Below are positions 1 through 41,545 of a stretch of 41,545 nt of DNA, one piece after another. The translations under genes and the position numbers were made by a program. The first letter of the stretch is position 1, and every line of letters starts with the position of its first letter. This DNA is from a virus, in IMG/VR virus record IMGVR_UViG_3300028763_000016, positions 1 through 41,545 of that record, one strand, 5' to 3'. Under the pieces are notes generated by a model, which did no database searches, was not told the origin of the DNA, and saw only the letters and a program-made list of their open reading frames with translations.

Positions 1-91
1 TATTTAATATTAGATTTTTTATTGTATTATTATCTGTTTTAGTGTGGCTAATAATATCAAAACAAACTACTTTATCCCCTACTTTTAACAT
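1..91 (-). CDS. GDKV-type small protein, cut by the window edge
   Basis: Only the first 30 codons are visible, reading leftward from the ATG at 89-91 and beginning MLKVGDKVVCF. The N-terminus matches the next gene to the right (MLKIEDYIVCI, then the shared ISHT), so this is a tandem paralog. The GDKVVC opening is the first strand of what looks like a small SH3-like barrel. Function unknown. The start overlaps the end of the upstream gene by 7 nt. Confidence 0.75.
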   Translation of the reverse strand, partial: MLKVGDKVVCFDIISHTKTDNNTIKNLILN

Positions 92-348
92 TTATCTATT
101 TCTAAAAGTTTACGTTTTCTATATTCTTTATCAGTAATAAATCTATTTGAAGCATAAATATATGAATGATTAATTTCATTAACTATTAAATAATCCTGAT
201 AATAAGAATATTCACAGCCAGTATTTCTATCAAAAAATATTTTAATTGAATATTTTTTATTTAGAGATAAATGTTTTACTGTAAGTTTATCACTATTAGT
301 ATGACTAATAACATCAATACATACTATATAATCTTCTATTTTTAGCAC
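85..348 (-). CDS. GDKV-type small protein with C-terminal tail
   Basis: 87 residues, GTG start nested in the last codons of the gene to its right (7-nt overlap). The body opens MLKIEDYIVCIDVISHT, a divergent version of the GDKVVC strand, and ends EYRKRKLLEIDKC. The aromatic-R-K-x-K-L core sits 12 residues from the end. No enzyme motif. A small single-domain beta protein of unknown role; the family assignment rests on pattern similarity with its neighbours. Confidence 0.8.
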   Translation of the reverse strand: MLKIEDYIVCIDVISHTNSDKLTVKHLSLNKKYSIKIFFDRNTGCEYSYYQDYLIVNEINHSYIYASNRFITDKEYRKRKLLEIDKC

Positions 349-575
349 AGTTTTAATTTATTAAGTTTAAGTGTTCTATACTCAGATAATTTAACAAATT
401 GAGTAGGACGCCAGTTTATTTCGCTATCATAAACATATACATTACCTAATGAAAGTTTAACTGATTCATAATAAACATCTCTTATAATATAATTAGTATA
501 TTTTTTTAATGCATAACGATTTTCATAATAACCTTCATCAGTTATACACACTACTTTATTTCCTGATTTTAACAT
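342..575 (-). CDS. GDKV-type small protein with C-terminal tail
   Basis: 77 residues from ATG at 573-575. Opens MLKSGNKVVCITDEGYY and ends LSEYRTLKLNKLKLC. The tail R-T-L-K-L-N-K-L has Thr in place of the usual Lys after Arg. It overlaps the upstream gene by 20 nt, so the tail codons of that gene run over this start. Part of the leftward array 1-1043. Function unknown. Confidence 0.8.
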   Translation of the reverse strand: MLKSGNKVVCITDEGYYENRYALKKYTNYIIRDVYYESVKLSLGNVYVYDSEINWRPTQFVKLSEYRTLKLNKLKLC

Positions 576-819
576 TTTTTATAATATTAAGTTTTTCTAA
601 TCTCACTTTTTTTATATAGTCAGGAATAGATAAAAATTTATATGACTCCTGATTATATGCAACACCAACAAGTTTAAAATATTCAAGATCTTCATATAGA
701 TATACACTCTGATGAATATCTAATATTTCATATTCTTTTCCAATAATTAATTGATCACAAATTATTCTGTCACTATCAAATGTTTTAATACAGACTACTT
801 TATCTCCTATATTTAACAT
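556..819 (-). CDS. GDKV-type small protein, extended tail
   Basis: 87 residues. Opens MLNIGDKVVCIKTFDSD. The tail (IPDYIKKVRLEKLN) is a degenerate form, and the protein runs about 11 residues further than its siblings (to ...NVKIRK) because the stop lies 20 nt inside the next gene. Loss of an earlier stop is the simplest explanation. Body predicted beta-rich; function unknown. Confidence 0.78.
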   Translation of the reverse strand: MLNIGDKVVCIKTFDSDRIICDQLIIGKEYEILDIHQSVYLYEDLEYFKLVGVAYNQESYKFLSIPDYIKKVRLEKLNIIKNVKIRK

Positions 820-1043
820 TCAGATAATTTTATAAGTTTTTTCTTTCTTAATTCACTCATTGACATAAAATGTCCATCTGAGAATGAGTAATTTGGTAAT
901 TCTTCTAAACTTATATCATAAGGATTCATGATAGTATATATTTTACCCTTTTTTAATAATTGTGTTCTAACATGATATCCATATAAATAATCATATTTAT
1001 AATCATCTAGCAAACATAATACTTTCTCGCCTGTTTTAAACAT
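813..1043 (-). CDS. GDKV-type small protein with C-terminal tail
   Basis: 76 residues, first gene of the leftward GDKV array. Opens MFKTGEKVLCLLDDYKYD and ends SELRKKKLIKLSEC. The stop overlaps the next start by 7 nt. Tyrosine- and aspartate-rich middle, no catalytic motif. The 12-nt gap to the membrane gene on its right suggests co-transcription. Confidence 0.8.
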   Translation of the reverse strand: MFKTGEKVLCLLDDYKYDYLYGYHVRTQLLKKGKIYTIMNPYDISLEELPNYSFSDGHFMSMSELRKKKLIKLSEC

Positions 1044-1055
1044 CTGTTGTTAGAT

Positions 1056-1226
1056 TTAAAATCTAGGATCATCCGGATTTAATAGATGACTAATATTTTT
1101 GTTCCACCACTCTACAAACCTTTTATTTTTTATTTTTTCAATATAATTTGAAATAACAAATATTGAAATAACACCAATCAATGATGCAATCCAAATACCT
1201 AGCAATATTAATAAATATGTATTCAT
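1056..1226 (-). CDS. Small single-pass membrane protein
   Basis: 56 residues from ATG at 1224-1226. One hydrophobic helix at about residues 4-27 (LLILLGIWIASLIGVISIF), then a basic stretch (EKIKNKR) and a soluble C-terminus ending NPDDPRF. N-out orientation is likely from the positive-inside rule. It lacks the tail found in its neighbours. Function unknown; it fills an otherwise empty gap in the same orientation with 2-nt spacing to the next gene. Confidence 0.65.
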   Translation of the reverse strand: MNTYLLILLGIWIASLIGVISIFVISNYIEKIKNKRFVEWWNKNISHLLNPDDPRF

Positions 1227-1228
1227 GA

Positions 1229-1459
1229 TTATTTTTGTTTAGATTTTTCTTTTTTTCTTAATTCATCCCAAGTATTAACTAACTCATTAACAAGTTCCTT
1301 ATCTCCTGGACAATAAGAAACAAAAGTCTTTTTCACACAAGCTTCTACTTTCATTAATTTTTCGAAGTCATTATCACACAAATCAAATAATAGTTTAGTT
1401 TGATTCAAACTTCTATTACTAACACAGCTTAACATTACTAATAATTCATCGTTATTCAT
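1229..1459 (-). CDS. Small helical protein, unknown
   Basis: 76 residues, predicted almost entirely alpha-helical, with four cysteines (at about 12, 28, 41 and 50) and a lysine-rich end (WDELRKKEKSKQK). The end resembles the tail only in being basic and does not match it. It sits 1 nt from the next gene, so it is in the same operon. Not recognised. Confidence 0.7.
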   Translation of the reverse strand: MNNDELLVMLSCVSNRSLNQTKLLFDLCDNDFEKLMKVEACVKKTFVSYCPGDKELVNELVNTWDELRKKEKSKQK

Positions 1460-1460
1460 A

Positions 1461-1658
1461 TTATTTCTTATTTATGGTTTCTAATTTTTTCTTTCTAACA
1501 TATGATTCAATTACTCTAATATCAATATTATCAAGTTTTTCTTCATCAGTTTCTTCAATATCTCTGATATTTACGTAATCATAAGGATTTCTTTTATTTT
1601 TATATTCATTAATTAAAGCATCAAAATTCAAATTCAAGTCATCTTCTAAATTATACAT
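1461..1658 (-). CDS. Acidic small protein with C-terminal tail (family of three)
   Basis: 65 residues: an acidic, disordered-looking N-terminus, then the shared block EEKLDNIDIRVIESYVRKKK and ending LETINKK. The two genes to its right have the same C-terminal half, so this is a tandem triplet. The N-terminal halves have diverged almost completely, which suggests the conserved C-terminus is the functional part. Confidence 0.75.
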   Translation of the reverse strand: MYNLEDDLNLNFDALINEYKNKRNPYDYVNIRDIEETDEEKLDNIDIRVIESYVRKKKLETINKK

Positions 1659-1659
1659 A

Positions 1660-1842
1660 TTATTTCTTATTTATGTTTTTTAATTTTTTATTCCTGACAT
1701 ATCTTTCTATTATACTAAAATCAATTTTATCAAGCTTATCCTCAATTGATTCTTCATATTTAATAGTTTTTTTATATGCCTTTTTACCATAAAATATATT
1801 ATCACATGAATGAATAAATGAATCTGAAGGAAAATTATTCAT
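1660..1842 (-). CDS. Acidic small protein with C-terminal tail (family of three)
   Basis: 60 residues, second of the triplet. The C-terminal half EDKLDKIDFSIIERYVRNKK matches its neighbours; the N-terminal half (MNNFPSDSFIHSCDN) does not. Ends LKNINKK. One nucleotide separates it from the following gene. Function unknown. Confidence 0.75.
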   Translation of the reverse strand: MNNFPSDSFIHSCDNIFYGKKAYKKTIKYEESIEDKLDKIDFSIIERYVRNKKLKNINKK

Positions 1843-1845
1843 AAA

Positions 1846-2022
1846 CTATTTTGATTTTTTAATATTATTTAATTTTTTCTCTCTTATGTAAGATTCTATA
1901 ACTTTATCATCAATACTATCAAGTTTTTCTCTATCAGTATTAATTTTAGTAATAGTACTATTACTATTACTATCATATGTGATATTTTGTCCTGTTTCAG
2001 AATCAACAATATTGTATATCAT
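1846..2022 (-). CDS. Acidic small protein with C-terminal tail (family of three)
   Basis: 58 residues, from ATG at 2020-2022 to a TAG stop at 1846-1848. Contains a serine/asparagine run (DSNSNSTITK) and the triplet's conserved block EKLDSIDDKVIESYIREKK, ending LNNIKKSK. The use of TAG as terminator matters because the window encodes an amber-suppressor tRNA. Confidence 0.7.
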   Translation of the reverse strand: MIYNIVDSETGQNITYDSNSNSTITKINTDREKLDSIDDKVIESYIREKKLNNIKKSK

Positions 2023-2026
2023 AATA

Positions 2027-2677
2027 TTATTTCATATTAGGTCTGAAAGACGTTTTTTTGTCAAATCCTTTTGATTCTATTTTTTGAACATTAGTCATAG
2101 TATCTACATGTTCCTCTGCAATTGTTCGTTGATATGAAATCCAATCAGATATCATTTTATATACTTCTTCAGGTGAAATAAACGAATTAAGATTTAAATC
2201 TTTTAAAATACAATTTTTATGTATGTTTTTATCTGACTCATCGTTTTTTATTGAAAGTATTGGACAATTATATTTATCATTCATTTTTAATGTATCTTTT
2301 ATGATAAACAAATTAAATGATTCACAATGATACCTGGAAGATTTAACTTTAATAGAAACCTTATCTTTTGGTTTTTCTGTACTATTCATATGATATCTGT
2401 AATACCAACTTGAGTGCTTTTCTACAATAGCAAATTGTTTTAATTCTTCACCATAATATATTTTATCACCATTATAGTATGCTTCAATATAAAACCCTCC
2501 AATATATAATCTGAGCTTACCTTCTTCAATATCACCATCAGGAAATGCCTTACTAGGAGGAAAATTTCTAAATATTGGCATAGAAAAATCTAACCGATCC
2601 AAAACTATTAATGGATCTACTCCATAAATACCTGTTAGGAAGTCATAATAATCTTTAAATTTTGATATAATTTTCAA
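2027..2677 (-). CDS. Conserved phage protein of unknown function
   Basis: 216 residues, the largest gene of the leftward block. The N-terminal two thirds is beta-rich with many aromatic residues (RLYIGGFYIEAYYNGDKIYY). The C-terminus is a helix followed by a polar end (SDWISYQRTIAEEHVDTMTN). The EEHVDTMTNVQKIESKGFD region resembles C-termini of hypothetical proteins in other phages, from memory only. No catalytic motif, signal peptide or membrane segment. Confidence 0.75.
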   Translation of the reverse strand: MKIISKFKDYYDFLTGIYGVDPLIVLDRLDFSMPIFRNFPPSKAFPDGDIEEGKLRLYIGGFYIEAYYNGDKIYYGEELKQFAIVEKHSSWYYRYHMNSTEKPKDKVSIKVKSSRYHCESFNLFIIKDTLKMNDKYNCPILSIKNDESDKNIHKNCILKDLNLNSFISPEEVYKMISDWISYQRTIAEEHVDTMTNVQKIESKGFDKKTSFRPNMK

Positions 2678-2694
2678 AATATTAGTGTTTTTGT

Positions 2695-2874
2695 TTATCC
2701 TTTACTAAAAGATGTGATGATACCATTATCAACTTCTAAGTTTAATCTTTCAGGAATATAATCACAAGTGATTATATAATCAATAGAATTTTTTCTAACA
2801 ACTCTATAATCTATATGATTTTCCTTTAATATTATTATTCCTTCTTCTTCTGTTTTACCTATAATTTTATTCAT
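2695..2874 (-). CDS. Peptidase inhibitor I78-like small protein
   Basis: 59 residues from ATG at 2872-2874. The pattern fits the I78 / potato inhibitor I-like fold: a short N-terminal helix, YRVVRKNS, a central strand (DYIITCDYIPERLNLEVDNG) and a final IITSF strand. The R-x-N...D-x-G-x-I order is the family's usual one. Proteins of this type bind serine proteases, and a phage copy might inhibit a host protease. The assignment is from pattern only and the loop is divergent. Confidence 0.5.
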   Translation of the reverse strand: MNKIIGKTEEEGIIILKENHIDYRVVRKNSIDYIITCDYIPERLNLEVDNGIITSFSKG

Positions 2875-3016
2875 ATTCTATATACTTTATCATAAATTTT
2901 TTACCACCAACTTTTGTCTTGAAATATAATCTACTATCAATCATTCTTAAATCTTTTGCATCATCAGGTAATTTACTTTTTAATTCCTCACTGATATTCA
3001 ACACTTTTTCAATCAT
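2867..3016 (-). CDS. Small unknown protein upstream of I78-like gene
   Basis: 49 residues from ATG at 3014-3016 to TAA at 2867-2869, overlapping the next start by 8 nt. Begins MIEKVLNISEELKSKLPDDA and ends MIKYIEYE. Helix followed by a few strands; no recognised motif. The tight overlap supports a real gene translationally coupled to the inhibitor-like gene. Confidence 0.6.
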   Translation of the reverse strand: MIEKVLNISEELKSKLPDDAKDLRMIDSRLYFKTKVGGKKFMIKYIEYE

Positions 3017-3021
3017 CTACA

Positions 3022-3414
3022 TTAATTATTTTTAATTCTTAATACATATTCTTCAATATGTTTAATTTCAAAATTCTCAAAAACTTCTTCTTCTTTTGTT
3101 ATATTATTATTAGAATTATTATTCAATTTTAATAATTTAATTTTTCTTAAATAATTTTCAACAAAAGTCAAATCATAACCTAATATTTTCATAGTGAATT
3201 TAATCTCATTAATATAATCATCAATCATTAAAGGAAAAACTTCAATGTCTCTAACATAATCTTCAATATCAACACCCCAATATGAAAATTTTATTTTTAT
3301 AATATCTTCACTGATACCAAGTATAATAGCCTTTCTTTTAGATTTTCCTAAATACTCAATCCAAACTTTTTGACCAATTACATATTTAATATCATTATTT
3401 AATGATTCAGTCAT
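3022..3414 (-). CDS. SH3-like protein with two tail-like segments
   Basis: 130 residues. Residues 10-60 form a beta domain beginning YVIGQKVWIEYLGKSKRKA, like the GDKV proteins. A complete tail follows in mid-protein (VENYLRKIKLLKLNNN), then an Asn-rich linker and a second, eroded tail (IEEYVLRIKNN) preceded by an acidic helix like that of the 1461-2022 triplet. It looks like a fusion of a GDKV-type unit with a triplet-type unit. Confidence 0.75.
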   Translation of the reverse strand: MTESLNNDIKYVIGQKVWIEYLGKSKRKAIILGISEDIIKIKFSYWGVDIEDYVRDIEVFPLMIDDYINEIKFTMKILGYDLTFVENYLRKIKLLKLNNNSNNNITKEEEVFENFEIKHIEEYVLRIKNN

Positions 3415-3423
3415 TATTTATTA

Positions 3424-3783
3424 TTACCAATCAATATCATTACTTGACACAAAATCTTTAATTTCTTGATTTCTATATTTAGAAATAATTTCTTGCCATG
3501 TTGGTCTAACTTTCCAAATACCAAGTATATCCACACAATCAACCCATTCATAGTGACTTTTAAAATCTGATACTTCTTCTCTATTATCATTAATCCATTC
3601 AACATAATTAAATGATAACGCCATATCTGCAACAAAGCAACCAAGATAAATAGAGAATATAGGTTTTGTAACTTTAAACATATCTTCACTTAGTGAATTT
3701 TTATCTTTATATTCTTGAAATAGAATATAATCTCCAAACTGTAATTTGTCACAGTTATCAGAGAATTTATTTAATTTTCTCAT
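3424..3783 (-). CDS. Unknown protein, tryptophan-rich
   Basis: 119 residues. Mixed alpha/beta with a hydrophobic centre (IYLGCFVADMALSF) and several tryptophans (VEWINDN, YEWVDCV, GIWKVRPTW). Ends SSNDIDW. No tail and no known motif. A competing frame over 3414-3689 is a shadow with poor composition. Confidence 0.7.
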   Translation of the reverse strand: MRKLNKFSDNCDKLQFGDYILFQEYKDKNSLSEDMFKVTKPIFSIYLGCFVADMALSFNYVEWINDNREEVSDFKSHYEWVDCVDILGIWKVRPTWQEIISKYRNQEIKDFVSSNDIDW

Positions 3784-3797
3784 AATTTTAATTTTTA

Positions 3798-3977
3798 TTA
3801 TTCATATCTACGTTTACCAGCACCAATTCCTAAAAATAATCCATCAGCACAGAACAATAATACTATAAATACTGGATCAGTTAATCCTATGGATTTATTT
3901 AAAATGAATAGAATAACTAGCAGAAAAGACAAAAATGCAGATGCTGCAAAATAATAAGAAGAATTTATTTTTTTCAT
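3798..3977 (-). CDS. Small two-pass membrane protein (tandem family)
   Basis: 59 residues from ATG at 3975-3977. Two hydrophobic helices (about 9-26 and 35-55) joined by a short loop NKSIGLTD, ending GKRRYE. Belongs to a run of five similar two-helix proteins at 3798-4731. The second helix ends in a G-x-G motif (FLGIGAG) shared with two neighbours. Function unknown; inner-membrane location likely. Confidence 0.65.
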   Translation of the reverse strand: MKKINSSYYFAASAFLSFLLVILFILNKSIGLTDPVFIVLLFCADGLFLGIGAGKRRYE

Positions 3978-3982
3978 GATTT

Positions 3983-4165
3983 TTATTTATCTATAATTTT
4001 TCCAAGAGCAATACATAAACAAGCGCCACCAGAACAAATCAAAAATGATAATATGATAATTTTAAAATAACTAACAGGAGTGTTTTCATTAAGATTTATT
4101 CCAAATAACACAAAAAGAATCAAAAAAACCAAACACATTATAAAGTAAATAATAGATTTTTTCAT
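3983..4165 (-). CDS. Small two-pass membrane protein (tandem family)
   Basis: 60 residues, helices at about 4-24 and 34-54. Opens MKKSIIYFIMCLVF, nearly identical to the gene at 4176-4349, so a recent duplication. The second helix carries FLICSGGACLCIALG. Ends KIIDK. No signal cleavage site. Not recognised beyond the local family. Confidence 0.7.
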   Translation of the reverse strand: MKKSIIYFIMCLVFLILFVLFGINLNENTPVSYFKIIILSFLICSGGACLCIALGKIIDK

Positions 4166-4175
4166 TATTTAATTT

Positions 4176-4349
4176 TCATTTATTTATTAAATTTCCAATT
4201 GCAAATCCTAAACATACACCAGAAGCACAAATTAATAATGACGACATAACAGTATGAAAAACACTGAATGATGTATTCAAATTGATATTTATAACAAATA
4301 GAGCAAAAAACGCCAAACACATCATAAAGTAAATAATAGATTTTTTCAT
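4176..4349 (-). CDS. Small two-pass membrane protein (tandem family)
   Basis: 57 residues from ATG at 4347-4349 to TGA at 4176-4178. Opens MKKSIIYFMMCLAFFALF and ends GNLINK, with second helix LLICASGVCLGFAIG. The start overlaps the upstream stop as ATGA, indicating translational coupling. Paralog of the genes on both sides. Confidence 0.68.
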   Translation of the reverse strand: MKKSIIYFMMCLAFFALFVININLNTSFSVFHTVMSSLLICASGVCLGFAIGNLINK

Positions 4350-4534
4350 GATTTTAATTTTTTAATTATTATATAAAGTCCAAATCCTAAGAAAGTCCCA
4401 GATGAACAAATCAATGTTGCATCTAATATAATATGAAAAGGGCTAATTAACATATTTATGTTGATATCTAAAAGTACTAAAAAAGAAAGTACTAAAGAAT
4501 AAATACAAAATAAAATTCCATTATAATTTTTCAT
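4346..4534 (-). CDS. Small two-pass membrane protein (tandem family)
   Basis: 62 residues, helices at about 5-24 and 33-57 (ATLICSSGTFLGFGLYII), ending KKLKS. The same G-x-G helix signature as its neighbours is clear; the N-terminus is more divergent (MKNYNGILFCIYSL). Overlaps both adjacent genes by 4 nt. Confidence 0.7.
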   Translation of the reverse strand: MKNYNGILFCIYSLVLSFLVLLDININMLISPFHIILDATLICSSGTFLGFGLYIIIKKLKS

Positions 4535-4731
4535 ACTATTATTATTTTATCAATACACAAACCAATCATAGCACAAAAATATATAACTGATATTGTTTGA
4601 ACCCAAACAGAATTCTTAATATCATCATAATGCACATTTTCGTATCTTATATTGTCACTATTCAATATTATAATCAAAATGATTATTCCAATAATTGGAA
4701 CATAAATTAAAAATTTTTCTGATTTGTTCAT
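4531..4731 (-). CDS. Small two-pass membrane protein
   Basis: 66 residues, helices at about 7-24 and 45-63, with a longer charged loop between them (SDNIRYENVHYDDIKNS). Ends IGLCIDKIIIV. Similar in size and layout to the four genes downstream but with little sequence identity. It heads the membrane-protein run. Confidence 0.65.
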   Translation of the reverse strand: MNKSEKFLIYVPIIGIIILIIILNSDNIRYENVHYDDIKNSVWVQTISVIYFCAMIGLCIDKIIIV

Positions 4732-4741
4732 AATATTATTA

Positions 4742-5095
4742 TTATTTAAATCTAACTTCAGTATAATGTTCTACACATTTTTGCAATAATTCTGGATGAT
4801 ATTTACTTGCGGTTTGAATTGCGTCCATTTGCATCTCTGGCTTAGTATGCCTTGCTGATGCCCAATCCAAATATGCTTCATAGAAATCTTTATCAGTCTT
4901 TATATTGTGATGCCTTGCCACTCTTCTGTGTATTTTAGTAGCAATAATATCGCCTAAGATAAGAATTAGAATCATTTTTTCTAAATCATGAACAATAACC
5001 CTTAACAATGAAACTTTTGTTTTTTCAGTTATCCATAATTTAAGAATCGCATTCTTATGTATACAAACTCTTCTAGCTTCTTTATATCTATTCAT
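4742..5095 (-). CDS. DUF5662-like phage protein (HD-type helical bundle)
   Basis: 117 residues, all-helical, with conserved His/Asp/Glu positions: VIVHDLEKM, KIHRRVARHHNIKT and DWASARHT. This arrangement resembles the phage DUF5662-like family, whose H-D...H-H pattern suggests a metal-binding HD-like bundle, though activity is unproven. It is first in its own transcript: a promoter -10/-7 element lies 19-26 nt upstream on this strand and a terminator shields it from the preceding operon. Confidence 0.6.
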   Translation of the reverse strand: MNRYKEARRVCIHKNAILKLWITEKTKVSLLRVIVHDLEKMILILILGDIIATKIHRRVARHHNIKTDKDFYEAYLDWASARHTKPEMQMDAIQTASKYHPELLQKCVEHYTEVRFK

Positions 5096-5113
5096 ATAGT
5101 TAGTTTTAGATTA

Positions 5114-5121
5114 CAAAGATA
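5114..5121 (-). promoter_or_regulatory. Bacteroidetes-type -7 element
   Basis: On the minus strand this reads TATCTTTG, an exact TAnnTTTG. It lies just upstream of the gene starting at 5095 and directly after a terminator. No clear TTTG -33 element is seen at the expected distance. Confidence 0.55.
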
Positions 5122-5124
5122 ATA

Positions 5125-5162
5125 AAAAAAAGTAGAACTAAATGAATAATTCTACTTTTTTT
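5125..5162. terminator. Bidirectional intrinsic terminator
   Basis: Arms AAAAAAAGTAGAA (5125-5137) and its complement TTCTACTTTTTTT (5150-5162) with a 12-nt loop. The A-run and T-run give U-tracts in both directions. It lies after the stop of the leftward gene at 5181-5477, which it most likely terminates. Confidence 0.8.
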
Positions 5163-5180
5163 ATAGTTATATAATGTTAA

Positions 5181-5477
5181 TCATCCAAATAAATTCTCAG
5201 ATATCAATTCAGAGTCATCTCCATTCTCTGCGGTATCTCTACCATATTTGATTTGATTATTATTTTTAGCTATATTCCAAGCTTCTTTTCTATAAACAAA
5301 TCTTCCAGTTGAAGTTAAAAATCCTTGTTCTTTTCTATTAGGCTCATGAATTTTTTTAGACTCACAAGAAATTTCAAGTTTACTCAATGTATCATAACAA
5401 TCATTGTGTCTTCTTCCACTAATAATTATATCATTAATATTAATAGCTGAGCATAATATATATTCTTTTTCTTCCAT
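5181..5477 (-). CDS. Conserved phage protein (GRRH / QGFLTS family)
   Basis: 98 residues. Opens with an EYILCSAI strand, then a GRRHNDC motif (about 22-28), EQGFLTSTGRFVYRKEAW, NNQIKYG and an end SENLFG. The same blocks occur in order in the protein at 37035-37373. The family is common in phages and bacteria, usually hypothetical. The paired conserved His and Arg suggest ligand binding, but no activity is known. Last gene before the terminator at 5125-5162. Confidence 0.7.
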   Translation of the reverse strand: MEEKEYILCSAININDIIISGRRHNDCYDTLSKLEISCESKKIHEPNRKEQGFLTSTGRFVYRKEAWNIAKNNNQIKYGRDTAENGDDSELISENLFG

Positions 5478-5480
5478 ATT

Positions 5481-5798
5481 TTAAACTATCATACCCTCTA
5501 AAATCATAATATCTTTATATTTCTCAAAATCAATTTTTTGACGAATAATTTCAGCTTTTTCACTATACTCTTTAAGTGCTTTTCTGCCCTCTACTAAACA
5601 CTGATTATGAGTTTTTATAAGAACATCAAATTCTAAACGACCATCTATTACATCTTGACGTTTTTGTTTCGAATAAACTATTAAGTCTGATGTTGAACCT
5701 TCTTTAATGATAATTAAGTTCCTAATTGTATCATTTTGACTACCATAACAATTTGAATAACTAATTTCACTTTCAATAATTCCTACTAAAATTGCCAT
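5481..5798 (-). CDS. Unknown protein
   Basis: 105 residues if begun at ATG 5796-5798 (MAILVGIIESEISYSN). An upstream ATG would add 12 residues and overlap the next gene, which is less likely. Beta-rich first half (LIIIKEGSTSDLIVYSK), then a long charged helix (VEGRKALKEYSEKAEIIRQK). No recognised motif and no tail. Confidence 0.65.
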   Translation of the reverse strand: MAILVGIIESEISYSNCYGSQNDTIRNLIIIKEGSTSDLIVYSKQKRQDVIDGRLEFDVLIKTHNQCLVEGRKALKEYSEKAEIIRQKIDFEKYKDIMILEGMIV

Positions 5799-5817
5799 AT
5801 TATATATTTTTAAATTG

Positions 5818-6096
5818 TTATAAAGTTCTATCAATTAACATTCTTACATCATCTTGAGAATAAACATATCCATTAAATGCTGTCCTTGAACCAGCATCTT
5901 TTTTTATAGACACAGAAACATTGTCATTCAACTTATCACCAAAATATGTACATGTATGTCCTTCATTATTCCAGTTGATGACTGTCATACCTCTTGGTCT
6001 TATACTAACTGCTTCACCGTATTGACTATTTTCATCTCCTTTTGAGAATTTGAAGCCAATTTCCTTAATAAATTCTTCAGTAAAAATGTTTAACAT
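5818..6096 (-). CDS. Unknown small protein
   Basis: 92 residues. Opens MLNIFTEEFIKEIGFKFS, followed by a beta-rich part with VSIRPRGMTVINWNNEGHT and SVSIKKDAGSRTAFNG, and a final helix DDVRMLIDRTL. No tail. In the same operon as its neighbours with a 12-nt gap upstream. Not recognised. Confidence 0.68.
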   Translation of the reverse strand: MLNIFTEEFIKEIGFKFSKGDENSQYGEAVSIRPRGMTVINWNNEGHTCTYFGDKLNDNVSVSIKKDAGSRTAFNGYVYSQDDVRMLIDRTL

Positions 6097-6108
6097 AATT
6101 ATGTAGTT

Positions 6109-6708
6109 TTAATTATAATCTATTGATTCTTCATCAGCGCCAAGACTTACACAAAAATTTATAAATTCATCACCATCTAATAATTTCTGTGAATTTAACC
6201 ACTTCATTATTTCTATTCTGATTAATCTCAATTCCTCAATTGGTTTATTTTCAAACCAAACTCCATAAGATGAATCATCAATAGAATGAATTTGTGCTTT
6301 CATTTGATATAACTTATAACCGTTATCATCAAGTTCAAATTTTGCTCCTGTTGGACACAATATTCTTAATGTGACTGGATTATATTCCTTATGATACAAA
6401 CAGCTAGATGTGTGTTCATTTACTTTTTTAACAGTAACTATTTCATCAGTAATAATAAAGTCTCCTTTTTTAGATTTTAATAATTCTCCTACATACCAAG
6501 TATTCAAATACTTACCAATTTCTTCCTTATTTAAGTTATAGATTGAATACAAATCAGAACAATCATTATAATTAGATTTTTTATCCTTAATTGTATCAGT
6601 TTCACCATATGTAGGAAATTTCTTACATTTAGACATATTTAATATTCCATTATTAGGATAATCAATATCAGATTCAATCTTTACTATTGTTTTTTTATTT
6701 TTAATCAT
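6109..6708 (-). CDS. Unknown protein
   Basis: 199 residues. A basic, Asn/Lys-rich N-terminus, a central beta region (YVGELLKSKKGDFIITDEIV, then NPVTLRILCPTGAKFELDD) and a C-terminal helical segment ending LGADEESIDYN. Three cysteines in the first 125 residues without clear spacing. Function cannot be named. Confidence 0.68.
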   Translation of the reverse strand: MIKNKKTIVKIESDIDYPNNGILNMSKCKKFPTYGETDTIKDKKSNYNDCSDLYSIYNLNKEEIGKYLNTWYVGELLKSKKGDFIITDEIVTVKKVNEHTSSCLYHKEYNPVTLRILCPTGAKFELDDNGYKLYQMKAQIHSIDDSSYGVWFENKPIEELRLIRIEIMKWLNSQKLLDGDEFINFCVSLGADEESIDYN

Positions 6709-6710
6709 GA

Positions 6711-6947
6711 TTAGTTCATATTATTTACATTACACCAATTATTAAATAACTTATCTAATGATGGATCAGATTTAAAAATAATCTCAATCATAAGCTTATC
6801 TATAACCATTTCTCCATAATATTGATCTAAATACTTAAAATTCTTTTGAATTTGTAGTCTAGTCATACCAATTTCCTTACACCTATTGAAATATTCAACA
6901 AAAGGTGATTCTAATTCAAAACAAGAAAATCCATCCATTAGTTGCAT
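6711..6947 (-). CDS. Small helical protein
   Basis: 78 residues, mostly helical: SPFVEYFNRCKEIGMTRL, QKNFKYLDQYY, then a long helix to KLFNNWCNVNNMN. Translation could start at Met1 or Met4 (MDGFSCFE). Two nucleotides separate it from the next gene. Resembles a small DNA-binding bundle in composition, but there is no specific match. Confidence 0.62.
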   Translation of the reverse strand: MQLMDGFSCFELESPFVEYFNRCKEIGMTRLQIQKNFKYLDQYYGEMVIDKLMIEIIFKSDPSLDKLFNNWCNVNNMN

Positions 6948-6966
6948 GATTTATATTTTTAATTTT

Positions 6967-7137
6967 TTATATTGTAAAATAGCAAACACTATGTTGTTTA
7001 TCATCTGAAATACCTTTATGCATTAATCCTTCTTTAACAAGAATATTTGCAATTTTTATTTCTTCTTCTGACATCAATTTTCTTAAAATACCAAATTCAT
7101 TAACAGATAGTAATCTATTTTTTACATCTTCATTCAT
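6967..7137 (-). CDS. Small winged-helix-like protein, first gene of leftward operon
   Basis: 56 residues from ATG at 7135-7137. Sequence MNEDVKNRLLSVNEFGIL, then RKLMSEEEIKIANILVKEG, LMHKGISDDK and CYFTI: helix-helix-helix followed by a strand-turn-strand, compatible with a minimal winged helix. It is first after the leftward promoter at 7184-7213, a common place for an autoregulator. Fold inferred only from helix and strand order. Confidence 0.55.
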   Translation of the reverse strand: MNEDVKNRLLSVNEFGILRKLMSEEEIKIANILVKEGLMHKGISDDKQHSVCYFTI

Positions 7138-7183
7138 ATAATAATTTAATTAAGCATAATAAATTTAATAATAAAATTGAATA

Positions 7184-7213
7184 CAAAGATAATATAATAT
7201 TATCATACACAAA
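7184..7213 (-). promoter_or_regulatory. Leftward promoter, Bacteroidetes type
   Basis: Minus-strand TATCTTTG (7184-7191) with a TTTG -33 element (7210-7213) spaced 18 nt. It drives the operon starting at 7137. A 13-nt repeat copy sits in the spacer. Confidence 0.6.
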
Positions 7214-7236
7214 AATACTTTATTATAATATTATCA
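7193..7236. repeat. Direct repeat TATAATATTATCA, possible operator pair
   Basis: TATAATATTATCA occurs at 7193-7205 and again at 7224-7236, 31 nt apart, about three helical turns. Each contains the palindrome ATAATATTAT. The first copy lies between the -33 and -7 elements of the leftward promoter. Low complexity makes chance possible, but the exact 13-nt match and phasing fit a repressor site. Confidence 0.4.
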
Positions 7237-7302
7237 ATATTAATATAATTTAACGCATTAAATATAAATAATTTTATATTCTGAATAAAATTGAATAAAA
7301 TA

Positions 7303-7334
7303 TTTGGTAGATTTAAAAAAAAGTAGTATTTTTG
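7303..7334 (+). promoter_or_regulatory. Rightward promoter, Bacteroidetes type
   Basis: TTTG at 7303-7306, exactly 20 nt, then TATTTTTG at 7327-7334. The start codon of the first rightward gene follows 44 nt later. The surrounding ATATTTGGTA is repeated in the promoter at 18313-18344 with identical spacing. Confidence 0.7.
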
Positions 7335-7378
7335 CTAATTATTATAATCAAATAAGAATAGTAACATAAAAATATAAT

Positions 7379-7702
7379 ATGGAGTATGTATTAATAGTTT
7401 ATCTATTTGGATTCCTCTTTATTCCAAGAATATTAATTGAAAAAACTGAAATAGTAGATACTATTAAGTATATCAACAGTATTGATGTACAAAATTCTCA
7501 TATTAAGTATTTAATAATTTTTATGATTTTTAATTTTTTTTGTTTTTTATTCATAAATAAAATAAGAGAGATCAGAAAAATAGATTACTATAAAAAGGCT
7601 ATTAGATTTTTAGATTTTTATGATTTTGAAAATATGAAAGATGATAGAAAAAAAGATTATATCAGAATGAATAGATATTTAAAATTAAAAAAAATAATAT
7701 GA
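7379..7702 (+). CDS. Two-pass membrane protein with C-terminal tail (IREIRK family)
   Basis: 107 residues, first gene of the rightward region. Helices at about 3-19 and 43-60 (IIFMIFNFFCFLFINK), then IREIRKIDYYKK and a soluble charged domain ending RMNRYLKLKKII. Three further copies lie at 7699, 8025 and 18911. The positive-inside rule puts the C-terminal tail in the cytoplasm. Function unknown. Confidence 0.78.
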   Translation: MEYVLIVYLFGFLFIPRILIEKTEIVDTIKYINSIDVQNSHIKYLIIFMIFNFFCFLFINKIREIRKIDYYKKAIRFLDFYDFENMKDDRKKDYIRMNRYLKLKKII

Positions 7703-8025
7703 CACTATTAACATTCATATTATTTATGATATATGTTTTATGTGTTCCTACATGTCCTCATATTTTAATTGAAAAAACTAAGCCTAATGAAATTGAAACT
7801 GATGATTGCAAAACTAAATATATTGTTTTATTTTGCGTATTTAATATTTTTTGCTTTTTATTTCTGAATAATATTAGAGAATATAGAAAAATTGATTATT
7901 ATAAATCTATAGTTTTATATTACACACAGTATAAAAAATCATTTGGAACTACATCATTGTCAGAAAAAAATGAAAAAGAATATATTAAAATGAAAAGATA
8001 TTTAAAACTCAAAAAATTAAAATAA
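7699..8025 (+). CDS. Two-pass membrane protein with C-terminal tail (IREIRK family)
   Basis: 108 residues. Shares the loop HILIEKTKPNE, the second helix VFNIFCFLFLNN and the block IREYRKIDYY with its neighbours; ends KMKRYLKLKKLK. The ATG overlaps the upstream stop by 4 nt. The extracytoplasmic loop is the variable part, which fits surface exposure. Confidence 0.78.
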   Translation: MTLLTFILFMIYVLCVPTCPHILIEKTKPNEIETDDCKTKYIVLFCVFNIFCFLFLNNIREYRKIDYYKSIVLYYTQYKKSFGTTSLSEKNEKEYIKMKRYLKLKKLK

Positions 8026-8363
8026 TGTCAATATTCATAATTATATTCATAATTTTATATTCTACTAGCTTTGCATATCTACCGAATATTTTAGACAGAA
8101 AAACAAAACCAAAAGAAGATAAAGGATGGTTTCTTGAAACAAAATACAATATTCTTTTTTGCTTGGTTAATATATTCTGCTTTTTTTTCTTAGATAAAAT
8201 AAGAGAGCATAGAAAAACAGATTGGTATAAAGATAGAATTTTAATGTATGATCAAAATTTTGTAAGAATGTTAGGATTTGAATCTTTATCAAGTAAAAGT
8301 AAATCAGAATATCTTAAAATGAAGAGATATTTAAAAATAAAAAAATTAAATGATAAGTCATAA
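8025..8363 (+). CDS. Two-pass membrane protein with C-terminal tail (IREIRK family)
   Basis: 112 residues, third tandem copy. First helix at about 2-20, second LFCLVNIFCFFFLDK, then IREHRKTDWYKDR. Ends KMKRYLKIKKLNDKS; the last five residues exist because the reading frame runs into the next gene's start (14-nt overlap). Confidence 0.78.
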   Translation: MSIFIIIFIILYSTSFAYLPNILDRKTKPKEDKGWFLETKYNILFCLVNIFCFFFLDKIREHRKTDWYKDRILMYDQNFVRMLGFESLSSKSKSEYLKMKRYLKIKKLNDKS

Positions 8364-8688
8364 ATATGATCATCATTTAGTTCACACAAAGGAACGTTAT
8401 TTAGAGAGATTTAATATAAATTTATCTGATAATGACTATGATGAACTATGTTCTTTATCATCAAAAGAAAAATCCATAAGAATATCAAAAAATAAATATA
8501 GAAGTGTTATAATATTCAATGAAAGATATATTTGGATAACATTTAATAGATATAATTATATTATTACATTATATCCTTTGGGTAAAAAAGAAATATTATC
8601 ATACAATAACAATGAAATAGATTATTCACTCGCAAGTTTAATATACAAAAAAAGAAATGACAGAAAAAAAGTACTTAAGAAAGCTTAG
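8350..8688 (+). CDS. Unknown basic protein
   Basis: 112 residues, lysine/arginine-rich. Opens MISHKYDHHLVHTKERYLER, has a beta centre (RSVIIFNERYIWITFNRYN) and ends KKRNDRKKVLKKA. The H..RY.ERF opening resembles small phage proteins of unknown role. The basic end is not a typical tail (no R-K-x-K-L). It overlaps both adjacent genes. Confidence 0.68.
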   Translation: MISHKYDHHLVHTKERYLERFNINLSDNDYDELCSLSSKEKSIRISKNKYRSVIIFNERYIWITFNRYNYIITLYPLGKKEILSYNNNEIDYSLASLIYKKRNDRKKVLKKA

Positions 8689-9136
8689 AAACATGCTTCA
8701 TCAAGTGAGTCTACATATTTATCCTAATCAAGTAGAAAAAACTTACTTTGATATAATTAAAAAATATGCATTAATATGGCTAAAAATTAAAGAGGATGGT
8801 AGCAATAGTGTAAGATATGGATCAAGTTATGTTTATATTGATTTATATAATATTATAAGACAATATAACATAAGTGAAGATATCATTAAACAAATCTACA
8901 AGGAAGAACAGATAAAGTTATCTTTACACAAAAAATTTGATAATAAGCAAGAACCAATAGTAAGACGTGACAACAAAGGAGTTAGAATTGGTATGGGATT
9001 TGGGGGTAATAGAAATATGACAAGATATCCTAAAAAGAATCGTTCTTTGAAAGTGTGGAAGAAATTCTATGAGATGTTTCCAAGAGAAGCAGAATTAGAT
9101 AATTGGAATGGTAAAACATCAACTAAAATGAAATAA
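8657..9136 (+). CDS. Conserved phage protein, unknown
   Basis: 159 residues. Helical N-terminal part, then a glycine-rich conserved block (GVRIGMGFGGNRNMTRYPKK) and a C-terminal segment VWKKFYEMFPREAELDNWNG. The GMGFGGNRN...WKKFYEMFP pattern recurs in hypothetical proteins of other phages, from memory. Start could be ATG 8657 or the later ATG at 8693, which would remove the 32-nt overlap. No enzyme motif. Confidence 0.65.
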   Translation: MTEKKYLRKLRNMLHQVSLHIYPNQVEKTYFDIIKKYALIWLKIKEDGSNSVRYGSSYVYIDLYNIIRQYNISEDIIKQIYKEEQIKLSLHKKFDNKQEPIVRRDNKGVRIGMGFGGNRNMTRYPKKNRSLKVWKKFYEMFPREAELDNWNGKTSTKMK

Positions 9137-9139
9137 TTT

Positions 9140-9721
9140 ATGTTTGAATATTATAATAAATATATTAATCACATTAATCCAGATAATAGTTATATATCTG
9201 AAATTGCTTTTGTTAATACAAATAACACTTTTATATCAGATGAAATAGCATTCGTTGAGTACATAGATGATAATAAATGGAAAAAAGGTATATTCAAAAT
9301 GACAGATGAATTAAGTAAAATATATCTTGAATTTAGAACAAATTCTAATTATACAAATGAAAGAATAAAAAATATTCAATACTCAAAAACAAATCATTCA
9401 TACATTAAAATAATTAAAGATAATAATAATCCTCAATTAGAAGGAAAAATAATGATTTTTAAATTTGGAAGAAAAATTTTTGATAAGATAGTATATGAAT
9501 GTGAAACTCTTAATGATCATGGATATATTATTGATAAGTCATTTAAACTAAATATATCTAGAATAGGAGCATTTCCAAATTTTGATTATTCCCAATTCAC
9601 TAACAACAAATATAAAATAGAAGATTATAGTTTAGATATTAGAAATGATATAAATTTTAAAACTCTTAGCATTTCAAACATCATCAGAAAAGAAAAATTA
9701 AAAGAACTAAGTAATCTATAA
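9140..9721 (+). CDS. Unknown protein with C-terminal tail
   Basis: 193 residues, mostly beta with many Asn/Lys (EIAFVNTNNTFISDEIAFVE; GKIMIFKFGRKIFDKIVYEC). Ends SNIIRKEKLKELSNL, a clean tail on one of the larger soluble bodies. No paralog is seen in the window. Function unknown. Confidence 0.75.
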   Translation: MFEYYNKYINHINPDNSYISEIAFVNTNNTFISDEIAFVEYIDDNKWKKGIFKMTDELSKIYLEFRTNSNYTNERIKNIQYSKTNHSYIKIIKDNNNPQLEGKIMIFKFGRKIFDKIVYECETLNDHGYIIDKSFKLNISRIGAFPNFDYSQFTNNKYKIEDYSLDIRNDINFKTLSISNIIRKEKLKELSNL

Positions 9722-9727
9722 TCATCA

Positions 9728-10066
9728 ATGAAAACAGGATTAATCATATTAATATGTATATTTTTTTTATTTGAAATATATGCAATGATTTGTTTGATGT
9801 CTAAAATATATTTAGAAAAAAGATATGGAAAAAAATATTATGATTTTAGTTTTTATATAACATTTTATCTTGATTCTCCAAAATTTTTATCATATCCTTT
9901 TCAAGTAATATTAAGGAAAAAATATGACAATAAATATAATCATTTATATTTATGTGAAAAGATAAAAGGAGAGAGATGGATCCAGCCAACAGATGAAGAA
10001 ATGATTGAATTAAAAAAAGAACTTAATAAAATTGAAAGAAAAATTAAACTTAAAAAATTAAAATAA
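9728..10066 (+). CDS. Membrane protein with C-terminal tail
   Basis: 112 residues, one strong N-terminal helix (GLIILICIFFLFEIYAMICL, about 4-23) and a weaker hydrophobic segment near 42-60. Ends KIERKIKLKKLK. Similar in layout to the next two genes, suggesting a divergent triplet of anchored proteins whose cytoplasmic end carries the tail. Confidence 0.72.
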   Translation: MKTGLIILICIFFLFEIYAMICLMSKIYLEKRYGKKYYDFSFYITFYLDSPKFLSYPFQVILRKKYDNKYNHLYLCEKIKGERWIQPTDEEMIELKKELNKIERKIKLKKLK

Positions 10067-10067
10067 T

Positions 10068-10469
10068 ATGATAAACACGTTGATAACATTATTAGTAATT
10101 GTAGCATCCTTATATGTATATTATATCATAAATTCATTTATGTTAAAAAATAAGCTTAAAAAATATACTCCACAATATAGAGTATATTTTGAAAAAGAGC
10201 ACATCAAAAAATCACCCATTCTTTACATATTTTTTACTATGTTTATATTTTTATATAACAATTATCACAAAGATGAAATTGAGTATGGCTATCTTAAATA
10301 TAAAGTTGATTTAATTGATAGAATAAAAAATGATAATTACATTCAAATTACATATCCAAACATGGAATTAGCTATTGAAGGGGAAGGAGAAATAAGAAAA
10401 AAAATGAAAAATTACTCATTAAAAATAAAATTAAAGAAAATTAAAAAAATGAATGATGATGACAAATAA
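10068..10469 (+). CDS. Two-pass membrane protein with C-terminal tail (YHKDEI family)
   Basis: 133 residues, helices at about 2-24 and 45-62, followed by NNYHKDEIEYGY, a motif shared with the next gene (NKYHKDEIKLNF). Tail YSLKIKLKKIKK followed by an acidic end MNDDDK produced by overlap with the next start (17 nt). Starts 1 nt after the previous stop. Confidence 0.73.
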   Translation: MINTLITLLVIVASLYVYYIINSFMLKNKLKKYTPQYRVYFEKEHIKKSPILYIFFTMFIFLYNNYHKDEIEYGYLKYKVDLIDRIKNDNYIQITYPNMELAIEGEGEIRKKMKNYSLKIKLKKIKKMNDDDK

Positions 10470-10836
10470 TATCATATCAATATGCTTCATATCATTATGT
10501 TCATATCTCATAATAAATACAATTTCTTTCATTTTATACAAAAGAAAGATAAAAGAAAATTCTGATTTTTATGGTTATTTTTATAATTATATTATCACTG
10601 AAAAAAAATTTCTATATATTTTTTTCACTGTAATTATGATAATATACAATAAGTATCATAAAGATGAAATCAAATTAAATTTTTATATTCAAAGAAAGAA
10701 TGATATGATATATAGTATGGAATATAATCTATGGTCTCATAGAGATTCAGAGTATTATAATTCGGAAATTGCTAAAATGAATAGTAATATTCGTAAAATT
10801 GAGTTAAGAATAAAAATTAAAAAACTGAATAAATAA
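10453..10836 (+). CDS. Two-pass membrane protein with C-terminal tail (YHKDEI family)
   Basis: 127 residues, helices at about 5-26 and 49-66 (FLYIFFTVIMIIYNKY). Clear paralog of the upstream gene across the second helix and YHKDEI. Ends KIELRIKIKKLNK, a tail with Leu-Arg-Ile in place of R-K. The start region overlaps the previous coding end. Confidence 0.73.
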   Translation: MMMTNNIISICFISLCSYLIINTISFILYKRKIKENSDFYGYFYNYIITEKKFLYIFFTVIMIIYNKYHKDEIKLNFYIQRKNDMIYSMEYNLWSHRDSEYYNSEIAKMNSNIRKIELRIKIKKLNK

Positions 10837-10840
10837 AGCA

Positions 10841-11338
10841 ATGAATGACATTCTTAAATTTAATACAATTAACTTCAAAAAAGATTATACAGGTAATCAT
10901 AATATAATAAAAGAATATCTTAGCATAAAAACTGAAATCATTTTTAAATATCCAAGTATGGATTTTAATTTACCACAGTTCTATGATAAAAAAATTCCTA
11001 TATATTTTGTTTATGATAGAAACGATAATTTAAGTTCAAAAGACATAAGAATAGAAGAATTTGATTTTAATAGAATTTATAATGAAAAACTTCAAATTGT
11101 AGAATTAGTTGATCATGATATTTTTATATATCAGTCAATTTCAGAACAATATTTTTCTAGCATTTATATATTTCATATAAATTTAGAAAGAAATGAATAT
11201 CTAAGAAAAAAAATATATTCTCATGATTATAAATTATTCATTTTCTTTGATAATTATCAATTCATAATAAAATTAGTATTCTCTCCTAACATGAGAAAAT
11301 ATAAATTACAAAAACTAAATGATGAAACAGACAAATGA
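10841..11338 (+). CDS. Unknown protein with C-terminal tail
   Basis: 165 residues, soluble and beta-rich: MDFNLPQFYDKKIPIYFVYD, VDHDIFIYQSISEQYFSSIY, then YKLFIFFDNYQFIIKLVF. Ends NMRKYKLQKLNDETDK. Body unrelated to its neighbours. The stop overlaps the next ATG (ATGA). Confidence 0.75.
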   Translation: MNDILKFNTINFKKDYTGNHNIIKEYLSIKTEIIFKYPSMDFNLPQFYDKKIPIYFVYDRNDNLSSKDIRIEEFDFNRIYNEKLQIVELVDHDIFIYQSISEQYFSSIYIFHINLERNEYLRKKIYSHDYKLFIFFDNYQFIIKLVFSPNMRKYKLQKLNDETDK

Positions 11339-11550
11339 AAAGAGGAGATAAAATCACATCAAACGGTGACACTGGATATAGGGGATTGAAAGAATTCAAA
11401 GAATATATCATTCAAGATGTTTTTACTAATAGCTTTAATGAAAAATGCATTAGAGTTAATGGAGTAAATGGATTATATCCTATGAAATATTTTATAACAT
11501 TAAAACAAATTAGAAAAGAAAAACTCAATAGAATATGTTGGAACAAATAA
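11335..11550 (+). CDS. GDKV-type small protein with C-terminal tail
   Basis: 71 residues. Opens MKRGDKITSNGDTGYRGLKE, with strands EYIIQDVF and CIRVNGV and then FITLKQIRKEKLNRICWNK. Small barrel-like body; same order of elements as the array at 12649-14224. Last 16 nt overlap the next gene. Confidence 0.8.
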   Translation: MKRGDKITSNGDTGYRGLKEFKEYIIQDVFTNSFNEKCIRVNGVNGLYPMKYFITLKQIRKEKLNRICWNK

Positions 11551-11753
11551 AAGAATTTACATTTCAAACTGAATTAGATCAAAAAGCATACGTGGTTTAT
11601 GAAGAATATATTGATATTCAAAGATATGTAACACAATTTGAATTTTATTCATTTATAAAGCAAAAAAAATGTAGTAACATTAAACCTTTTTATGATATTG
11701 CTTTAAAGCAATTAAGATTTGATAAATTAATTAAAATATGTACAATAAATTAG
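11535..11753 (+). CDS. Helical AYELY-family protein with C-terminal tail
   Basis: 72 residues, first of six tandem helical paralogs. Family pattern L-D-x-x-A-Y-x-x-Y near residues 14-24, then FYSFIKQKK, a YDIALKQLR helix and the tail RFDKLIKICTIN. Stop is TAG and overlaps the next start by 16 nt. Function unknown; looks like a short three-helix bundle. Confidence 0.78.
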   Translation: MLEQIKEFTFQTELDQKAYVVYEEYIDIQRYVTQFEFYSFIKQKKCSNIKPFYDIALKQLRFDKLIKICTIN

Positions 11754-11929
11754 ATTATATTGCTTATGAATTATTTTTAGATTATGCACTATCATCTTGT
11801 GATGGATTAAGATACGATTATACTATTCATAGTTTTGTTAGAGAAGATAAAGATTTTCAGAAAATATATTATGAAAAGGCAGTAATAGTAATAAGAAAAG
11901 AAAAACTACTACAATTATGCAAAAAATAA
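11738..11929 (+). CDS. Helical AYELY-family protein with C-terminal tail
   Basis: 63 residues: MYNKLDYIAYELFLDYALSS, HSFVREDKDFQKIYYEKAV, then VIRKEKLLQLCKK. The long middle loop (CDGLRYDY) is variable between copies. Overlaps the next gene by 13 nt. Confidence 0.78.
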   Translation: MYNKLDYIAYELFLDYALSSCDGLRYDYTIHSFVREDKDFQKIYYEKAVIVIRKEKLLQLCKK

Positions 11930-12117
11930 CAGATTTAGACGACATTGCATATCAAATATACAGATTACATATAATAATGGAAAATAGAAATTATTATCGT
12001 AAATTTGAATCTTTTTGTGAATATAGAGATAAATATTCAAAATATTACTCTGAAGCTAAAATAAAATTAAGAAAAGAAAAACTTGAAAAACTAAACAAAA
12101 TATGTTCAGTGAATTAG
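11917..12117 (+). CDS. Helical AYELY-family protein with C-terminal tail
   Basis: 66 residues. LDDIAYQIYRLHIIME, then FCEYRDKYSKYYSEAKIK and LRKEKLEKLNKICSVN. Terminates with TAG inside the next gene's first codons. Closest relative is the following gene, with which the segment L-R-K-E-K-L-E-K-L is identical. Confidence 0.78.
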   Translation: MQKITDLDDIAYQIYRLHIIMENRNYYRKFESFCEYRDKYSKYYSEAKIKLRKEKLEKLNKICSVN

Positions 12118-12287
12118 AATTAGAATCATATGAAATTTATGAAAATCATACAAGAATTATTTTTAATGAATATCCAAATTCAATTGAATATTTCATTAAA
12201 AATAAGTCTGCATATAAACATTATTATGAAAAGGCAATAATTAGATTAAGAAAAGAAAAACTTGAAAAACTCAGAAAGAATACATAA
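12102..12287 (+). CDS. Helical AYELY-family protein with C-terminal tail
   Basis: 61 residues: MFSELELESYEIYENHTRI, YFIKNKSAYKHYYEKAI, RLRKEKLEKLRKNT. Starts inside the previous tail (16-nt overlap). Its stop lies where the next gene's start codon is expected, at a site where ATG appears to have become ATA. Confidence 0.77.
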   Translation: MFSELELESYEIYENHTRIIFNEYPNSIEYFIKNKSAYKHYYEKAIIRLRKEKLEKLRKNT

Positions 12288-12480
12288 CGAATTAGAAGAA
12301 AAAGCGTTTGAATTATATGAAAAATATATAAGAATAAAAAGTTTCAATTATTGGAATATTCTATACATAGACATTAACTATTTTATTGATCATAAGGAAT
12401 TATATGAATCATATTTTGATGTAGCTAATATTATATTAAGAAAAGAAAAACTCAATAACATCAAAAAATATGCACACTGA
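12262..12480 (+). CDS. Helical AYELY-family protein with C-terminal tail, unusual start
   Basis: 72 residues if begun at TTG 12262. Compared with its siblings the expected start is at about 12281, where the codon is ATA (Ile-His-Asn-Glu-Leu-Glu aligns with Met-His-Thr-Asp-Leu-Glu of the next gene). No ATG is available. Body LEEKAFELYEKYIRIK, INYFIDHKELYESYFDVA, tail ILRKEKLNNIKKYAH. The coding frame is intact, so it is not an obvious pseudogene. Confidence 0.65.
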   Translation: MKNSERIHNELEEKAFELYEKYIRIKSFNYWNILYIDINYFIDHKELYESYFDVANIILRKEKLNNIKKYAH

Positions 12481-12652
12481 CTTAGAACAAACTGCACATG
12501 AACTATATGTAGATTTTATGAGAACTGAATGGTGTCTCAATTGGTATACAATTGATTTTTTTGTTGAACACAAAGAATCATATCAGGCATATTTCGATGC
12601 TGCAGTAAACAAATTAAGAAAAGACAAGCTTTTAAAATTATCGATAAAATGA
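12470..12652 (+). CDS. Helical AYELY-family protein with C-terminal tail
   Basis: 60 residues, last of this helical run: MHTDLEQTAHELYVDFMRT, IDFFVEHKESYQAYFDAAV, then KLRKDKLLKLSIK. A further member lies 22 kb away at 34483-34695. After this gene the array switches to GDKV bodies while the tail is kept. Confidence 0.78.
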   Translation: MHTDLEQTAHELYVDFMRTEWCLNWYTIDFFVEHKESYQAYFDAAVNKLRKDKLLKLSIK

Positions 12653-12900
12653 AAAAAATAATAAAACCAAAGTTTAAAGTTGGAGACAGGGTAGTATATA
12701 TCAGAAATGGATATAAACAATTAACTAAAAATAATACATATACTGTGTCATATGTTTTAGAATGTGTTAGACCTGTTCAAGATCATATAACTTTAAAAGA
12801 AATGGGGGATTTTGATGATTTATTTTACATAAAAGATTTCATTTCTGTTTCAGAATATAGAAAAATGAAATTGATTAAATTATTAGAATATGAGCATTAA
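12649..12900 (+). CDS. GDKV-type small protein with C-terminal tail
   Basis: 83 residues: basic start MKKIIKPKFKVGDRVVYIRN, then NTYTVSYVLE, ITLKEMGDFDDLFYIKDF and tail SEYRKMKLIKLLEYEH. The order of strands (VGDRVVYI, YTVSYVL, HITL, FYIKDFIS) suggests a five-strand SH3-like barrel. Function unknown. Confidence 0.8.
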   Translation: MKKIIKPKFKVGDRVVYIRNGYKQLTKNNTYTVSYVLECVRPVQDHITLKEMGDFDDLFYIKDFISVSEYRKMKLIKLLEYEH

Positions 12901-13123
12901 ATATGGTGATACAGTTATTTATATTGGAATACATAATCCTAATTTCATCAACGGAAATTCTTATATAATTGAGCATGTGATAGATGATGAAAATATAGAA
13001 AATTTTCATATCTATTATTATTTAAAAGGAATTGATTTTGAGGTTTGTGATTCTTTATATTTCATGTCACTAAAAGAATATAGAAAATTAAAACTTCAAT
13101 TATTAGAACAATATGATATATAA
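12890..13123 (+). CDS. GDKV-type small protein with C-terminal tail
   Basis: 77 residues: MSIKYGDTVIYIGIHNP, NSYIIEHVIDD, then LYFMSLKEYRKLKLQLLEQ and DI at the end. Pairs with the gene at 13337 in having Thr after GD and an acidic central loop. Eleven-nt overlaps on both sides. Confidence 0.8.
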   Translation: MSIKYGDTVIYIGIHNPNFINGNSYIIEHVIDDENIENFHIYYYLKGIDFEVCDSLYFMSLKEYRKLKLQLLEQYDI

Positions 13124-13340
13124 TGTTGAACAATTTGATAAGATTGTATATGTTGGTGATGATGTTACTAAGTTAACATATGGAAATACATATTCAGTAG
13201 AATATAGTTTAACACATGACGTAAATACTTATATAACATTAGATGGATTTAAAGGAGTAGCTGATGTTTTTTATCTTAAAGATTTTATCACAAAAAAGGA
13301 ATACAGAAAAATAAAATTAAAAAAGTTAAAAAATTTATGA
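13113..13340 (+). CDS. GDKV-type small protein with C-terminal tail
   Basis: 75 residues. MIYNVEQFDKIVYVGDD, TYSVEYSLTHD, YITLDGFKGVADVFYLKDF, then KKEYRKIKLKKLKNL. The GD pair is replaced by FD. Tail ends two residues after the second KL, one of the shortest extensions. Confidence 0.79.
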   Translation: MIYNVEQFDKIVYVGDDVTKLTYGNTYSVEYSLTHDVNTYITLDGFKGVADVFYLKDFITKKEYRKIKLKKLKNL

Positions 13341-13567
13341 GAGTTAAAGAAGGAGATACAATTATTTATAATGGAAATCGTTATTATGACTTAATTAAAG
13401 GAAAGTCATATATAATAGAATTTACTATCAATGATTCTGATTATAATAATTTACCTCATTTTTATTATCATTTAGAAAATAATTCTTCAAATTTTTATGA
13501 CTCATGTGAGTTCATAACAATAACAGAGAATAGAAAATTAAAATTACAAAAAATTAAAAATTTATGA
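13337..13567 (+). CDS. GDKV-type small protein with C-terminal tail
   Basis: 76 residues: MRVKEGDTIIYNGNRYYD, SYIIEFTIND, FYYHLENNSS, then ITENRKLKLQKIKNL. Stop overlaps the next ATG by 4 nt. An antisense open frame over 13495-13683 is composition-driven and not a gene. Confidence 0.79.
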   Translation: MRVKEGDTIIYNGNRYYDLIKGKSYIIEFTINDSDYNNLPHFYYHLENNSSNFYDSCEFITITENRKLKLQKIKNL

Positions 13568-13803
13568 TAAAAATTGGAGATAAAGTAATTTGTATAACTA
13601 ATAAATGTGATTCTCTTAATAAATTTCAAGAATATACAATAATAGGTGCTTATATTAGATTTCCTAATAAAACATATAGTCACATAAGGGTTAATAATAT
13701 TACACTAAGAGGATTTGATGATAATACTCATTACGATACAAATTTTTTCATATCATCACAAGAATATAGAAAATTAAAAATAGAAAAGTTATGTTCAGAA
13801 TAG
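13564..13803 (+). CDS. GDKV-type small protein with C-terminal tail
   Basis: 79 residues: MIKIGDKVICITNKCDS, EYTIIGAYIR, RVNNITLRGFDDNT, FFISSQEYRKLKIEKLCSE. Terminates at TAG, and the same bases encode the next start (ATGTTCAGAATAGGAG read in two frames). Confidence 0.8.
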   Translation: MIKIGDKVICITNKCDSLNKFQEYTIIGAYIRFPNKTYSHIRVNNITLRGFDDNTHYDTNFFISSQEYRKLKIEKLCSE

Positions 13804-14027
13804 GAGAAAAAATAGTTTATATGGGTACATGTGATTATTATAGTTCATTAATAAATTTTATGACATATACAATAAATGATTATCAATTAGATTATACACT
13901 TACTGATGCTGGAGAATATTTATTATCATTATCAGAAAAATCAGAAGGAAATTTATATTATTCTAATTTTTTTATTACATTAACAGAGTATAGAAAACTA
14001 AAATTAACTCAATTATGTTCAGAGTAG
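13791..14027 (+). CDS. GDKV-type small protein with C-terminal tail
   Basis: 78 residues: MFRIGEKIVYMGTCDYY, TYTINDYQLDYTL, FFITLTEYRKLKLTQLCSE. The LCSE end and the 13-nt overlap with the next start duplicate the preceding junction almost base for base. TAG stop. Confidence 0.8.
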   Translation: MFRIGEKIVYMGTCDYYSSLINFMTYTINDYQLDYTLTDAGEYLLSLSEKSEGNLYYSNFFITLTEYRKLKLTQLCSE

Positions 14028-14224
14028 GAGAAAAAGTAGTTTATATAAAAAGAACATATTATGGACTTAAATTAAATAGTATATCAACAATTAAAGAAGT
14101 TAAAGATTATAGCATATCATTAGAAGATTCTTATATAGGTTGGTGGTTCTCAAAAGATTGTTTTATAACATTAACAGAACATAGGAAAAATAAATTACAA
14201 AAATTACAAAATATATCAGAATAA
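14015..14224 (+). CDS. GDKV-type small protein with C-terminal tail, end of sub-array
   Basis: 69 residues: MFRVGEKVVYIKRTYYG, STIKEVKDYSISL, CFITLTEHRKNKLQKLQNISE. No gene overlaps its end (47 nt to the next ATG), yet the tail is intact, which argues that the tail is selected as protein and not only as a start-site leader. Confidence 0.8.
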   Translation: MFRVGEKVVYIKRTYYGLKLNSISTIKEVKDYSISLEDSYIGWWFSKDCFITLTEHRKNKLQKLQNISE

Positions 14225-14229
14225 TTCCT

Positions 14230-14237
14230 TACATTTG
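14230..14237 (+). promoter_or_regulatory. Probable -7 element (TACATTTG)
   Basis: Exact TAnnTTTG placed 33 nt before the ATG at 14271, in the first real gap of the array. No TTTG -33 element at 19-20 nt, so the promoter may be weak or activator-dependent. Confidence 0.4.
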
Positions 14238-14270
14238 CACTTTAAATGTTTAACTAAAAATTATTATAAA

Positions 14271-15317
14271 ATGATTGATAAAAATATTTGCTTACCTGGT
14301 AATGTATTTATTATAAATAACAAAGTTTCAAAAGTTAATGATAGTTGGAGTACCAAAGACACGCCAGGCTTAAATACATATGAAGTATCAAAAAATGGTA
14401 TATCAAATTATAACCATATTAATATACCATCAGGAACAAAAATTGAAATCATTAAATTAAAAACAAATGCAGTTCATTTCAAAATTGTTGAAGATGATAA
14501 TCATTATTATTATTCATTCTGGGCTCCTTTTAAATTTAAAGTTGATAAGATTGAAGGGCAAGAAATAAATGAACCTGATGTTATTCCAACAAGATATAAA
14601 ATATTTTATAAAGGAAAAGCTCACAAACCAAAATATTTCAATGATCTTGGTAAAGTTAAAGCATCTTTACTTATCACAATTGGATATTATCGAAATCAAT
14701 ATCAAGCTATTCAAAAATATATTGATCGTAATCCTGAATTACAAGATTCTCAAATACCTGAGTGGTGTGAATCTGCTTGTGATACATTTGACAGAGATGA
14801 GTGCAAAGATATCGAAATCATGTCATACATTAACGGTGACAAGAAAAATCCTATTAAACTTGATTTTGATATGATGAAGTATTATGATGATTCAATGAGA
14901 TTGATAAATGTTACTGCTCAGTTTGGACATGCAGCAAGAGAAGTATTTAAGAATGTAATGGACGCCAAAGAGTTCTCTTATATATTAGTTTATTATCCTA
15001 ATGATTATCGTGATCCTAATAATTTTGAAACCCGTTATGGAAATAAAAATTGTATATTAGATTTTAGTGAACTAAAAGAGGATCAACGTATCAAAGATAT
15101 ACTAAAAGAATCTGGTGTTAAGGGTACTAAGAAAAATACCAAATTTGGAAAAACTGCTATCGCATTTAAAACTCTTGATAGTCTTAAACAAGTCATGCTA
15201 AGACTTGAGCCAAAAGAATATCTTATACTTGATTGTGATGGAGATCAATTAGTTGAAAAAAATACAAGATTTGTTAAATTGATAATGCTTCAAGAATCAA
15301 ATAATGAAGAAGAGTAA
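14271..15317 (+). CDS. Large unknown protein inserted in the small-gene array
   Basis: 348 residues from ATG 14271 (MIDKNICLPGNVFIINNK); a longer TTG-started frame would overlap the promoter-like element and is rejected. N-terminal beta domain to about 95, a middle region (RYKIFYKGKAHKPKYFND) and a helical C-terminal half ending LIMLQESNNEEE. Codon use is less repetitive than in its neighbours, and it lacks the tail. No catalytic motif recognised. The array resumes directly after its stop. Confidence 0.78.
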   Translation: MIDKNICLPGNVFIINNKVSKVNDSWSTKDTPGLNTYEVSKNGISNYNHINIPSGTKIEIIKLKTNAVHFKIVEDDNHYYYSFWAPFKFKVDKIEGQEINEPDVIPTRYKIFYKGKAHKPKYFNDLGKVKASLLITIGYYRNQYQAIQKYIDRNPELQDSQIPEWCESACDTFDRDECKDIEIMSYINGDKKNPIKLDFDMMKYYDDSMRLINVTAQFGHAAREVFKNVMDAKEFSYILVYYPNDYRDPNNFETRYGNKNCILDFSELKEDQRIKDILKESGVKGTKKNTKFGKTAIAFKTLDSLKQVMLRLEPKEYLILDCDGDQLVEKNTRFVKLIMLQESNNEEE

Positions 15318-15320
15318 TTA

Positions 15321-15701
15321 ATGAAAATAGGTGATAAAATTTGTTGTGTATATAATAAGTCTAATGATGATTATGATGATGATTATAATCAATACACCAT
15401 AGTCAATATTAATAATTATAAAGACATTGAATATTATAATGATCTTCAATTTTATGATGATTCTCTTAATAATAGGCAAGAATTATTAAAAAATAATAAG
15501 ATTTATACTATACATAAAATTCTTTTACAGCATGGTGATTTACATGATAGTAAATATGCATTTGAAGAGCCAGAACCATATAACGGTTCATCATTTTACG
15601 AATTATCTGAAATTTGTGATTATATGTTTAATAAAAAAAGATTTATCACTATACAAGAATATAGAAAATTAAAGTTAAAGAAATTAAATGAAAATAGGTG
15701 A
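15321..15701 (+). CDS. GDKV-type protein with Asp/Asn-rich insert and tail
   Basis: 126 residues, the longest of the GDKV group. MKIGDKICCVYNKSNDDYDD is followed by an acidic, low-complexity insert rich in Asp, Asn and Tyr, then IYTIHKILLQHGD, FELSEICDYMFN-like strands and RFITIQEYRKLKLKKLNENR. The insert may bind metal or act as a nucleic-acid mimic, but this is speculation. Confidence 0.78.
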   Translation: MKIGDKICCVYNKSNDDYDDDYNQYTIVNINNYKDIEYYNDLQFYDDSLNNRQELLKNNKIYTIHKILLQHGDLHDSKYAFEEPEPYNGSSFYELSEICDYMFNKKRFITIQEYRKLKLKKLNENR

Positions 15702-15960
15702 TGTAGTAATTTTCATAGAAGATGATCATACTAAATATTTAGATGATTATTATTTAAATGATCTAAATTTTTTAATCAAAAATAGTAAATATAAAATAAC
15801 AAATATACACAAAGATTTTGAAGATGATCATAATAAATATTTATCAATAAAAGGTTTCTCACGATATTTAAATTCAAAAAGATTTATATCTACACAAGAA
15901 TATAGAAAGCTTAAATTAAAAAAATTAAATGAAAATAGGCGATATAATTTATTGCATTGA
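15688..15960 (+). CDS. GDKV-type protein with acidic insert and tail, extended end
   Basis: 90 residues: MKIGDVVIFIEDDHTKYLDD, then KYKITNIHKDF, LSIKGFSRYLNSKRFIST and QEYRKLKLKKLNENRRYN plus LLH. Compared with the preceding gene the expected TGA reads CGA, so the frame continues 18 nt and overlaps the next gene by 32 nt. Confidence 0.77.
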   Translation: MKIGDVVIFIEDDHTKYLDDYYLNDLNFLIKNSKYKITNIHKDFEDDHNKYLSIKGFSRYLNSKRFISTQEYRKLKLKKLNENRRYNLLH

Positions 15961-16279
15961 TAATAGCTCTGATGATAAATATGACGATGATTGTAATCCA
16001 TTCATTAATAAAGATTATAATTTTGAGAATGAACTATACAATAATAACAATAAGTATAATGATGACTCATTAAAAAATAATACATCCTACACTATTTATA
16101 AAATTTTTTTACAATCTGATAGCTCAAAATGGGTGAAAGAAGTATCTGATTCAAATAAAGAAGATGCATTTTTTGAATTGATTGAAATTACTGATTTTTT
16201 ATTTAACAAAAAAAGATTTTTTACCAATATAGAATATAGGAAATTAAAATTAAAAAATTTAAATGAATATAGGGGATAA
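15929..16279 (+). CDS. GDKV-type protein with acidic insert and tail
   Basis: 116 residues, sister of 15321-15701: MKIGDIIYCIDNSSDDKYDD, Asn/Asp/Tyr-rich insert, SYTIYKIFLQSD, FELIEITDFLFNKKRFFTN, then EYRKLKLKNLNEYRG. Overlap with the next start is 17 nt. Confidence 0.78.
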   Translation: MKIGDIIYCIDNSSDDKYDDDCNPFINKDYNFENELYNNNNKYNDDSLKNNTSYTIYKIFLQSDSSKWVKEVSDSNKEDAFFELIEITDFLFNKKRFFTNIEYRKLKLKNLNEYRG

Positions 16280-16499
16280 ATTAATTTATATAGCACACAG
16301 TAATAGACGCACATTAGTATACGGTAAAACATATACACTATCCGAAATATGTGAAATGTCTGATAATGATAATTATAATGATTCTGTATGTTTAGTAGAA
16401 GAAGAATACCAGAATACTTATTTTTTTATGTCAGATTTTATATCAATTAAAGAATATAGAAAACTAAAATTACAAAAAATAAATGAAAGTAGGAGATGA
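16263..16499 (+). CDS. GDKV-type small protein with C-terminal tail
   Basis: 78 residues: MNIGDKLIYIAHSNRRT, TYTLSEICEMSDN, SVCLVEEEYQNTYFFMSDF, IKEYRKLKLQKINESRR. Shorter acidic loop than the preceding three. Overlaps both neighbours by 17 nt. Confidence 0.8.
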   Translation: MNIGDKLIYIAHSNRRTLVYGKTYTLSEICEMSDNDNYNDSVCLVEEEYQNTYFFMSDFISIKEYRKLKLQKINESRR

Positions 16500-16746
16500 A
16501 GTGATTTATATAAATGATAATCCATATAAATATTCAGATGATTTATATTGGGATGAAGATAATTTTTTAGTTAAATATGAAAAATATACAATATCAGAAA
16601 TAAAAATGGATATAGATATCACTGATAATTCTTACTACAGTTTAATATTAGAAGGTTGTCATTTAACTTTTAATACAGATAGATTTATGTTACCACAGCA
16701 TTATAGAAAACTAAAATTACAACAGATAAATGAAAGTTGGAGATAA
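16483..16746 (+). CDS. GDKV-type small protein with C-terminal tail
   Basis: 87 residues: MKVGDEVIYINDNPYKYSDD, KYTISEIKMDIDI, SLILEGCHLTFNTDRF, HYRKLKLQQINESWR. The final SWR replaces SRR of the previous gene because the overlapping next start codes KVGD through AGTTGGAGAT. Confidence 0.8.
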   Translation: MKVGDEVIYINDNPYKYSDDLYWDEDNFLVKYEKYTISEIKMDIDITDNSYYSLILEGCHLTFNTDRFMLPQHYRKLKLQQINESWR

Positions 16747-17044
16747 AGTTATACTTATAGATACATCAGATTATTATAATTATAATGATGATTATAATGA
16801 TCCATATAATAAAATTAAAATAAATAATACATATGAAATATCACTTATATTAGAGTATTTAAGAATTGGTGGTATTCGTCACCTTACTGATACTGATTTT
16901 TGTTATGAAGATACAGAATATTTAGAATTTAGATTTGTGGAATCTGAAACAAGAGGTTATTCATACAACACTAAAAGATTTATATCATTAAAGAAAGAAA
17001 GAAAACTTAAATTGCAAAATATATCTGATAAATATGAAAGATAA
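16730..17044 (+). CDS. GDKV-type protein with acidic insert and tail
   Basis: 104 residues: MKVGDKVILIDTSDYYNYND, NTYEISLILEYLR, EFRFVESETRGYSYNTKRF, then KERKLKLQNISDKYER. The KYER end marks the switch to the MKDxD sub-family that follows. Confidence 0.79.
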   Translation: MKVGDKVILIDTSDYYNYNDDYNDPYNKIKINNTYEISLILEYLRIGGIRHLTDTDFCYEDTEYLEFRFVESETRGYSYNTKRFISLKKERKLKLQNISDKYER

Positions 17045-17309
17045 AGATATAAAATTAAATATGACTGTTAAAATAATATCAAAATACAATAGACATTTAG
17101 AAACTTGTGTATTATACAAAATATTAAAAGAAAGAAATCAGAAGTACGCATATGTAACTAAGATACATCCAGGTACATATCCTATCATATATAGTTTATC
17201 AGAAGATATTGATGTTGGAGGAGATCATTTTATTGGTGATGATTTTGAACCATACATAAAAGAAGAAAGAAAAAAGAAATTACAAAAGATATATAAACAT
17301 AATGAATGA
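17034..17309 (+). CDS. MKDxDIKLN sub-family protein with tail
   Basis: 91 residues, first of four: MKDKDIKLNMTVKIISKYNR, then CVLYKILKERNQKYAYVTK, PIIYSLSEDID, GDHFIGDDFEPYIKEERKKK and LQKIYKHNE. The shared ERNQ.YAYV block defines the sub-family. Probably another small beta-barrel variant. Confidence 0.8.
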   Translation: MKDKDIKLNMTVKIISKYNRHLETCVLYKILKERNQKYAYVTKIHPGTYPIIYSLSEDIDVGGDHFIGDDFEPYIKEERKKKLQKIYKHNE

Positions 17310-17574
17310 GAAGTATATAAAAGTTCATATGAAAGTTAAATTTAATTCTAAAGAAAGATTAAAAACCAATGCATTATATAAAACTTTAATATACAAAAAA
17401 CAGGATTATGCATATGTGAATTATCTATGTTTTTACGTAAATCCGCATTTATTTATTTTATCAGATGAAATTGATGGAATTGGAGACTATTTTCTTAGTG
17501 GAGAATTTGAACCATATATAAAAGAAGATAGAAAAATTAAACTAAAAAATATATTTAATAAATATGAAAGATGA
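17302..17574 (+). CDS. MKDxDIKLN sub-family protein with tail
   Basis: 90 residues: MNEKYIKVHMKVKFNSKERL, ALYKTLIYKKQDYAYVNY, GDYFLSGEFEPYIKEDRKIK, LKNIFNKYER. Its last 55 nt are almost identical to the end of the next gene, a sign of recent duplication or gene conversion at the junction. Confidence 0.8.
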   Translation: MNEKYIKVHMKVKFNSKERLKTNALYKTLIYKKQDYAYVNYLCFYVNPHLFILSDEIDGIGDYFLSGEFEPYIKEDRKIKLKNIFNKYER

Positions 17575-17842
17575 TGATGTTAAATTACACAATAAAGTTA
17601 AAATAATATCAAAATATAATTGTAAATTAGAAGAAAGTTTGATATATAAAAGAATGATAGAAAAAAATCAATCTTATGCATATGTGACTACAATATATTC
17701 AGAACATGTTCCAATCATATATGTATTATCAGATGAAGATGGTAATGATGGAGATTTTTTTCATATTTCAGATTTTGTTGATTATATAAAAGAAGATAGA
17801 AAAATTAAACTAAAAAATATATTTGATAACTATGAAAGATGA
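17564..17842 (+). CDS. MKDxDIKLN sub-family protein with tail
   Basis: 92 residues: MKDDDVKLHNKVKIISKYNC, LIYKRMIEKNQSYAYVTT, PIIYVLSDEDGNDGDFF, YIKEDRKIKLKNIFDNYER. Closest to the first sub-family member in its N-terminal half and to the second in its C-terminal end, so it looks mosaic. Confidence 0.8.
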   Translation: MKDDDVKLHNKVKIISKYNCKLEESLIYKRMIEKNQSYAYVTTIYSEHVPIIYVLSDEDGNDGDFFHISDFVDYIKEDRKIKLKNIFDNYER

Positions 17843-18110
17843 AGACATAAGATTAAATATGAAAGTTAAATTAAATATGAATAATTTAAATGAAGAAAAC
17901 GAACTATATTTAATATTAAAAGAAAGAAATCAATCTTATGCATACGTACACAAAAAAGTCTCAGATAATCCACCTTTATATATTTTGAAAGAAGATATTA
18001 ATGAGGTTCATTATATTCATTTGTTTTATGATGTTGATTTTGATTCATATACAAAAGAAGACAGAAAGATAAAATTACAAAAGATATGTTTAATAAAGGA
18101 GATAAAGTAG
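17832..18110 (+). CDS. MKDxDIKLN sub-family protein with tail
   Basis: 92 residues from ATG 17832 (MKDEDIRLNMKVKLNMNN); an upstream TTG is rejected because siblings start at MKD. LYLILKERNQSYAYVHKK, then a divergent C-terminal half and DRKIKLQKICLIKEIK. Ends at TAG inside the next gene's GDKVV codons (25-nt overlap). Confidence 0.8.
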   Translation: MKDEDIRLNMKVKLNMNNLNEENELYLILKERNQSYAYVHKKVSDNPPLYILKEDINEVHYIHLFYDVDFDSYTKEDRKIKLQKICLIKEIK

Positions 18111-18310
18111 TTTATTTTGGTTATCGTTATGATAATTTAATATCAGGAAAATCATACACAGTTTCAACAGTAATGATAAATACGAGAACACAGGTAGAAT
18201 CATTATTATTAGAAAATGAGTCTAATAAAAATTCATATTTTTGTTTCTATTTTATGTCAGAAAAATGTTTTAGAAAAGAAAAATTAGAAAAATTGAAAAA
18301 TTTAGAATAA
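18086..18310 (+). CDS. GDKV-type small protein with C-terminal tail, end of array 1
   Basis: 74 residues: MFNKGDKVVYFGYRYDN, SYTVSTVMINTR, ESLLLENESN, YFMSEKCFRKEKLEKLKNLE. Terminal gene of the first rightward array, directly followed by a promoter, and still carrying the full tail. Confidence 0.8.
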   Translation: MFNKGDKVVYFGYRYDNLISGKSYTVSTVMINTRTQVESLLLENESNKNSYFCFYFMSEKCFRKEKLEKLKNLE

Positions 18311-18312
18311 TA

Positions 18313-18344
18313 TTTGGTAATATCAAAAAAATATAGTATCTTTA
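18313..18344 (+). promoter_or_regulatory. Promoter, Bacteroidetes type, for the LOG gene
   Basis: TTTG (18313-18316), 20 nt, TATCTTTA (18337-18344). The context ATATTTGGTA and spacing duplicate the promoter at 7303-7334. The final A instead of G is the only deviation from TAnnTTTG. Confidence 0.6.
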
Positions 18345-18367
18345 CATAACAATAGAAAATCAAAAGA

Positions 18368-18874
18368 ATGAATAAAAATGCAACTTTTTTTGGCGGTGCT
18401 ATAAATGATAGAACGACAACTCAATATAATGATAGTATTCTCATTGGAAAATTCTTAGCAGAGAATGACTACAAAATTAAAAACGGTGGCTATGGTGGCT
18501 TAATGGAAGCTGTTTCCAAAGGTGCTAATGAAGCAGGAGGAGAAGTAACTGGCTATACTTGTTTATCAATTGGATGTGCAAGAGGTAATAAATTTTTAAC
18601 AGAAACAGTTCCTTCTGTTGATATTTATCAAAGATTAAGATTATTGATATCAGATAGTGATATTTTTATAGTTCAACGTGGAGGAATTGGTACATTATCT
18701 GAAGTTTTTCTTCTATTAGATGGTATCAGAAAATTAAAAGTAAAGCCAAGAATATTCCTATTTGGAAAAGAATGGAATAATTTATTTGTCAATTTAACTG
18801 ACTTTATGTCACCTGAACAAATATCAATGATCACTTTTTGTCAAGACTTTGAAGATTTTAAATTAATATTTTGA
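18368..18874 (+). CDS. LOG-domain protein (TIGR00730/YgdH-like Rossmann fold)
   Basis: 168 residues, full length for a single LOG domain. FFGGA at 7-11, the GGYGGLMEAVSKGA loop at 40-53 and RGGIGTLSE at 104-112 correspond to the family's G-G-x-x-G-L-M and P-G-G-x-G-T-x-x-E motifs (Pro replaced by Arg here, the acidic residue kept). Family members hydrolyse nucleoside 5'-monophosphates or sense nucleotide ligands. In a phage it may supply bases or interfere with nucleotide-signal defence. Has its own promoter. No tail. Confidence 0.85.
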   Translation: MNKNATFFGGAINDRTTTQYNDSILIGKFLAENDYKIKNGGYGGLMEAVSKGANEAGGEVTGYTCLSIGCARGNKFLTETVPSVDIYQRLRLLISDSDIFIVQRGGIGTLSEVFLLLDGIRKLKVKPRIFLFGKEWNNLFVNLTDFMSPEQISMITFCQDFEDFKLIF

Positions 18875-18910
18875 TATGATAAACTTGGTACAATAATTGT
18901 ATGAAATGAA

Positions 18911-19264
18911 ATGAAAATGTATCAACTTATAACATCAATATTATTTGTAATATTTGCAGTCATTAATGTTCATGCATTAGATAAAAAAACAAAATACAAA
19001 GATGATAATAGAGGATTATCAATTAAGTATTATTTAATATTTTATTTTACTAATATTTTTTGCTACTTATTTTTAAAAAAAATAAGGGAAAAAAGAAAAT
19101 TAGATTATTATATTTATTATTCAAACTATTATAAAAAATATAAAAAATCTCTTGATATTTTAACTAAATATTCTATAGTTGATGATTGTAATGCTATAAA
19201 TTATAATGAAAAAACTTATAAAAAAATAGTTAGATATTTAAAAATAAGCAAATTAAAAAAATAA
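18911..19264 (+). CDS. Two-pass membrane protein with C-terminal tail (IREIRK family)
   Basis: 117 residues. N-terminal helix (about 3-21) ending at HALDKKTKYKDD, second helix YYLIFYFTNIFCYLFLKK, then IREKRKLDYY and a soluble part ending KIVRYLKISKLKK. Fourth copy of the family at 7379-8363, displaced by 10 kb, which shows these cassettes move within the genome. Confidence 0.77.
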   Translation: MKMYQLITSILFVIFAVINVHALDKKTKYKDDNRGLSIKYYLIFYFTNIFCYLFLKKIREKRKLDYYIYYSNYYKKYKKSLDILTKYSIVDDCNAINYNEKTYKKIVRYLKISKLKK

Positions 19265-19353
19265 ACAATAATATAAACCCAAACATGACAATATTGTTAT
19301 GCTTAACAAAAAAAAAGAAGAAAATTATGAAACATCAACATTAGGTTTTATCA

Positions 19354-19384
19354 TTTGGTAGAGGTTCCCCTTTTATTATTTTTA
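19354..19384 (+). promoter_or_regulatory. Probable promoter
   Basis: TTTG at 19354-19357, 19 nt, TATTTTTA at 19377-19384, 65 nt before the ATG at 19450. The spacer contains GAGGTTCCCC, the most GC-rich stretch in the gap. The rest of 19265-19449 is an A-rich leader. Confidence 0.45.
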
Positions 19385-19449
19385 AACAGTTAGTAATTAG
19401 AAGATTTAAACAAATTAACAAATTAATAAAAAATAAAAATAATAAAAAT

Positions 19450-19770
19450 ATGAAAACTACATTAAAAATTGATATTAAAAAACTTGCAGAGAATCAATCA
19501 AATCTCAGAAATCAAAGAAAAACTATTCACTTTAAAGGTGAAAGAGTAATGGAAGCATGGCAAGCAGATTATCAACATTCTGAAAACAGACATGAATTAA
19601 GAATGTTATATGCTGCATATGGAGTACTAAAAGGTAAAACATTTGAAGAAATTGAGCCTAAAAATAAACCTGATAAATTACCTTTATCACAATACAAAAA
19701 TTCAATTGATAAATTAGTTGAAAAATACAAAGTGGTAGAAGAAATTACAGAAGAGTCATTAGCACTATAA
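19450..19770 (+). CDS. Conserved phage protein, unknown
   Basis: 106 residues, helical: LAENQSNLRNQRKTIHFKG, WQADYQHSENRHELRMLYAA, YGVLKGKTFEEIEPK. The NQRKT...HSENRHELR.LY.AYG...GK..E.IEPK pattern is familiar from hypothetical proteins in other large phages, from memory. ATG follows an AATAAAAAT leader without a Shine-Dalgarno site. First gene of a short operon leading to the hydrolase gene. Confidence 0.7.
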   Translation: MKTTLKIDIKKLAENQSNLRNQRKTIHFKGERVMEAWQADYQHSENRHELRMLYAAYGVLKGKTFEEIEPKNKPDKLPLSQYKNSIDKLVEKYKVVEEITEESLAL

Positions 19771-19777
19771 ATAAAAA

Positions 19778-20359
19778 ATGAAATTATCTCAAAACTTATT
19801 TGAACTTTCAGAAGAAGACATTGAAACATCAAAGATGATGTACAATAAAGTGATTAAATGCTTAGTTGTACCATATCACACTCAAAAACAACTTGAGTTA
19901 GATTATTCTCCAAATGTTTTTATGTTTCCTGAAAATGAAATGACAGAATCACAAGCAAAAAAATTCATCTCTATGGTTACCAATTCACCTTTACAGGAAT
20001 TTTTGATCATCACAAAGAGTTCTAATATCATTTATGATATGGTTGATTGCTGTGTTCGCATTTTAACTGAAAATAATGTGATTATAACTTGTCCAGTTAA
20101 GACATTTGCTGCAAATTTATGGGACATATCATTATTGATATTGAACAACAATGAACACCAAATAACTGAAGCTGAAAAGTCTAAATCTCATATAATGATA
20201 GGTGATATTATAACAAAAATAGAAAATGCAACTTCTTTTACAGATGAAGAAGCTGATGAACTTTCTAAAACTGTTGATATCATTGGTGATGAGATAATTT
20301 CATATAGACTAAAAGAAATGCTAAATGAAAAACGTCAAACAGGATTTAGAAAAAGATAA
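19778..20359 (+). CDS. Unknown protein upstream of PTH2-like gene
   Basis: 193 residues. Mixed alpha/beta: LVVPYHTQKQLELDYSPN, EFLIITKSSNIIYDMVDCCV, ITCPVKTFAANLWDISLLIL, then an acidic helical C-terminus (FTDEEADELSKTVDIIGDEI). Eight nucleotides after the previous gene. Its last 35 nt overlap the start of the PTH2-like frame. Not recognised. Confidence 0.7.
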   Translation: MKLSQNLFELSEEDIETSKMMYNKVIKCLVVPYHTQKQLELDYSPNVFMFPENEMTESQAKKFISMVTNSPLQEFLIITKSSNIIYDMVDCCVRILTENNVIITCPVKTFAANLWDISLLILNNNEHQITEAEKSKSHIMIGDIITKIENATSFTDEEADELSKTVDIIGDEIISYRLKEMLNEKRQTGFRKR

Positions 20360-20645
20360 ATTATTTATACTCATTGATAAAAAACTTGATGTCGCTTATG
20401 GAGGAGTCCAAGGTGCTCATGCATCATGTCAATGGTTACTTGATCATAAATAGGTACAAACCTGGAATAATCAATATTTAATTTTTCTCTCTGTAGAACT
20501 TGAAAAATGGATATTTAAGTTAAATCTTAAAAAATTAGATTTCACAGTTTTCTATGAACCAGATTTAGATAATAAACCAACTGCAGTAGCAGTACATGGT
20601 AATGATTCTCTATTTCGTAATTTAAAACTATGGGGAGCTTTATAA
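20325..20645 (+). CDS. PTH2-like peptidyl-tRNA hydrolase, interrupted by an in-frame amber codon
   Basis: One continuous frame of 106 sense positions from ATG 20325 to TAA 20643-20645, broken only by TAG at 20451-20453 (codon 43). Before it, KLFILIDKKLDVAYGG and VQGAHASCQWLLDHK; after it, VQTWNNQYLIFLSVELEKW and FTVFYEPDLDNKPTAVAV, ending LKLWGAL. Both halves match one PTH2-type fold (VQ.AHA.. helix, W..QYL.FL strand, EPDL.NKPTA strand), whose members release stalled peptidyl-tRNA. Neither half would fold alone. Readthrough by the CUA-anticodon tRNA 16 nt beyond the terminator is the likely route; a recent nonsense mutation is the alternative. Confidence 0.75.
20451..20453 (+). other. In-frame amber codon (candidate readthrough site)
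   Basis: UAG between Lys42 and Val44 of the PTH2-like protein. The next bases are G-U-A-C-A-A. The 63 downstream codons contain no further stop until the natural UAA. Confidence 0.7.
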
Positions 20646-20658
20646 GCTCCCCATTTTT
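20630..20658 (+). terminator. Strong intrinsic terminator overlapping the PTH2-like stop codon
   Basis: Arms ATGGGGAGCTT (20630-20640) and AAGCTCCCCAT (20644-20654), perfect 11-bp stem with a 3-nt loop, then TTTT. It is by far the most GC-rich hairpin in the window. The stop codon UAA (20643-20645) lies in its loop and descending arm, so a ribosome finishing the gene covers the hairpin. Confidence 0.85.
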
Positions 20659-20668
20659 AATCAAAATT

Positions 20669-20739
20669 GCTTATTTCGTCCAATGGTAGGGCTATAGACT
20701 CTAAATCTATCTATGTCGGTTCGAGCCCGATGGTGAGCA
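20669..20739 (+). tRNA. Amber suppressor tRNA, anticodon CUA
   Basis: 71-nt cloverleaf. Acceptor GCTTATT (20669-20675) pairs with GGTGAGC (20732-20738) using three G-U pairs; D arm GTCC/GGGC with loop AATGGTA; anticodon arm ATAGA/TCTAT with loop CTCTAAA, anticodon CTA at 20701-20703; variable loop CTAT; T arm GTCGG/CCGAT with loop TTCGAGC; discriminator A. CCA is not encoded. The anticodon reads UAG only. The short variable loop excludes Leu, Ser and Tyr types; the D loop looks Gln/Glu-like, but the charged amino acid cannot be fixed from sequence. It lies 10 nt after a terminator. Confidence 0.88.
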
Positions 20740-20777
20740 CAAATATATTTTTCATGTAATATGTTTATTTTTTTTAG

Positions 20778-20811
20778 AAAAGGATTGAAATTCACTTCAA
20801 TCCTTTTTTTA
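20778..20811 (+). terminator. Intrinsic terminator after the tRNA
   Basis: AAAGGATTGAA (20779-20789) and TTCAATCCTTT (20796-20806) with loop ATTCAC, followed by a T-run. It ends the suppressor tRNA transcript and isolates it from the promoter at 20821. Confidence 0.82.
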
Positions 20812-20820
20812 TTTAAAATA

Positions 20821-20852
20821 TTTGCATATTCAACATATAATTAGTATATTTG
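20821..20852 (+). promoter_or_regulatory. Promoter, Bacteroidetes type, for array 2
   Basis: TTTG (20821-20824), exactly 20 nt, TATATTTG (20845-20852); ATG follows 26 nt later. Full consensus at both elements, and placed just after a terminator. Confidence 0.7.
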
Positions 20853-20877
20853 TATCTTATTTTAAAACTTATAAATA

Positions 20878-21294
20878 ATGATAGTACAATGTTCAATTGA
20901 AAATCCTAGTCATACATTAGAAACAACTAATAATACTTTTTATGATAATACATATTCTAATGCTATTGTTGAATTTAATAACATGCTGGATAATGCAATA
21001 TCAATAAAAAATAATGGTGATTATTTGGGAGGAATATTATGTTTTCTAAAAGAAATACATAAAAATACATCAATTGGATTAAAAGGGACAAAAGACTTTA
21101 TTGACATTTTGAGAATGCTTAGAATATTAAATGATTCAAATCCTATATCAATAAGTGATGAAATATATTCAATAAAAGGCATTAATATATCTGAATTGTT
21201 TTATATAATAGAAAACAATCAAGATAACAATATGAAAAATTTAAGAACATTCATAAGAAAGAAAAAACTCAAAGAGATAATGGAGAATGTTTAA
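20878..21294 (+). CDS. NKLIEY-family relative with L7/L12-like segment and tail
   Basis: 138 residues, first gene of the second array. LKEIHKNTSIGLKGTKDFID (about 58-77) recalls the ribosomal L7/L12 C-terminal helix-turn-helix (K-E-x-x-x-x-G-L-K-x-A-K-x-x-V). The end ISELFYIIENN...RTFIRKKKLKEIMENV matches the C-terminal module of the genes at 22543, 22974 and 34688. Whether it contacts the translation apparatus is only a thought. Confidence 0.72.
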   Translation: MIVQCSIENPSHTLETTNNTFYDNTYSNAIVEFNNMLDNAISIKNNGDYLGGILCFLKEIHKNTSIGLKGTKDFIDILRMLRILNDSNPISISDEIYSIKGINISELFYIIENNQDNNMKNLRTFIRKKKLKEIMENV

Positions 21295-21610
21295 AGCAGG
21301 AGATAAAGTTTATTTTATTAAAAGATTATCATATAATCTTAGTTTATCATATGATAAAGAATTAACAGTAGGATTAATTATTGAGAATCGTCATAATATT
21401 ATAAGAGGTTACCCTTCTAATACTACAATTCGAATATTAGATACAATTGGAGGTGATTATTATGAACAACAATTTATATCATCAAATGATTATTTTAATC
21501 TGAAAAGGAAAGAAAAATTAAAAAAACTCAAATATATTCAAAGAAATAATGGAAAATGCTTAAATATAATGATAAAGTATATTTTATTAAAAGTTTATGG
21601 TACAATATAG
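21287..21610 (+). CDS. GDKV-type protein with tail and abnormal extension
   Basis: 107 residues: MFKAGDKVYFIKRLSYNL, TIRILDTIGGDYYEQQFIS, LKRKEKLKKLKYIQRNNGK, followed by about 15 residues read out of frame through the start of the next gene (55-nt overlap). The extension has no counterpart in siblings, so a stop codon was probably lost. Confidence 0.75.
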   Translation: MFKAGDKVYFIKRLSYNLSLSYDKELTVGLIIENRHNIIRGYPSNTTIRILDTIGGDYYEQQFISSNDYFNLKRKEKLKKLKYIQRNNGKCLNIMIKYILLKVYGTI

Positions 21611-21810
21611 ATTTACCGTCTAATACTGAATTAACAATATCTCATGTATTTCGTACTAATCATCCTCTAAAAAAAGGAGAATGGACTACTGTAATTAAAA
21701 TAAGAGAAGATACAAACGAAGATGATTATTATTCATATCAATTTTTGTCATTAAAAGAATATAGAAAAGAAAAATTAAAAACGATAGAAAGACATGAATG
21801 CTTGGACTAA
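21556..21810 (+). CDS. GDKV-type small protein with C-terminal tail
   Basis: 84 residues: MLKYNDKVYFIKSLWYN, ELTISHVFRTNH, TVIKIREDTNEDDYYSYQF, LKEYRKEKLKTIERHECLD. Very similar to the preceding gene in the first 17 residues, a direct duplication. Confidence 0.79.
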   Translation: MLKYNDKVYFIKSLWYNIDLPSNTELTISHVFRTNHPLKKGEWTTVIKIREDTNEDDYYSYQFLSLKEYRKEKLKTIERHECLD

Positions 21811-22045
21811 AAAACATAATGTGTTATTCAATTTTATTGATAAAAAAATAAAATTAGATAGTGAAAAATTTAATCTAATATCATATAAGATTGCAAATAA
21901 TTCAACAGATTGTATAGCAATAAGAGTTATTTATTGTAATACTTCAATATCAAGAGAAGTTATTTTTTCAAAGATAATAATATATCTTAATGAATATGAT
22001 ATTTTTGTTAGAAAAACAAAGATTGAAAATTTATCAAAGATATGA
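21794..22045 (+). CDS. LISYKI-family protein with tail
   Basis: 83 residues: MNAWTKKHNVLFNFIDKKIK, FNLISYKIANN, CIAIRVIYCNTSI, then DIFVRKTKIENLSKI. Shares the FxFI..xI and LISYKI blocks with the next gene. Probably a small beta-sandwich; function unknown. Confidence 0.76.
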   Translation: MNAWTKKHNVLFNFIDKKIKLDSEKFNLISYKIANNSTDCIAIRVIYCNTSISREVIFSKIIIYLNEYDIFVRKTKIENLSKI

Positions 22046-22350
22046 GTTTGTTAACTTGGTTGAGAAATGGTACTAAATATTTTAATTTTATAAATCATAG
22101 TATAAAAAAAGATAATATCTTATATGAACTTATTTCATATAAGATATTATGGACAAATGATCCTGAAATAAGATTTACTATAAATTATTATCCTAATGAT
22201 GATATTGGAATTATCACATATAGAAATATCAAATTCTCAGATAGAACATTTTTATTAAAAGATTATGAAAAATTTATTAGAAAATATAAATTAGACAAAT
22301 TAAATGGAAATAAAAAGAAAGGAGATGATGATTTATATACTAAATCATGA
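22042..22350 (+). CDS. LISYKI-family protein with tail
   Basis: 102 residues: LTWLRNGTKYFNFINHSIKK, YELISYKILWTND, IRFTINYYPND, KFIRKYKLDKLNGNKKKGDD plus DLYTKS. The 12-residue extension after the tail reads through the beginning of the next gene. Confidence 0.76.
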   Translation: MSLLTWLRNGTKYFNFINHSIKKDNILYELISYKILWTNDPEIRFTINYYPNDDIGIITYRNIKFSDRTFLLKDYEKFIRKYKLDKLNGNKKKGDDDLYTKS

Positions 22351-22546
22351 TGAAATATTTACTCATAATACAGATTATCAAATTGATGATATAAAAATTT
22401 TCAATAAATCGAATCATGAAAGATTTTTAATTATGATTACATATTTAGTTTCTGATAATAATTATACCATGATGAGCTACAATATTAATTCTCATCATTA
22501 TCTAAAATTTTTAAGAAAAATGAAATTATCTAAATTAATCATATGA
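22304..22546 (+). CDS. LISYKI-like protein with tail
   Basis: 80 residues from ATG 22304. Siblings suggest the true start may be one of the ATGs at 22325 or 22328 (MIYILNHDEIFTHN), preceded by AAAGGAG, one of the few Shine-Dalgarno-like strings here but placed too close to be certain. Core DIKIFNKSNHERFLIMITYL, end LKFLRKMKLSKLII. Confidence 0.7.
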   Translation: MEIKRKEMMIYILNHDEIFTHNTDYQIDDIKIFNKSNHERFLIMITYLVSDNNYTMMSYNINSHHYLKFLRKMKLSKLII

Positions 22547-22977
22547 TTAAAATAAAAGCGACATTTGATATAAAGACATACTCGTCATATAATACTAATA
22601 TGTTCAGAGAAGAAAATATAAAATTCAATTATAATTCAATGTCAAATTTATTTAATATAATATTGAATAAATTAGTTGAATATAAAAATAGAGATGTTTA
22701 TTTCTGCTCCATTAATGGACTAATAGGAATAATGAAAGTTGAATTGAAATCTATAAATGAATCTGATTTAGATGATTTTTTTACAATTTTTCAATATGTT
22801 TTTGATGTTTTAGATAATAAGAGAATTGTATTTGGAGGATGGTATCATTATATAAATCAGGATATTAATGACATTGAAAATATTACTATGCATCAACTTC
22901 ATCAACTTATCAGTAGTGATGAATATAAGAAAAGATTCACCAGAAAAATAAAGTTACAAAAATTGTCAAGTTTATGA
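22543..22977 (+). CDS. NKLIEY-family protein with tail
   Basis: 144 residues. Family blocks: NLFNIILNKLVEYKNR (about 43-58), a DLDDFFTIFQYVFDV helix, and a C-terminal module MHQLHQLISSDEYKKRFTRK with IKLQKLSSL. Predicted mostly helical after a short beta start. Paralogs at 22974 and 34688. ATGA overlap with both neighbours. Confidence 0.77.
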   Translation: MIKIKATFDIKTYSSYNTNMFREENIKFNYNSMSNLFNIILNKLVEYKNRDVYFCSINGLIGIMKVELKSINESDLDDFFTIFQYVFDVLDNKRIVFGGWYHYINQDINDIENITMHQLHQLISSDEYKKRFTRKIKLQKLSSL

Positions 22978-23420
22978 TACCAACATCAATAGTAGGAGAC
23001 AATGAATTAAATAGATTAAAAATAGAAGGTAATAGATTTCTCAAAGAATATCCTCATTATTATGATAGTTATCACCTAAATTTATCATTTAAAACTATAT
23101 TAAATAAATTAATAGAATATAATTCAAATAATGATGAATTTAAAAGTAGAAGTGGATTAGAATATAAATTAATTCAAGAACTTAAATTTGATGGCTGTGT
23201 ATTTAATGGAGATGTTCATAATTTTTTAGATTTATATAATTACAAAAATTACATATTTAATTTTCGTAGATTATCAAATTATGGCTCTCAAAGAATAAAT
23301 GATGACATCATTAAACTAAAAGATTTTGAATTAGAAGATTTTCTATATCTAATCAATAATGATGTAGATTATAACATTATCATAAGAAGAAAAAAACTTA
23401 AAACATTATCAAAGTTATGA
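22974..23420 (+). CDS. NKLIEY-family protein with tail
   Basis: 148 residues: SFKTILNKLIEYNSNNDEFK, VHNFLDLYNYKNYIFNFRR, ELEDFLYLINNDVDYNIIIR, tail RRKKLKTLSKL. The second Arg replaces Lys in the tail core. Body clearly homologous to the preceding gene over the middle and end. Confidence 0.77.
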   Translation: MIPTSIVGDNELNRLKIEGNRFLKEYPHYYDSYHLNLSFKTILNKLIEYNSNNDEFKSRSGLEYKLIQELKFDGCVFNGDVHNFLDLYNYKNYIFNFRRLSNYGSQRINDDIIKLKDFELEDFLYLINNDVDYNIIIRRKKLKTLSKL

Positions 23421-23788
23421 TAGAATATTATAATGTAGATTATACAATGTCAAGTCCTAATGAAGACATACATGATAAACGAATATACAGTATCATTAAA
23501 AATCATGTGGAAAATTATATAATAATACACAAAAAAGCACCTCATATTTATGTCGGAAAAGATTGCATTAATTTTCTATTATTTAATGAGCATTTTATAA
23601 TGAAATCTATAAAATCAGGGGTACCTTATATTGGTATGTTATGTGGCTGTTATGTTTATATATCATTTGATGAATTAGAAAATAATGATTTATATTTATC
23701 TCCACATGAAATAAATTTCAAACAATTTAAAAGGAAATTGAAAATTGAACAACTAAATAATTCATTCAATGAAAATAATAAAGTTTGA
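23417..23788 (+). CDS. Unknown protein with tail
   Basis: 123 residues. IYSIIKNHVENYIIIHKK, IYVGKDCINFLLFNEHFIMK, YIGMLCGCYVYISFDELE, then QFKRKLKIEQLNNSFNENNK. The fold order (helix, strand, helix, two strands) recalls small ligand-binding domains, without a family match. Hydrophobic but not transmembrane. Confidence 0.74.
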   Translation: MIEYYNVDYTMSSPNEDIHDKRIYSIIKNHVENYIIIHKKAPHIYVGKDCINFLLFNEHFIMKSIKSGVPYIGMLCGCYVYISFDELENNDLYLSPHEINFKQFKRKLKIEQLNNSFNENNKV

Positions 23789-24110
23789 AGTTGAAATATT
23801 TGATGATGTAAATAAAAACACTAAAAATTTTTATAAATTACTATTCAAAAAATTACGAAAAGAATTCAAAAATAGTGAAGTTGTTGTTGTATTTAGTATT
23901 GATATGATGTCAAAGTTAAATAGTATATATTGCAAAAGGAAACCACTTATAATGTATCAGACAAATGATAACATAAAACCAAATGATATATTTATTTATA
24001 CATATTGTGAATTTGTTTATAATGATATTAATTCAACAGAATCTATAATATTAAAATATTACAGAAAAGAAAAACTTAAAAAAATATGCTCAATTCAGGA
24101 CATAAAATAG
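23769..24110 (+). CDS. Unknown protein with tail
   Basis: 113 residues. MKIIKFEVEIFDDVNKNTKN, EVVVVFSIDMMSKLNSIYC, IFIYTYCEFVYNDI, YYRKEKLKKICSIQDIK. The SIDMMSKLNSIYCKRKPLIM region parallels GKDCINFLLFNEHF of the previous gene, so the two may be distant paralogs. Stop TAG within the next gene. Confidence 0.74.
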   Translation: MKIIKFEVEIFDDVNKNTKNFYKLLFKKLRKEFKNSEVVVVFSIDMMSKLNSIYCKRKPLIMYQTNDNIKPNDIFIYTYCEFVYNDINSTESIILKYYRKEKLKKICSIQDIK

Positions 24111-24334
24111 TATGCATCAATAATAGTAATTTATCAGATAGATCAAAATTATTATTAAACCATATTTACACAACAAAAAAAACATCATCATTTTTAGGTA
24201 AGTCTAAAAAAACAGAATCAAAAATTGGTTATAGAGTTGAATTAGAAGGAAATGATAATTATTATTTCGAGTATAGATTCATAACATTAAGAGAATATAG
24301 GAAGCAAAAACTAAATAAATTATGTTCAAAATAG
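24086..24334 (+). CDS. GDKV-type small protein with C-terminal tail
   Basis: 82 residues: MLNSGHKIVCINNSNLSD (His replaces Asp), LLLNHIYTTKKTSS, IGYRVELEGNDNYYFEYRF, LREYRKQKLNKLCSK. TAG stop; the same bases give the next start. Confidence 0.8.
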   Translation: MLNSGHKIVCINNSNLSDRSKLLLNHIYTTKKTSSFLGKSKKTESKIGYRVELEGNDNYYFEYRFITLREYRKQKLNKLCSK

Positions 24335-24582
24335 GAGATAAAGTTGTATGTATAAATGATAAAGGTGTAAATAAAACAGACAATCCTTTTTCTTTTAATA
24401 AAAAATTAGAAGTTATTAAATACAACAACTATACAATAAAATCAATAGACACAACTTATTATACTTGTAGAGTGGGACTATATGAACTAATTGAATTCTA
24501 TTATGCAGATAGATTTATACTATTAAAAGATTATAGAAAACAAAAACTTATTAAATTATGTTCAAGTCAGGAGATAAAGTAG
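24322..24582 (+). CDS. GDKV-type small protein with C-terminal tail
   Basis: 86 residues: MFKIGDKVVCINDKGVNKTD, NNYTIKSIDTTYYTCRVGLY, FILLKDYRKQKLIKLCSSQE plus IK. The SSQEIK end and TAG stop arise from reading the next start (ATGTTCAAGTCAGGAGATAA) in another frame. Confidence 0.8.
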   Translation: MFKIGDKVVCINDKGVNKTDNPFSFNKKLEVIKYNNYTIKSIDTTYYTCRVGLYELIEFYYADRFILLKDYRKQKLIKLCSSQEIK

Positions 24583-24797
24583 TTTGTATTAATAGAGATT
24601 ATAGAAAAAAATTCAATTTAACTAATAAATTATATAATGTATCATCATTTATTAAATCAGATAAAACAATTTATCAACATGATTTAATAATACTTGATAA
24701 TGAAAGATATGGACATTATGCAAAATATTTTTTAACATTAAAAGAATATCGAAAAGAAAAACTTATTAAATTATGTTCAAGCCAGGTGATAAAATAG
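24558..24797 (+). CDS. GDKV-type small protein with C-terminal tail
   Basis: 79 residues: MFKSGDKVVCINRDYRKK, LYNVSSFIKSDKT, DLIILDNERYGHYAKYFLT, EYRKEKLIKLCSSQVIK. Junction sequence on both sides is nearly identical (LIKLCSSQ), giving about 40 nt of local homology. Confidence 0.8.
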   Translation: MFKSGDKVVCINRDYRKKFNLTNKLYNVSSFIKSDKTIYQHDLIILDNERYGHYAKYFLTLKEYRKEKLIKLCSSQVIK

Positions 24798-25018
24798 TTT
24801 GTAATGATAAAAAATACAGAGAAGATAATAATATACCTAATAAAATATTAGAAGTTATAGATTATCCTGATGAAAATTTCAAAATGTATTTTGAAAAAGC
24901 AGGACTTATTACAATAAAAGAGTTGAAATATGGATATCCATATCACAAATTTATATCATTAAAATATCATAGAAAAATACAAATTATCATATTAAATCTA
25001 AATATAAATGATAAGTGA
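24773..25018 (+). CDS. GDKV-type small protein with degenerate tail
   Basis: 81 residues: MFKPGDKIVCNDKKYRED, ILEVIDYPDENFKMYF, GLITIKELKYGYPYHKFIS, then YHRKIQIIILNLNINDK. The tail keeps R-K but has lost the second and third basic residues; it is the clearest decayed example in the window. Confidence 0.77.
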   Translation: MFKPGDKIVCNDKKYREDNNIPNKILEVIDYPDENFKMYFEKAGLITIKELKYGYPYHKFISLKYHRKIQIIILNLNINDK

Positions 25019-25307
25019 TTCAAATCTTTTTGACTATATAGAAAATCTAAATCTCAAAAAATCTAAATCTGGATGTGACAAATATCATATCATTAATAAT
25101 GATTATATGATATGCATTGAATCTTCTGTAAATGTTTTTTTAATTGATAGAAAAACTAATATGTATAAAGATAAATATAAATTTATTTCTAACATAAAAG
25201 AATTAAAAAATGTATACAAATTAAAAACAGGTAAAGATATAGAAATTTTAATGAGAAAAGAAAAACTTAAACAATTAGAATTATGTTCAAGCCAGGTGAT
25301 AAAGTAG
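25008..25307 (+). CDS. Unknown protein with tail inside GDKV array
   Basis: 99 residues. MISDSNLFDYIENLNLKKSK, NNDYMICIESSVNVFLIDRK, ISNIKELKNVYKLKTGKDIE, LMRKEKLKQLELCSSQVIK. Body unlike its GDKV neighbours but with the same end, a direct demonstration of body swapping on a constant tail. TAG stop. Confidence 0.77.
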   Translation: MISDSNLFDYIENLNLKKSKSGCDKYHIINNDYMICIESSVNVFLIDRKTNMYKDKYKFISNIKELKNVYKLKTGKDIEILMRKEKLKQLELCSSQVIK

Positions 25308-25546
25308 TATATGTAAATAATATGTTCAAGCCAGGGGATAAAGTAGTATGCATCAATAATGATTTAACTTATAATTCAGAATTGATATTAAACCAAATTT
25401 ATATTATAAATTCAATTTGGGAAGATTATGTTGGAATAAAAAATAAAAATGGATATTCTGAATATCTTGAGAGTAGATTCATAACATTAAAAGAATATAG
25501 AAAACTAAAACTTATTAAGATATGTTCAATCAAGGAGATAAAGTAG
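25283..25546 (+). CDS. GDKV-type protein with duplicated start
   Basis: 87 residues from 25283 or 74 from 25322. The first 39 nt are a near-perfect direct repeat of the next 39 (MFKPGDKVVYVNN then MFKPGDKVVCINN). Remaining body ILNQIYIINSIWEDYVGIKN, ESRFITLKEYRKLKLIKICS, ending IKEIK with TAG stop. The repeat suggests slippage or recombination at the junction. Confidence 0.78.
   Translation: MFKPGDKVVYVNNMFKPGDKVVCINNDLTYNSELILNQIYIINSIWEDYVGIKNKNGYSEYLESRFITLKEYRKLKLIKICSIKEIK
25322..25345 (+). repeat. Second copy of a 39-nt start-region duplication
   Basis: ATGTTCAAGCCAGG.GATAA, then AGTAGTAT follows at 25283 and again at 25322, differing at one base within the first 24. The same string also occurs at 24773 and, slightly altered, at 24558. 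Confidence 0.7.
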
Positions 25547-25752
25547 TATGTATAAATAATAGTCACACAATAAATAAAAAATTATTATTAAATAATATTT
25601 ATACTATTAATTCGATATCTAATTTATCTAATGGTGATTATGTCGGTATAAAAATAGATAATGATTATTTTGAATTCGATTATAGTAGATTTATGCTATT
25701 ATCAAAAATTAGAAAAAATAAATTAGAAAAAATAAAAACATATTCAGAATAA
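25522..25752 (+). CDS. GDKV-type small protein with tail, end of array 2
   Basis: 76 residues: MFNQGDKVVCINNSHTIN, LLLNNIYTINSISNLSNGD, YVGIKIDNDYFEFDYSRF, SKIRKNKLEKIKTYSE. Last gene of the second array; nothing overlaps its end, but the tail is intact. Confidence 0.8.
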   Translation: MFNQGDKVVCINNSHTINKKLLLNNIYTINSISNLSNGDYVGIKIDNDYFEFDYSRFMLLSKIRKNKLEKIKTYSE

Positions 25753-25763
25753 GTTATAAGTTA

Positions 25764-25781
25764 AAAAATATTAATATTTTT
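25764..25781. terminator. Weak AT-only hairpin after array 2
   Basis: AAAAATATT/AATATTTTT, an 18-nt perfect palindrome followed by AA, 12 nt after the last array gene. With no G-C pairs it is a poor terminator; its position is the only support. Confidence 0.3.
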
Positions 25782-25812
25782 AATTATTTAATGTAATCTA
25801 ATTTATATTATT

Positions 25813-25820
25813 TATCTTTG
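25813..25820 (+). promoter_or_regulatory. -7 element TATCTTTG
   Basis: Exact TAnnTTTG, 23 nt before the ATG at 25844. No TTTG at the usual upstream distance. Confidence 0.5.
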
Positions 25821-25843
25821 TATAATTAAATATAGTATTAAAA

Positions 25844-26032
25844 ATGGCAAAAATAATAGGAATAGACGAGTCAAAAGCAAAAAGAATAACATGTTATGAT
25901 TGTGGAGCAATAGTTGAATATTTTCCAAATGAAGTTATTAGTAGAGTAGAAGAAGAAGTATATGGAGGAGGTTCTGATGTGTATCATTATTTAACTTGTC
26001 CAAATTGTAAAAAATTAATGAAGTGGTGTTAA
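25844..26032 (+). CDS. Small zinc-ribbon protein
   Basis: 62 residues. Two CxxC knuckles: C17/C20 (TCYDCGA) and C52/C55 (TCPNCKK), separated by a GGGSD loop. Opens MAKIIGIDESKAKRIT. The layout matches small phage zinc ribbons that usually accompany early genes; target unknown. First gene after a promoter; no tail. Confidence 0.72.
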   Translation: MAKIIGIDESKAKRITCYDCGAIVEYFPNEVISRVEEEVYGGGSDVYHYLTCPNCKKLMKWC

Positions 26033-26044
26033 TAAAAAAAAAAA

Positions 26045-26263
26045 ATGGAATTCACAAGAAATTATGACAAAGAGTTGGATGAATTAGATAATGAATGTTT
26101 AATGACAATTTCACAATTTGATGAAGAGTTAAGAACAGGAATGATAGACCAATATGATGGACATGGTTACTATGTAAAAAATGGTAAGAAATCAACAGAA
26201 TGTGAAGCAATATCATCATTATTTAATTTTGATGCTACTCATGTAGTTTGGTATGGACAATAA
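26045..26263 (+). CDS. Conserved phage protein, unknown
   Basis: 72 residues: MEFTRNYDKELDELDNECLM, SQFDEELRTGMIDQYDGHGY, FDATHVVWYGQ. The DYDGHGYY...THVVWY pattern is familiar from small phage proteins of unknown function, from memory. Acidic. Twelve nt after the zinc ribbon, so the same transcript. Confidence 0.66.
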   Translation: MEFTRNYDKELDELDNECLMTISQFDEELRTGMIDQYDGHGYYVKNGKKSTECEAISSLFNFDATHVVWYGQ

Positions 26264-26282
26264 ATCTAAATAGAACAATTAA

Positions 26283-26612
26283 ATGAAACAGACGATAACA
26301 ATAGAAGACTTGAATCTTATAGTTGGTAAATTTATAATTGAAATTAATACAGAAGAACCTAATCTCAAATTAACTGCTGATAAAGTTGATTTGGAATTCT
26401 ATTTTGCAAAAAGAATAAATTTTATAGCTTATGGAGGAGATGGAATAATAAGAATTGACTTATATGGCAATTCATCAACTACGACATGTGAAAAATTTGT
26501 AGAATGGTTTAATGATTATGTTGGTAATTCAAAAGGAGAAAGGTTTCACAGACTGTTATATAATAAGGAATTAGATTTAATATTCAATTTCATTAAAACT
26601 AGAAATTATTAA
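26283..26612 (+). CDS. Unknown protein
   Basis: 109 residues. Begins MKQTITIEDLNLIVGKFIIE, beta-rich middle (INFIAYGGDGIIRIDLYGNS) and helical end (CEKFVEWFNDYVGNSK, ELDLIFNFIKTRNY). No motif known to me. Same operon. Confidence 0.66.
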   Translation: MKQTITIEDLNLIVGKFIIEINTEEPNLKLTADKVDLEFYFAKRINFIAYGGDGIIRIDLYGNSSTTTCEKFVEWFNDYVGNSKGERFHRLLYNKELDLIFNFIKTRNY

Positions 26613-26613
26613 T

Positions 26614-26895
26614 ATGATAACTGAAGAACAATACATTGAAGCTAAGGAAACAGTCAGAAAATTTGAAGAACAATCATTTGATGTTGCTGTTGAGAATAGA
26701 GTCAGAAGAATTGAAGAATTTTGGTTCAAAGAAATTCCAAATATTACATTAAATGTAAGAATACTGGTTAAAGATGATGGAGAAGCTTATTATAGTGGAT
26801 TTGGAGGATTTCCAAATAATAAAGATTGGTATATCATAACTGAAGGAGAATATAAAAACAGACTTATATTAAGAGGAGTTTGTAATAAAGTTTAA
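26614..26895 (+). CDS. Unknown protein
   Basis: 93 residues. A long charged helix (QYIEAKETVRKFEEQSFDVA) then a beta domain (ITLNVRILVKDDGEAYYSGF, GFPNNKDWYIITEGE). Ends LILRGVCNKV. Starts 1 nt after the previous stop. Not recognised. Confidence 0.65.
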   Translation: MITEEQYIEAKETVRKFEEQSFDVAVENRVRRIEEFWFKEIPNITLNVRILVKDDGEAYYSGFGGFPNNKDWYIITEGEYKNRLILRGVCNKV

Positions 26896-26897
26896 AA

Positions 26898-27122
26898 ATG
26901 AAAATAGGAGATAAAGTTATATTTAGTGATGTTTTTTATGAACATCATAAAGATATGACTGAAAATAAAAATAGTATTTTCACAATAAGTTTTGTAAATT
27001 ATTACAGTGGAGTTGTCAATTTACACGAATTTTCAAATTTTAATTTTGGGTATATTCATTTAGTATTATTATCAGAGAACAGAAAAGAAAAATTGAAAAA
27101 ATTAAATAATATAAAGATATGA
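26898..27122 (+). CDS. GDKV-type small protein with tail, isolated copy
   Basis: 74 residues: MKIGDKVIFSDVFYEHHKD, SIFTISFVNYYSGVVNLHEF, VLLSENRKEKLKKLNNIKI. A single family member among unrelated genes, 1.1 kb from the array. Four-nt overlap with the NMN adenylyltransferase gene. Confidence 0.78.
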   Translation: MKIGDKVIFSDVFYEHHKDMTENKNSIFTISFVNYYSGVVNLHEFSNFNFGYIHLVLLSENRKEKLKKLNNIKI

Positions 27123-27670
27123 ATAAATTCGGAGTTATTTTAGCAAGGATTCAACCAGTACACAATGGTCACATGGCATTAATCAAAAAAGCGTGTGAGG
27201 AAAATGAATCAGTAGTAATACTAGTTGGAAGTGCAAATAAAGTTGATTCAAGAAATCCAATTCCAGTTAGCATTAGAATTGAGATGTTAAAAGATGCATT
27301 AAAAGAAGCTGATTTAATTAATAAATGTAAAATTGTACCATTAGATGATTTAACTACAGAAAGTGATAATTCTATTGAATGGGGGTTTTATCTTTATACT
27401 AAAATAGTAGATCAAATTAAAGATAGCTGCTTCACAATGTATTATTCTGATGGATTTGAAATTATTACTAAATGGTTTCCAGGATTCATGTTCAAAAATA
27501 ATGTATCACTTGTTCTATTAGCAAGAGGCACGGTTGAAGATGGCGTGTCAGCCACTGATGTTAGAAAGGCTATATTAAGCAATGATGCAGATTTGAAAAA
27601 AATAGTACCAAAATCAGTTTATATCAATAGAAATACTATTAAATCATTCATTGAAATGAATAAAGAATGA
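27119..27670 (+). CDS. Nicotinamide-nucleotide adenylyltransferase-like protein
   Basis: 183 residues, full size for the bacterial/archaeal NadM-like type. The nucleotidyltransferase HxGH motif is HNGH at 15-18 (ARIQPVHNGHMALI); GSANK at 37-41 and SATDVR at 144-149 correspond to the family's G-S-A and I-S-x-T-x-x-R motifs. The reaction is NMN + ATP giving NAD+ and pyrophosphate, in the cytoplasm. Phages carry such enzymes for NAD salvage or to rebuild NAD+ removed by host defence. Overlaps both neighbours by 4 nt; no tail. Confidence 0.85.
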   Translation: MNKFGVILARIQPVHNGHMALIKKACEENESVVILVGSANKVDSRNPIPVSIRIEMLKDALKEADLINKCKIVPLDDLTTESDNSIEWGFYLYTKIVDQIKDSCFTMYYSDGFEIITKWFPGFMFKNNVSLVLLARGTVEDGVSATDVRKAILSNDADLKKIVPKSVYINRNTIKSFIEMNKE

Positions 27671-27954
27671 AAAATATTTATATAACAAATTATGAACTTA
27701 ATAATTTCACTGAAGAACAATTAAGTAGATTAGTTTTTATTTATTATGATGGGCAAGGAGACACATCTTGTTTATTATGGAAAGATTTCATTAAAATATC
27801 AGAAGAATGGAAAGTAGAGAGTGGAGTAGAATCTCCAAAAAATTCAGATAAATTTGATCTTTTTTATAATGATTGCGGACTAAATTGGAATATCAGCGAA
27901 TTTTTATATTTTGATTTTGATAATGAATACAAAAGAATTAATTTCAAAGAGTAA
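27667..27954 (+). CDS. Unknown acidic protein
   Basis: 95 residues, rich in Asp, Glu and aromatics: ELNNFTEEQLSRLVFIYYDG, SCLLWKDFIKISEEWKVES, FDLFYNDCGLNWNISEFLYF. Translationally coupled to the adenylyltransferase. Acidic surface proteins of this size are sometimes DNA mimics, but nothing here proves it. Confidence 0.65.
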   Translation: MKNIYITNYELNNFTEEQLSRLVFIYYDGQGDTSCLLWKDFIKISEEWKVESGVESPKNSDKFDLFYNDCGLNWNISEFLYFDFDNEYKRINFKE

Positions 27955-27959
27955 ATATT

Positions 27960-28199
27960 ATGACACAAGATCCATTTGATACCAATGAATTCAGAGAAAT
28001 ACACATGGAAATGTGCATTGACGCATGGAATGATCAATTTCTTGGAATAGACTATTTAAAACCATTTGAAGAAATTATTTATGTTCATTCTAATATAGAA
28101 GAAATTGAAAGATATATGTCTGAATATAAAGAAAAATATGGTACTAATCTGAAATATAGGTTAGATAAAGGATGTTCATATATTTCACAAATAAAATAA
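27960..28199 (+). CDS. Unknown small protein
   Basis: 79 residues: MTQDPFDTNEFREIHMEMC, IDAWNDQFLGIDYLKPFEEI, then a helix IEEIERYMSEYKEKYGTNLK. No known motif. Last gene of this operon; a large inverted repeat begins 15 nt downstream. Confidence 0.65.
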   Translation: MTQDPFDTNEFREIHMEMCIDAWNDQFLGIDYLKPFEEIIYVHSNIEEIERYMSEYKEKYGTNLKYRLDKGCSYISQIK

Positions 28200-28213
28200 A
28201 GTTAAAAAATAAT

Positions 28214-28250
28214 AAGATATACAATATAAATCAATTATATTGTATATCTT
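28214..28250. repeat. 16-bp inverted repeat overlapping a promoter
   Basis: Arms 28214-28229 (AAGATATACAATATAA) and 28235-28250, perfect complement, loop ATCAA. The right arm overlaps the -7 element at 28245-28252. It may be an operator, a terminator for the upstream operon (no good T-run follows), or both. Confidence 0.6.
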
Positions 28251-28252
28251 TG
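28245..28252 (+). promoter_or_regulatory. -7 element TATCTTTG within inverted repeat
   Basis: Exact TAnnTTTG, 29 nt before the ATG at 28282. No TTTG at -33; the inverted repeat occupies that place, which suggests regulated initiation. Confidence 0.5.
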
Positions 28253-28281
28253 TGTATTATAAATTATTCAAATAAAATATT

Positions 28282-28449
28282 ATGAATAAAGAAGAATTAA
28301 AAGAATTTTTGAAAGAGAATTTAAAAATAGAAATAGAAACTGTACCACATGAAACAGGTTATTGCAGACCTGATTCTTATGGTGTAAAAGTAAGTATCAT
28401 TTTATGTGAAGAAGTTATATCATCAAGTGAATCAGACGCATTAAATTAA
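28282..28449 (+). CDS. Small acidic protein
   Basis: 55 residues from ATG 28282 to TAA 28447-28449. MNKEELKEFLKENLKIEIET, then HETGYCRPDSYGVKVSIILC, EEVISSSESDALN. Helix followed by a beta hairpin. Supported by its promoter and terminator; no homology recognised. Confidence 0.6.
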   Translation: MNKEELKEFLKENLKIEIETVPHETGYCRPDSYGVKVSIILCEEVISSSESDALN

Positions 28450-28472
28450 ATATTATGAATACATTTTATTAA

Positions 28473-28496
28473 AAAAACTGATTATAATCAGTTTTT
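28473..28496. terminator. Bidirectional intrinsic terminator
   Basis: Perfect 24-nt palindrome AAAAACTGATTA/TAATCAGTTTTT, 23 nt after the small acidic gene and 31 nt before the homing endonuclease gene. Confidence 0.7.
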
Positions 28497-28509
28497 CATA
28501 TTAATATAT

Positions 28510-29515
28510 ACAATAAAAAGTATTAATATGAAATGTATAATTTGTAGTAAAGAATTTAATTTTAATAATCATTTAAAATCTCATATAAATAAAAATCACA
28601 ATATAGATAAATTAACAAATGAGTTAAATTATTTAAAATCTCAATCTAATATATCAGATGAAAATTTAAATGATATAAAAGAAATGTATATTAGTGGATA
28701 TAATTCATATGATATAAAATTAAAATATAATATCAATTGTTCAAATTACATTGAATTATTAGGTATAAAAAGAACTAATAGTGAAAGTAAAAAAACTTTA
28801 ATTTATAAAAATAAAATTGAAACTACAAATATTAAAAAATATGGGTTTAAAAATCCATCTTCTTCAAAAGAAATAAAAAACAAAGTAAAAAATACATTTA
28901 TTAAAAATCATGGCTATGAAAATAATTTTTGTAACAAAGAAATACAAAATAATGCACAAAAAAATATAGATTACGATAAATGTCAAAAAACATTAATACA
29001 AAATCTAAAACTTAAATATGGTATAAATATAACTAATGTAGCACAAATACCTGGTGTAGGTGATAAAATATCAAAAACAAAAAAATTAGCATTTTCACAT
29101 ATGAGTGATGATGATCGTAGAAAATTCACAGAACATGCAAGATCTTATGTAAAATATATTAGTTCATTAGAATTAAGAATACAATCTATATTAAATGATT
29201 TAAATATAGAATACACTGCAAATGGGTTTTTATATCGTTATAATTTTGATTTTATTTTTAAAAATAAAATCATATTAGAAATTCAAGGAGATTTTTGGCA
29301 CGCTAATCCAGATATGTATAATGAAAATGATATTATATTAAAAGGATTATCAGCAAATGATTTATGGAAAAAAGATGAAAGAAAAAAAATAAAAGTAGAA
29401 TCTCATAATTATAAAATTTATTATTTATGGGAAAATGAAATAAATAAAATGTCTGATGAAGATATTATAGATTATTTACATAAAATTTTATGTTAAATAA
29501 TTTTTTATTTACAAT
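28510..29515 (+). mobile_element. Probable homing-endonuclease insertion
   Basis: The endonuclease gene sits alone between a terminator and the next promoter, unlike the overlapping genes around it. Boundaries are approximate: the exact insertion site cannot be set without an empty relative. Confidence 0.5.
28528..29496 (+). CDS. Free-standing homing endonuclease, Vsr-like (EDxHD type)
   Basis: 322 residues. A C2H2 zinc finger at the N-terminus (C3, C6, H19, H24), a helical DNA-binding middle with repeated IKKYGFKNPSSSKEIKNK-type blocks, and a C-terminal nuclease core: SSLELRIQSIL, D241 in YRYNFDFIF, then EIQGDFWHANP (E251-P261) and WKKDERKK...YLWENEI. This fits the Vsr-fold I-Bth0305I-like family. 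It would cut an allele lacking the insertion and spread by repair. Poorly spaced from its neighbours and even more A-rich, consistent with late arrival. Confidence 0.82.
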   Translation: MKCIICSKEFNFNNHLKSHINKNHNIDKLTNELNYLKSQSNISDENLNDIKEMYISGYNSYDIKLKYNINCSNYIELLGIKRTNSESKKTLIYKNKIETTNIKKYGFKNPSSSKEIKNKVKNTFIKNHGYENNFCNKEIQNNAQKNIDYDKCQKTLIQNLKLKYGINITNVAQIPGVGDKISKTKKLAFSHMSDDDRRKFTEHARSYVKYISSLELRIQSILNDLNIEYTANGFLYRYNFDFIFKNKIILEIQGDFWHANPDMYNENDIILKGLSANDLWKKDERKKIKVESHNYKIYYLWENEINKMSDEDIIDYLHKILC

Positions 29516-29524
29516 AATATGATT

Positions 29525-29532
29525 TATCTTTA
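29525..29532 (+). promoter_or_regulatory. Probable -7 element TATCTTTA
   Basis: One mismatch to TAnnTTTG, 27 nt upstream of the RNA ligase ATG. A T-rich tract stands where -33 is expected. Confidence 0.4.
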
Positions 29533-29559
29533 CATTAAAATATATAAAAATTAAATATT

Positions 29560-30564
29560 ATGAATATAGATAGGAAATTAGCAACAATTCAGGTAATTAA
29601 AGACATCTCATCAATAAAAGGGGCAGATAGAATAGAGGTTGTGAAAATTCTTGGTTGGAAAGTAGTTGTTGAAAAAGATAAATTTAAAATAGGAGAAAAA
29701 ATAATATATTGTGAAATAGATTCATTACTTCCTATTACTGAAGAATATGAATTTCTCAGAAAAACATCATATATTAAAACTGAAAGTCAAGAAGGATTCT
29801 TACTTAGAAGTATTCGGTTGAGAAAACAAATATCACAAGGTTTAGTATTACCTATAAATAATAATTTAATAGAATTACCAATTGGATATGATGTGAGTGA
29901 ATTTTTGAATATTATAAAATATGAAGTACAAATCCCTGATGAACTTAAAGCTGATGTTGTTGGACCTATTCCATCATTCATTTTAAAAACAAATGAAGAA
30001 AGAATTCAATCTTTATCAGATGATTTTGATGAATGGAAAAATGAAGATATTAGTTTCTATGAAACAGAAAAACTTGATGGCAGATCTACTACCATGTATT
30101 TACGTAATGACGTATTTGGAGTTTGTGGTAGAAATTGGGAATATAAAAGAAATCCAGATAATTTAATGTGGAAATTCGCAATTGAAAATAAAATAGAAGA
30201 AAAATTAAGAGCATACGGTAAAAATATTGCAGTACAAGGAGAATTAATAGGCTCTGGAATTGAAGATAATAGATATAAATTAGATTACAAAACTATTAAA
30301 TATTTTAGAGTGTTTAATATTGATGAATATAAACTCGAAGATTATGATTCTTTTGTTCATATAGTAAAGAATGTATTAATTGCTGACACTGTTCCTTTGA
30401 TTTGTAATGAATATAAATTACCAAATACTATTGATGAATTATTAAAACATGTTGAAGGTAAATCTGTATTAACAACTACATCAAAACGGGAGGGAAGTGT
30501 ATTCAAATCACTTGATTCATCAATAAGTTTCAAGGTTATCAACAATGAATATTTAATAAATTAA
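29560..30564 (+). CDS. RNA ligase, DRB0094 family
   Basis: 334 residues, close to the ~340 of the Deinococcus DRB0094 ligase. An N-terminal OB-like domain (about 1-115: LATIQVIKDISSIKGADRIE, IGEKIIYCEIDSLLP) precedes the nucleotidyltransferase domain. Lys171 in EKLDGRS is the adenylated lysine; QGELIGSGI (226-234), EGSVFK (311-316) and SFKVIN (323-328) are the later ligase motifs. It seals RNA ends using ATP. In phages such ligases typically repair tRNA cut by host anticodon nucleases. Own promoter, no tail. Confidence 0.88.
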   Translation: MNIDRKLATIQVIKDISSIKGADRIEVVKILGWKVVVEKDKFKIGEKIIYCEIDSLLPITEEYEFLRKTSYIKTESQEGFLLRSIRLRKQISQGLVLPINNNLIELPIGYDVSEFLNIIKYEVQIPDELKADVVGPIPSFILKTNEERIQSLSDDFDEWKNEDISFYETEKLDGRSTTMYLRNDVFGVCGRNWEYKRNPDNLMWKFAIENKIEEKLRAYGKNIAVQGELIGSGIEDNRYKLDYKTIKYFRVFNIDEYKLEDYDSFVHIVKNVLIADTVPLICNEYKLPNTIDELLKHVEGKSVLTTTSKREGSVFKSLDSSISFKVINNEYLIN

Positions 30565-30675
30565 TAACATATAATACTGATAATCAAAAGATTACGGGAA
30601 GAATATTTATATATTTATAATATATATCATGATCTTGCATCTTTTTTATAATATGTTTAATATTAGTAATTTACA

Positions 30676-31008
30676 ATGGTAGAATTTAGATTTAAAATTA
30701 GTGATGAAGCATTCAATTTGTTATTAATAATTAGCAAAGAAGGATATGTTGAATATAGAGATACAGAATATGAAACTATAGAGGAATTTGAAAAAAGTGG
30801 AAATGTATCAATGAATCTTAATTCATTCAAATCAAGAAATTGTAATGGAACTCTTTATTTAATTCCTGAACTATATAAATATAATTTTATTTGTGATGTT
30901 GAAGATGCTTGGCATATTTCATATAGAATTTCTGATTTAGGAAAATCACTTCTTGATAATTTAATTAGAAAATTGAAATTAGAGAAAATAGAAAGCAATG
31001 ATTTATAA
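30676..31008 (+). CDS. Winged-helix-like protein with tail (triplet)
   Basis: 110 residues. ISDEAFNLLLIISKEGYVEY (helix 1), YETIEEFEKSG, SFKSRNCNGTLYLIPELYKY (recognition-like helix), then a wing AWHISYRISDLGKSLLDNLI and tail RKLKLEKIESNDL. The helix-helix-wing order with YRISDLGK resembles MarR/PadR-type winged helices. First of three tandem copies; DNA binding is inferred only. The 111-nt gap upstream holds no clear promoter. Confidence 0.7.
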   Translation: MVEFRFKISDEAFNLLLIISKEGYVEYRDTEYETIEEFEKSGNVSMNLNSFKSRNCNGTLYLIPELYKYNFICDVEDAWHISYRISDLGKSLLDNLIRKLKLEKIESNDL

Positions 31009-31339
31009 CGAGTCAATCAGTTTATTGTTTACAATTTATAGATCAGGTTATGTAGAATATAAAGATCCAGAATTTGAAACTATTGATGATTTTAAAAATT
31101 GTAAAGGTAAAAAGTTTTTAGATTTTTCTGGAAAACTTATGACATTAGAATCATTTAAAAATAGAAATTGTGGAGGTACATATTATTTAATAAAAAAATT
31201 ATTAGATAATAAAATGATAGAATCTGATTATGATTTAAAATTTAATATGTATAGAATATCTGATATTGGAAAAAGAATTCTTAAAAATTCAATTAGAAAA
31301 TTAAAAATAAAACAAATAGAAAATTATAATGTTAAATAG
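30998..31339 (+). CDS. Winged-helix-like protein with tail (triplet)
   Basis: 113 residues. ISLLFTIYRSGYVEYKDPEF, SFKNRNCGGTYYLIKKLLDN, FNMYRISDIGKRILKNSIRK, then LKIKQIENYNVK. The NRNCGGT.YLI signature is common to the three copies. Overlaps 11 nt on each side. Confidence 0.72.
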   Translation: MIYNESISLLFTIYRSGYVEYKDPEFETIDDFKNCKGKKFLDFSGKLMTLESFKNRNCGGTYYLIKKLLDNKMIESDYDLKFNMYRISDIGKRILKNSIRKLKIKQIENYNVK

Positions 31340-31655
31340 AAATCCTATTAACATAAGTGATGATGCACTTAAATTATTAATACATATTCAAAGTAAAGGA
31401 TATGCAGAATATTCTGATCCTGAATTTGAATCAGTACAAGAATTTGAAAAGTCTTTATCTTTTATGACAGTTGAAGAATTCAAAAAAAGAAATTGTGGAG
31501 GTACATTATATTTAGTTATGGAATTATTATTTTATAAATTAGTTGAGGGTGATTGTAATAGATATAATGTAGGATATAAGTTATCTGAACTTGGTAGAAA
31601 TATGACAGTTAAATTTATTAGAAAAGTTAAATTAGAAAAATTAGAAAAAATATGA
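31329..31655 (+). CDS. Winged-helix-like protein with tail (triplet)
   Basis: 108 residues. DALKLLIHIQSKGYAEYSDP, EFKKRNCGGTLYLVMELLFY, YNVGYKLSELGRNMTVKFIR, KVKLEKLEKI. Third copy, with a shortened post-tail. If all three bind DNA they could be a small set of paralogous repressors. Confidence 0.72.
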   Translation: MLNRNPINISDDALKLLIHIQSKGYAEYSDPEFESVQEFEKSLSFMTVEEFKKRNCGGTLYLVMELLFYKLVEGDCNRYNVGYKLSELGRNMTVKFIRKVKLEKLEKI

Positions 31656-32077
31656 AAATAGTAATAGTGAATGGTAGTAATAGTTGTTGTTATAATTTAA
31701 ACTCTGATGTAATAAAAAGATATTTTGAACTTTCAAAATTTGATAGACCTTATTTTTACATAAGAGAATTGGGTAATCACTCAATTGTAAAGAGAAAAGT
31801 TAAACATATAAGAGTTGATCCTATTGATAATTATTTTGATGTATCATTACATGATTTAGGTCCAGAATTGGATTCTGAAGAAAAATTATTTACTGATGAA
31901 AATTATTTTGATATATCATCAATTTTAAGAGATGATGTTAATTTAGTTACTGCAGTAGAAGAATTAAAACCTGATAACTTGAAAGTTGTTGAAATTCCAG
32001 AAGGAGTTAATTGGTATATACGTGAAGAAGATAATGGATTTGAGTCAATAGAGGAATCACATAGATCTTGGTTTTAA
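31652..32077 (+). CDS. Conserved phage protein, unknown
   Basis: 141 residues. MKIVIVNGSNSCCYNLNSDV, KRYFELSKFDRPYFYIREL, then RVDPIDNYFDVSLHDLGPEL, DISSILRDDVNLVTAVEELK, and a VKWYI-like strand (EGVNWYIREEDNG) ending EESHRSWF. The order, including a final conserved E-x-x-H-x-x-W, recurs in hypothetical phage proteins, from memory. Acidic C-terminal half. No tail. ATGA overlap with the gene before. Confidence 0.68.
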   Translation: MKIVIVNGSNSCCYNLNSDVIKRYFELSKFDRPYFYIRELGNHSIVKRKVKHIRVDPIDNYFDVSLHDLGPELDSEEKLFTDENYFDISSILRDDVNLVTAVEELKPDNLKVVEIPEGVNWYIREEDNGFESIEESHRSWF

Positions 32078-32092
32078 TTTTAAAAAAATTAT

Positions 32093-32392
32093 ATGAAAAA
32101 ATTATTTTTATTCGGATTTTGTTTTTTATTATTTAGTTGTACTGAAAAAATAAATTGTGATGGTAAGGTTTTTGATAATTATGATATGTATGTTGATTAC
32201 TCTATAAATCAATTGAAATCTCCAGTTACAATAACATCTATTTCAACAAAAATTTACAAGACTGATATTACTGATACATTATATTCTATTGTAGTTAGGG
32301 ATTCTAAAAATACAATACATTTATATAACTATAATTCCGATCTTGTTAATGTCATAGCAAGAACTCACAACGTTGGTGATACTATACGATAA
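32093..32392 (+). CDS. Small lipoprotein
   Basis: 99 residues. Lipoprotein signal: MKKLFLFGFCFLLFSC with lipobox LFSC and Cys16. The mature part (NYDMYVDYSINQLKSPVTIT, then a beta region TLYSIVVRDSKNTIHLYNYN) is nearly the same as in the next gene. Exported and lipid-anchored; surface lipoproteins in phages often block superinfection, which is the best guess here. Confidence 0.75.
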   Translation: MKKLFLFGFCFLLFSCTEKINCDGKVFDNYDMYVDYSINQLKSPVTITSISTKIYKTDITDTLYSIVVRDSKNTIHLYNYNSDLVNVIARTHNVGDTIR

Positions 32393-32403
32393 ATTAAAAA
32401 ATT

Positions 32404-32706
32404 ATGAAAAAATTATATTTATTTGTTCTGTGTTTATTTTTATTTAGTTGTCATAAAATAAAATATGATGGACAAGATTTTACTAATTATGATATGTATG
32501 TTGAATATTCAATAAATCATTTAAAATCTCCTGTTGTAATACAATCTATTTCAACAAAACAATATGATAGTTTTCATCACGGCTCTTATACTGTATATTC
32601 TATAGTAGTTAAAGATGCTGAAAATAAAATTAAATTTTATGATGAAAATTCAGATATTATTGATGTTATAGCAAAAACTCATCATTTAGGTGATACAATA
32701 AGATAA
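32404..32706 (+). CDS. Small lipoprotein, tandem paralog
   Basis: 100 residues. MKKLYLFVLCLFLFSCHK with Cys16, then YDGQDFTNYDMYVEYSINHL, SPVVIQSISTKQY, VYSIVVKDAENKIKFYDENS and THHLGDTIR. Roughly half the mature residues match the preceding gene. The variable region near ISTK.Y may set specificity. Confidence 0.75.
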   Translation: MKKLYLFVLCLFLFSCHKIKYDGQDFTNYDMYVEYSINHLKSPVVIQSISTKQYDSFHHGSYTVYSIVVKDAENKIKFYDENSDIIDVIAKTHHLGDTIR

Positions 32707-32707
32707 T

Positions 32708-32980
32708 ATGAAAATTACAAAAGAAATGATGTATACCTCAATTACAGATTTTTTAGAAGAAAATAACTTCAATAAAATTGATGATTATAATTGTAGTAAT
32801 GAAAAATGTAAAATTATTATAGTTACTGATGGTGAGATTCCTTTTTATATCGTCAGAGATAATGATAAAGAAAACGGTGATGATTGGTATAGTGACAATT
32901 TAAATATTTACACTCTTATCGGTTATTTAACTTATTATGGTTATATGAATAAAAATTATAATCAATTAAATCATGAATGA
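32708..32980 (+). CDS. Unknown acidic protein
   Basis: 90 residues. MKITKEMMYTSITDFLEENN, KCKIIIVTDGEIPFYIVRDN, GDDWYSDNLNIYTLIGYLTY. No signal peptide and no tail. One nucleotide after the lipoprotein gene. Not recognised. Confidence 0.63.
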   Translation: MKITKEMMYTSITDFLEENNFNKIDDYNCSNEKCKIIIVTDGEIPFYIVRDNDKENGDDWYSDNLNIYTLIGYLTYYGYMNKNYNQLNHE

Positions 32981-33110
32981 TATAGTATTATTATGCATAT
33001 GCATACCACTTGCTGCATTTTTTATATTTTTAGTAATATCTAATATTTTTGGTGAAAATAGTTATAGTGGAATTGGAGGATTTAAGCCACCAATATCAAA
33101 TAAAGATTAA
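32973..33110 (+). CDS. Small single-pass membrane protein
   Basis: 45 residues from ATG 32973, overlapping the previous stop by 8 nt. Helix at about 4-24 (IVLLCICIPLAAFFIFLVIS), then ENSYSGIGGFKPPISNKD. Small one-helix phage proteins often modulate host membrane enzymes; nothing specific is visible. Confidence 0.55.
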   Translation: MNDIVLLCICIPLAAFFIFLVISNIFGENSYSGIGGFKPPISNKD

Positions 33111-33129
33111 AATTCAAATTAATTAAATT

Positions 33130-33474
33130 ATGGATTATACAGCATTTTATTACGATAAAAATTTAAAATTAATTTCTTGCGAAATTTTAAGAGATAGGAT
33201 ATTGAGTAATGTAAAAGCAGAAGCAGATACTAATAAACCAGTCAAATGCAGAAAAGTTATTGTACGTAATGGTACTAAAATATCAGAATATGAAAAAGTA
33301 GCTAGTCTTATTTACATGTATAAAGGAGGTGCATCAACTAGGTATGAGAGAGCAGTTCTTAAATTAGCTATTATTCAGCTTAATAGTGGTTGGAAATCTA
33401 AAGAAGTTGAGAATTGGGTATGTGAAACTTTGAAAAGATTTAGAAATCATTATAAATCAGAACAAGTCAAGTAA
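33130..33474 (+). CDS. Unknown protein
   Basis: 114 residues. AFYYDKNLKLISCEILRDRI, KPVKCRKVIVRNGTKISEYE, then helical ASLIYMYKGGASTRYERAVL and a basic end RFRNHYKSEQVK. The 18 nt at its end overlap the end of the opposing NADAR-like gene. Function unknown. Confidence 0.65.
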   Translation: MDYTAFYYDKNLKLISCEILRDRILSNVKAEADTNKPVKCRKVIVRNGTKISEYEKVASLIYMYKGGASTRYERAVLKLAIIQLNSGWKSKEVENWVCETLKRFRNHYKSEQVK

Positions 33475-33945
33475 ATTGAAAAACTTTTTCTTAGTTAATT
33501 TAAATCTTAATCTATTTAATTGAATTAAAAATTCACTTTTTGTCATTAAAGTATTAGTTTTTCCAGATTTTCCAATAGTGTGGTCTAATTTATAAGGTAT
33601 TGACTCTTTTAGATTATTTCTAAATGTTTCATTTTGTTCAAATAAACAATCATATGACCTTGTTATAAGATTATAATAGTCATTAGATTGTCTATTTATT
33701 GGAGTAGATATCCAATATAATTCTTGCTTATCTATCCAATCTAAACATTGACCAGCTTTCCATGCTTCAAATCCTGATAGTTTCCATATACTCTCTTTAA
33801 TTTGTATGTCTGGAGTCCTTAATGACTGTATAAAGCCTTCGTATGAAGCCATAGATATACCGTCAATCTCGAATTCATATGGATATAAATTGGATAGTTT
33901 TTTCTCTAAACCTTCCATTCTAAATTTAATATCTAATGTTTCCAT
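33457..33945 (-). CDS. NADAR-like (YbiA-type) protein
   Basis: 162 residues, the only leftward gene right of 7137. RMEGLEKKLSNLYPYEFEID, then GISMASYEGFIQSLR: the family's L-S-N-x-Y-P...S-x-E-x-F-x-Q order with Glu near 35. A charged helix KAGQCLDWIDKQELYW and a C-terminal HTIGKSGKTNTLMTK segment follow. NADAR proteins act on N-glycosidic bonds of ADP-ribose derivatives and remove ADP-ribose from nucleic acid. A phage copy could undo defence by ADP-ribosylation. The match is partial, so the confidence is moderate. Confidence 0.55.
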   Translation of the reverse strand: METLDIKFRMEGLEKKLSNLYPYEFEIDGISMASYEGFIQSLRTPDIQIKESIWKLSGFEAWKAGQCLDWIDKQELYWISTPINRQSNDYYNLITRSYDCLFEQNETFRNNLKESIPYKLDHTIGKSGKTNTLMTKSEFLIQLNRLRFKLTKKKFFNLLDLF

Positions 33946-33962
33946 GCTATATTATATAGCAT
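33944..33962. repeat. Inverted repeat at the start of the NADAR-like gene
   Basis: ATGCTATA (33944-33951), loop TTA, TATAGCAT (33955-33962). It includes two bases of the reversed ATG and sits between divergent genes, a natural operator position. Confidence 0.5.
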
Positions 33963-33983
33963 AAAAGTAAAAAAGTTATAAAA

Positions 33984-34232
33984 ATGAGATATAGTGAATC
34001 AAAAAAAATTATTGATGATATTAAAGAATCTATAGTTGAAATAAATGAATATGAAAATGTAGATAATTATGTAAATGAAAATTATCAGATGTATCTAAGA
34101 AATGGAGAGCCTGATGATAATACATTAGACACATCATATTATTATAAAATGTTAAAAGAAATAGAAAATGATAAAGAATTTGAATCTAAATTAAGATTTG
34201 TTCTTGATCATTTTGTTAAGTGTAAAATGTAA
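33984..34232 (+). CDS. Unknown acidic protein
   Basis: 82 residues, helical. SESKKIIDDIKESIVEINEY, ENVDNYVNENYQMYLRNGEP, DDNTLDTSYYYKMLKEIEND, ending DHFVKCKM. Very acidic. Divergent from the NADAR-like gene. No tail and no motif. Confidence 0.65.
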   Translation: MRYSESKKIIDDIKESIVEINEYENVDNYVNENYQMYLRNGEPDDNTLDTSYYYKMLKEIENDKEFESKLRFVLDHFVKCKM

Positions 34233-34235
34233 AAT

Positions 34236-34493
34236 ATGATTGATGAAAAACTTATAATATCAGAACTTCAATATCATGAAAATGAATTATTTATATTTGA
34301 AAAAAATCATTCAGATAGTAATGGAGAATTATATGACAATGATGATTATAATTCTGAGCATTATGACGAATTTATTCATATTCTTGATTCAATAGATAAG
34401 TGTCATGCTAATTTCTCTCGTTTGGTAGAATTAAATTTAAAATCTAAATTAAGAATAGATAAGTTAAATAAAATAAAACTCAATGGATTATAA
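34236..34493 (+). CDS. Helical acidic protein with divergent tail
   Basis: 85 residues. LIISELQYHENELFIFEKNH, an Asp/Asn-rich loop (NGELYDNDDYNSEHYDEF), then a helix LDSIDKCHANFSRLVELNLK and SKLRIDKLNKIKLNGL. In the tail Ile replaces Lys after Arg. Overlaps the next start by 11 nt, as in the arrays. Confidence 0.68.
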   Translation: MIDEKLIISELQYHENELFIFEKNHSDSNGELYDNDDYNSEHYDEFIHILDSIDKCHANFSRLVELNLKSKLRIDKLNKIKLNGL

Positions 34494-34695
34494 TGAATAT
34501 AAAATTACTGATTTAGATCAAAAAGCATATAACTTATATTGTTATGTTGATGAAAATGAACCATATATGGGAGAACATCATAACTTTTTTGATTTTATTA
34601 AGGATAAATCTGATTATTTAGAATATTATTCAAAAGTTAAAAAAGATATTAGAAAAAATAAGTTAATACAATTATCAAAAAAATGTTATGATTAA
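34483..34695 (+). CDS. Helical AYELY-family protein with tail, distant copy
   Basis: 70 residues: DLDQKAYNLYCYVDENEPY, FFDFIKDKSDYLEYYSKV, KDIRKNKLIQLSKKCYD. Same element order as the six genes at 11535-12652, yet 22 kb away. Eight-nt overlap with the next gene. Confidence 0.75.
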   Translation: MDYNEYKITDLDQKAYNLYCYVDENEPYMGEHHNFFDFIKDKSDYLEYYSKVKKDIRKNKLIQLSKKCYD

Positions 34696-35140
34696 AAGTA
34701 AAAAACTTGATATTGAAAAACTAAAAGATATTTATAGATATAATTGTCTTTTATTATATTCAGATTTACAATCTATTAGTATAATAAATTCAAAAATTTT
34801 TAATACTTTATTAAATAAAGTAATAGAATATCAAAAAAATGATTTGACATTTGGATCATTGGATCATTTATCTACAACATTAAATGGAGATATTTATAAA
34901 ATTTCATATTCTGAAATTTGTGATTTTATTGCAATCATAGATTTGAAGTTTTACTTTTTTGAAAATGAGGATTTTTTTAATTTTAGAAGAAGAATAAACA
35001 AAGATTTTTTACAGTTATCTCATTTAAAATTATCTGAATTCATAATCATTTTAAACAATGATGAAAATTATGATTCTTATTTAAGAAAGAAAAAAATAAA
35101 AGAATTAAATTATATTTCAACAAATTGTTTGCCAATTTGA
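34688..35140 (+). CDS. NKLIEY-family protein with tail, distant copy
   Basis: 150 residues. KIFNTLLNKVIEYQKNDLTF, then a helix SEICDFIAIIDLKFYFFENE, and a module LSEFIIILNNDENYDSYLRK with KKIKELNYIS followed by TNCLPI. Paralog of 22543 and 22974. End of the operon; terminator inside its 3' edge. Confidence 0.76.
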   Translation: MIKSKKLDIEKLKDIYRYNCLLLYSDLQSISIINSKIFNTLLNKVIEYQKNDLTFGSLDHLSTTLNGDIYKISYSEICDFIAIIDLKFYFFENEDFFNFRRRINKDFLQLSHLKLSEFIIILNNDENYDSYLRKKKIKELNYISTNCLPI

Positions 35141-35148
35141 TTTTTTTT
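35121..35148 (+). terminator. Intrinsic terminator
   Basis: CAAATTG (35121-35127), loop TTTGC, CAATTTG (35133-35139), followed by ATTTTTTTT. It begins inside the last codons of the preceding gene, and its loop supplies the TTTG of the next promoter. Confidence 0.6.
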
Positions 35149-35158
35149 ATTATCTTTG
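35128..35158 (+). promoter_or_regulatory. Promoter, Bacteroidetes type
   Basis: TTTG (35128-35131), 19 nt, TATCTTTG (35151-35158); ATG at 35212. The -33 element lies in the terminator loop, so the two signals share DNA. Confidence 0.62.
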
Positions 35159-35211
35159 TTTTTGAAATTTAAAAATATTTCAATTTATGTTTAATTTAAA
35201 ATAAAATTATT

Positions 35212-36318
35212 ATGAATTTATTAAATGTTACACCAACAACAAGCGTATCAGCTTCAGTAAAAAACACTGAAAAAAGTCAATTATTAATAGATAAACTGAA
35301 TTTGATAGACTCTGATTTGAAAGAGTTTATGTTGACATTAAAAGTATTAGAAAAAGCTCATATTATTCGATCTAATTCCTATTATGATGAATCTAAGACT
35401 TGTTTTTCTACTAAAAGAGAAATTTTCAAGAATTTAGGATATTCAATCAACGAAAAAGTGAATGAATATAATAATATTTTAGGTAGTTTGAAATCATCTA
35501 ATATTAAGGTTCCTGAAAACTTAATAAAATATAATTTAATAAAAAATGAAAGAAGTTCATCAGGAGATAGATATGAACAAGTTGAAATAGAAATAGACAA
35601 AACTTATAATAAATATCTTAATTCAAGGTTAAACTCGAAATTGAGTTCTATTGTTGAAATAGCAGAAACATTTGGATTTATGATTCTTCCATTAGAATTA
35701 GCAAAGAATTCAATTTTAACTTGTGATCCAAAAAGAACTTCAAAAGATATTGAATCTGCTATTAACAACTACAAAATTGCTAATTCAGAACGAAATTTAT
35801 ACATTTTATGTCCAATTGGGTTTTATGATTTTGAAAAACATGTAAAGAGTCAAAAATACTATGATGTATATTTTCCAAATTCTTTATCAATGGTTAGTAT
35901 GAATGTTGGTATGAATTTACCATTATTCAGAAGTATGTATGAAACTATGGTGAATCTTGGTAATAGAGTAGATGCACTTGAAAATTCCACAAAAGTTTTA
36001 AAAGAACAAGTAAAAGGAATAGAACAAAATATTAGTAGAATACAAACAGAGCTTGAAAAAATATCAAAAGAACAAATTCGTCAGCAGCAATTAGCCATTC
36101 AGCAAGCAGAACAGATTCAAACATTAAAACTTGAAGTTCAGCAAGCTTTAGCAAGAAGAGAAGATCCTTTATTGTTTTCTACATCAAGTATCATAACTGA
36201 TTTTTCAGAAGACGAACATTGTGACGTTGCATTTGCATGGGGTACAGAATTTCCAAAAGAATTTTTGGAAATGATGAATATTAAGGGAGTAAAGAAAAAT
36301 AATTATTGGCTAAAATAA
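35212..36318 (+). CDS. Coiled-coil protein, unknown
   Basis: 368 residues, largest gene of the window. N-terminal half alpha/beta (residues 20-230, including NLYILCPIGFYDFEKHVK and SMVSMNVGMNLPLFRSMYE). A coiled coil spans about 240-315 (LGNRVDALENSTKVLKEQ ... EKISKEQIRQQQLAIQQAEQ). The C-terminal globule ends FPKEFLEMMNIKGVKKNNYW. Own promoter and terminator-bounded. It could be an oligomeric effector; no enzyme motif. Confidence 0.75.
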   Translation: MNLLNVTPTTSVSASVKNTEKSQLLIDKLNLIDSDLKEFMLTLKVLEKAHIIRSNSYYDESKTCFSTKREIFKNLGYSINEKVNEYNNILGSLKSSNIKVPENLIKYNLIKNERSSSGDRYEQVEIEIDKTYNKYLNSRLNSKLSSIVEIAETFGFMILPLELAKNSILTCDPKRTSKDIESAINNYKIANSERNLYILCPIGFYDFEKHVKSQKYYDVYFPNSLSMVSMNVGMNLPLFRSMYETMVNLGNRVDALENSTKVLKEQVKGIEQNISRIQTELEKISKEQIRQQQLAIQQAEQIQTLKLEVQQALARREDPLLFSTSSIITDFSEDEHCDVAFAWGTEFPKEFLEMMNIKGVKKNNYWLK

Positions 36319-36319
36319 T

Positions 36320-36610
36320 ATGAAATCTTATGAGACTTGGGTATTATATGAAATAAGTTCATCTGAAATAATCGAAGTTTTTTTAGATAAAAATAAAGCT
36401 GATGAACTTTATGATATAAAAATTAAAGAATATAAAAATAAATATCGGATAAATTTTTTAAATTTATCCGATGAACAATATGATGAACACTTTAATATGT
36501 ATATATCACATAATATTATTATTGTGATTACATTGAAAAATGCTATTGACAATATTAAAGAAAGATTAACTGATTATTTTGAATCAATCATTAATCCAAA
36601 TTATAATTAA
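36320..36610 (+). CDS. Unknown protein carrying an intragenic hairpin
   Basis: 96 residues. MKSYETWVLYEISSSEIIEV, a charged helix KADELYDIKIKEYKNKY, then INFLNLSDEQYDEHFNMYIS and a hydrophobic strand NIIIVITL. A perfect 13-bp stem with a 3-nt loop (36444-36472) lies in its coding sequence. Function unknown. Confidence 0.65.
   Translation: MKSYETWVLYEISSSEIIEVFLDKNKADELYDIKIKEYKNKYRINFLNLSDEQYDEHFNMYISHNIIIVITLKNAIDNIKERLTDYFESIINPNYN
36444..36472. repeat. Perfect 13-bp inverted repeat inside a coding region
   Basis: ATCGGATAAATTT, loop TTT, AAATTTATCCGAT. Too long for chance in this short gene. No T-run follows on the plus strand; it may be a pause or processing hairpin, or an internal protein-binding site. 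Confidence 0.6.
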
Positions 36611-36621
36611 TTAAAAATAAA

Positions 36622-37041
36622 ATGAATAGAACTTTTATATTAAGAGAAATAGAAAATATTAGAACAGAAACTAATAATTTTGAGGGAGATGAGTTTAAAG
36701 AATTATCACATGGTATTATACATAACAATGCTAGTGAAATAGATTTTAATGCACTTGATGATCATGAATTATCATTCTTATATAAACGATTAATAGATCG
36801 ATGGAATCCTTCATTTTCTGAAAGTGGTGTCTGTAAATGTGTTTGTGGTGGTAATGCTGAAGTTAATTCTGATTATACTGACACATTATGTTATTCTGGC
36901 TATGCTTATGTTAAATGTAACAAATGTGGATTAGAAATGAGTGAAAAATCTAGTAACATAGGTTATGATGGAGTAACATTAGACTCATTGAAAAATTTAG
37001 TTTTAGAACGTTGGAACAAAGTAATTAATTGCAAATGCTAG
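36622..37041 (+). CDS. Lar-like zinc-ribbon protein
   Basis: 139 residues. A helical N-terminus, then a ribbon: CKCVCGGNAEV (C71, C73, C75), about 22 residues, YAYVKCNKCGLEMS (C99, C102), and ERWNKV near the end. The C..CGG ... V.C..CG ... WN order is that of the restriction alleviation protein (Lar) family, which modulates type I restriction. Here it is fused to an extra N-terminal part. Possible counter-restriction role. TAG stop overlaps the next start. Confidence 0.6.
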   Translation: MNRTFILREIENIRTETNNFEGDEFKELSHGIIHNNASEIDFNALDDHELSFLYKRLIDRWNPSFSESGVCKCVCGGNAEVNSDYTDTLCYSGYAYVKCNKCGLEMSEKSSNIGYDGVTLDSLKNLVLERWNKVINCKC

Positions 37042-37373
37042 ATATACCAAGATTAAAATCTCATATGAGCAATGGTGAAATAGAATATGTTATGTGCTCA
37101 GCAAATTGGATTGATGATGATATTGATTATTCACACAAGCCATATAATATTGATAAAGGTTTAGTTTTTGGTGGTATTCGACACGGTAGTATATTTGAGA
37201 TGACTCAAAGAATATATCCTCATGATGAATATGGTAATAAAACAATTCAAGGATTTCTAACTACAAAAAATAGATTTTTAAATCGAGAGGATGCATTAGA
37301 ATTAGTAAAATCAAACGGTCAATTAAAAAAAGAATTGTTAGGTAGTGAATTACAATCAGAAGATTTATGGTGA
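37035..37373 (+). CDS. Conserved phage protein (GRRH / QGFLTS family)
   Basis: 112 residues from ATG 37035 (a TTG six bases earlier is rejected). EIEYVMCSANWIDDDIDY, FGGIRHGSIFEMTQRIYPHD, IQGFLTTKNRFLNREDALEL, VKSNGQLKKELLGSELQSED and LW. Same domain order as the gene at 5181-5477 with G-x-R-H kept; likely paralogs. Role unknown. Confidence 0.7.
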   Translation: MLDIPRLKSHMSNGEIEYVMCSANWIDDDIDYSHKPYNIDKGLVFGGIRHGSIFEMTQRIYPHDEYGNKTIQGFLTTKNRFLNREDALELVKSNGQLKKELLGSELQSEDLW

Positions 37374-37624
37374 TAGATAAAAATATAATAAACGTTGGAG
37401 ATAGAAGAATCAAAATAGATTGTATATTTGGATATTATCTTACAGATGATACTACTCTTATAATTGAAAGAATAACCATTGAGGGAATAAATGAAATTGA
37501 AATTGAATTTGATAGATCATCAAAATGTAAAACAGCTTTATCTGAATTGGATTCTTTATTAGTTTTAAATATACCGAATCAAATAAGGAAAGATAAAATT
37601 TTGGAAATAAATAAAGATGTTTGA
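37367..37624 (+). CDS. Small beta protein with divergent tail (pair)
   Basis: 85 residues: NIINVGDRRIKIDCIFGYYL, TLIIERITIEGINEIEIEF, then a helix CKTALSELDSLLVLN and IRKDKILEINKDV. Tandem paralog of the next gene. The strand order suggests a small PH- or ferredoxin-like domain. Confidence 0.73.
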   Translation: MVIDKNIINVGDRRIKIDCIFGYYLTDDTTLIIERITIEGINEIEIEFDRSSKCKTALSELDSLLVLNIPNQIRKDKILEINKDV

Positions 37625-37892
37625 TATATTAAAAAATAGAATAAAAATAGGAAATTATAGATTAAAGATAGATAGTATATATTCATATTATCCTGATGAA
37701 AGTGCTGAACATGATGTGTGGTATATTGTGGTTGAACAGGAATCAGAAGATGGTATCACTGAACTACATATAGATTTTGAGTCATCTGACGAAGTTAATA
37801 AAGTTCTTATTGAATTGGATAAATTACTTACTATTGATCCAATGAACTTAAGAAAAGAAAAATTAGAAGAAATAAATCAAAACAATAAATAA
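37617..37892 (+). CDS. Small beta protein with divergent tail (pair)
   Basis: 91 residues: RIKIGNYRLKIDSIYSYYPD, DVWYIVVEQESEDGITELHI, DEVNKVLIELDKLLTID, NLRKEKLEEINQNNK. Same order as the preceding gene. The tail has acidic residues between the basic ones. Ends before the next ATG, which is 3 nt away. Confidence 0.74.
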   Translation: MFDILKNRIKIGNYRLKIDSIYSYYPDESAEHDVWYIVVEQESEDGITELHIDFESSDEVNKVLIELDKLLTIDPMNLRKEKLEEINQNNK

Positions 37893-37895
37893 ATC

Positions 37896-38120
37896 ATGAA
37901 TATAATTATGAAAATAATAGGAATTCTATTATTAATTCCCTTAACATTAGTAAAGTTGTTATCTTATTCTCTTGTTTTTATTTTAGATGCTTTGATGTTG
38001 TCCCCCATGGCTTTTATATTTATAATTTTAATTATATTTAATAAAGAATATTTCTGGGATAAATTATGGATAGGATTGATTGACTGGTTAGAGAAATATA
38101 ATGCATTTCCTAAATATTAA
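37896..38120 (+). CDS. Small membrane protein
   Basis: 74 residues, two hydrophobic stretches: about 5-30 (IIGILLLIPLTLVKLLSYSL) and 36-49 (SPMAFIFIILIIF), with an aromatic amphipathic C-terminus (FWDKLWIGLIDWLEKYNAF). Could be inner-membrane. No tail and no family. Confidence 0.65.
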   Translation: MNIIMKIIGILLLIPLTLVKLLSYSLVFILDALMLSPMAFIFIILIIFNKEYFWDKLWIGLIDWLEKYNAFPKY

Positions 38121-38126
38121 ATAGAT

Positions 38127-38372
38127 ATGAACAAATTTAAGATAATTAAACAAGTTCATACATACCAACATAGTAAAACATATTTTGTTGTATATAAGAA
38201 AAATCTAATTGGTTGGATGCCAGCAAAATTGTATTATACTAATTTTAAACATGACTATAACTCATTCTTTGAAGCTGAGATGTCAATATTTGATCATTTT
38301 AAATCTAAGCAAGGAGGTATAATATCAATTGATGTTAATATTTATACATATTCTCCATTTAGTTTATCATAA
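38127..38372 (+). CDS. Unknown small protein
   Basis: 81 residues: FKIIKQVHTYQHSKTYFVVY, KKNLIGWMPAKLYYTNFKHD, EAEMSIFDHFKSKQGGIISI. A beta-rich opening with conserved aromatics. Six nt after the membrane gene. Confidence 0.65.
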   Translation: MNKFKIIKQVHTYQHSKTYFVVYKKNLIGWMPAKLYYTNFKHDYNSFFEAEMSIFDHFKSKQGGIISIDVNIYTYSPFSLS

Positions 38373-38391
38373 CTTTAAAAATAATATAAAA

Positions 38392-38682
38392 ATGAAAGAT
38401 AATAGATTAGTAAGAATTGAAACCGTAACAAAACAAATTGAAGTTGATTTAACATATCATGAAATAAAAAAATTATTAATTGAAAAATCTCCAACTGAAA
38501 TATTTGTGGTAACATATAGTAGTTCTAAACCAAGTATAATTATTACTAAGCCAATTTTAGAAGGTGATACAGAAATATTTATGAGGTATGAATCACGTCA
38601 AAATAAAAATGAGTACTCCACAACATGGATAGATTTTTATAATATATTAAAAAAATATGGATTGTCAAATATTAGATTTTGA
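38392..38682 (+). CDS. Unknown small protein
   Basis: 96 residues from ATG 38392 (MKDNRLVRIETVTKQIEVDL), after an ATAATATAAAA leader; an upstream ATG overlapping the previous gene is unlikely. TYHEIKKLLIEKSPTEIFVV, PSIIITKPILEGDTEIFMRY, WIDFYNILKKYGLS. Alpha/beta; no recognised family. Confidence 0.65.
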   Translation: MKDNRLVRIETVTKQIEVDLTYHEIKKLLIEKSPTEIFVVTYSSSKPSIIITKPILEGDTEIFMRYESRQNKNEYSTTWIDFYNILKKYGLSNIRF

Positions 38683-38747
38683 TGTTAAATATGAATAAAA
38701 ATATTAATATATAAAATACTATACTATGTTATATTGATATTTTATTG

Positions 38748-38755
38748 TATCTTTG
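38748..38755 (+). promoter_or_regulatory. -7 element TATCTTTG
   Basis: Exact TAnnTTTG, 37 nt before the ATG at 38793, inside a 110-nt gap. No good TTTG at -33. The gap also holds ATAAAATA and TATTTTAT 20 nt apart, which could pair. Confidence 0.5.
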
Positions 38756-38792
38756 TAAAATGAATATTAAATAAAAAAAATAAAAATATATT

Positions 38793-39284
38793 ATGAAAAA
38801 CGAGGATTATTATGATTATAAACAAAGCAGAACTTTATCATCATTTAAACACGCTTTAATTGTTATAGGGATTGCTTTCATTTCATTTATTTCATTTGAA
38901 ATTGGAACTAAAGTTAGTCAAAATAATGAAACTGATTATTATTCAAATTTACTTAATATGGATGATGAATTAGTACAAACTATTGAAGTTGGACAAATTT
39001 GGAGTTATAATCCATATAAAAATGATCCATTTAAACCTGATGTACAAATTCACAAAAAAGTTATAGGAGTTAAAGGCAATTACGTTTTATTTATAGAATC
39101 ATATAATGATACAATTCTTGATAATGATACTACAAGTGAAGATAAATCATATTTTCTAATTGGTTCTGAATTATTAAATAATAAAGTAAATAATGAGTTT
39201 AATCTTAAATATATGACAGTAGATAAAAATACATATGAATACAAATTCAAAACAGATTTTGTGAGTTTTGATGAGAAAAAATAA
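38793..39284 (+). CDS. Membrane-anchored protein with extracytoplasmic domain
   Basis: 163 residues. Acidic N-terminus, one helix at about 20-41 (ALIVIGIAFISFISFEIGT), then a soluble beta domain starting VGQIWSYNPYKNDPFKPDV, KKVIGVKGNYVLFIESYND and SYFLIGSELLNNKVNNEFNL. Type II topology likely, with the domain in the periplasm. The VGQIW opening recalls small beta-barrels. Function unknown. Confidence 0.7.
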   Translation: MKNEDYYDYKQSRTLSSFKHALIVIGIAFISFISFEIGTKVSQNNETDYYSNLLNMDDELVQTIEVGQIWSYNPYKNDPFKPDVQIHKKVIGVKGNYVLFIESYNDTILDNDTTSEDKSYFLIGSELLNNKVNNEFNLKYMTVDKNTYEYKFKTDFVSFDEKK

Positions 39285-39293
39285 AAATAAAGT

Positions 39294-39467
39294 ATGAGAA
39301 AAATTATATTTATTAAAATATTTATATTCATTATATTATTTGGTGTTTTAGGATATCTAATTTCTTATCCATATGATATTAAATTACAACTGGTGCTTAT
39401 TTCGATATTATTTTTGATATATTTAAAATTTTCGTTATATAAAGATAAAAAAGATAGAGAAAAATAA
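39294..39467 (+). CDS. Small two-pass membrane protein
   Basis: 57 residues from ATG 39294 to TAA 39465-39467. Helices at about 3-24 and 31-49, ending in a basic DKKDREK. Similar in layout to the next gene (YDIKLQLVLI versus DDKLHIVLS). Fills a gap that a reversed open frame at 39080-39331 does not explain. Confidence 0.6.
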   Translation: MRKIIFIKIFIFIILFGVLGYLISYPYDIKLQLVLISILFLIYLKFSLYKDKKDREK

Positions 39468-39472
39468 AAATT

Positions 39473-39649
39473 ATGAGAACATTAATGTATTTTATTCTAT
39501 TTATGATAATATCAATAACTTGGTTATTTTTTTATATATTATATTTTCTACCAGATGATAAATTACATATTGTATTATCAGGTTGTGCATTTTTTGTATA
39601 TTTAGGATTTTTTGTATACTCAGATATAAAATCAAGAAAAAAACAATAA
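39473..39649 (+). CDS. Small two-pass membrane protein
   Basis: 58 residues from ATG 39473 to TAA 39647-39649. Helices at about 4-25 and 32-50 (CAFFVYLGFFVYS), basic end DIKSRKKQ. Likely a paralog of the preceding gene. Five-nt spacing between them. Confidence 0.6.
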   Translation: MRTLMYFILFMIISITWLFFYILYFLPDDKLHIVLSGCAFFVYLGFFVYSDIKSRKKQ

Positions 39650-39657
39650 AAATTAAA

Positions 39658-39957
39658 ATGAAAAAATATAGTAGGATAGAAGATATTTTAATATTTCAAT
39701 GGAAAGGTAATTTTTCAATTGTTGATGATATAAATACTGCAGTAAAGTCATTTAATGACTCTTTTGAAAATAAAACAAAAGTTCATGCATCATTTGATGC
39801 TGATGAATGCTTAGTAATATCTAATTGTCATGATTATGGTACATTAAGTCTTATTGTTGAGAATAATAATTATGTCATATTCGATTCAACTGATAAACAA
39901 ACTCCATTGAATTCATACAGTGAAAAAGAATTCAGCAATAAATTTATTTTAATATAA
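39658..39957 (+). CDS. Unknown protein
   Basis: 99 residues from ATG 39658 (MKKYSRIEDILIFQWKGNFS); an earlier ATG lies inside the previous gene in another frame. IVDDINTAVKSFNDSFENKT, ADECLVISNCHDYGTLSLIV, VIFDSTDKQTPLNSYSEKEF. Alpha/beta. Overlaps the next start by one base (TAATG). Confidence 0.66.
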   Translation: MKKYSRIEDILIFQWKGNFSIVDDINTAVKSFNDSFENKTKVHASFDADECLVISNCHDYGTLSLIVENNNYVIFDSTDKQTPLNSYSEKEFSNKFILI

Positions 39958-40133
39958 TGAAAAGAGTAGAAGTTGATTGTGTTTTTAAGTTAATAATTGA
40001 TATTGATGATAATAAAAATGTTGAAGATATAGTAGACTCAATTGAAATTAGTGAGTTTGATATAGATGAAAATGCTAGTGTTATAGCATGTAATATAACT
40101 AATAGGGAAATCATTAATTTTATTATTAAATGA
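39957..40133 (+). CDS. Small acidic alpha/beta protein
   Basis: 58 residues, ATG at 39957 sharing a base with the previous stop and TGA at 40131-40133 overlapping the next ATG. RVEVDCVFKLIIDIDDNKNV, EDIVDSIEISEFDIDENASV, ITNREIINFIIK. The overlaps at both ends support it as a real gene. Confidence 0.6.
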   Translation: MKRVEVDCVFKLIIDIDDNKNVEDIVDSIEISEFDIDENASVIACNITNREIINFIIK

Positions 40134-40831
40134 GAATATTAAGTATAGGAGATGTTCACGGATTTGATTCATGGAAATATTTTGTAAAAGATATTTCACA
40201 ATATGATAAAATTGTATTTGTTGGAGATTATGTAGATGAATATCATCTTAGTAATATTATAATATTAAATAATTTATTAGAGATAATAGAATTTAAGAAA
40301 AAATATCCAGATAAAGTAGTTTTATTATTAGGTAATCATGATTATCAATATGCTATACTTCCTCCAGAAATGCCTTTATTGTGTCATTGTACTGGATATA
40401 GATCAGAAATGCATTTCGATTTATATGAGATATTTCACTATAATTTAGAGTTGTTTAGAATGTCTTATCAATATGAAAATTATATTTGGACTCATGCAGG
40501 TATTCATCGTGGTTGGTATGAACATTTTTTAGTGGAATTCAAAAAAATATCTGATTTTGAAGGTACTATATCAGAAAAATTAAATTTGGCATTTGAATTT
40601 GAATTGAATTGCTTAGTTGATTGTGGATTCAAAAGAAACGGTCATAAGAAAATTGGAGGTCCATTATGGGCAGATAAAACTGAAACATGGACTAAACCAT
40701 TGAAAAATTATCATCAGATTTGTGGACATACGCATACAGATAAAATAGTACAGCATGAAATACCAATGCATAATTCATCTGTTACCTATATTGATTCATT
40801 ACCAGAATATTGTCACATTTTAAATATTTAA
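40130..40831 (+). CDS. Calcineurin-like metallophosphatase
   Basis: 233 residues with all five metallophosphatase blocks: GDVH (7-10), GDYVDE (32-37), GNHD (68-71), H122 in WTHAG and GHTH (199-202). These bind the two metal ions. PPP-type size and spacing; closest in style to phage phosphatases and symmetrical Ap4A hydrolases. Substrate unknown: protein phosphate, cyclic nucleotide or RNA 3'-phosphate ends are all possible. With the RNA ligase it could serve RNA repair. No tail. Confidence 0.88.
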   Translation: MRILSIGDVHGFDSWKYFVKDISQYDKIVFVGDYVDEYHLSNIIILNNLLEIIEFKKKYPDKVVLLLGNHDYQYAILPPEMPLLCHCTGYRSEMHFDLYEIFHYNLELFRMSYQYENYIWTHAGIHRGWYEHFLVEFKKISDFEGTISEKLNLAFEFELNCLVDCGFKRNGHKKIGGPLWADKTETWTKPLKNYHQICGHTHTDKIVQHEIPMHNSSVTYIDSLPEYCHILNI

Positions 40832-40835
40832 AAAT

Positions 40836-41036
40836 ATGAAAATTAAAATATTTGACGAACCATATAATGAAAGTGAAGAACTTGAACTATCAATAAATAA
40901 TTGGCTAAAAGATAATAATATATCAGTTGTATTTTTTAATACTACATTAAAAGTTGATTATTTAGTATATTCTATTATTTATTATGATAAGAAAGAATTA
41001 AGAAAAATAAAAATTGATAAAATTAATGAATTATGA
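40836..41036 (+). CDS. Small protein with tail
   Basis: 66 residues. MKIKIFDEPYNESEELELSI, NNWLKDNNISVVFFNTTLK, VDYLVYSIIYYDKKELRKIK then IDKINEL. The tail (LRKIKIDKI) is the last one in the window. ATGA overlap with the next gene. Body unlike the array families. Confidence 0.73.
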   Translation: MKIKIFDEPYNESEELELSINNWLKDNNISVVFFNTTLKVDYLVYSIIYYDKKELRKIKIDKINEL

Positions 41037-41230
41037 AAAACGAAAGATTACTTGAGTTCTATATGTTAGGATTCAAAAATGAAATGGATTATTGTAATGT
41101 ACCAAATAATGAAATGCTACAAACAGCATACTTAATAGGAAATAAGCATTCAGCAGCAGGAGATTCATTAGAATCAACTAAATATTTGACTGATGATATT
41201 ATCAAATTTTTAATAGATAAAGACATTTAA
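41033..41230 (+). CDS. Conserved small phage protein
   Basis: 65 residues, helical: RLLEFYMLGFKNEMDYCNVP, NEMLQTAYLIGNKHSAAGDS, LTDDIIKFLIDKDI. The Y-x-x-G-F...A-Y-x-x-G pattern is common in small phage proteins with unknown role. Last gene before the 315-nt gene-free end. Confidence 0.68.
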   Translation: MKNERLLEFYMLGFKNEMDYCNVPNNEMLQTAYLIGNKHSAAGDSLESTKYLTDDIIKFLIDKDI

Positions 41231-41259
41231 AATACTCATTATAAATGATATATGAATTA

Positions 41260-41267
41260 TATTTGCA
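41260..41267 (+). promoter_or_regulatory. -7 element TATATTTG overlapping a palindrome
   Basis: Exact TAnnTTTG; its last five bases are the first bases of the 24-bp palindrome at 41263-41286. No TTTG at -33. Confidence 0.45.
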
Positions 41268-41286
41268 ATTTGCAAATTGCAAATTT
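41263..41286. repeat. 24-bp perfect palindrome
   Basis: ATTTGCAATTTG and its exact complement, built from the unit TTTGCAA. It overlaps a -7 element, so an operator for a dimeric repressor is likely; a 5' RNA hairpin is the alternative. Confidence 0.65.
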
Positions 41287-41545
41287 TAAATATTTATATA
41301 TAATGTATGATTGAAAATTATTAATTTAATTTTTAATTAATTAAGTAAGAGACACTTAACGATTTATCATTTACGTAAAAAATGATACTGATTGTACAAC
41401 AGTTTATTTCGTACTATATGGAATAGGAATAACCAATTCTCTCCATTTTTAGGTGACTTTTTTTATTCAGTAAGATGATTAAGTTGTTTTTTCAAAGTAA
41501 ATAAAACATCGGTTACATCCATTCATCGTAGTCTCAGGTGGAGAT
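41287..41545. other. Gene-free right end
   Basis: No open frame of useful length on either strand. Base composition is less AT-biased than the intergenic gaps elsewhere, especially near 41420-41545 (CCAATTCTCTCC, CATCGGTTACATCC, TCTCAGGTGGAGAT). That favours a structured or non-coding transcript, or the beginning of an RNA gene cut by the window edge. Nothing specific can be named. Confidence 0.4.

Follow-up and report, generated by a model that had tools for sequence, protein, structure and literature searches.

Results

A tail near the C-terminus is shared by unrelated genes in the window

The window analyzed here, a stretch of 41,545 nucleotides that forms part of a 168-kb phage contig, contains 127 called genes, 63 of which encode proteins with a common tail near the C-terminus (Table 1). 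The tail consists of 10 residues, x-x-R-K-x-K-[LI]-x-K-[LI], and lies 1–15 residues, mostly 3–7, from the C-terminus. Of the eight positions between its Arg and its last Leu/Ile inclusive, four are basic, and hydrophobic residues are interspersed. Gene calls were made with a simple script (ATG, GTG, or TTG starts, at least 40 amino acids, greedy tiling), and genes were counted as tailed at a score of >7 with at most 15 residues after the motif, using a score matrix for which this window was the training set and which was afterwards used on other contigs. The count was 64 at a score threshold of 5, 63 at 7, 10, and 13, and 54 at 16. A previous reading of this DNA from its sequence alone (the sequence-only reading) had counted about 69 genes; this number is reached when the six degenerate or displaced copies in Table 1 are added to the 63. 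In the copy in 556–819, which is outside the count, Lys and Arg are swapped.

The sequence-only reading was to be regarded as refuted if shuffled reading frames gave the motif as often. The mean number of tailed genes was 0.3 (maximum 3) when whole proteins were shuffled and 1.1 (maximum 4) when the last 30 residues were shuffled, the tail was present in none of the 64 uncalled open reading frames in the same DNA, and a chance origin was thus rejected. All motif copies in the window except one were within the last 30 residues of their genes. As that reading had stated, the tail was missing from the recognized enzymes, which are LOG-like (18368), a nucleotidyltransferase (27119), DUF7487 (28528), an RNA ligase (29560), and a phosphoesterase (40130), with scores of −7.7 to −1.4. 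Its statement that genes ending an array retain the tail was borne out by those ending at 18310 and 25752, in which the next start lies 72 and 109 nt past the motif, respectively; the one ending at 14224 is a less clean example because a TTG open reading frame starts 10 nt past its stop, and in its apparent counterpart in phage C the next start lies 80 nt past the motif.

Table 1. Tailed genes and other copies of the motif in the window. Single numbers are gene start positions.
Position	Strand	Feature
85–1043	-	Tailed genes 85–348, 342–575, and 813–1043 (GDKV-type); degenerate copy in 556–819
1461–2022	-	Tailed genes 1461–1658, 1660–1842, and 1846–2022
3022–3414	-	Internal motif copy, 33 residues after the motif; outside the tailed count
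7379–8363	+	Tailed, with hydrophobic segments: 7379–7702, 7699–8025, and 8025–8363; operon with an upstream TTTG-N-TAnnTTTG site
9140–9721	+	Tailed gp32-like (PF08804) paralogue, 193 aa
9728–10836	+	Tailed gene 9728–10066; degenerate copies in 10068–10469 and 10453–10836
10841–11550	+	Tailed genes 10841–11338 and 11335–11550
11535–12652	+	Six tailed, AYELY-type: 11535, 11738, 11917, 12102, 12262, 12470
12649–14224	+	Seven tailed, GDKV-type: 12649, 12890, 13113, 13337, 13564, 13791, 14015
15321–17044	+	Six tailed, GDKV-type: 15321, 15688, 15929, 16263, 16483, 16730
17034–18110	+	Four tailed, single family: 17034, 17302, 17564, 17823
18086–18310	+	Tailed, GDKV-type, at array end; next start 72 nt past the motif
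18911–19264	+	Tailed, with hydrophobic segments; next start 194 nt past the motif
20878–21294	+	Tailed, opens an array; upstream TTTG-N-TAnnTTTG site
21287–21810	+	Tailed gene 21556–21810; motif followed by 26 residues in 21287–21610, outside the count
21794–23788	+	Six tailed, several families: 21794, 22042, 22304, 22543, 22974, 23417
23769–24110	+	Tailed gene
24086–25752	+	Six tailed: 24086, 24322, 24558, 25008, 25283, 25522; degenerate copy in 24773–25018
26898–27122	+	Isolated tailed gene
30676–31655	+	Three tailed, one family: 30676, 30998, 31329
34236–35140	+	Three tailed, different families: 34236, 34483, 34688; next start 104 nt from the last motif
37367–37892	+	Two tailed: 37367, 37617
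40836–41036	+	Tailed gene; relatives in phages B and C also tailed

The tail occurs in many protein families of related phages

In three related phages (A, B, and C), 344 tails were found among 1,576 genes, in 99 body families; a single-linkage cluster accounts for 112 of these 344 proteins, and some families might be merged by remote homology. Five more divergent contigs had 183 tails among 914 genes. In phages A–C, the Arg and the second Lys were each present in 343 of the 344 tails, and the two hydrophobic positions were occupied by Leu or Ile in 342 and 343; in the five further contigs, the corresponding numbers were 181, 180, 176, and 181 of 183. Part of this near-invariance is built in because the score matrix penalizes other residues. 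The tail carriers form an uncultured group of bacterial viruses of very large size.

Relatives were rarely without the tail, contrary to the free loss that would have refuted the sequence-only reading. Among pairs with at least one tail, those in which only one member passed as tailed were 3 of 62 (A–B), 6 of 42 (A–C), and 10 of 72 (B–C), several of them being near the threshold or having short gene calls. In a search for annotated relatives among 50,697 phage records, neither 12 kb of the DNA nor two GDKV proteins gave a match; the RNA ligase matched in 324 phage records, which was of no help in placing the phage.

To name the bodies, the 106 tailed proteins of the phage that contains the window (G001) were compared with Pfam and PHROGs, and 108 further tailed proteins with Pfam, namely, 57 proteins of at least 95 aa from G011, G013, and G015–G017 and 51 that represent families absent from G001. 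Few bodies were named: the matches were to Tad3, DUF6794, gp32, and, below its cut-off, a ResIII-like ATPase, the remainder being weak or implausible. Of the 106 G001 proteins, 5 matched a PHROG with the name "DNA binding protein" (E 1.8e-5). A tail-tube-like identity had been suspected for some tailed G013 and G011 proteins, for which PHROGs gave no support. The other gp32 of the phage (G001:141926–142897) has no tail, and its C-terminus is acidic.

The gene at G002:92930–93514 was identified as Tad3, an anti-Thoeris protein (PF25185, E 3.3e-34, 117.7 bits against a cut-off of 27, residues 2–125 of 194). Four Tad3 versions, two of them from phages B and C, have the tail-like end R-x-x-K-L-x-x-[LI]. 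None of the four has the first Lys, and the score is at the threshold (7.7 in B and 6.1 in C). This end was absent from four Tad3 homologues of other phages.

Selection on the tail acts on amino acids

The dN/dS of the tail was 0.25, 0.22, and 0.25 for A–B, A–C, and B–C, respectively, compared with 0.43, 0.49, and 0.51 for the body and 0.59, 0.66, and 0.98 for the residues after the tail. The synonymous divergence in the tail was like that in the body, and the non-synonymous one was halved; the equal rates in the tail that would have counted against the sequence-only reading were thus not found. Identity was also determined in pairs that were selected in a single genome, a gap being scored as a loss, so that the near-invariance built in by the matrix was avoided for the second genome. 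The Arg was identical in 100%, 98%, and 95% and the Lys in 100%, 95%, and 95% of 61, 66, and 38 pairs (A–B, B–C, and A–C), with a body identity of 55–59%.

Codon use in the tail was the same as in the body for Lys, Tyr, Gln, and Asn (p 0.37–0.97), with small shifts for Arg, Leu, Ile, and Glu (p 0.002–0.04). These phages have another tag, KFN[IL], at gene ends that are start regions and, like the tail, are conserved in overlapping arrays. KFN[IL] showed AAC at 48% compared with 11% and ATA at 97% compared with 47%, indicating a nucleotide-level constraint. The codon test therefore has power, and it separates KFN[IL], which is constrained as nucleotides, from the tail, which is constrained as amino acids.

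A same-strand start was present within 60 nt of the motif for 286 of the 344 tails and absent for 58. In 15 orthologue pairs without a near start, the tail dN/dS was 0.27, a value whose difference from the body is not significant in these pairs alone (0.15–0.46 versus 0.28–0.49), and the Arg, the Lys, and the last Leu/Ile were identical in all. Coupling to the next gene as the sole cause was rejected, since the conservation extends to tails with no start downstream. These results indicate that selection on the tail acts on amino acids.

The tail is predicted to be helical

In AlphaFold2 models calculated without a partner, the tail was helical in two unrelated folds with a pLDDT of 94–95, forming the end of the last helix in the AYELY-type protein 12102–12287 and a helix in addition to a small barrel in 24558–24797. 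The conservation of the tail has helical periodicity (p 0.004), and the four near-invariant residues share one helical face. A fold search with the GDKV model gave nothing at E ≤0.001 in the PDB or a viral set; its best VIA-align Z was 6.0, to SH3/KOW-like barrels, a value that a common arrangement can also give. The AYELY model had six PDB matches (best E 5.7), profiles compared with PDB sequences gave zero and two matches (E 0.52 and 0.85), and the tail peptide gave none.

A second tag class has different upstream motifs

A separate class of genes in these phages has an N-terminus, MKYIKxFE, that resembles the T4 capsid targeting sequence, and the tail occurs in 0 of 156 such genes. A TTTTATATAT-type motif, probably late, lies upstream of 6 of 87 tailed operons compared with 37 of 55 operons of the MKYIKxFE class, and in the five further contigs upstream of 3 of 53 compared with 12 of 40. 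TAnnTTTG lies upstream of 34 of 87 tailed operons; since it also precedes 64 of 258 operons with neither tag, it points only weakly to early expression. These patterns were picked after viewing phages A–C and were then applied unchanged to the five other contigs (Fisher p 0.013 and 0.003); some of the sequence is common to these contigs and A–C. Genes of the other tag class overlap as tightly as the tailed ones but do not have the tail: of 243 that are followed by a gene on the same strand, 133 share 4 nt with it.

Discussion

Taken together, the tail is probably a portable docking helix that is under selection at the protein level, binds one shared partner, and gathers unrelated proteins. The sequence-only reading had proposed a docking or sorting peptide, and this part is consistent with the portability of the tail, its protein-level selection, the unrelated bodies, the predicted helix with one near-invariant face, and the tail-like end of Tad3 in these phages. 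Virion packaging, which it gave as an example, is less supported, as discussed below.

In the mechanism that we propose, the tail would be situated near the C-terminus of about 100 small, probably early-made phage proteins, with a helix face presenting the near-invariant Arg, the near-invariant Lys, and two Leu/Ile. In infected cells, this face would most likely fit into a groove of a partner that the tailed proteins have in common and that is probably multi-copy; unrelated accessory and anti-host proteins would thereby be collected at one place or machine. We infer the binding to a shared, multi-copy partner, the early production of the tailed proteins, and recruitment as the effect. The acidic C-terminus of gp32 may, at a guess, be a candidate partner, and a phage compartment is a possible destination. 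When conserved untailed genes were listed as receptor candidates, none stood out. It is conceivable, and suggested here tentatively, that the phages have a dedicated sorting system, in which a phage-made multi-copy receptor would take up well over a hundred early proteins by the C-terminal helix, a second and mutually exclusive tag class would serve the late stage, and new anti-host genes such as Tad3 would join by gaining the helix.

Most genes of very large phages encode small proteins without known relatives. In several such phages, about a fifth of the genes are tied by this one amino-acid-level signal, and finding the partner of the helix would therefore place about 100 unknown proteins per phage, including an anti-defence protein. 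Moreover, such a finding would demonstrate that a bacterial virus can tag a large share of its proteins wholesale for one destination. The tail would also be a natural, compact, and portable docking peptide.

Among the other explanations, a nucleotide-level element that is translated by accident, acting in the start of the next gene or as homology through which genes are shuffled, would fit the overlapping arrays, in which the motif end often abuts the next start, and the preference of the last-position Ile for ATA (73% versus 51%), probably a trace of the overlapping ATG. However, the codon constraint expected of such an element was seen in KFN[IL], the positive control, and not in the tail, small shifts aside, and the halved non-synonymous divergence and the conservation where no start follows make this explanation extremely unlikely; it was rejected as the sole cause. 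An unlikely alternative at the amino acid level is a nascent-chain element, that is, a basic helix that slows termination in the ribosome and controls release or re-initiation at the next overlapping gene. It would account for the many tails with a near start and for a motif conserved as amino acids so close to the stop, a position that the tail also has where no gene follows. Nevertheless, 58 tails have no near start, the 15 orthologue pairs of this kind are conserved, the conservation tracks a helical face, and the other tag class overlaps as tightly without a tail.

Four basic residues in eight positions with hydrophobic ones between, helical in the models, could also be a generic basic amphipathic helix, which would concentrate small proteins by non-specific binding to membranes, nucleic acids, or the ribosome. 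This is improbable, since the Arg and the Lys hold their own positions beyond what charge would demand, and the tail also occurs on proteins that contain a hydrophobic segment themselves (12 of the 344). A degradation tag that confines proteins to part of the infection would suit a near-terminal position on small accessory proteins; it would seem counterproductive on an anti-defence protein such as Tad3, and we consider it very unlikely. Tags such as SsrA are recognized by their free carboxyl terminus, and the tail is not of this type because at least one residue follows it in all 344 tailed proteins of phages A–C. If the tail were a virion-packaging signal, a near-C-terminal analogue of the T4 capsid targeting sequence, the tailed proteins would be injected with the DNA, which would make sense for Tad3 as an anti-defence protein. 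As described in PMC9026906, a short terminal peptide that is portable to foreign proteins brings the T4 internal proteins IPI, IPII, and IPIII, whose bodies have diverged, into the head. The rarity of the probably late motif upstream of tailed operons and the absence of the tail from the capsid-targeting-like genes disfavor packaging, to which we assign a low probability. T4 capsid-targeted proteins are made together with head proteins. The T4 sequence and the tail are alike as short terminal peptides on diverged phage proteins, whereas the former lies at the extreme N-terminus, is removed by the prohead protease, and functions in the assembly of the head, and the latter lies near the C-terminus of about 100 proteins; the MKYIKxFE tag is closer to the T4 sequence. 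A search of these contigs, which are fragments, for the prohead protease (PF03420, Peptidase_S77) gave a best E of 0.074 in G002, below the cut-off, and none in G001, G003, and G009.

With respect to other known systems, proteins with the C-terminal domain of type IX secretion require an N-terminal signal peptide; by hydropathy, the tailed proteins do not fit this, 332 of the 344 having no 19-residue stretch with a mean of >1.8. The phage nucleus of the Chimalliviridae likewise sorts phage proteins in the infected cell, and its import is described in PMC11087766 as using a recognition surface and not a terminal signal sequence, whereas the tail is a linear near-terminal motif. A capsid search with PF07068 was uninformative, as neither the contigs nor the controls gave a match. 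In encapsulins, whose shell is related to HK97-type capsids (PMC8229669), short C-terminal peptides dock the cargo to one partner (PMC7925596), and the tail is such a short peptide near the C-terminus, in 63 of the 127 genes of the window and in 99 families of phages A–C. According to PMC8229669, almost every encapsulin encloses just one kind of cargo, whereas the putative cargo set of the tail is very large.

Occurrence and composition of the tail

The window, a complete virus record of 41,545 b with 22.6% G+C, was contained at 99.995% identity in a 168-kb contig (G001, IMGVR_UViG_3300029983_000009), which we named phage A. A 330-kb contig (G002) overlapped at its end a 20-kb contig (G009) by 300 identical bases, and the two were treated as one phage, B; a 256-kb contig (G003) was designated phage C. 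The mean nucleotide identity among phages A–C was 75–81% over the aligning parts. A scan of IMG/VR with a DNA pattern for two successive tails yielded 45 stretches, mostly from the group of phages A–C, including one (L081) that is probably a chance match (36.5% G+C; tails in 0 of 28 genes). Among the more divergent contigs, G011, G013, G015, G016 and G017 were also analysed.

The tail, a 10-residue block x-x-R-K-x-K-[LI]-x-K-[LI] (columns 0–9) near the C-terminus, was scored with a matrix that had been trained on window sequences and was called above 7 when no more than 15 residues came after it. It was present in 63 of the 127 genes of the window, in 106/421 (G001), 89/613 (G002), 38/60 (G009) and 111/482 (G003) genes of phages A–C, and in 78/412 (G013), 46/235 (G011), 11/87 (G015), 41/140 (G016) and 7/40 (G017) genes of the further contigs. 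The shared tail that the sequence-only reading had described was not reproduced by shuffling of the last 40 residues, which gave 0–1.8 per contig, the signal in G017 being weak (7 vs 1.0). Uncalled open reading frames had the tail in 0/64 (window), 0/294 (G001), 2/616 (G002) and 2/359 (G003) cases, and the first 20 kb of a distant contig (G008) in 2 of 31 genes. The accompanying claim that the bodies differ was borne out as well, single linkage of the 344 tailed proteins of phages A–C after tail removal resulting in 99 families, the largest with 112 members. The proteins were small, with medians of 87–90 aa in G001–G003 and 15 of 527 exceeding 200 aa.

In phages A–C (n = 344), Arg at column 2 and Lys at column 5 were each found in 343 tails, Leu/Ile at column 6 in 342 and Leu/Ile at column 9 in 343, and in the five further contigs (n = 183) the respective numbers were 181, 180, 176 and 181, a near-invariance that is partly built in by the penalty of the score matrix on other residues. 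Lys occupied column 3 in 80% of the tails of phages A–C and 77% of those of the further contigs; for column 8, the values were 60% and 66%, respectively. On a helical wheel, the Arg, the second Lys and both Leu/Ile fell within 140–240 degrees, and the helical moment of tail conservation was matched by 0.4% of column permutations. AlphaFold2 placed the tail of a GDKV protein, one of the body types, in a helix (residues 61–75) following a small beta barrel (pLDDT of 95 for residues 61–70, 75 for the last block and 92 for the whole model), and that of an AYELY protein, another body type, at the end of the last helix (35–60; model, 96).

Selection on the tail

Constraint on the tail as a peptide was seen in orthologous pairs with both members tailed (n = 59, 36 and 62 for A-B, A-C and B-C), the dN/dS being 0.25, 0.22 and 0.25 in the tail vs 0.43, 0.49 and 0.51 in the body; for the residues past the tail, it was 0.59, 0.66 and 0.98. 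Because this set selects for both members, conservation was assessed again with selection on one genome and gaps counted as loss. The Arg was then identical in 100%, 98% and 95% of 61, 66 and 38 pairs (A-B, B-C and A-C) and the Lys in 100%, 95% and 95%, with bodies 55–59% identical. Pairs with a single tailed member numbered 3 (A-B), 6 (A-C) and 10 (B-C).

For Lys, Tyr, Gln and Asn, codon choice in the tail was that of the bodies; it deviated slightly for Arg, Leu, Ile and Glu, and most clearly for the last Ile, whose codon the next ATG often overlaps. A separate gene-end signature, KFN[IL], found in 244 genes of G001–G003, strongly failed this test (AAC, 48% vs 11% expected; ATA, 97% vs 47%), indicating that the test is able to detect nucleotide-level constraint; this end looks to be constrained at the nucleotide level, including in 41 genes without a near start.

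A same-strand start lay within 60 nt of the motif for 286 of 344 tails and was absent for 58, so that coupling to the next gene is not sufficient to explain the tail. In 15 orthologue pairs with neither member having a near start, the Arg, the second Lys and the last Leu/Ile were identical in 15/15, and dN/dS was 0.27 (bootstrap 0.15–0.46) in the tail and 0.37 (0.28–0.49) in the body; with so few pairs, the two values do not differ significantly. Between 1 and 15 residues, mostly 3–7 and never 0, followed the tail, alike with and without a near start.

Tail carriers

Family searches placed almost all tailed proteins in families without named relatives; the named carriers are listed in the table. 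The other gp32 of phage A has an acidic end without the tail. The ResIII-like protein may be a shortened helicase or terminase paralogue. The end of the Tad3 homologue scored 7.7 in phage B and 6.1 in phage C, where it was uncounted. IMG/VR contained four distinct versions, one each in phage B and phage C and the others in two additional sequences. Their identities to the query were 100%, 74%, 69% and 65%, and they ended in R-L-Q-K-L-K-A-L, R-Y-K-K-L-K-K-L, R-L-Q-K-L-K-S-I and R-L-K-K-L-K-A-I, keeping the Arg, second Lys, Leu and Leu/Ile, with the first Lys absent and 1–5 residues after. A tail-like end was found in none of the four homologues from other phages inspected among 27 matching records.

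Locations of tail carriers and other features
Feature	Location	Size	Remark
gp32-like paralogue	window 9140-9721	193 aa	tailed
ResIII-like ATPase-domain protein	G002:37930-38595 (phage B)	221 aa	tailed; Pfam match below cut-off
Tad3 (Thoeris inhibitor) homologue	G002:92930-93514 (phage B, large phage)		tail-like end
Tail-fibre-like gene	G002:113112-116687		
Other-tag-class regions	G001: 67909-70771, 79504-83155, 91636-95678, 103814-108923, 113512-127116, others; also G002, G003		
TAG-bearing ORF	window 20325-20645		TAG at 20451-20453
tRNA, anticodon CTA	window 20669-20740		amber suppressor type
TAG-bearing ORF, phage B	G009 about 9960-10275		
tRNA, anticodon CTA, phage B	G009 10303-10374		
Conserved gene	window 35212-36318	368 aa	
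Two adjoining genes	window 32093-32706		

Upstream motifs and interpretation

These phages also have another tag class, with the N-terminus M-K-[YH]-[IL]-K-x-[FY]-E and, as its gene end, the KFN[IL]-like signature described above. The N-terminus resembles the T4 capsid targeting sequence; positions 4 and 7, important in the T4 sequence (PMC9026906), hold aliphatic and aromatic residues in this class. The tail occurred on 0 of the 156 genes of this type in G001–G003 (Fisher 1e-16); a looser pattern gave one gene with both tags in G003 and one in G011.

In phages A–C, TAnnTTTG preceded 34/87 tailed, 4/55 other-tag-class, 64/258 untagged and 0/8 mixed operons, and the TTTTATATAT-type motif 6/87, 37/55, 45/258 and 1/8, respectively. 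The clear contrast is, therefore, the near-absence of the TTTTATATAT-type motif before tailed operons, the enrichment of TAnnTTTG being moderate. The corresponding values in the five further contigs were 17/53, 4/40, 44/197 and 0/6 for TAnnTTTG and 3/53, 12/40, 50/197 and 0/6 for the TTTTATATAT-type motif. In Bacteroidota, promoters have TAnnTTTG as their -7 element; the late promoter of T4 is TATAAATA. Because of these promoter motifs and the TTTTATATAT-type motif carried by the tail-fibre-like gene, we infer a Bacteroidota host and a division into early and late expression, TAnnTTTG and the TTTTATATAT-like motif probably being early and late promoters, respectively.

We favour the reading of the tail as a docking helix, because selection acts on amino acids, with a strict Arg and Lys and two hydrophobic residues on one face, and because unrelated bodies, an anti-defence protein included, carry it, also without a following gene. 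The helix would dock onto a putative partner somewhere in the cell. A signal for virion packaging is less likely: both the upstream motifs of tailed operons and the existence of the separate capsid-targeting-like class speak against packaging. The tail resembles the T4 capsid targeting sequence in form but does not share its N-terminal position; expression timing was compared indirectly, through the upstream motifs. A likeness in form to encapsulin targeting peptides was also seen. A search of open-access literature with a few terms found no paper that, judged from titles and abstracts, describes such a tail, which is weak evidence of novelty. Portable docking peptides, as proposed by the sequence-only reading, are an already known kind, of which the tail would be a variant, and it may be part of a new sorting system.

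Additional observations

An ORF in the window that we take from its sequence to be peptidyl-tRNA-hydrolase-2-like contains an in-frame TAG, and a tRNA with the anticodon CTA lies directly downstream; phage B has a TAG at the same place, followed by a CTA tRNA. Amid the variable tailed arrays, a gene 76–89% identical among phages A–C encodes a product that appears by eye to be partly coiled-coil. Two similar adjoining genes have lipoprotein-like starts (MKKL...FSC).
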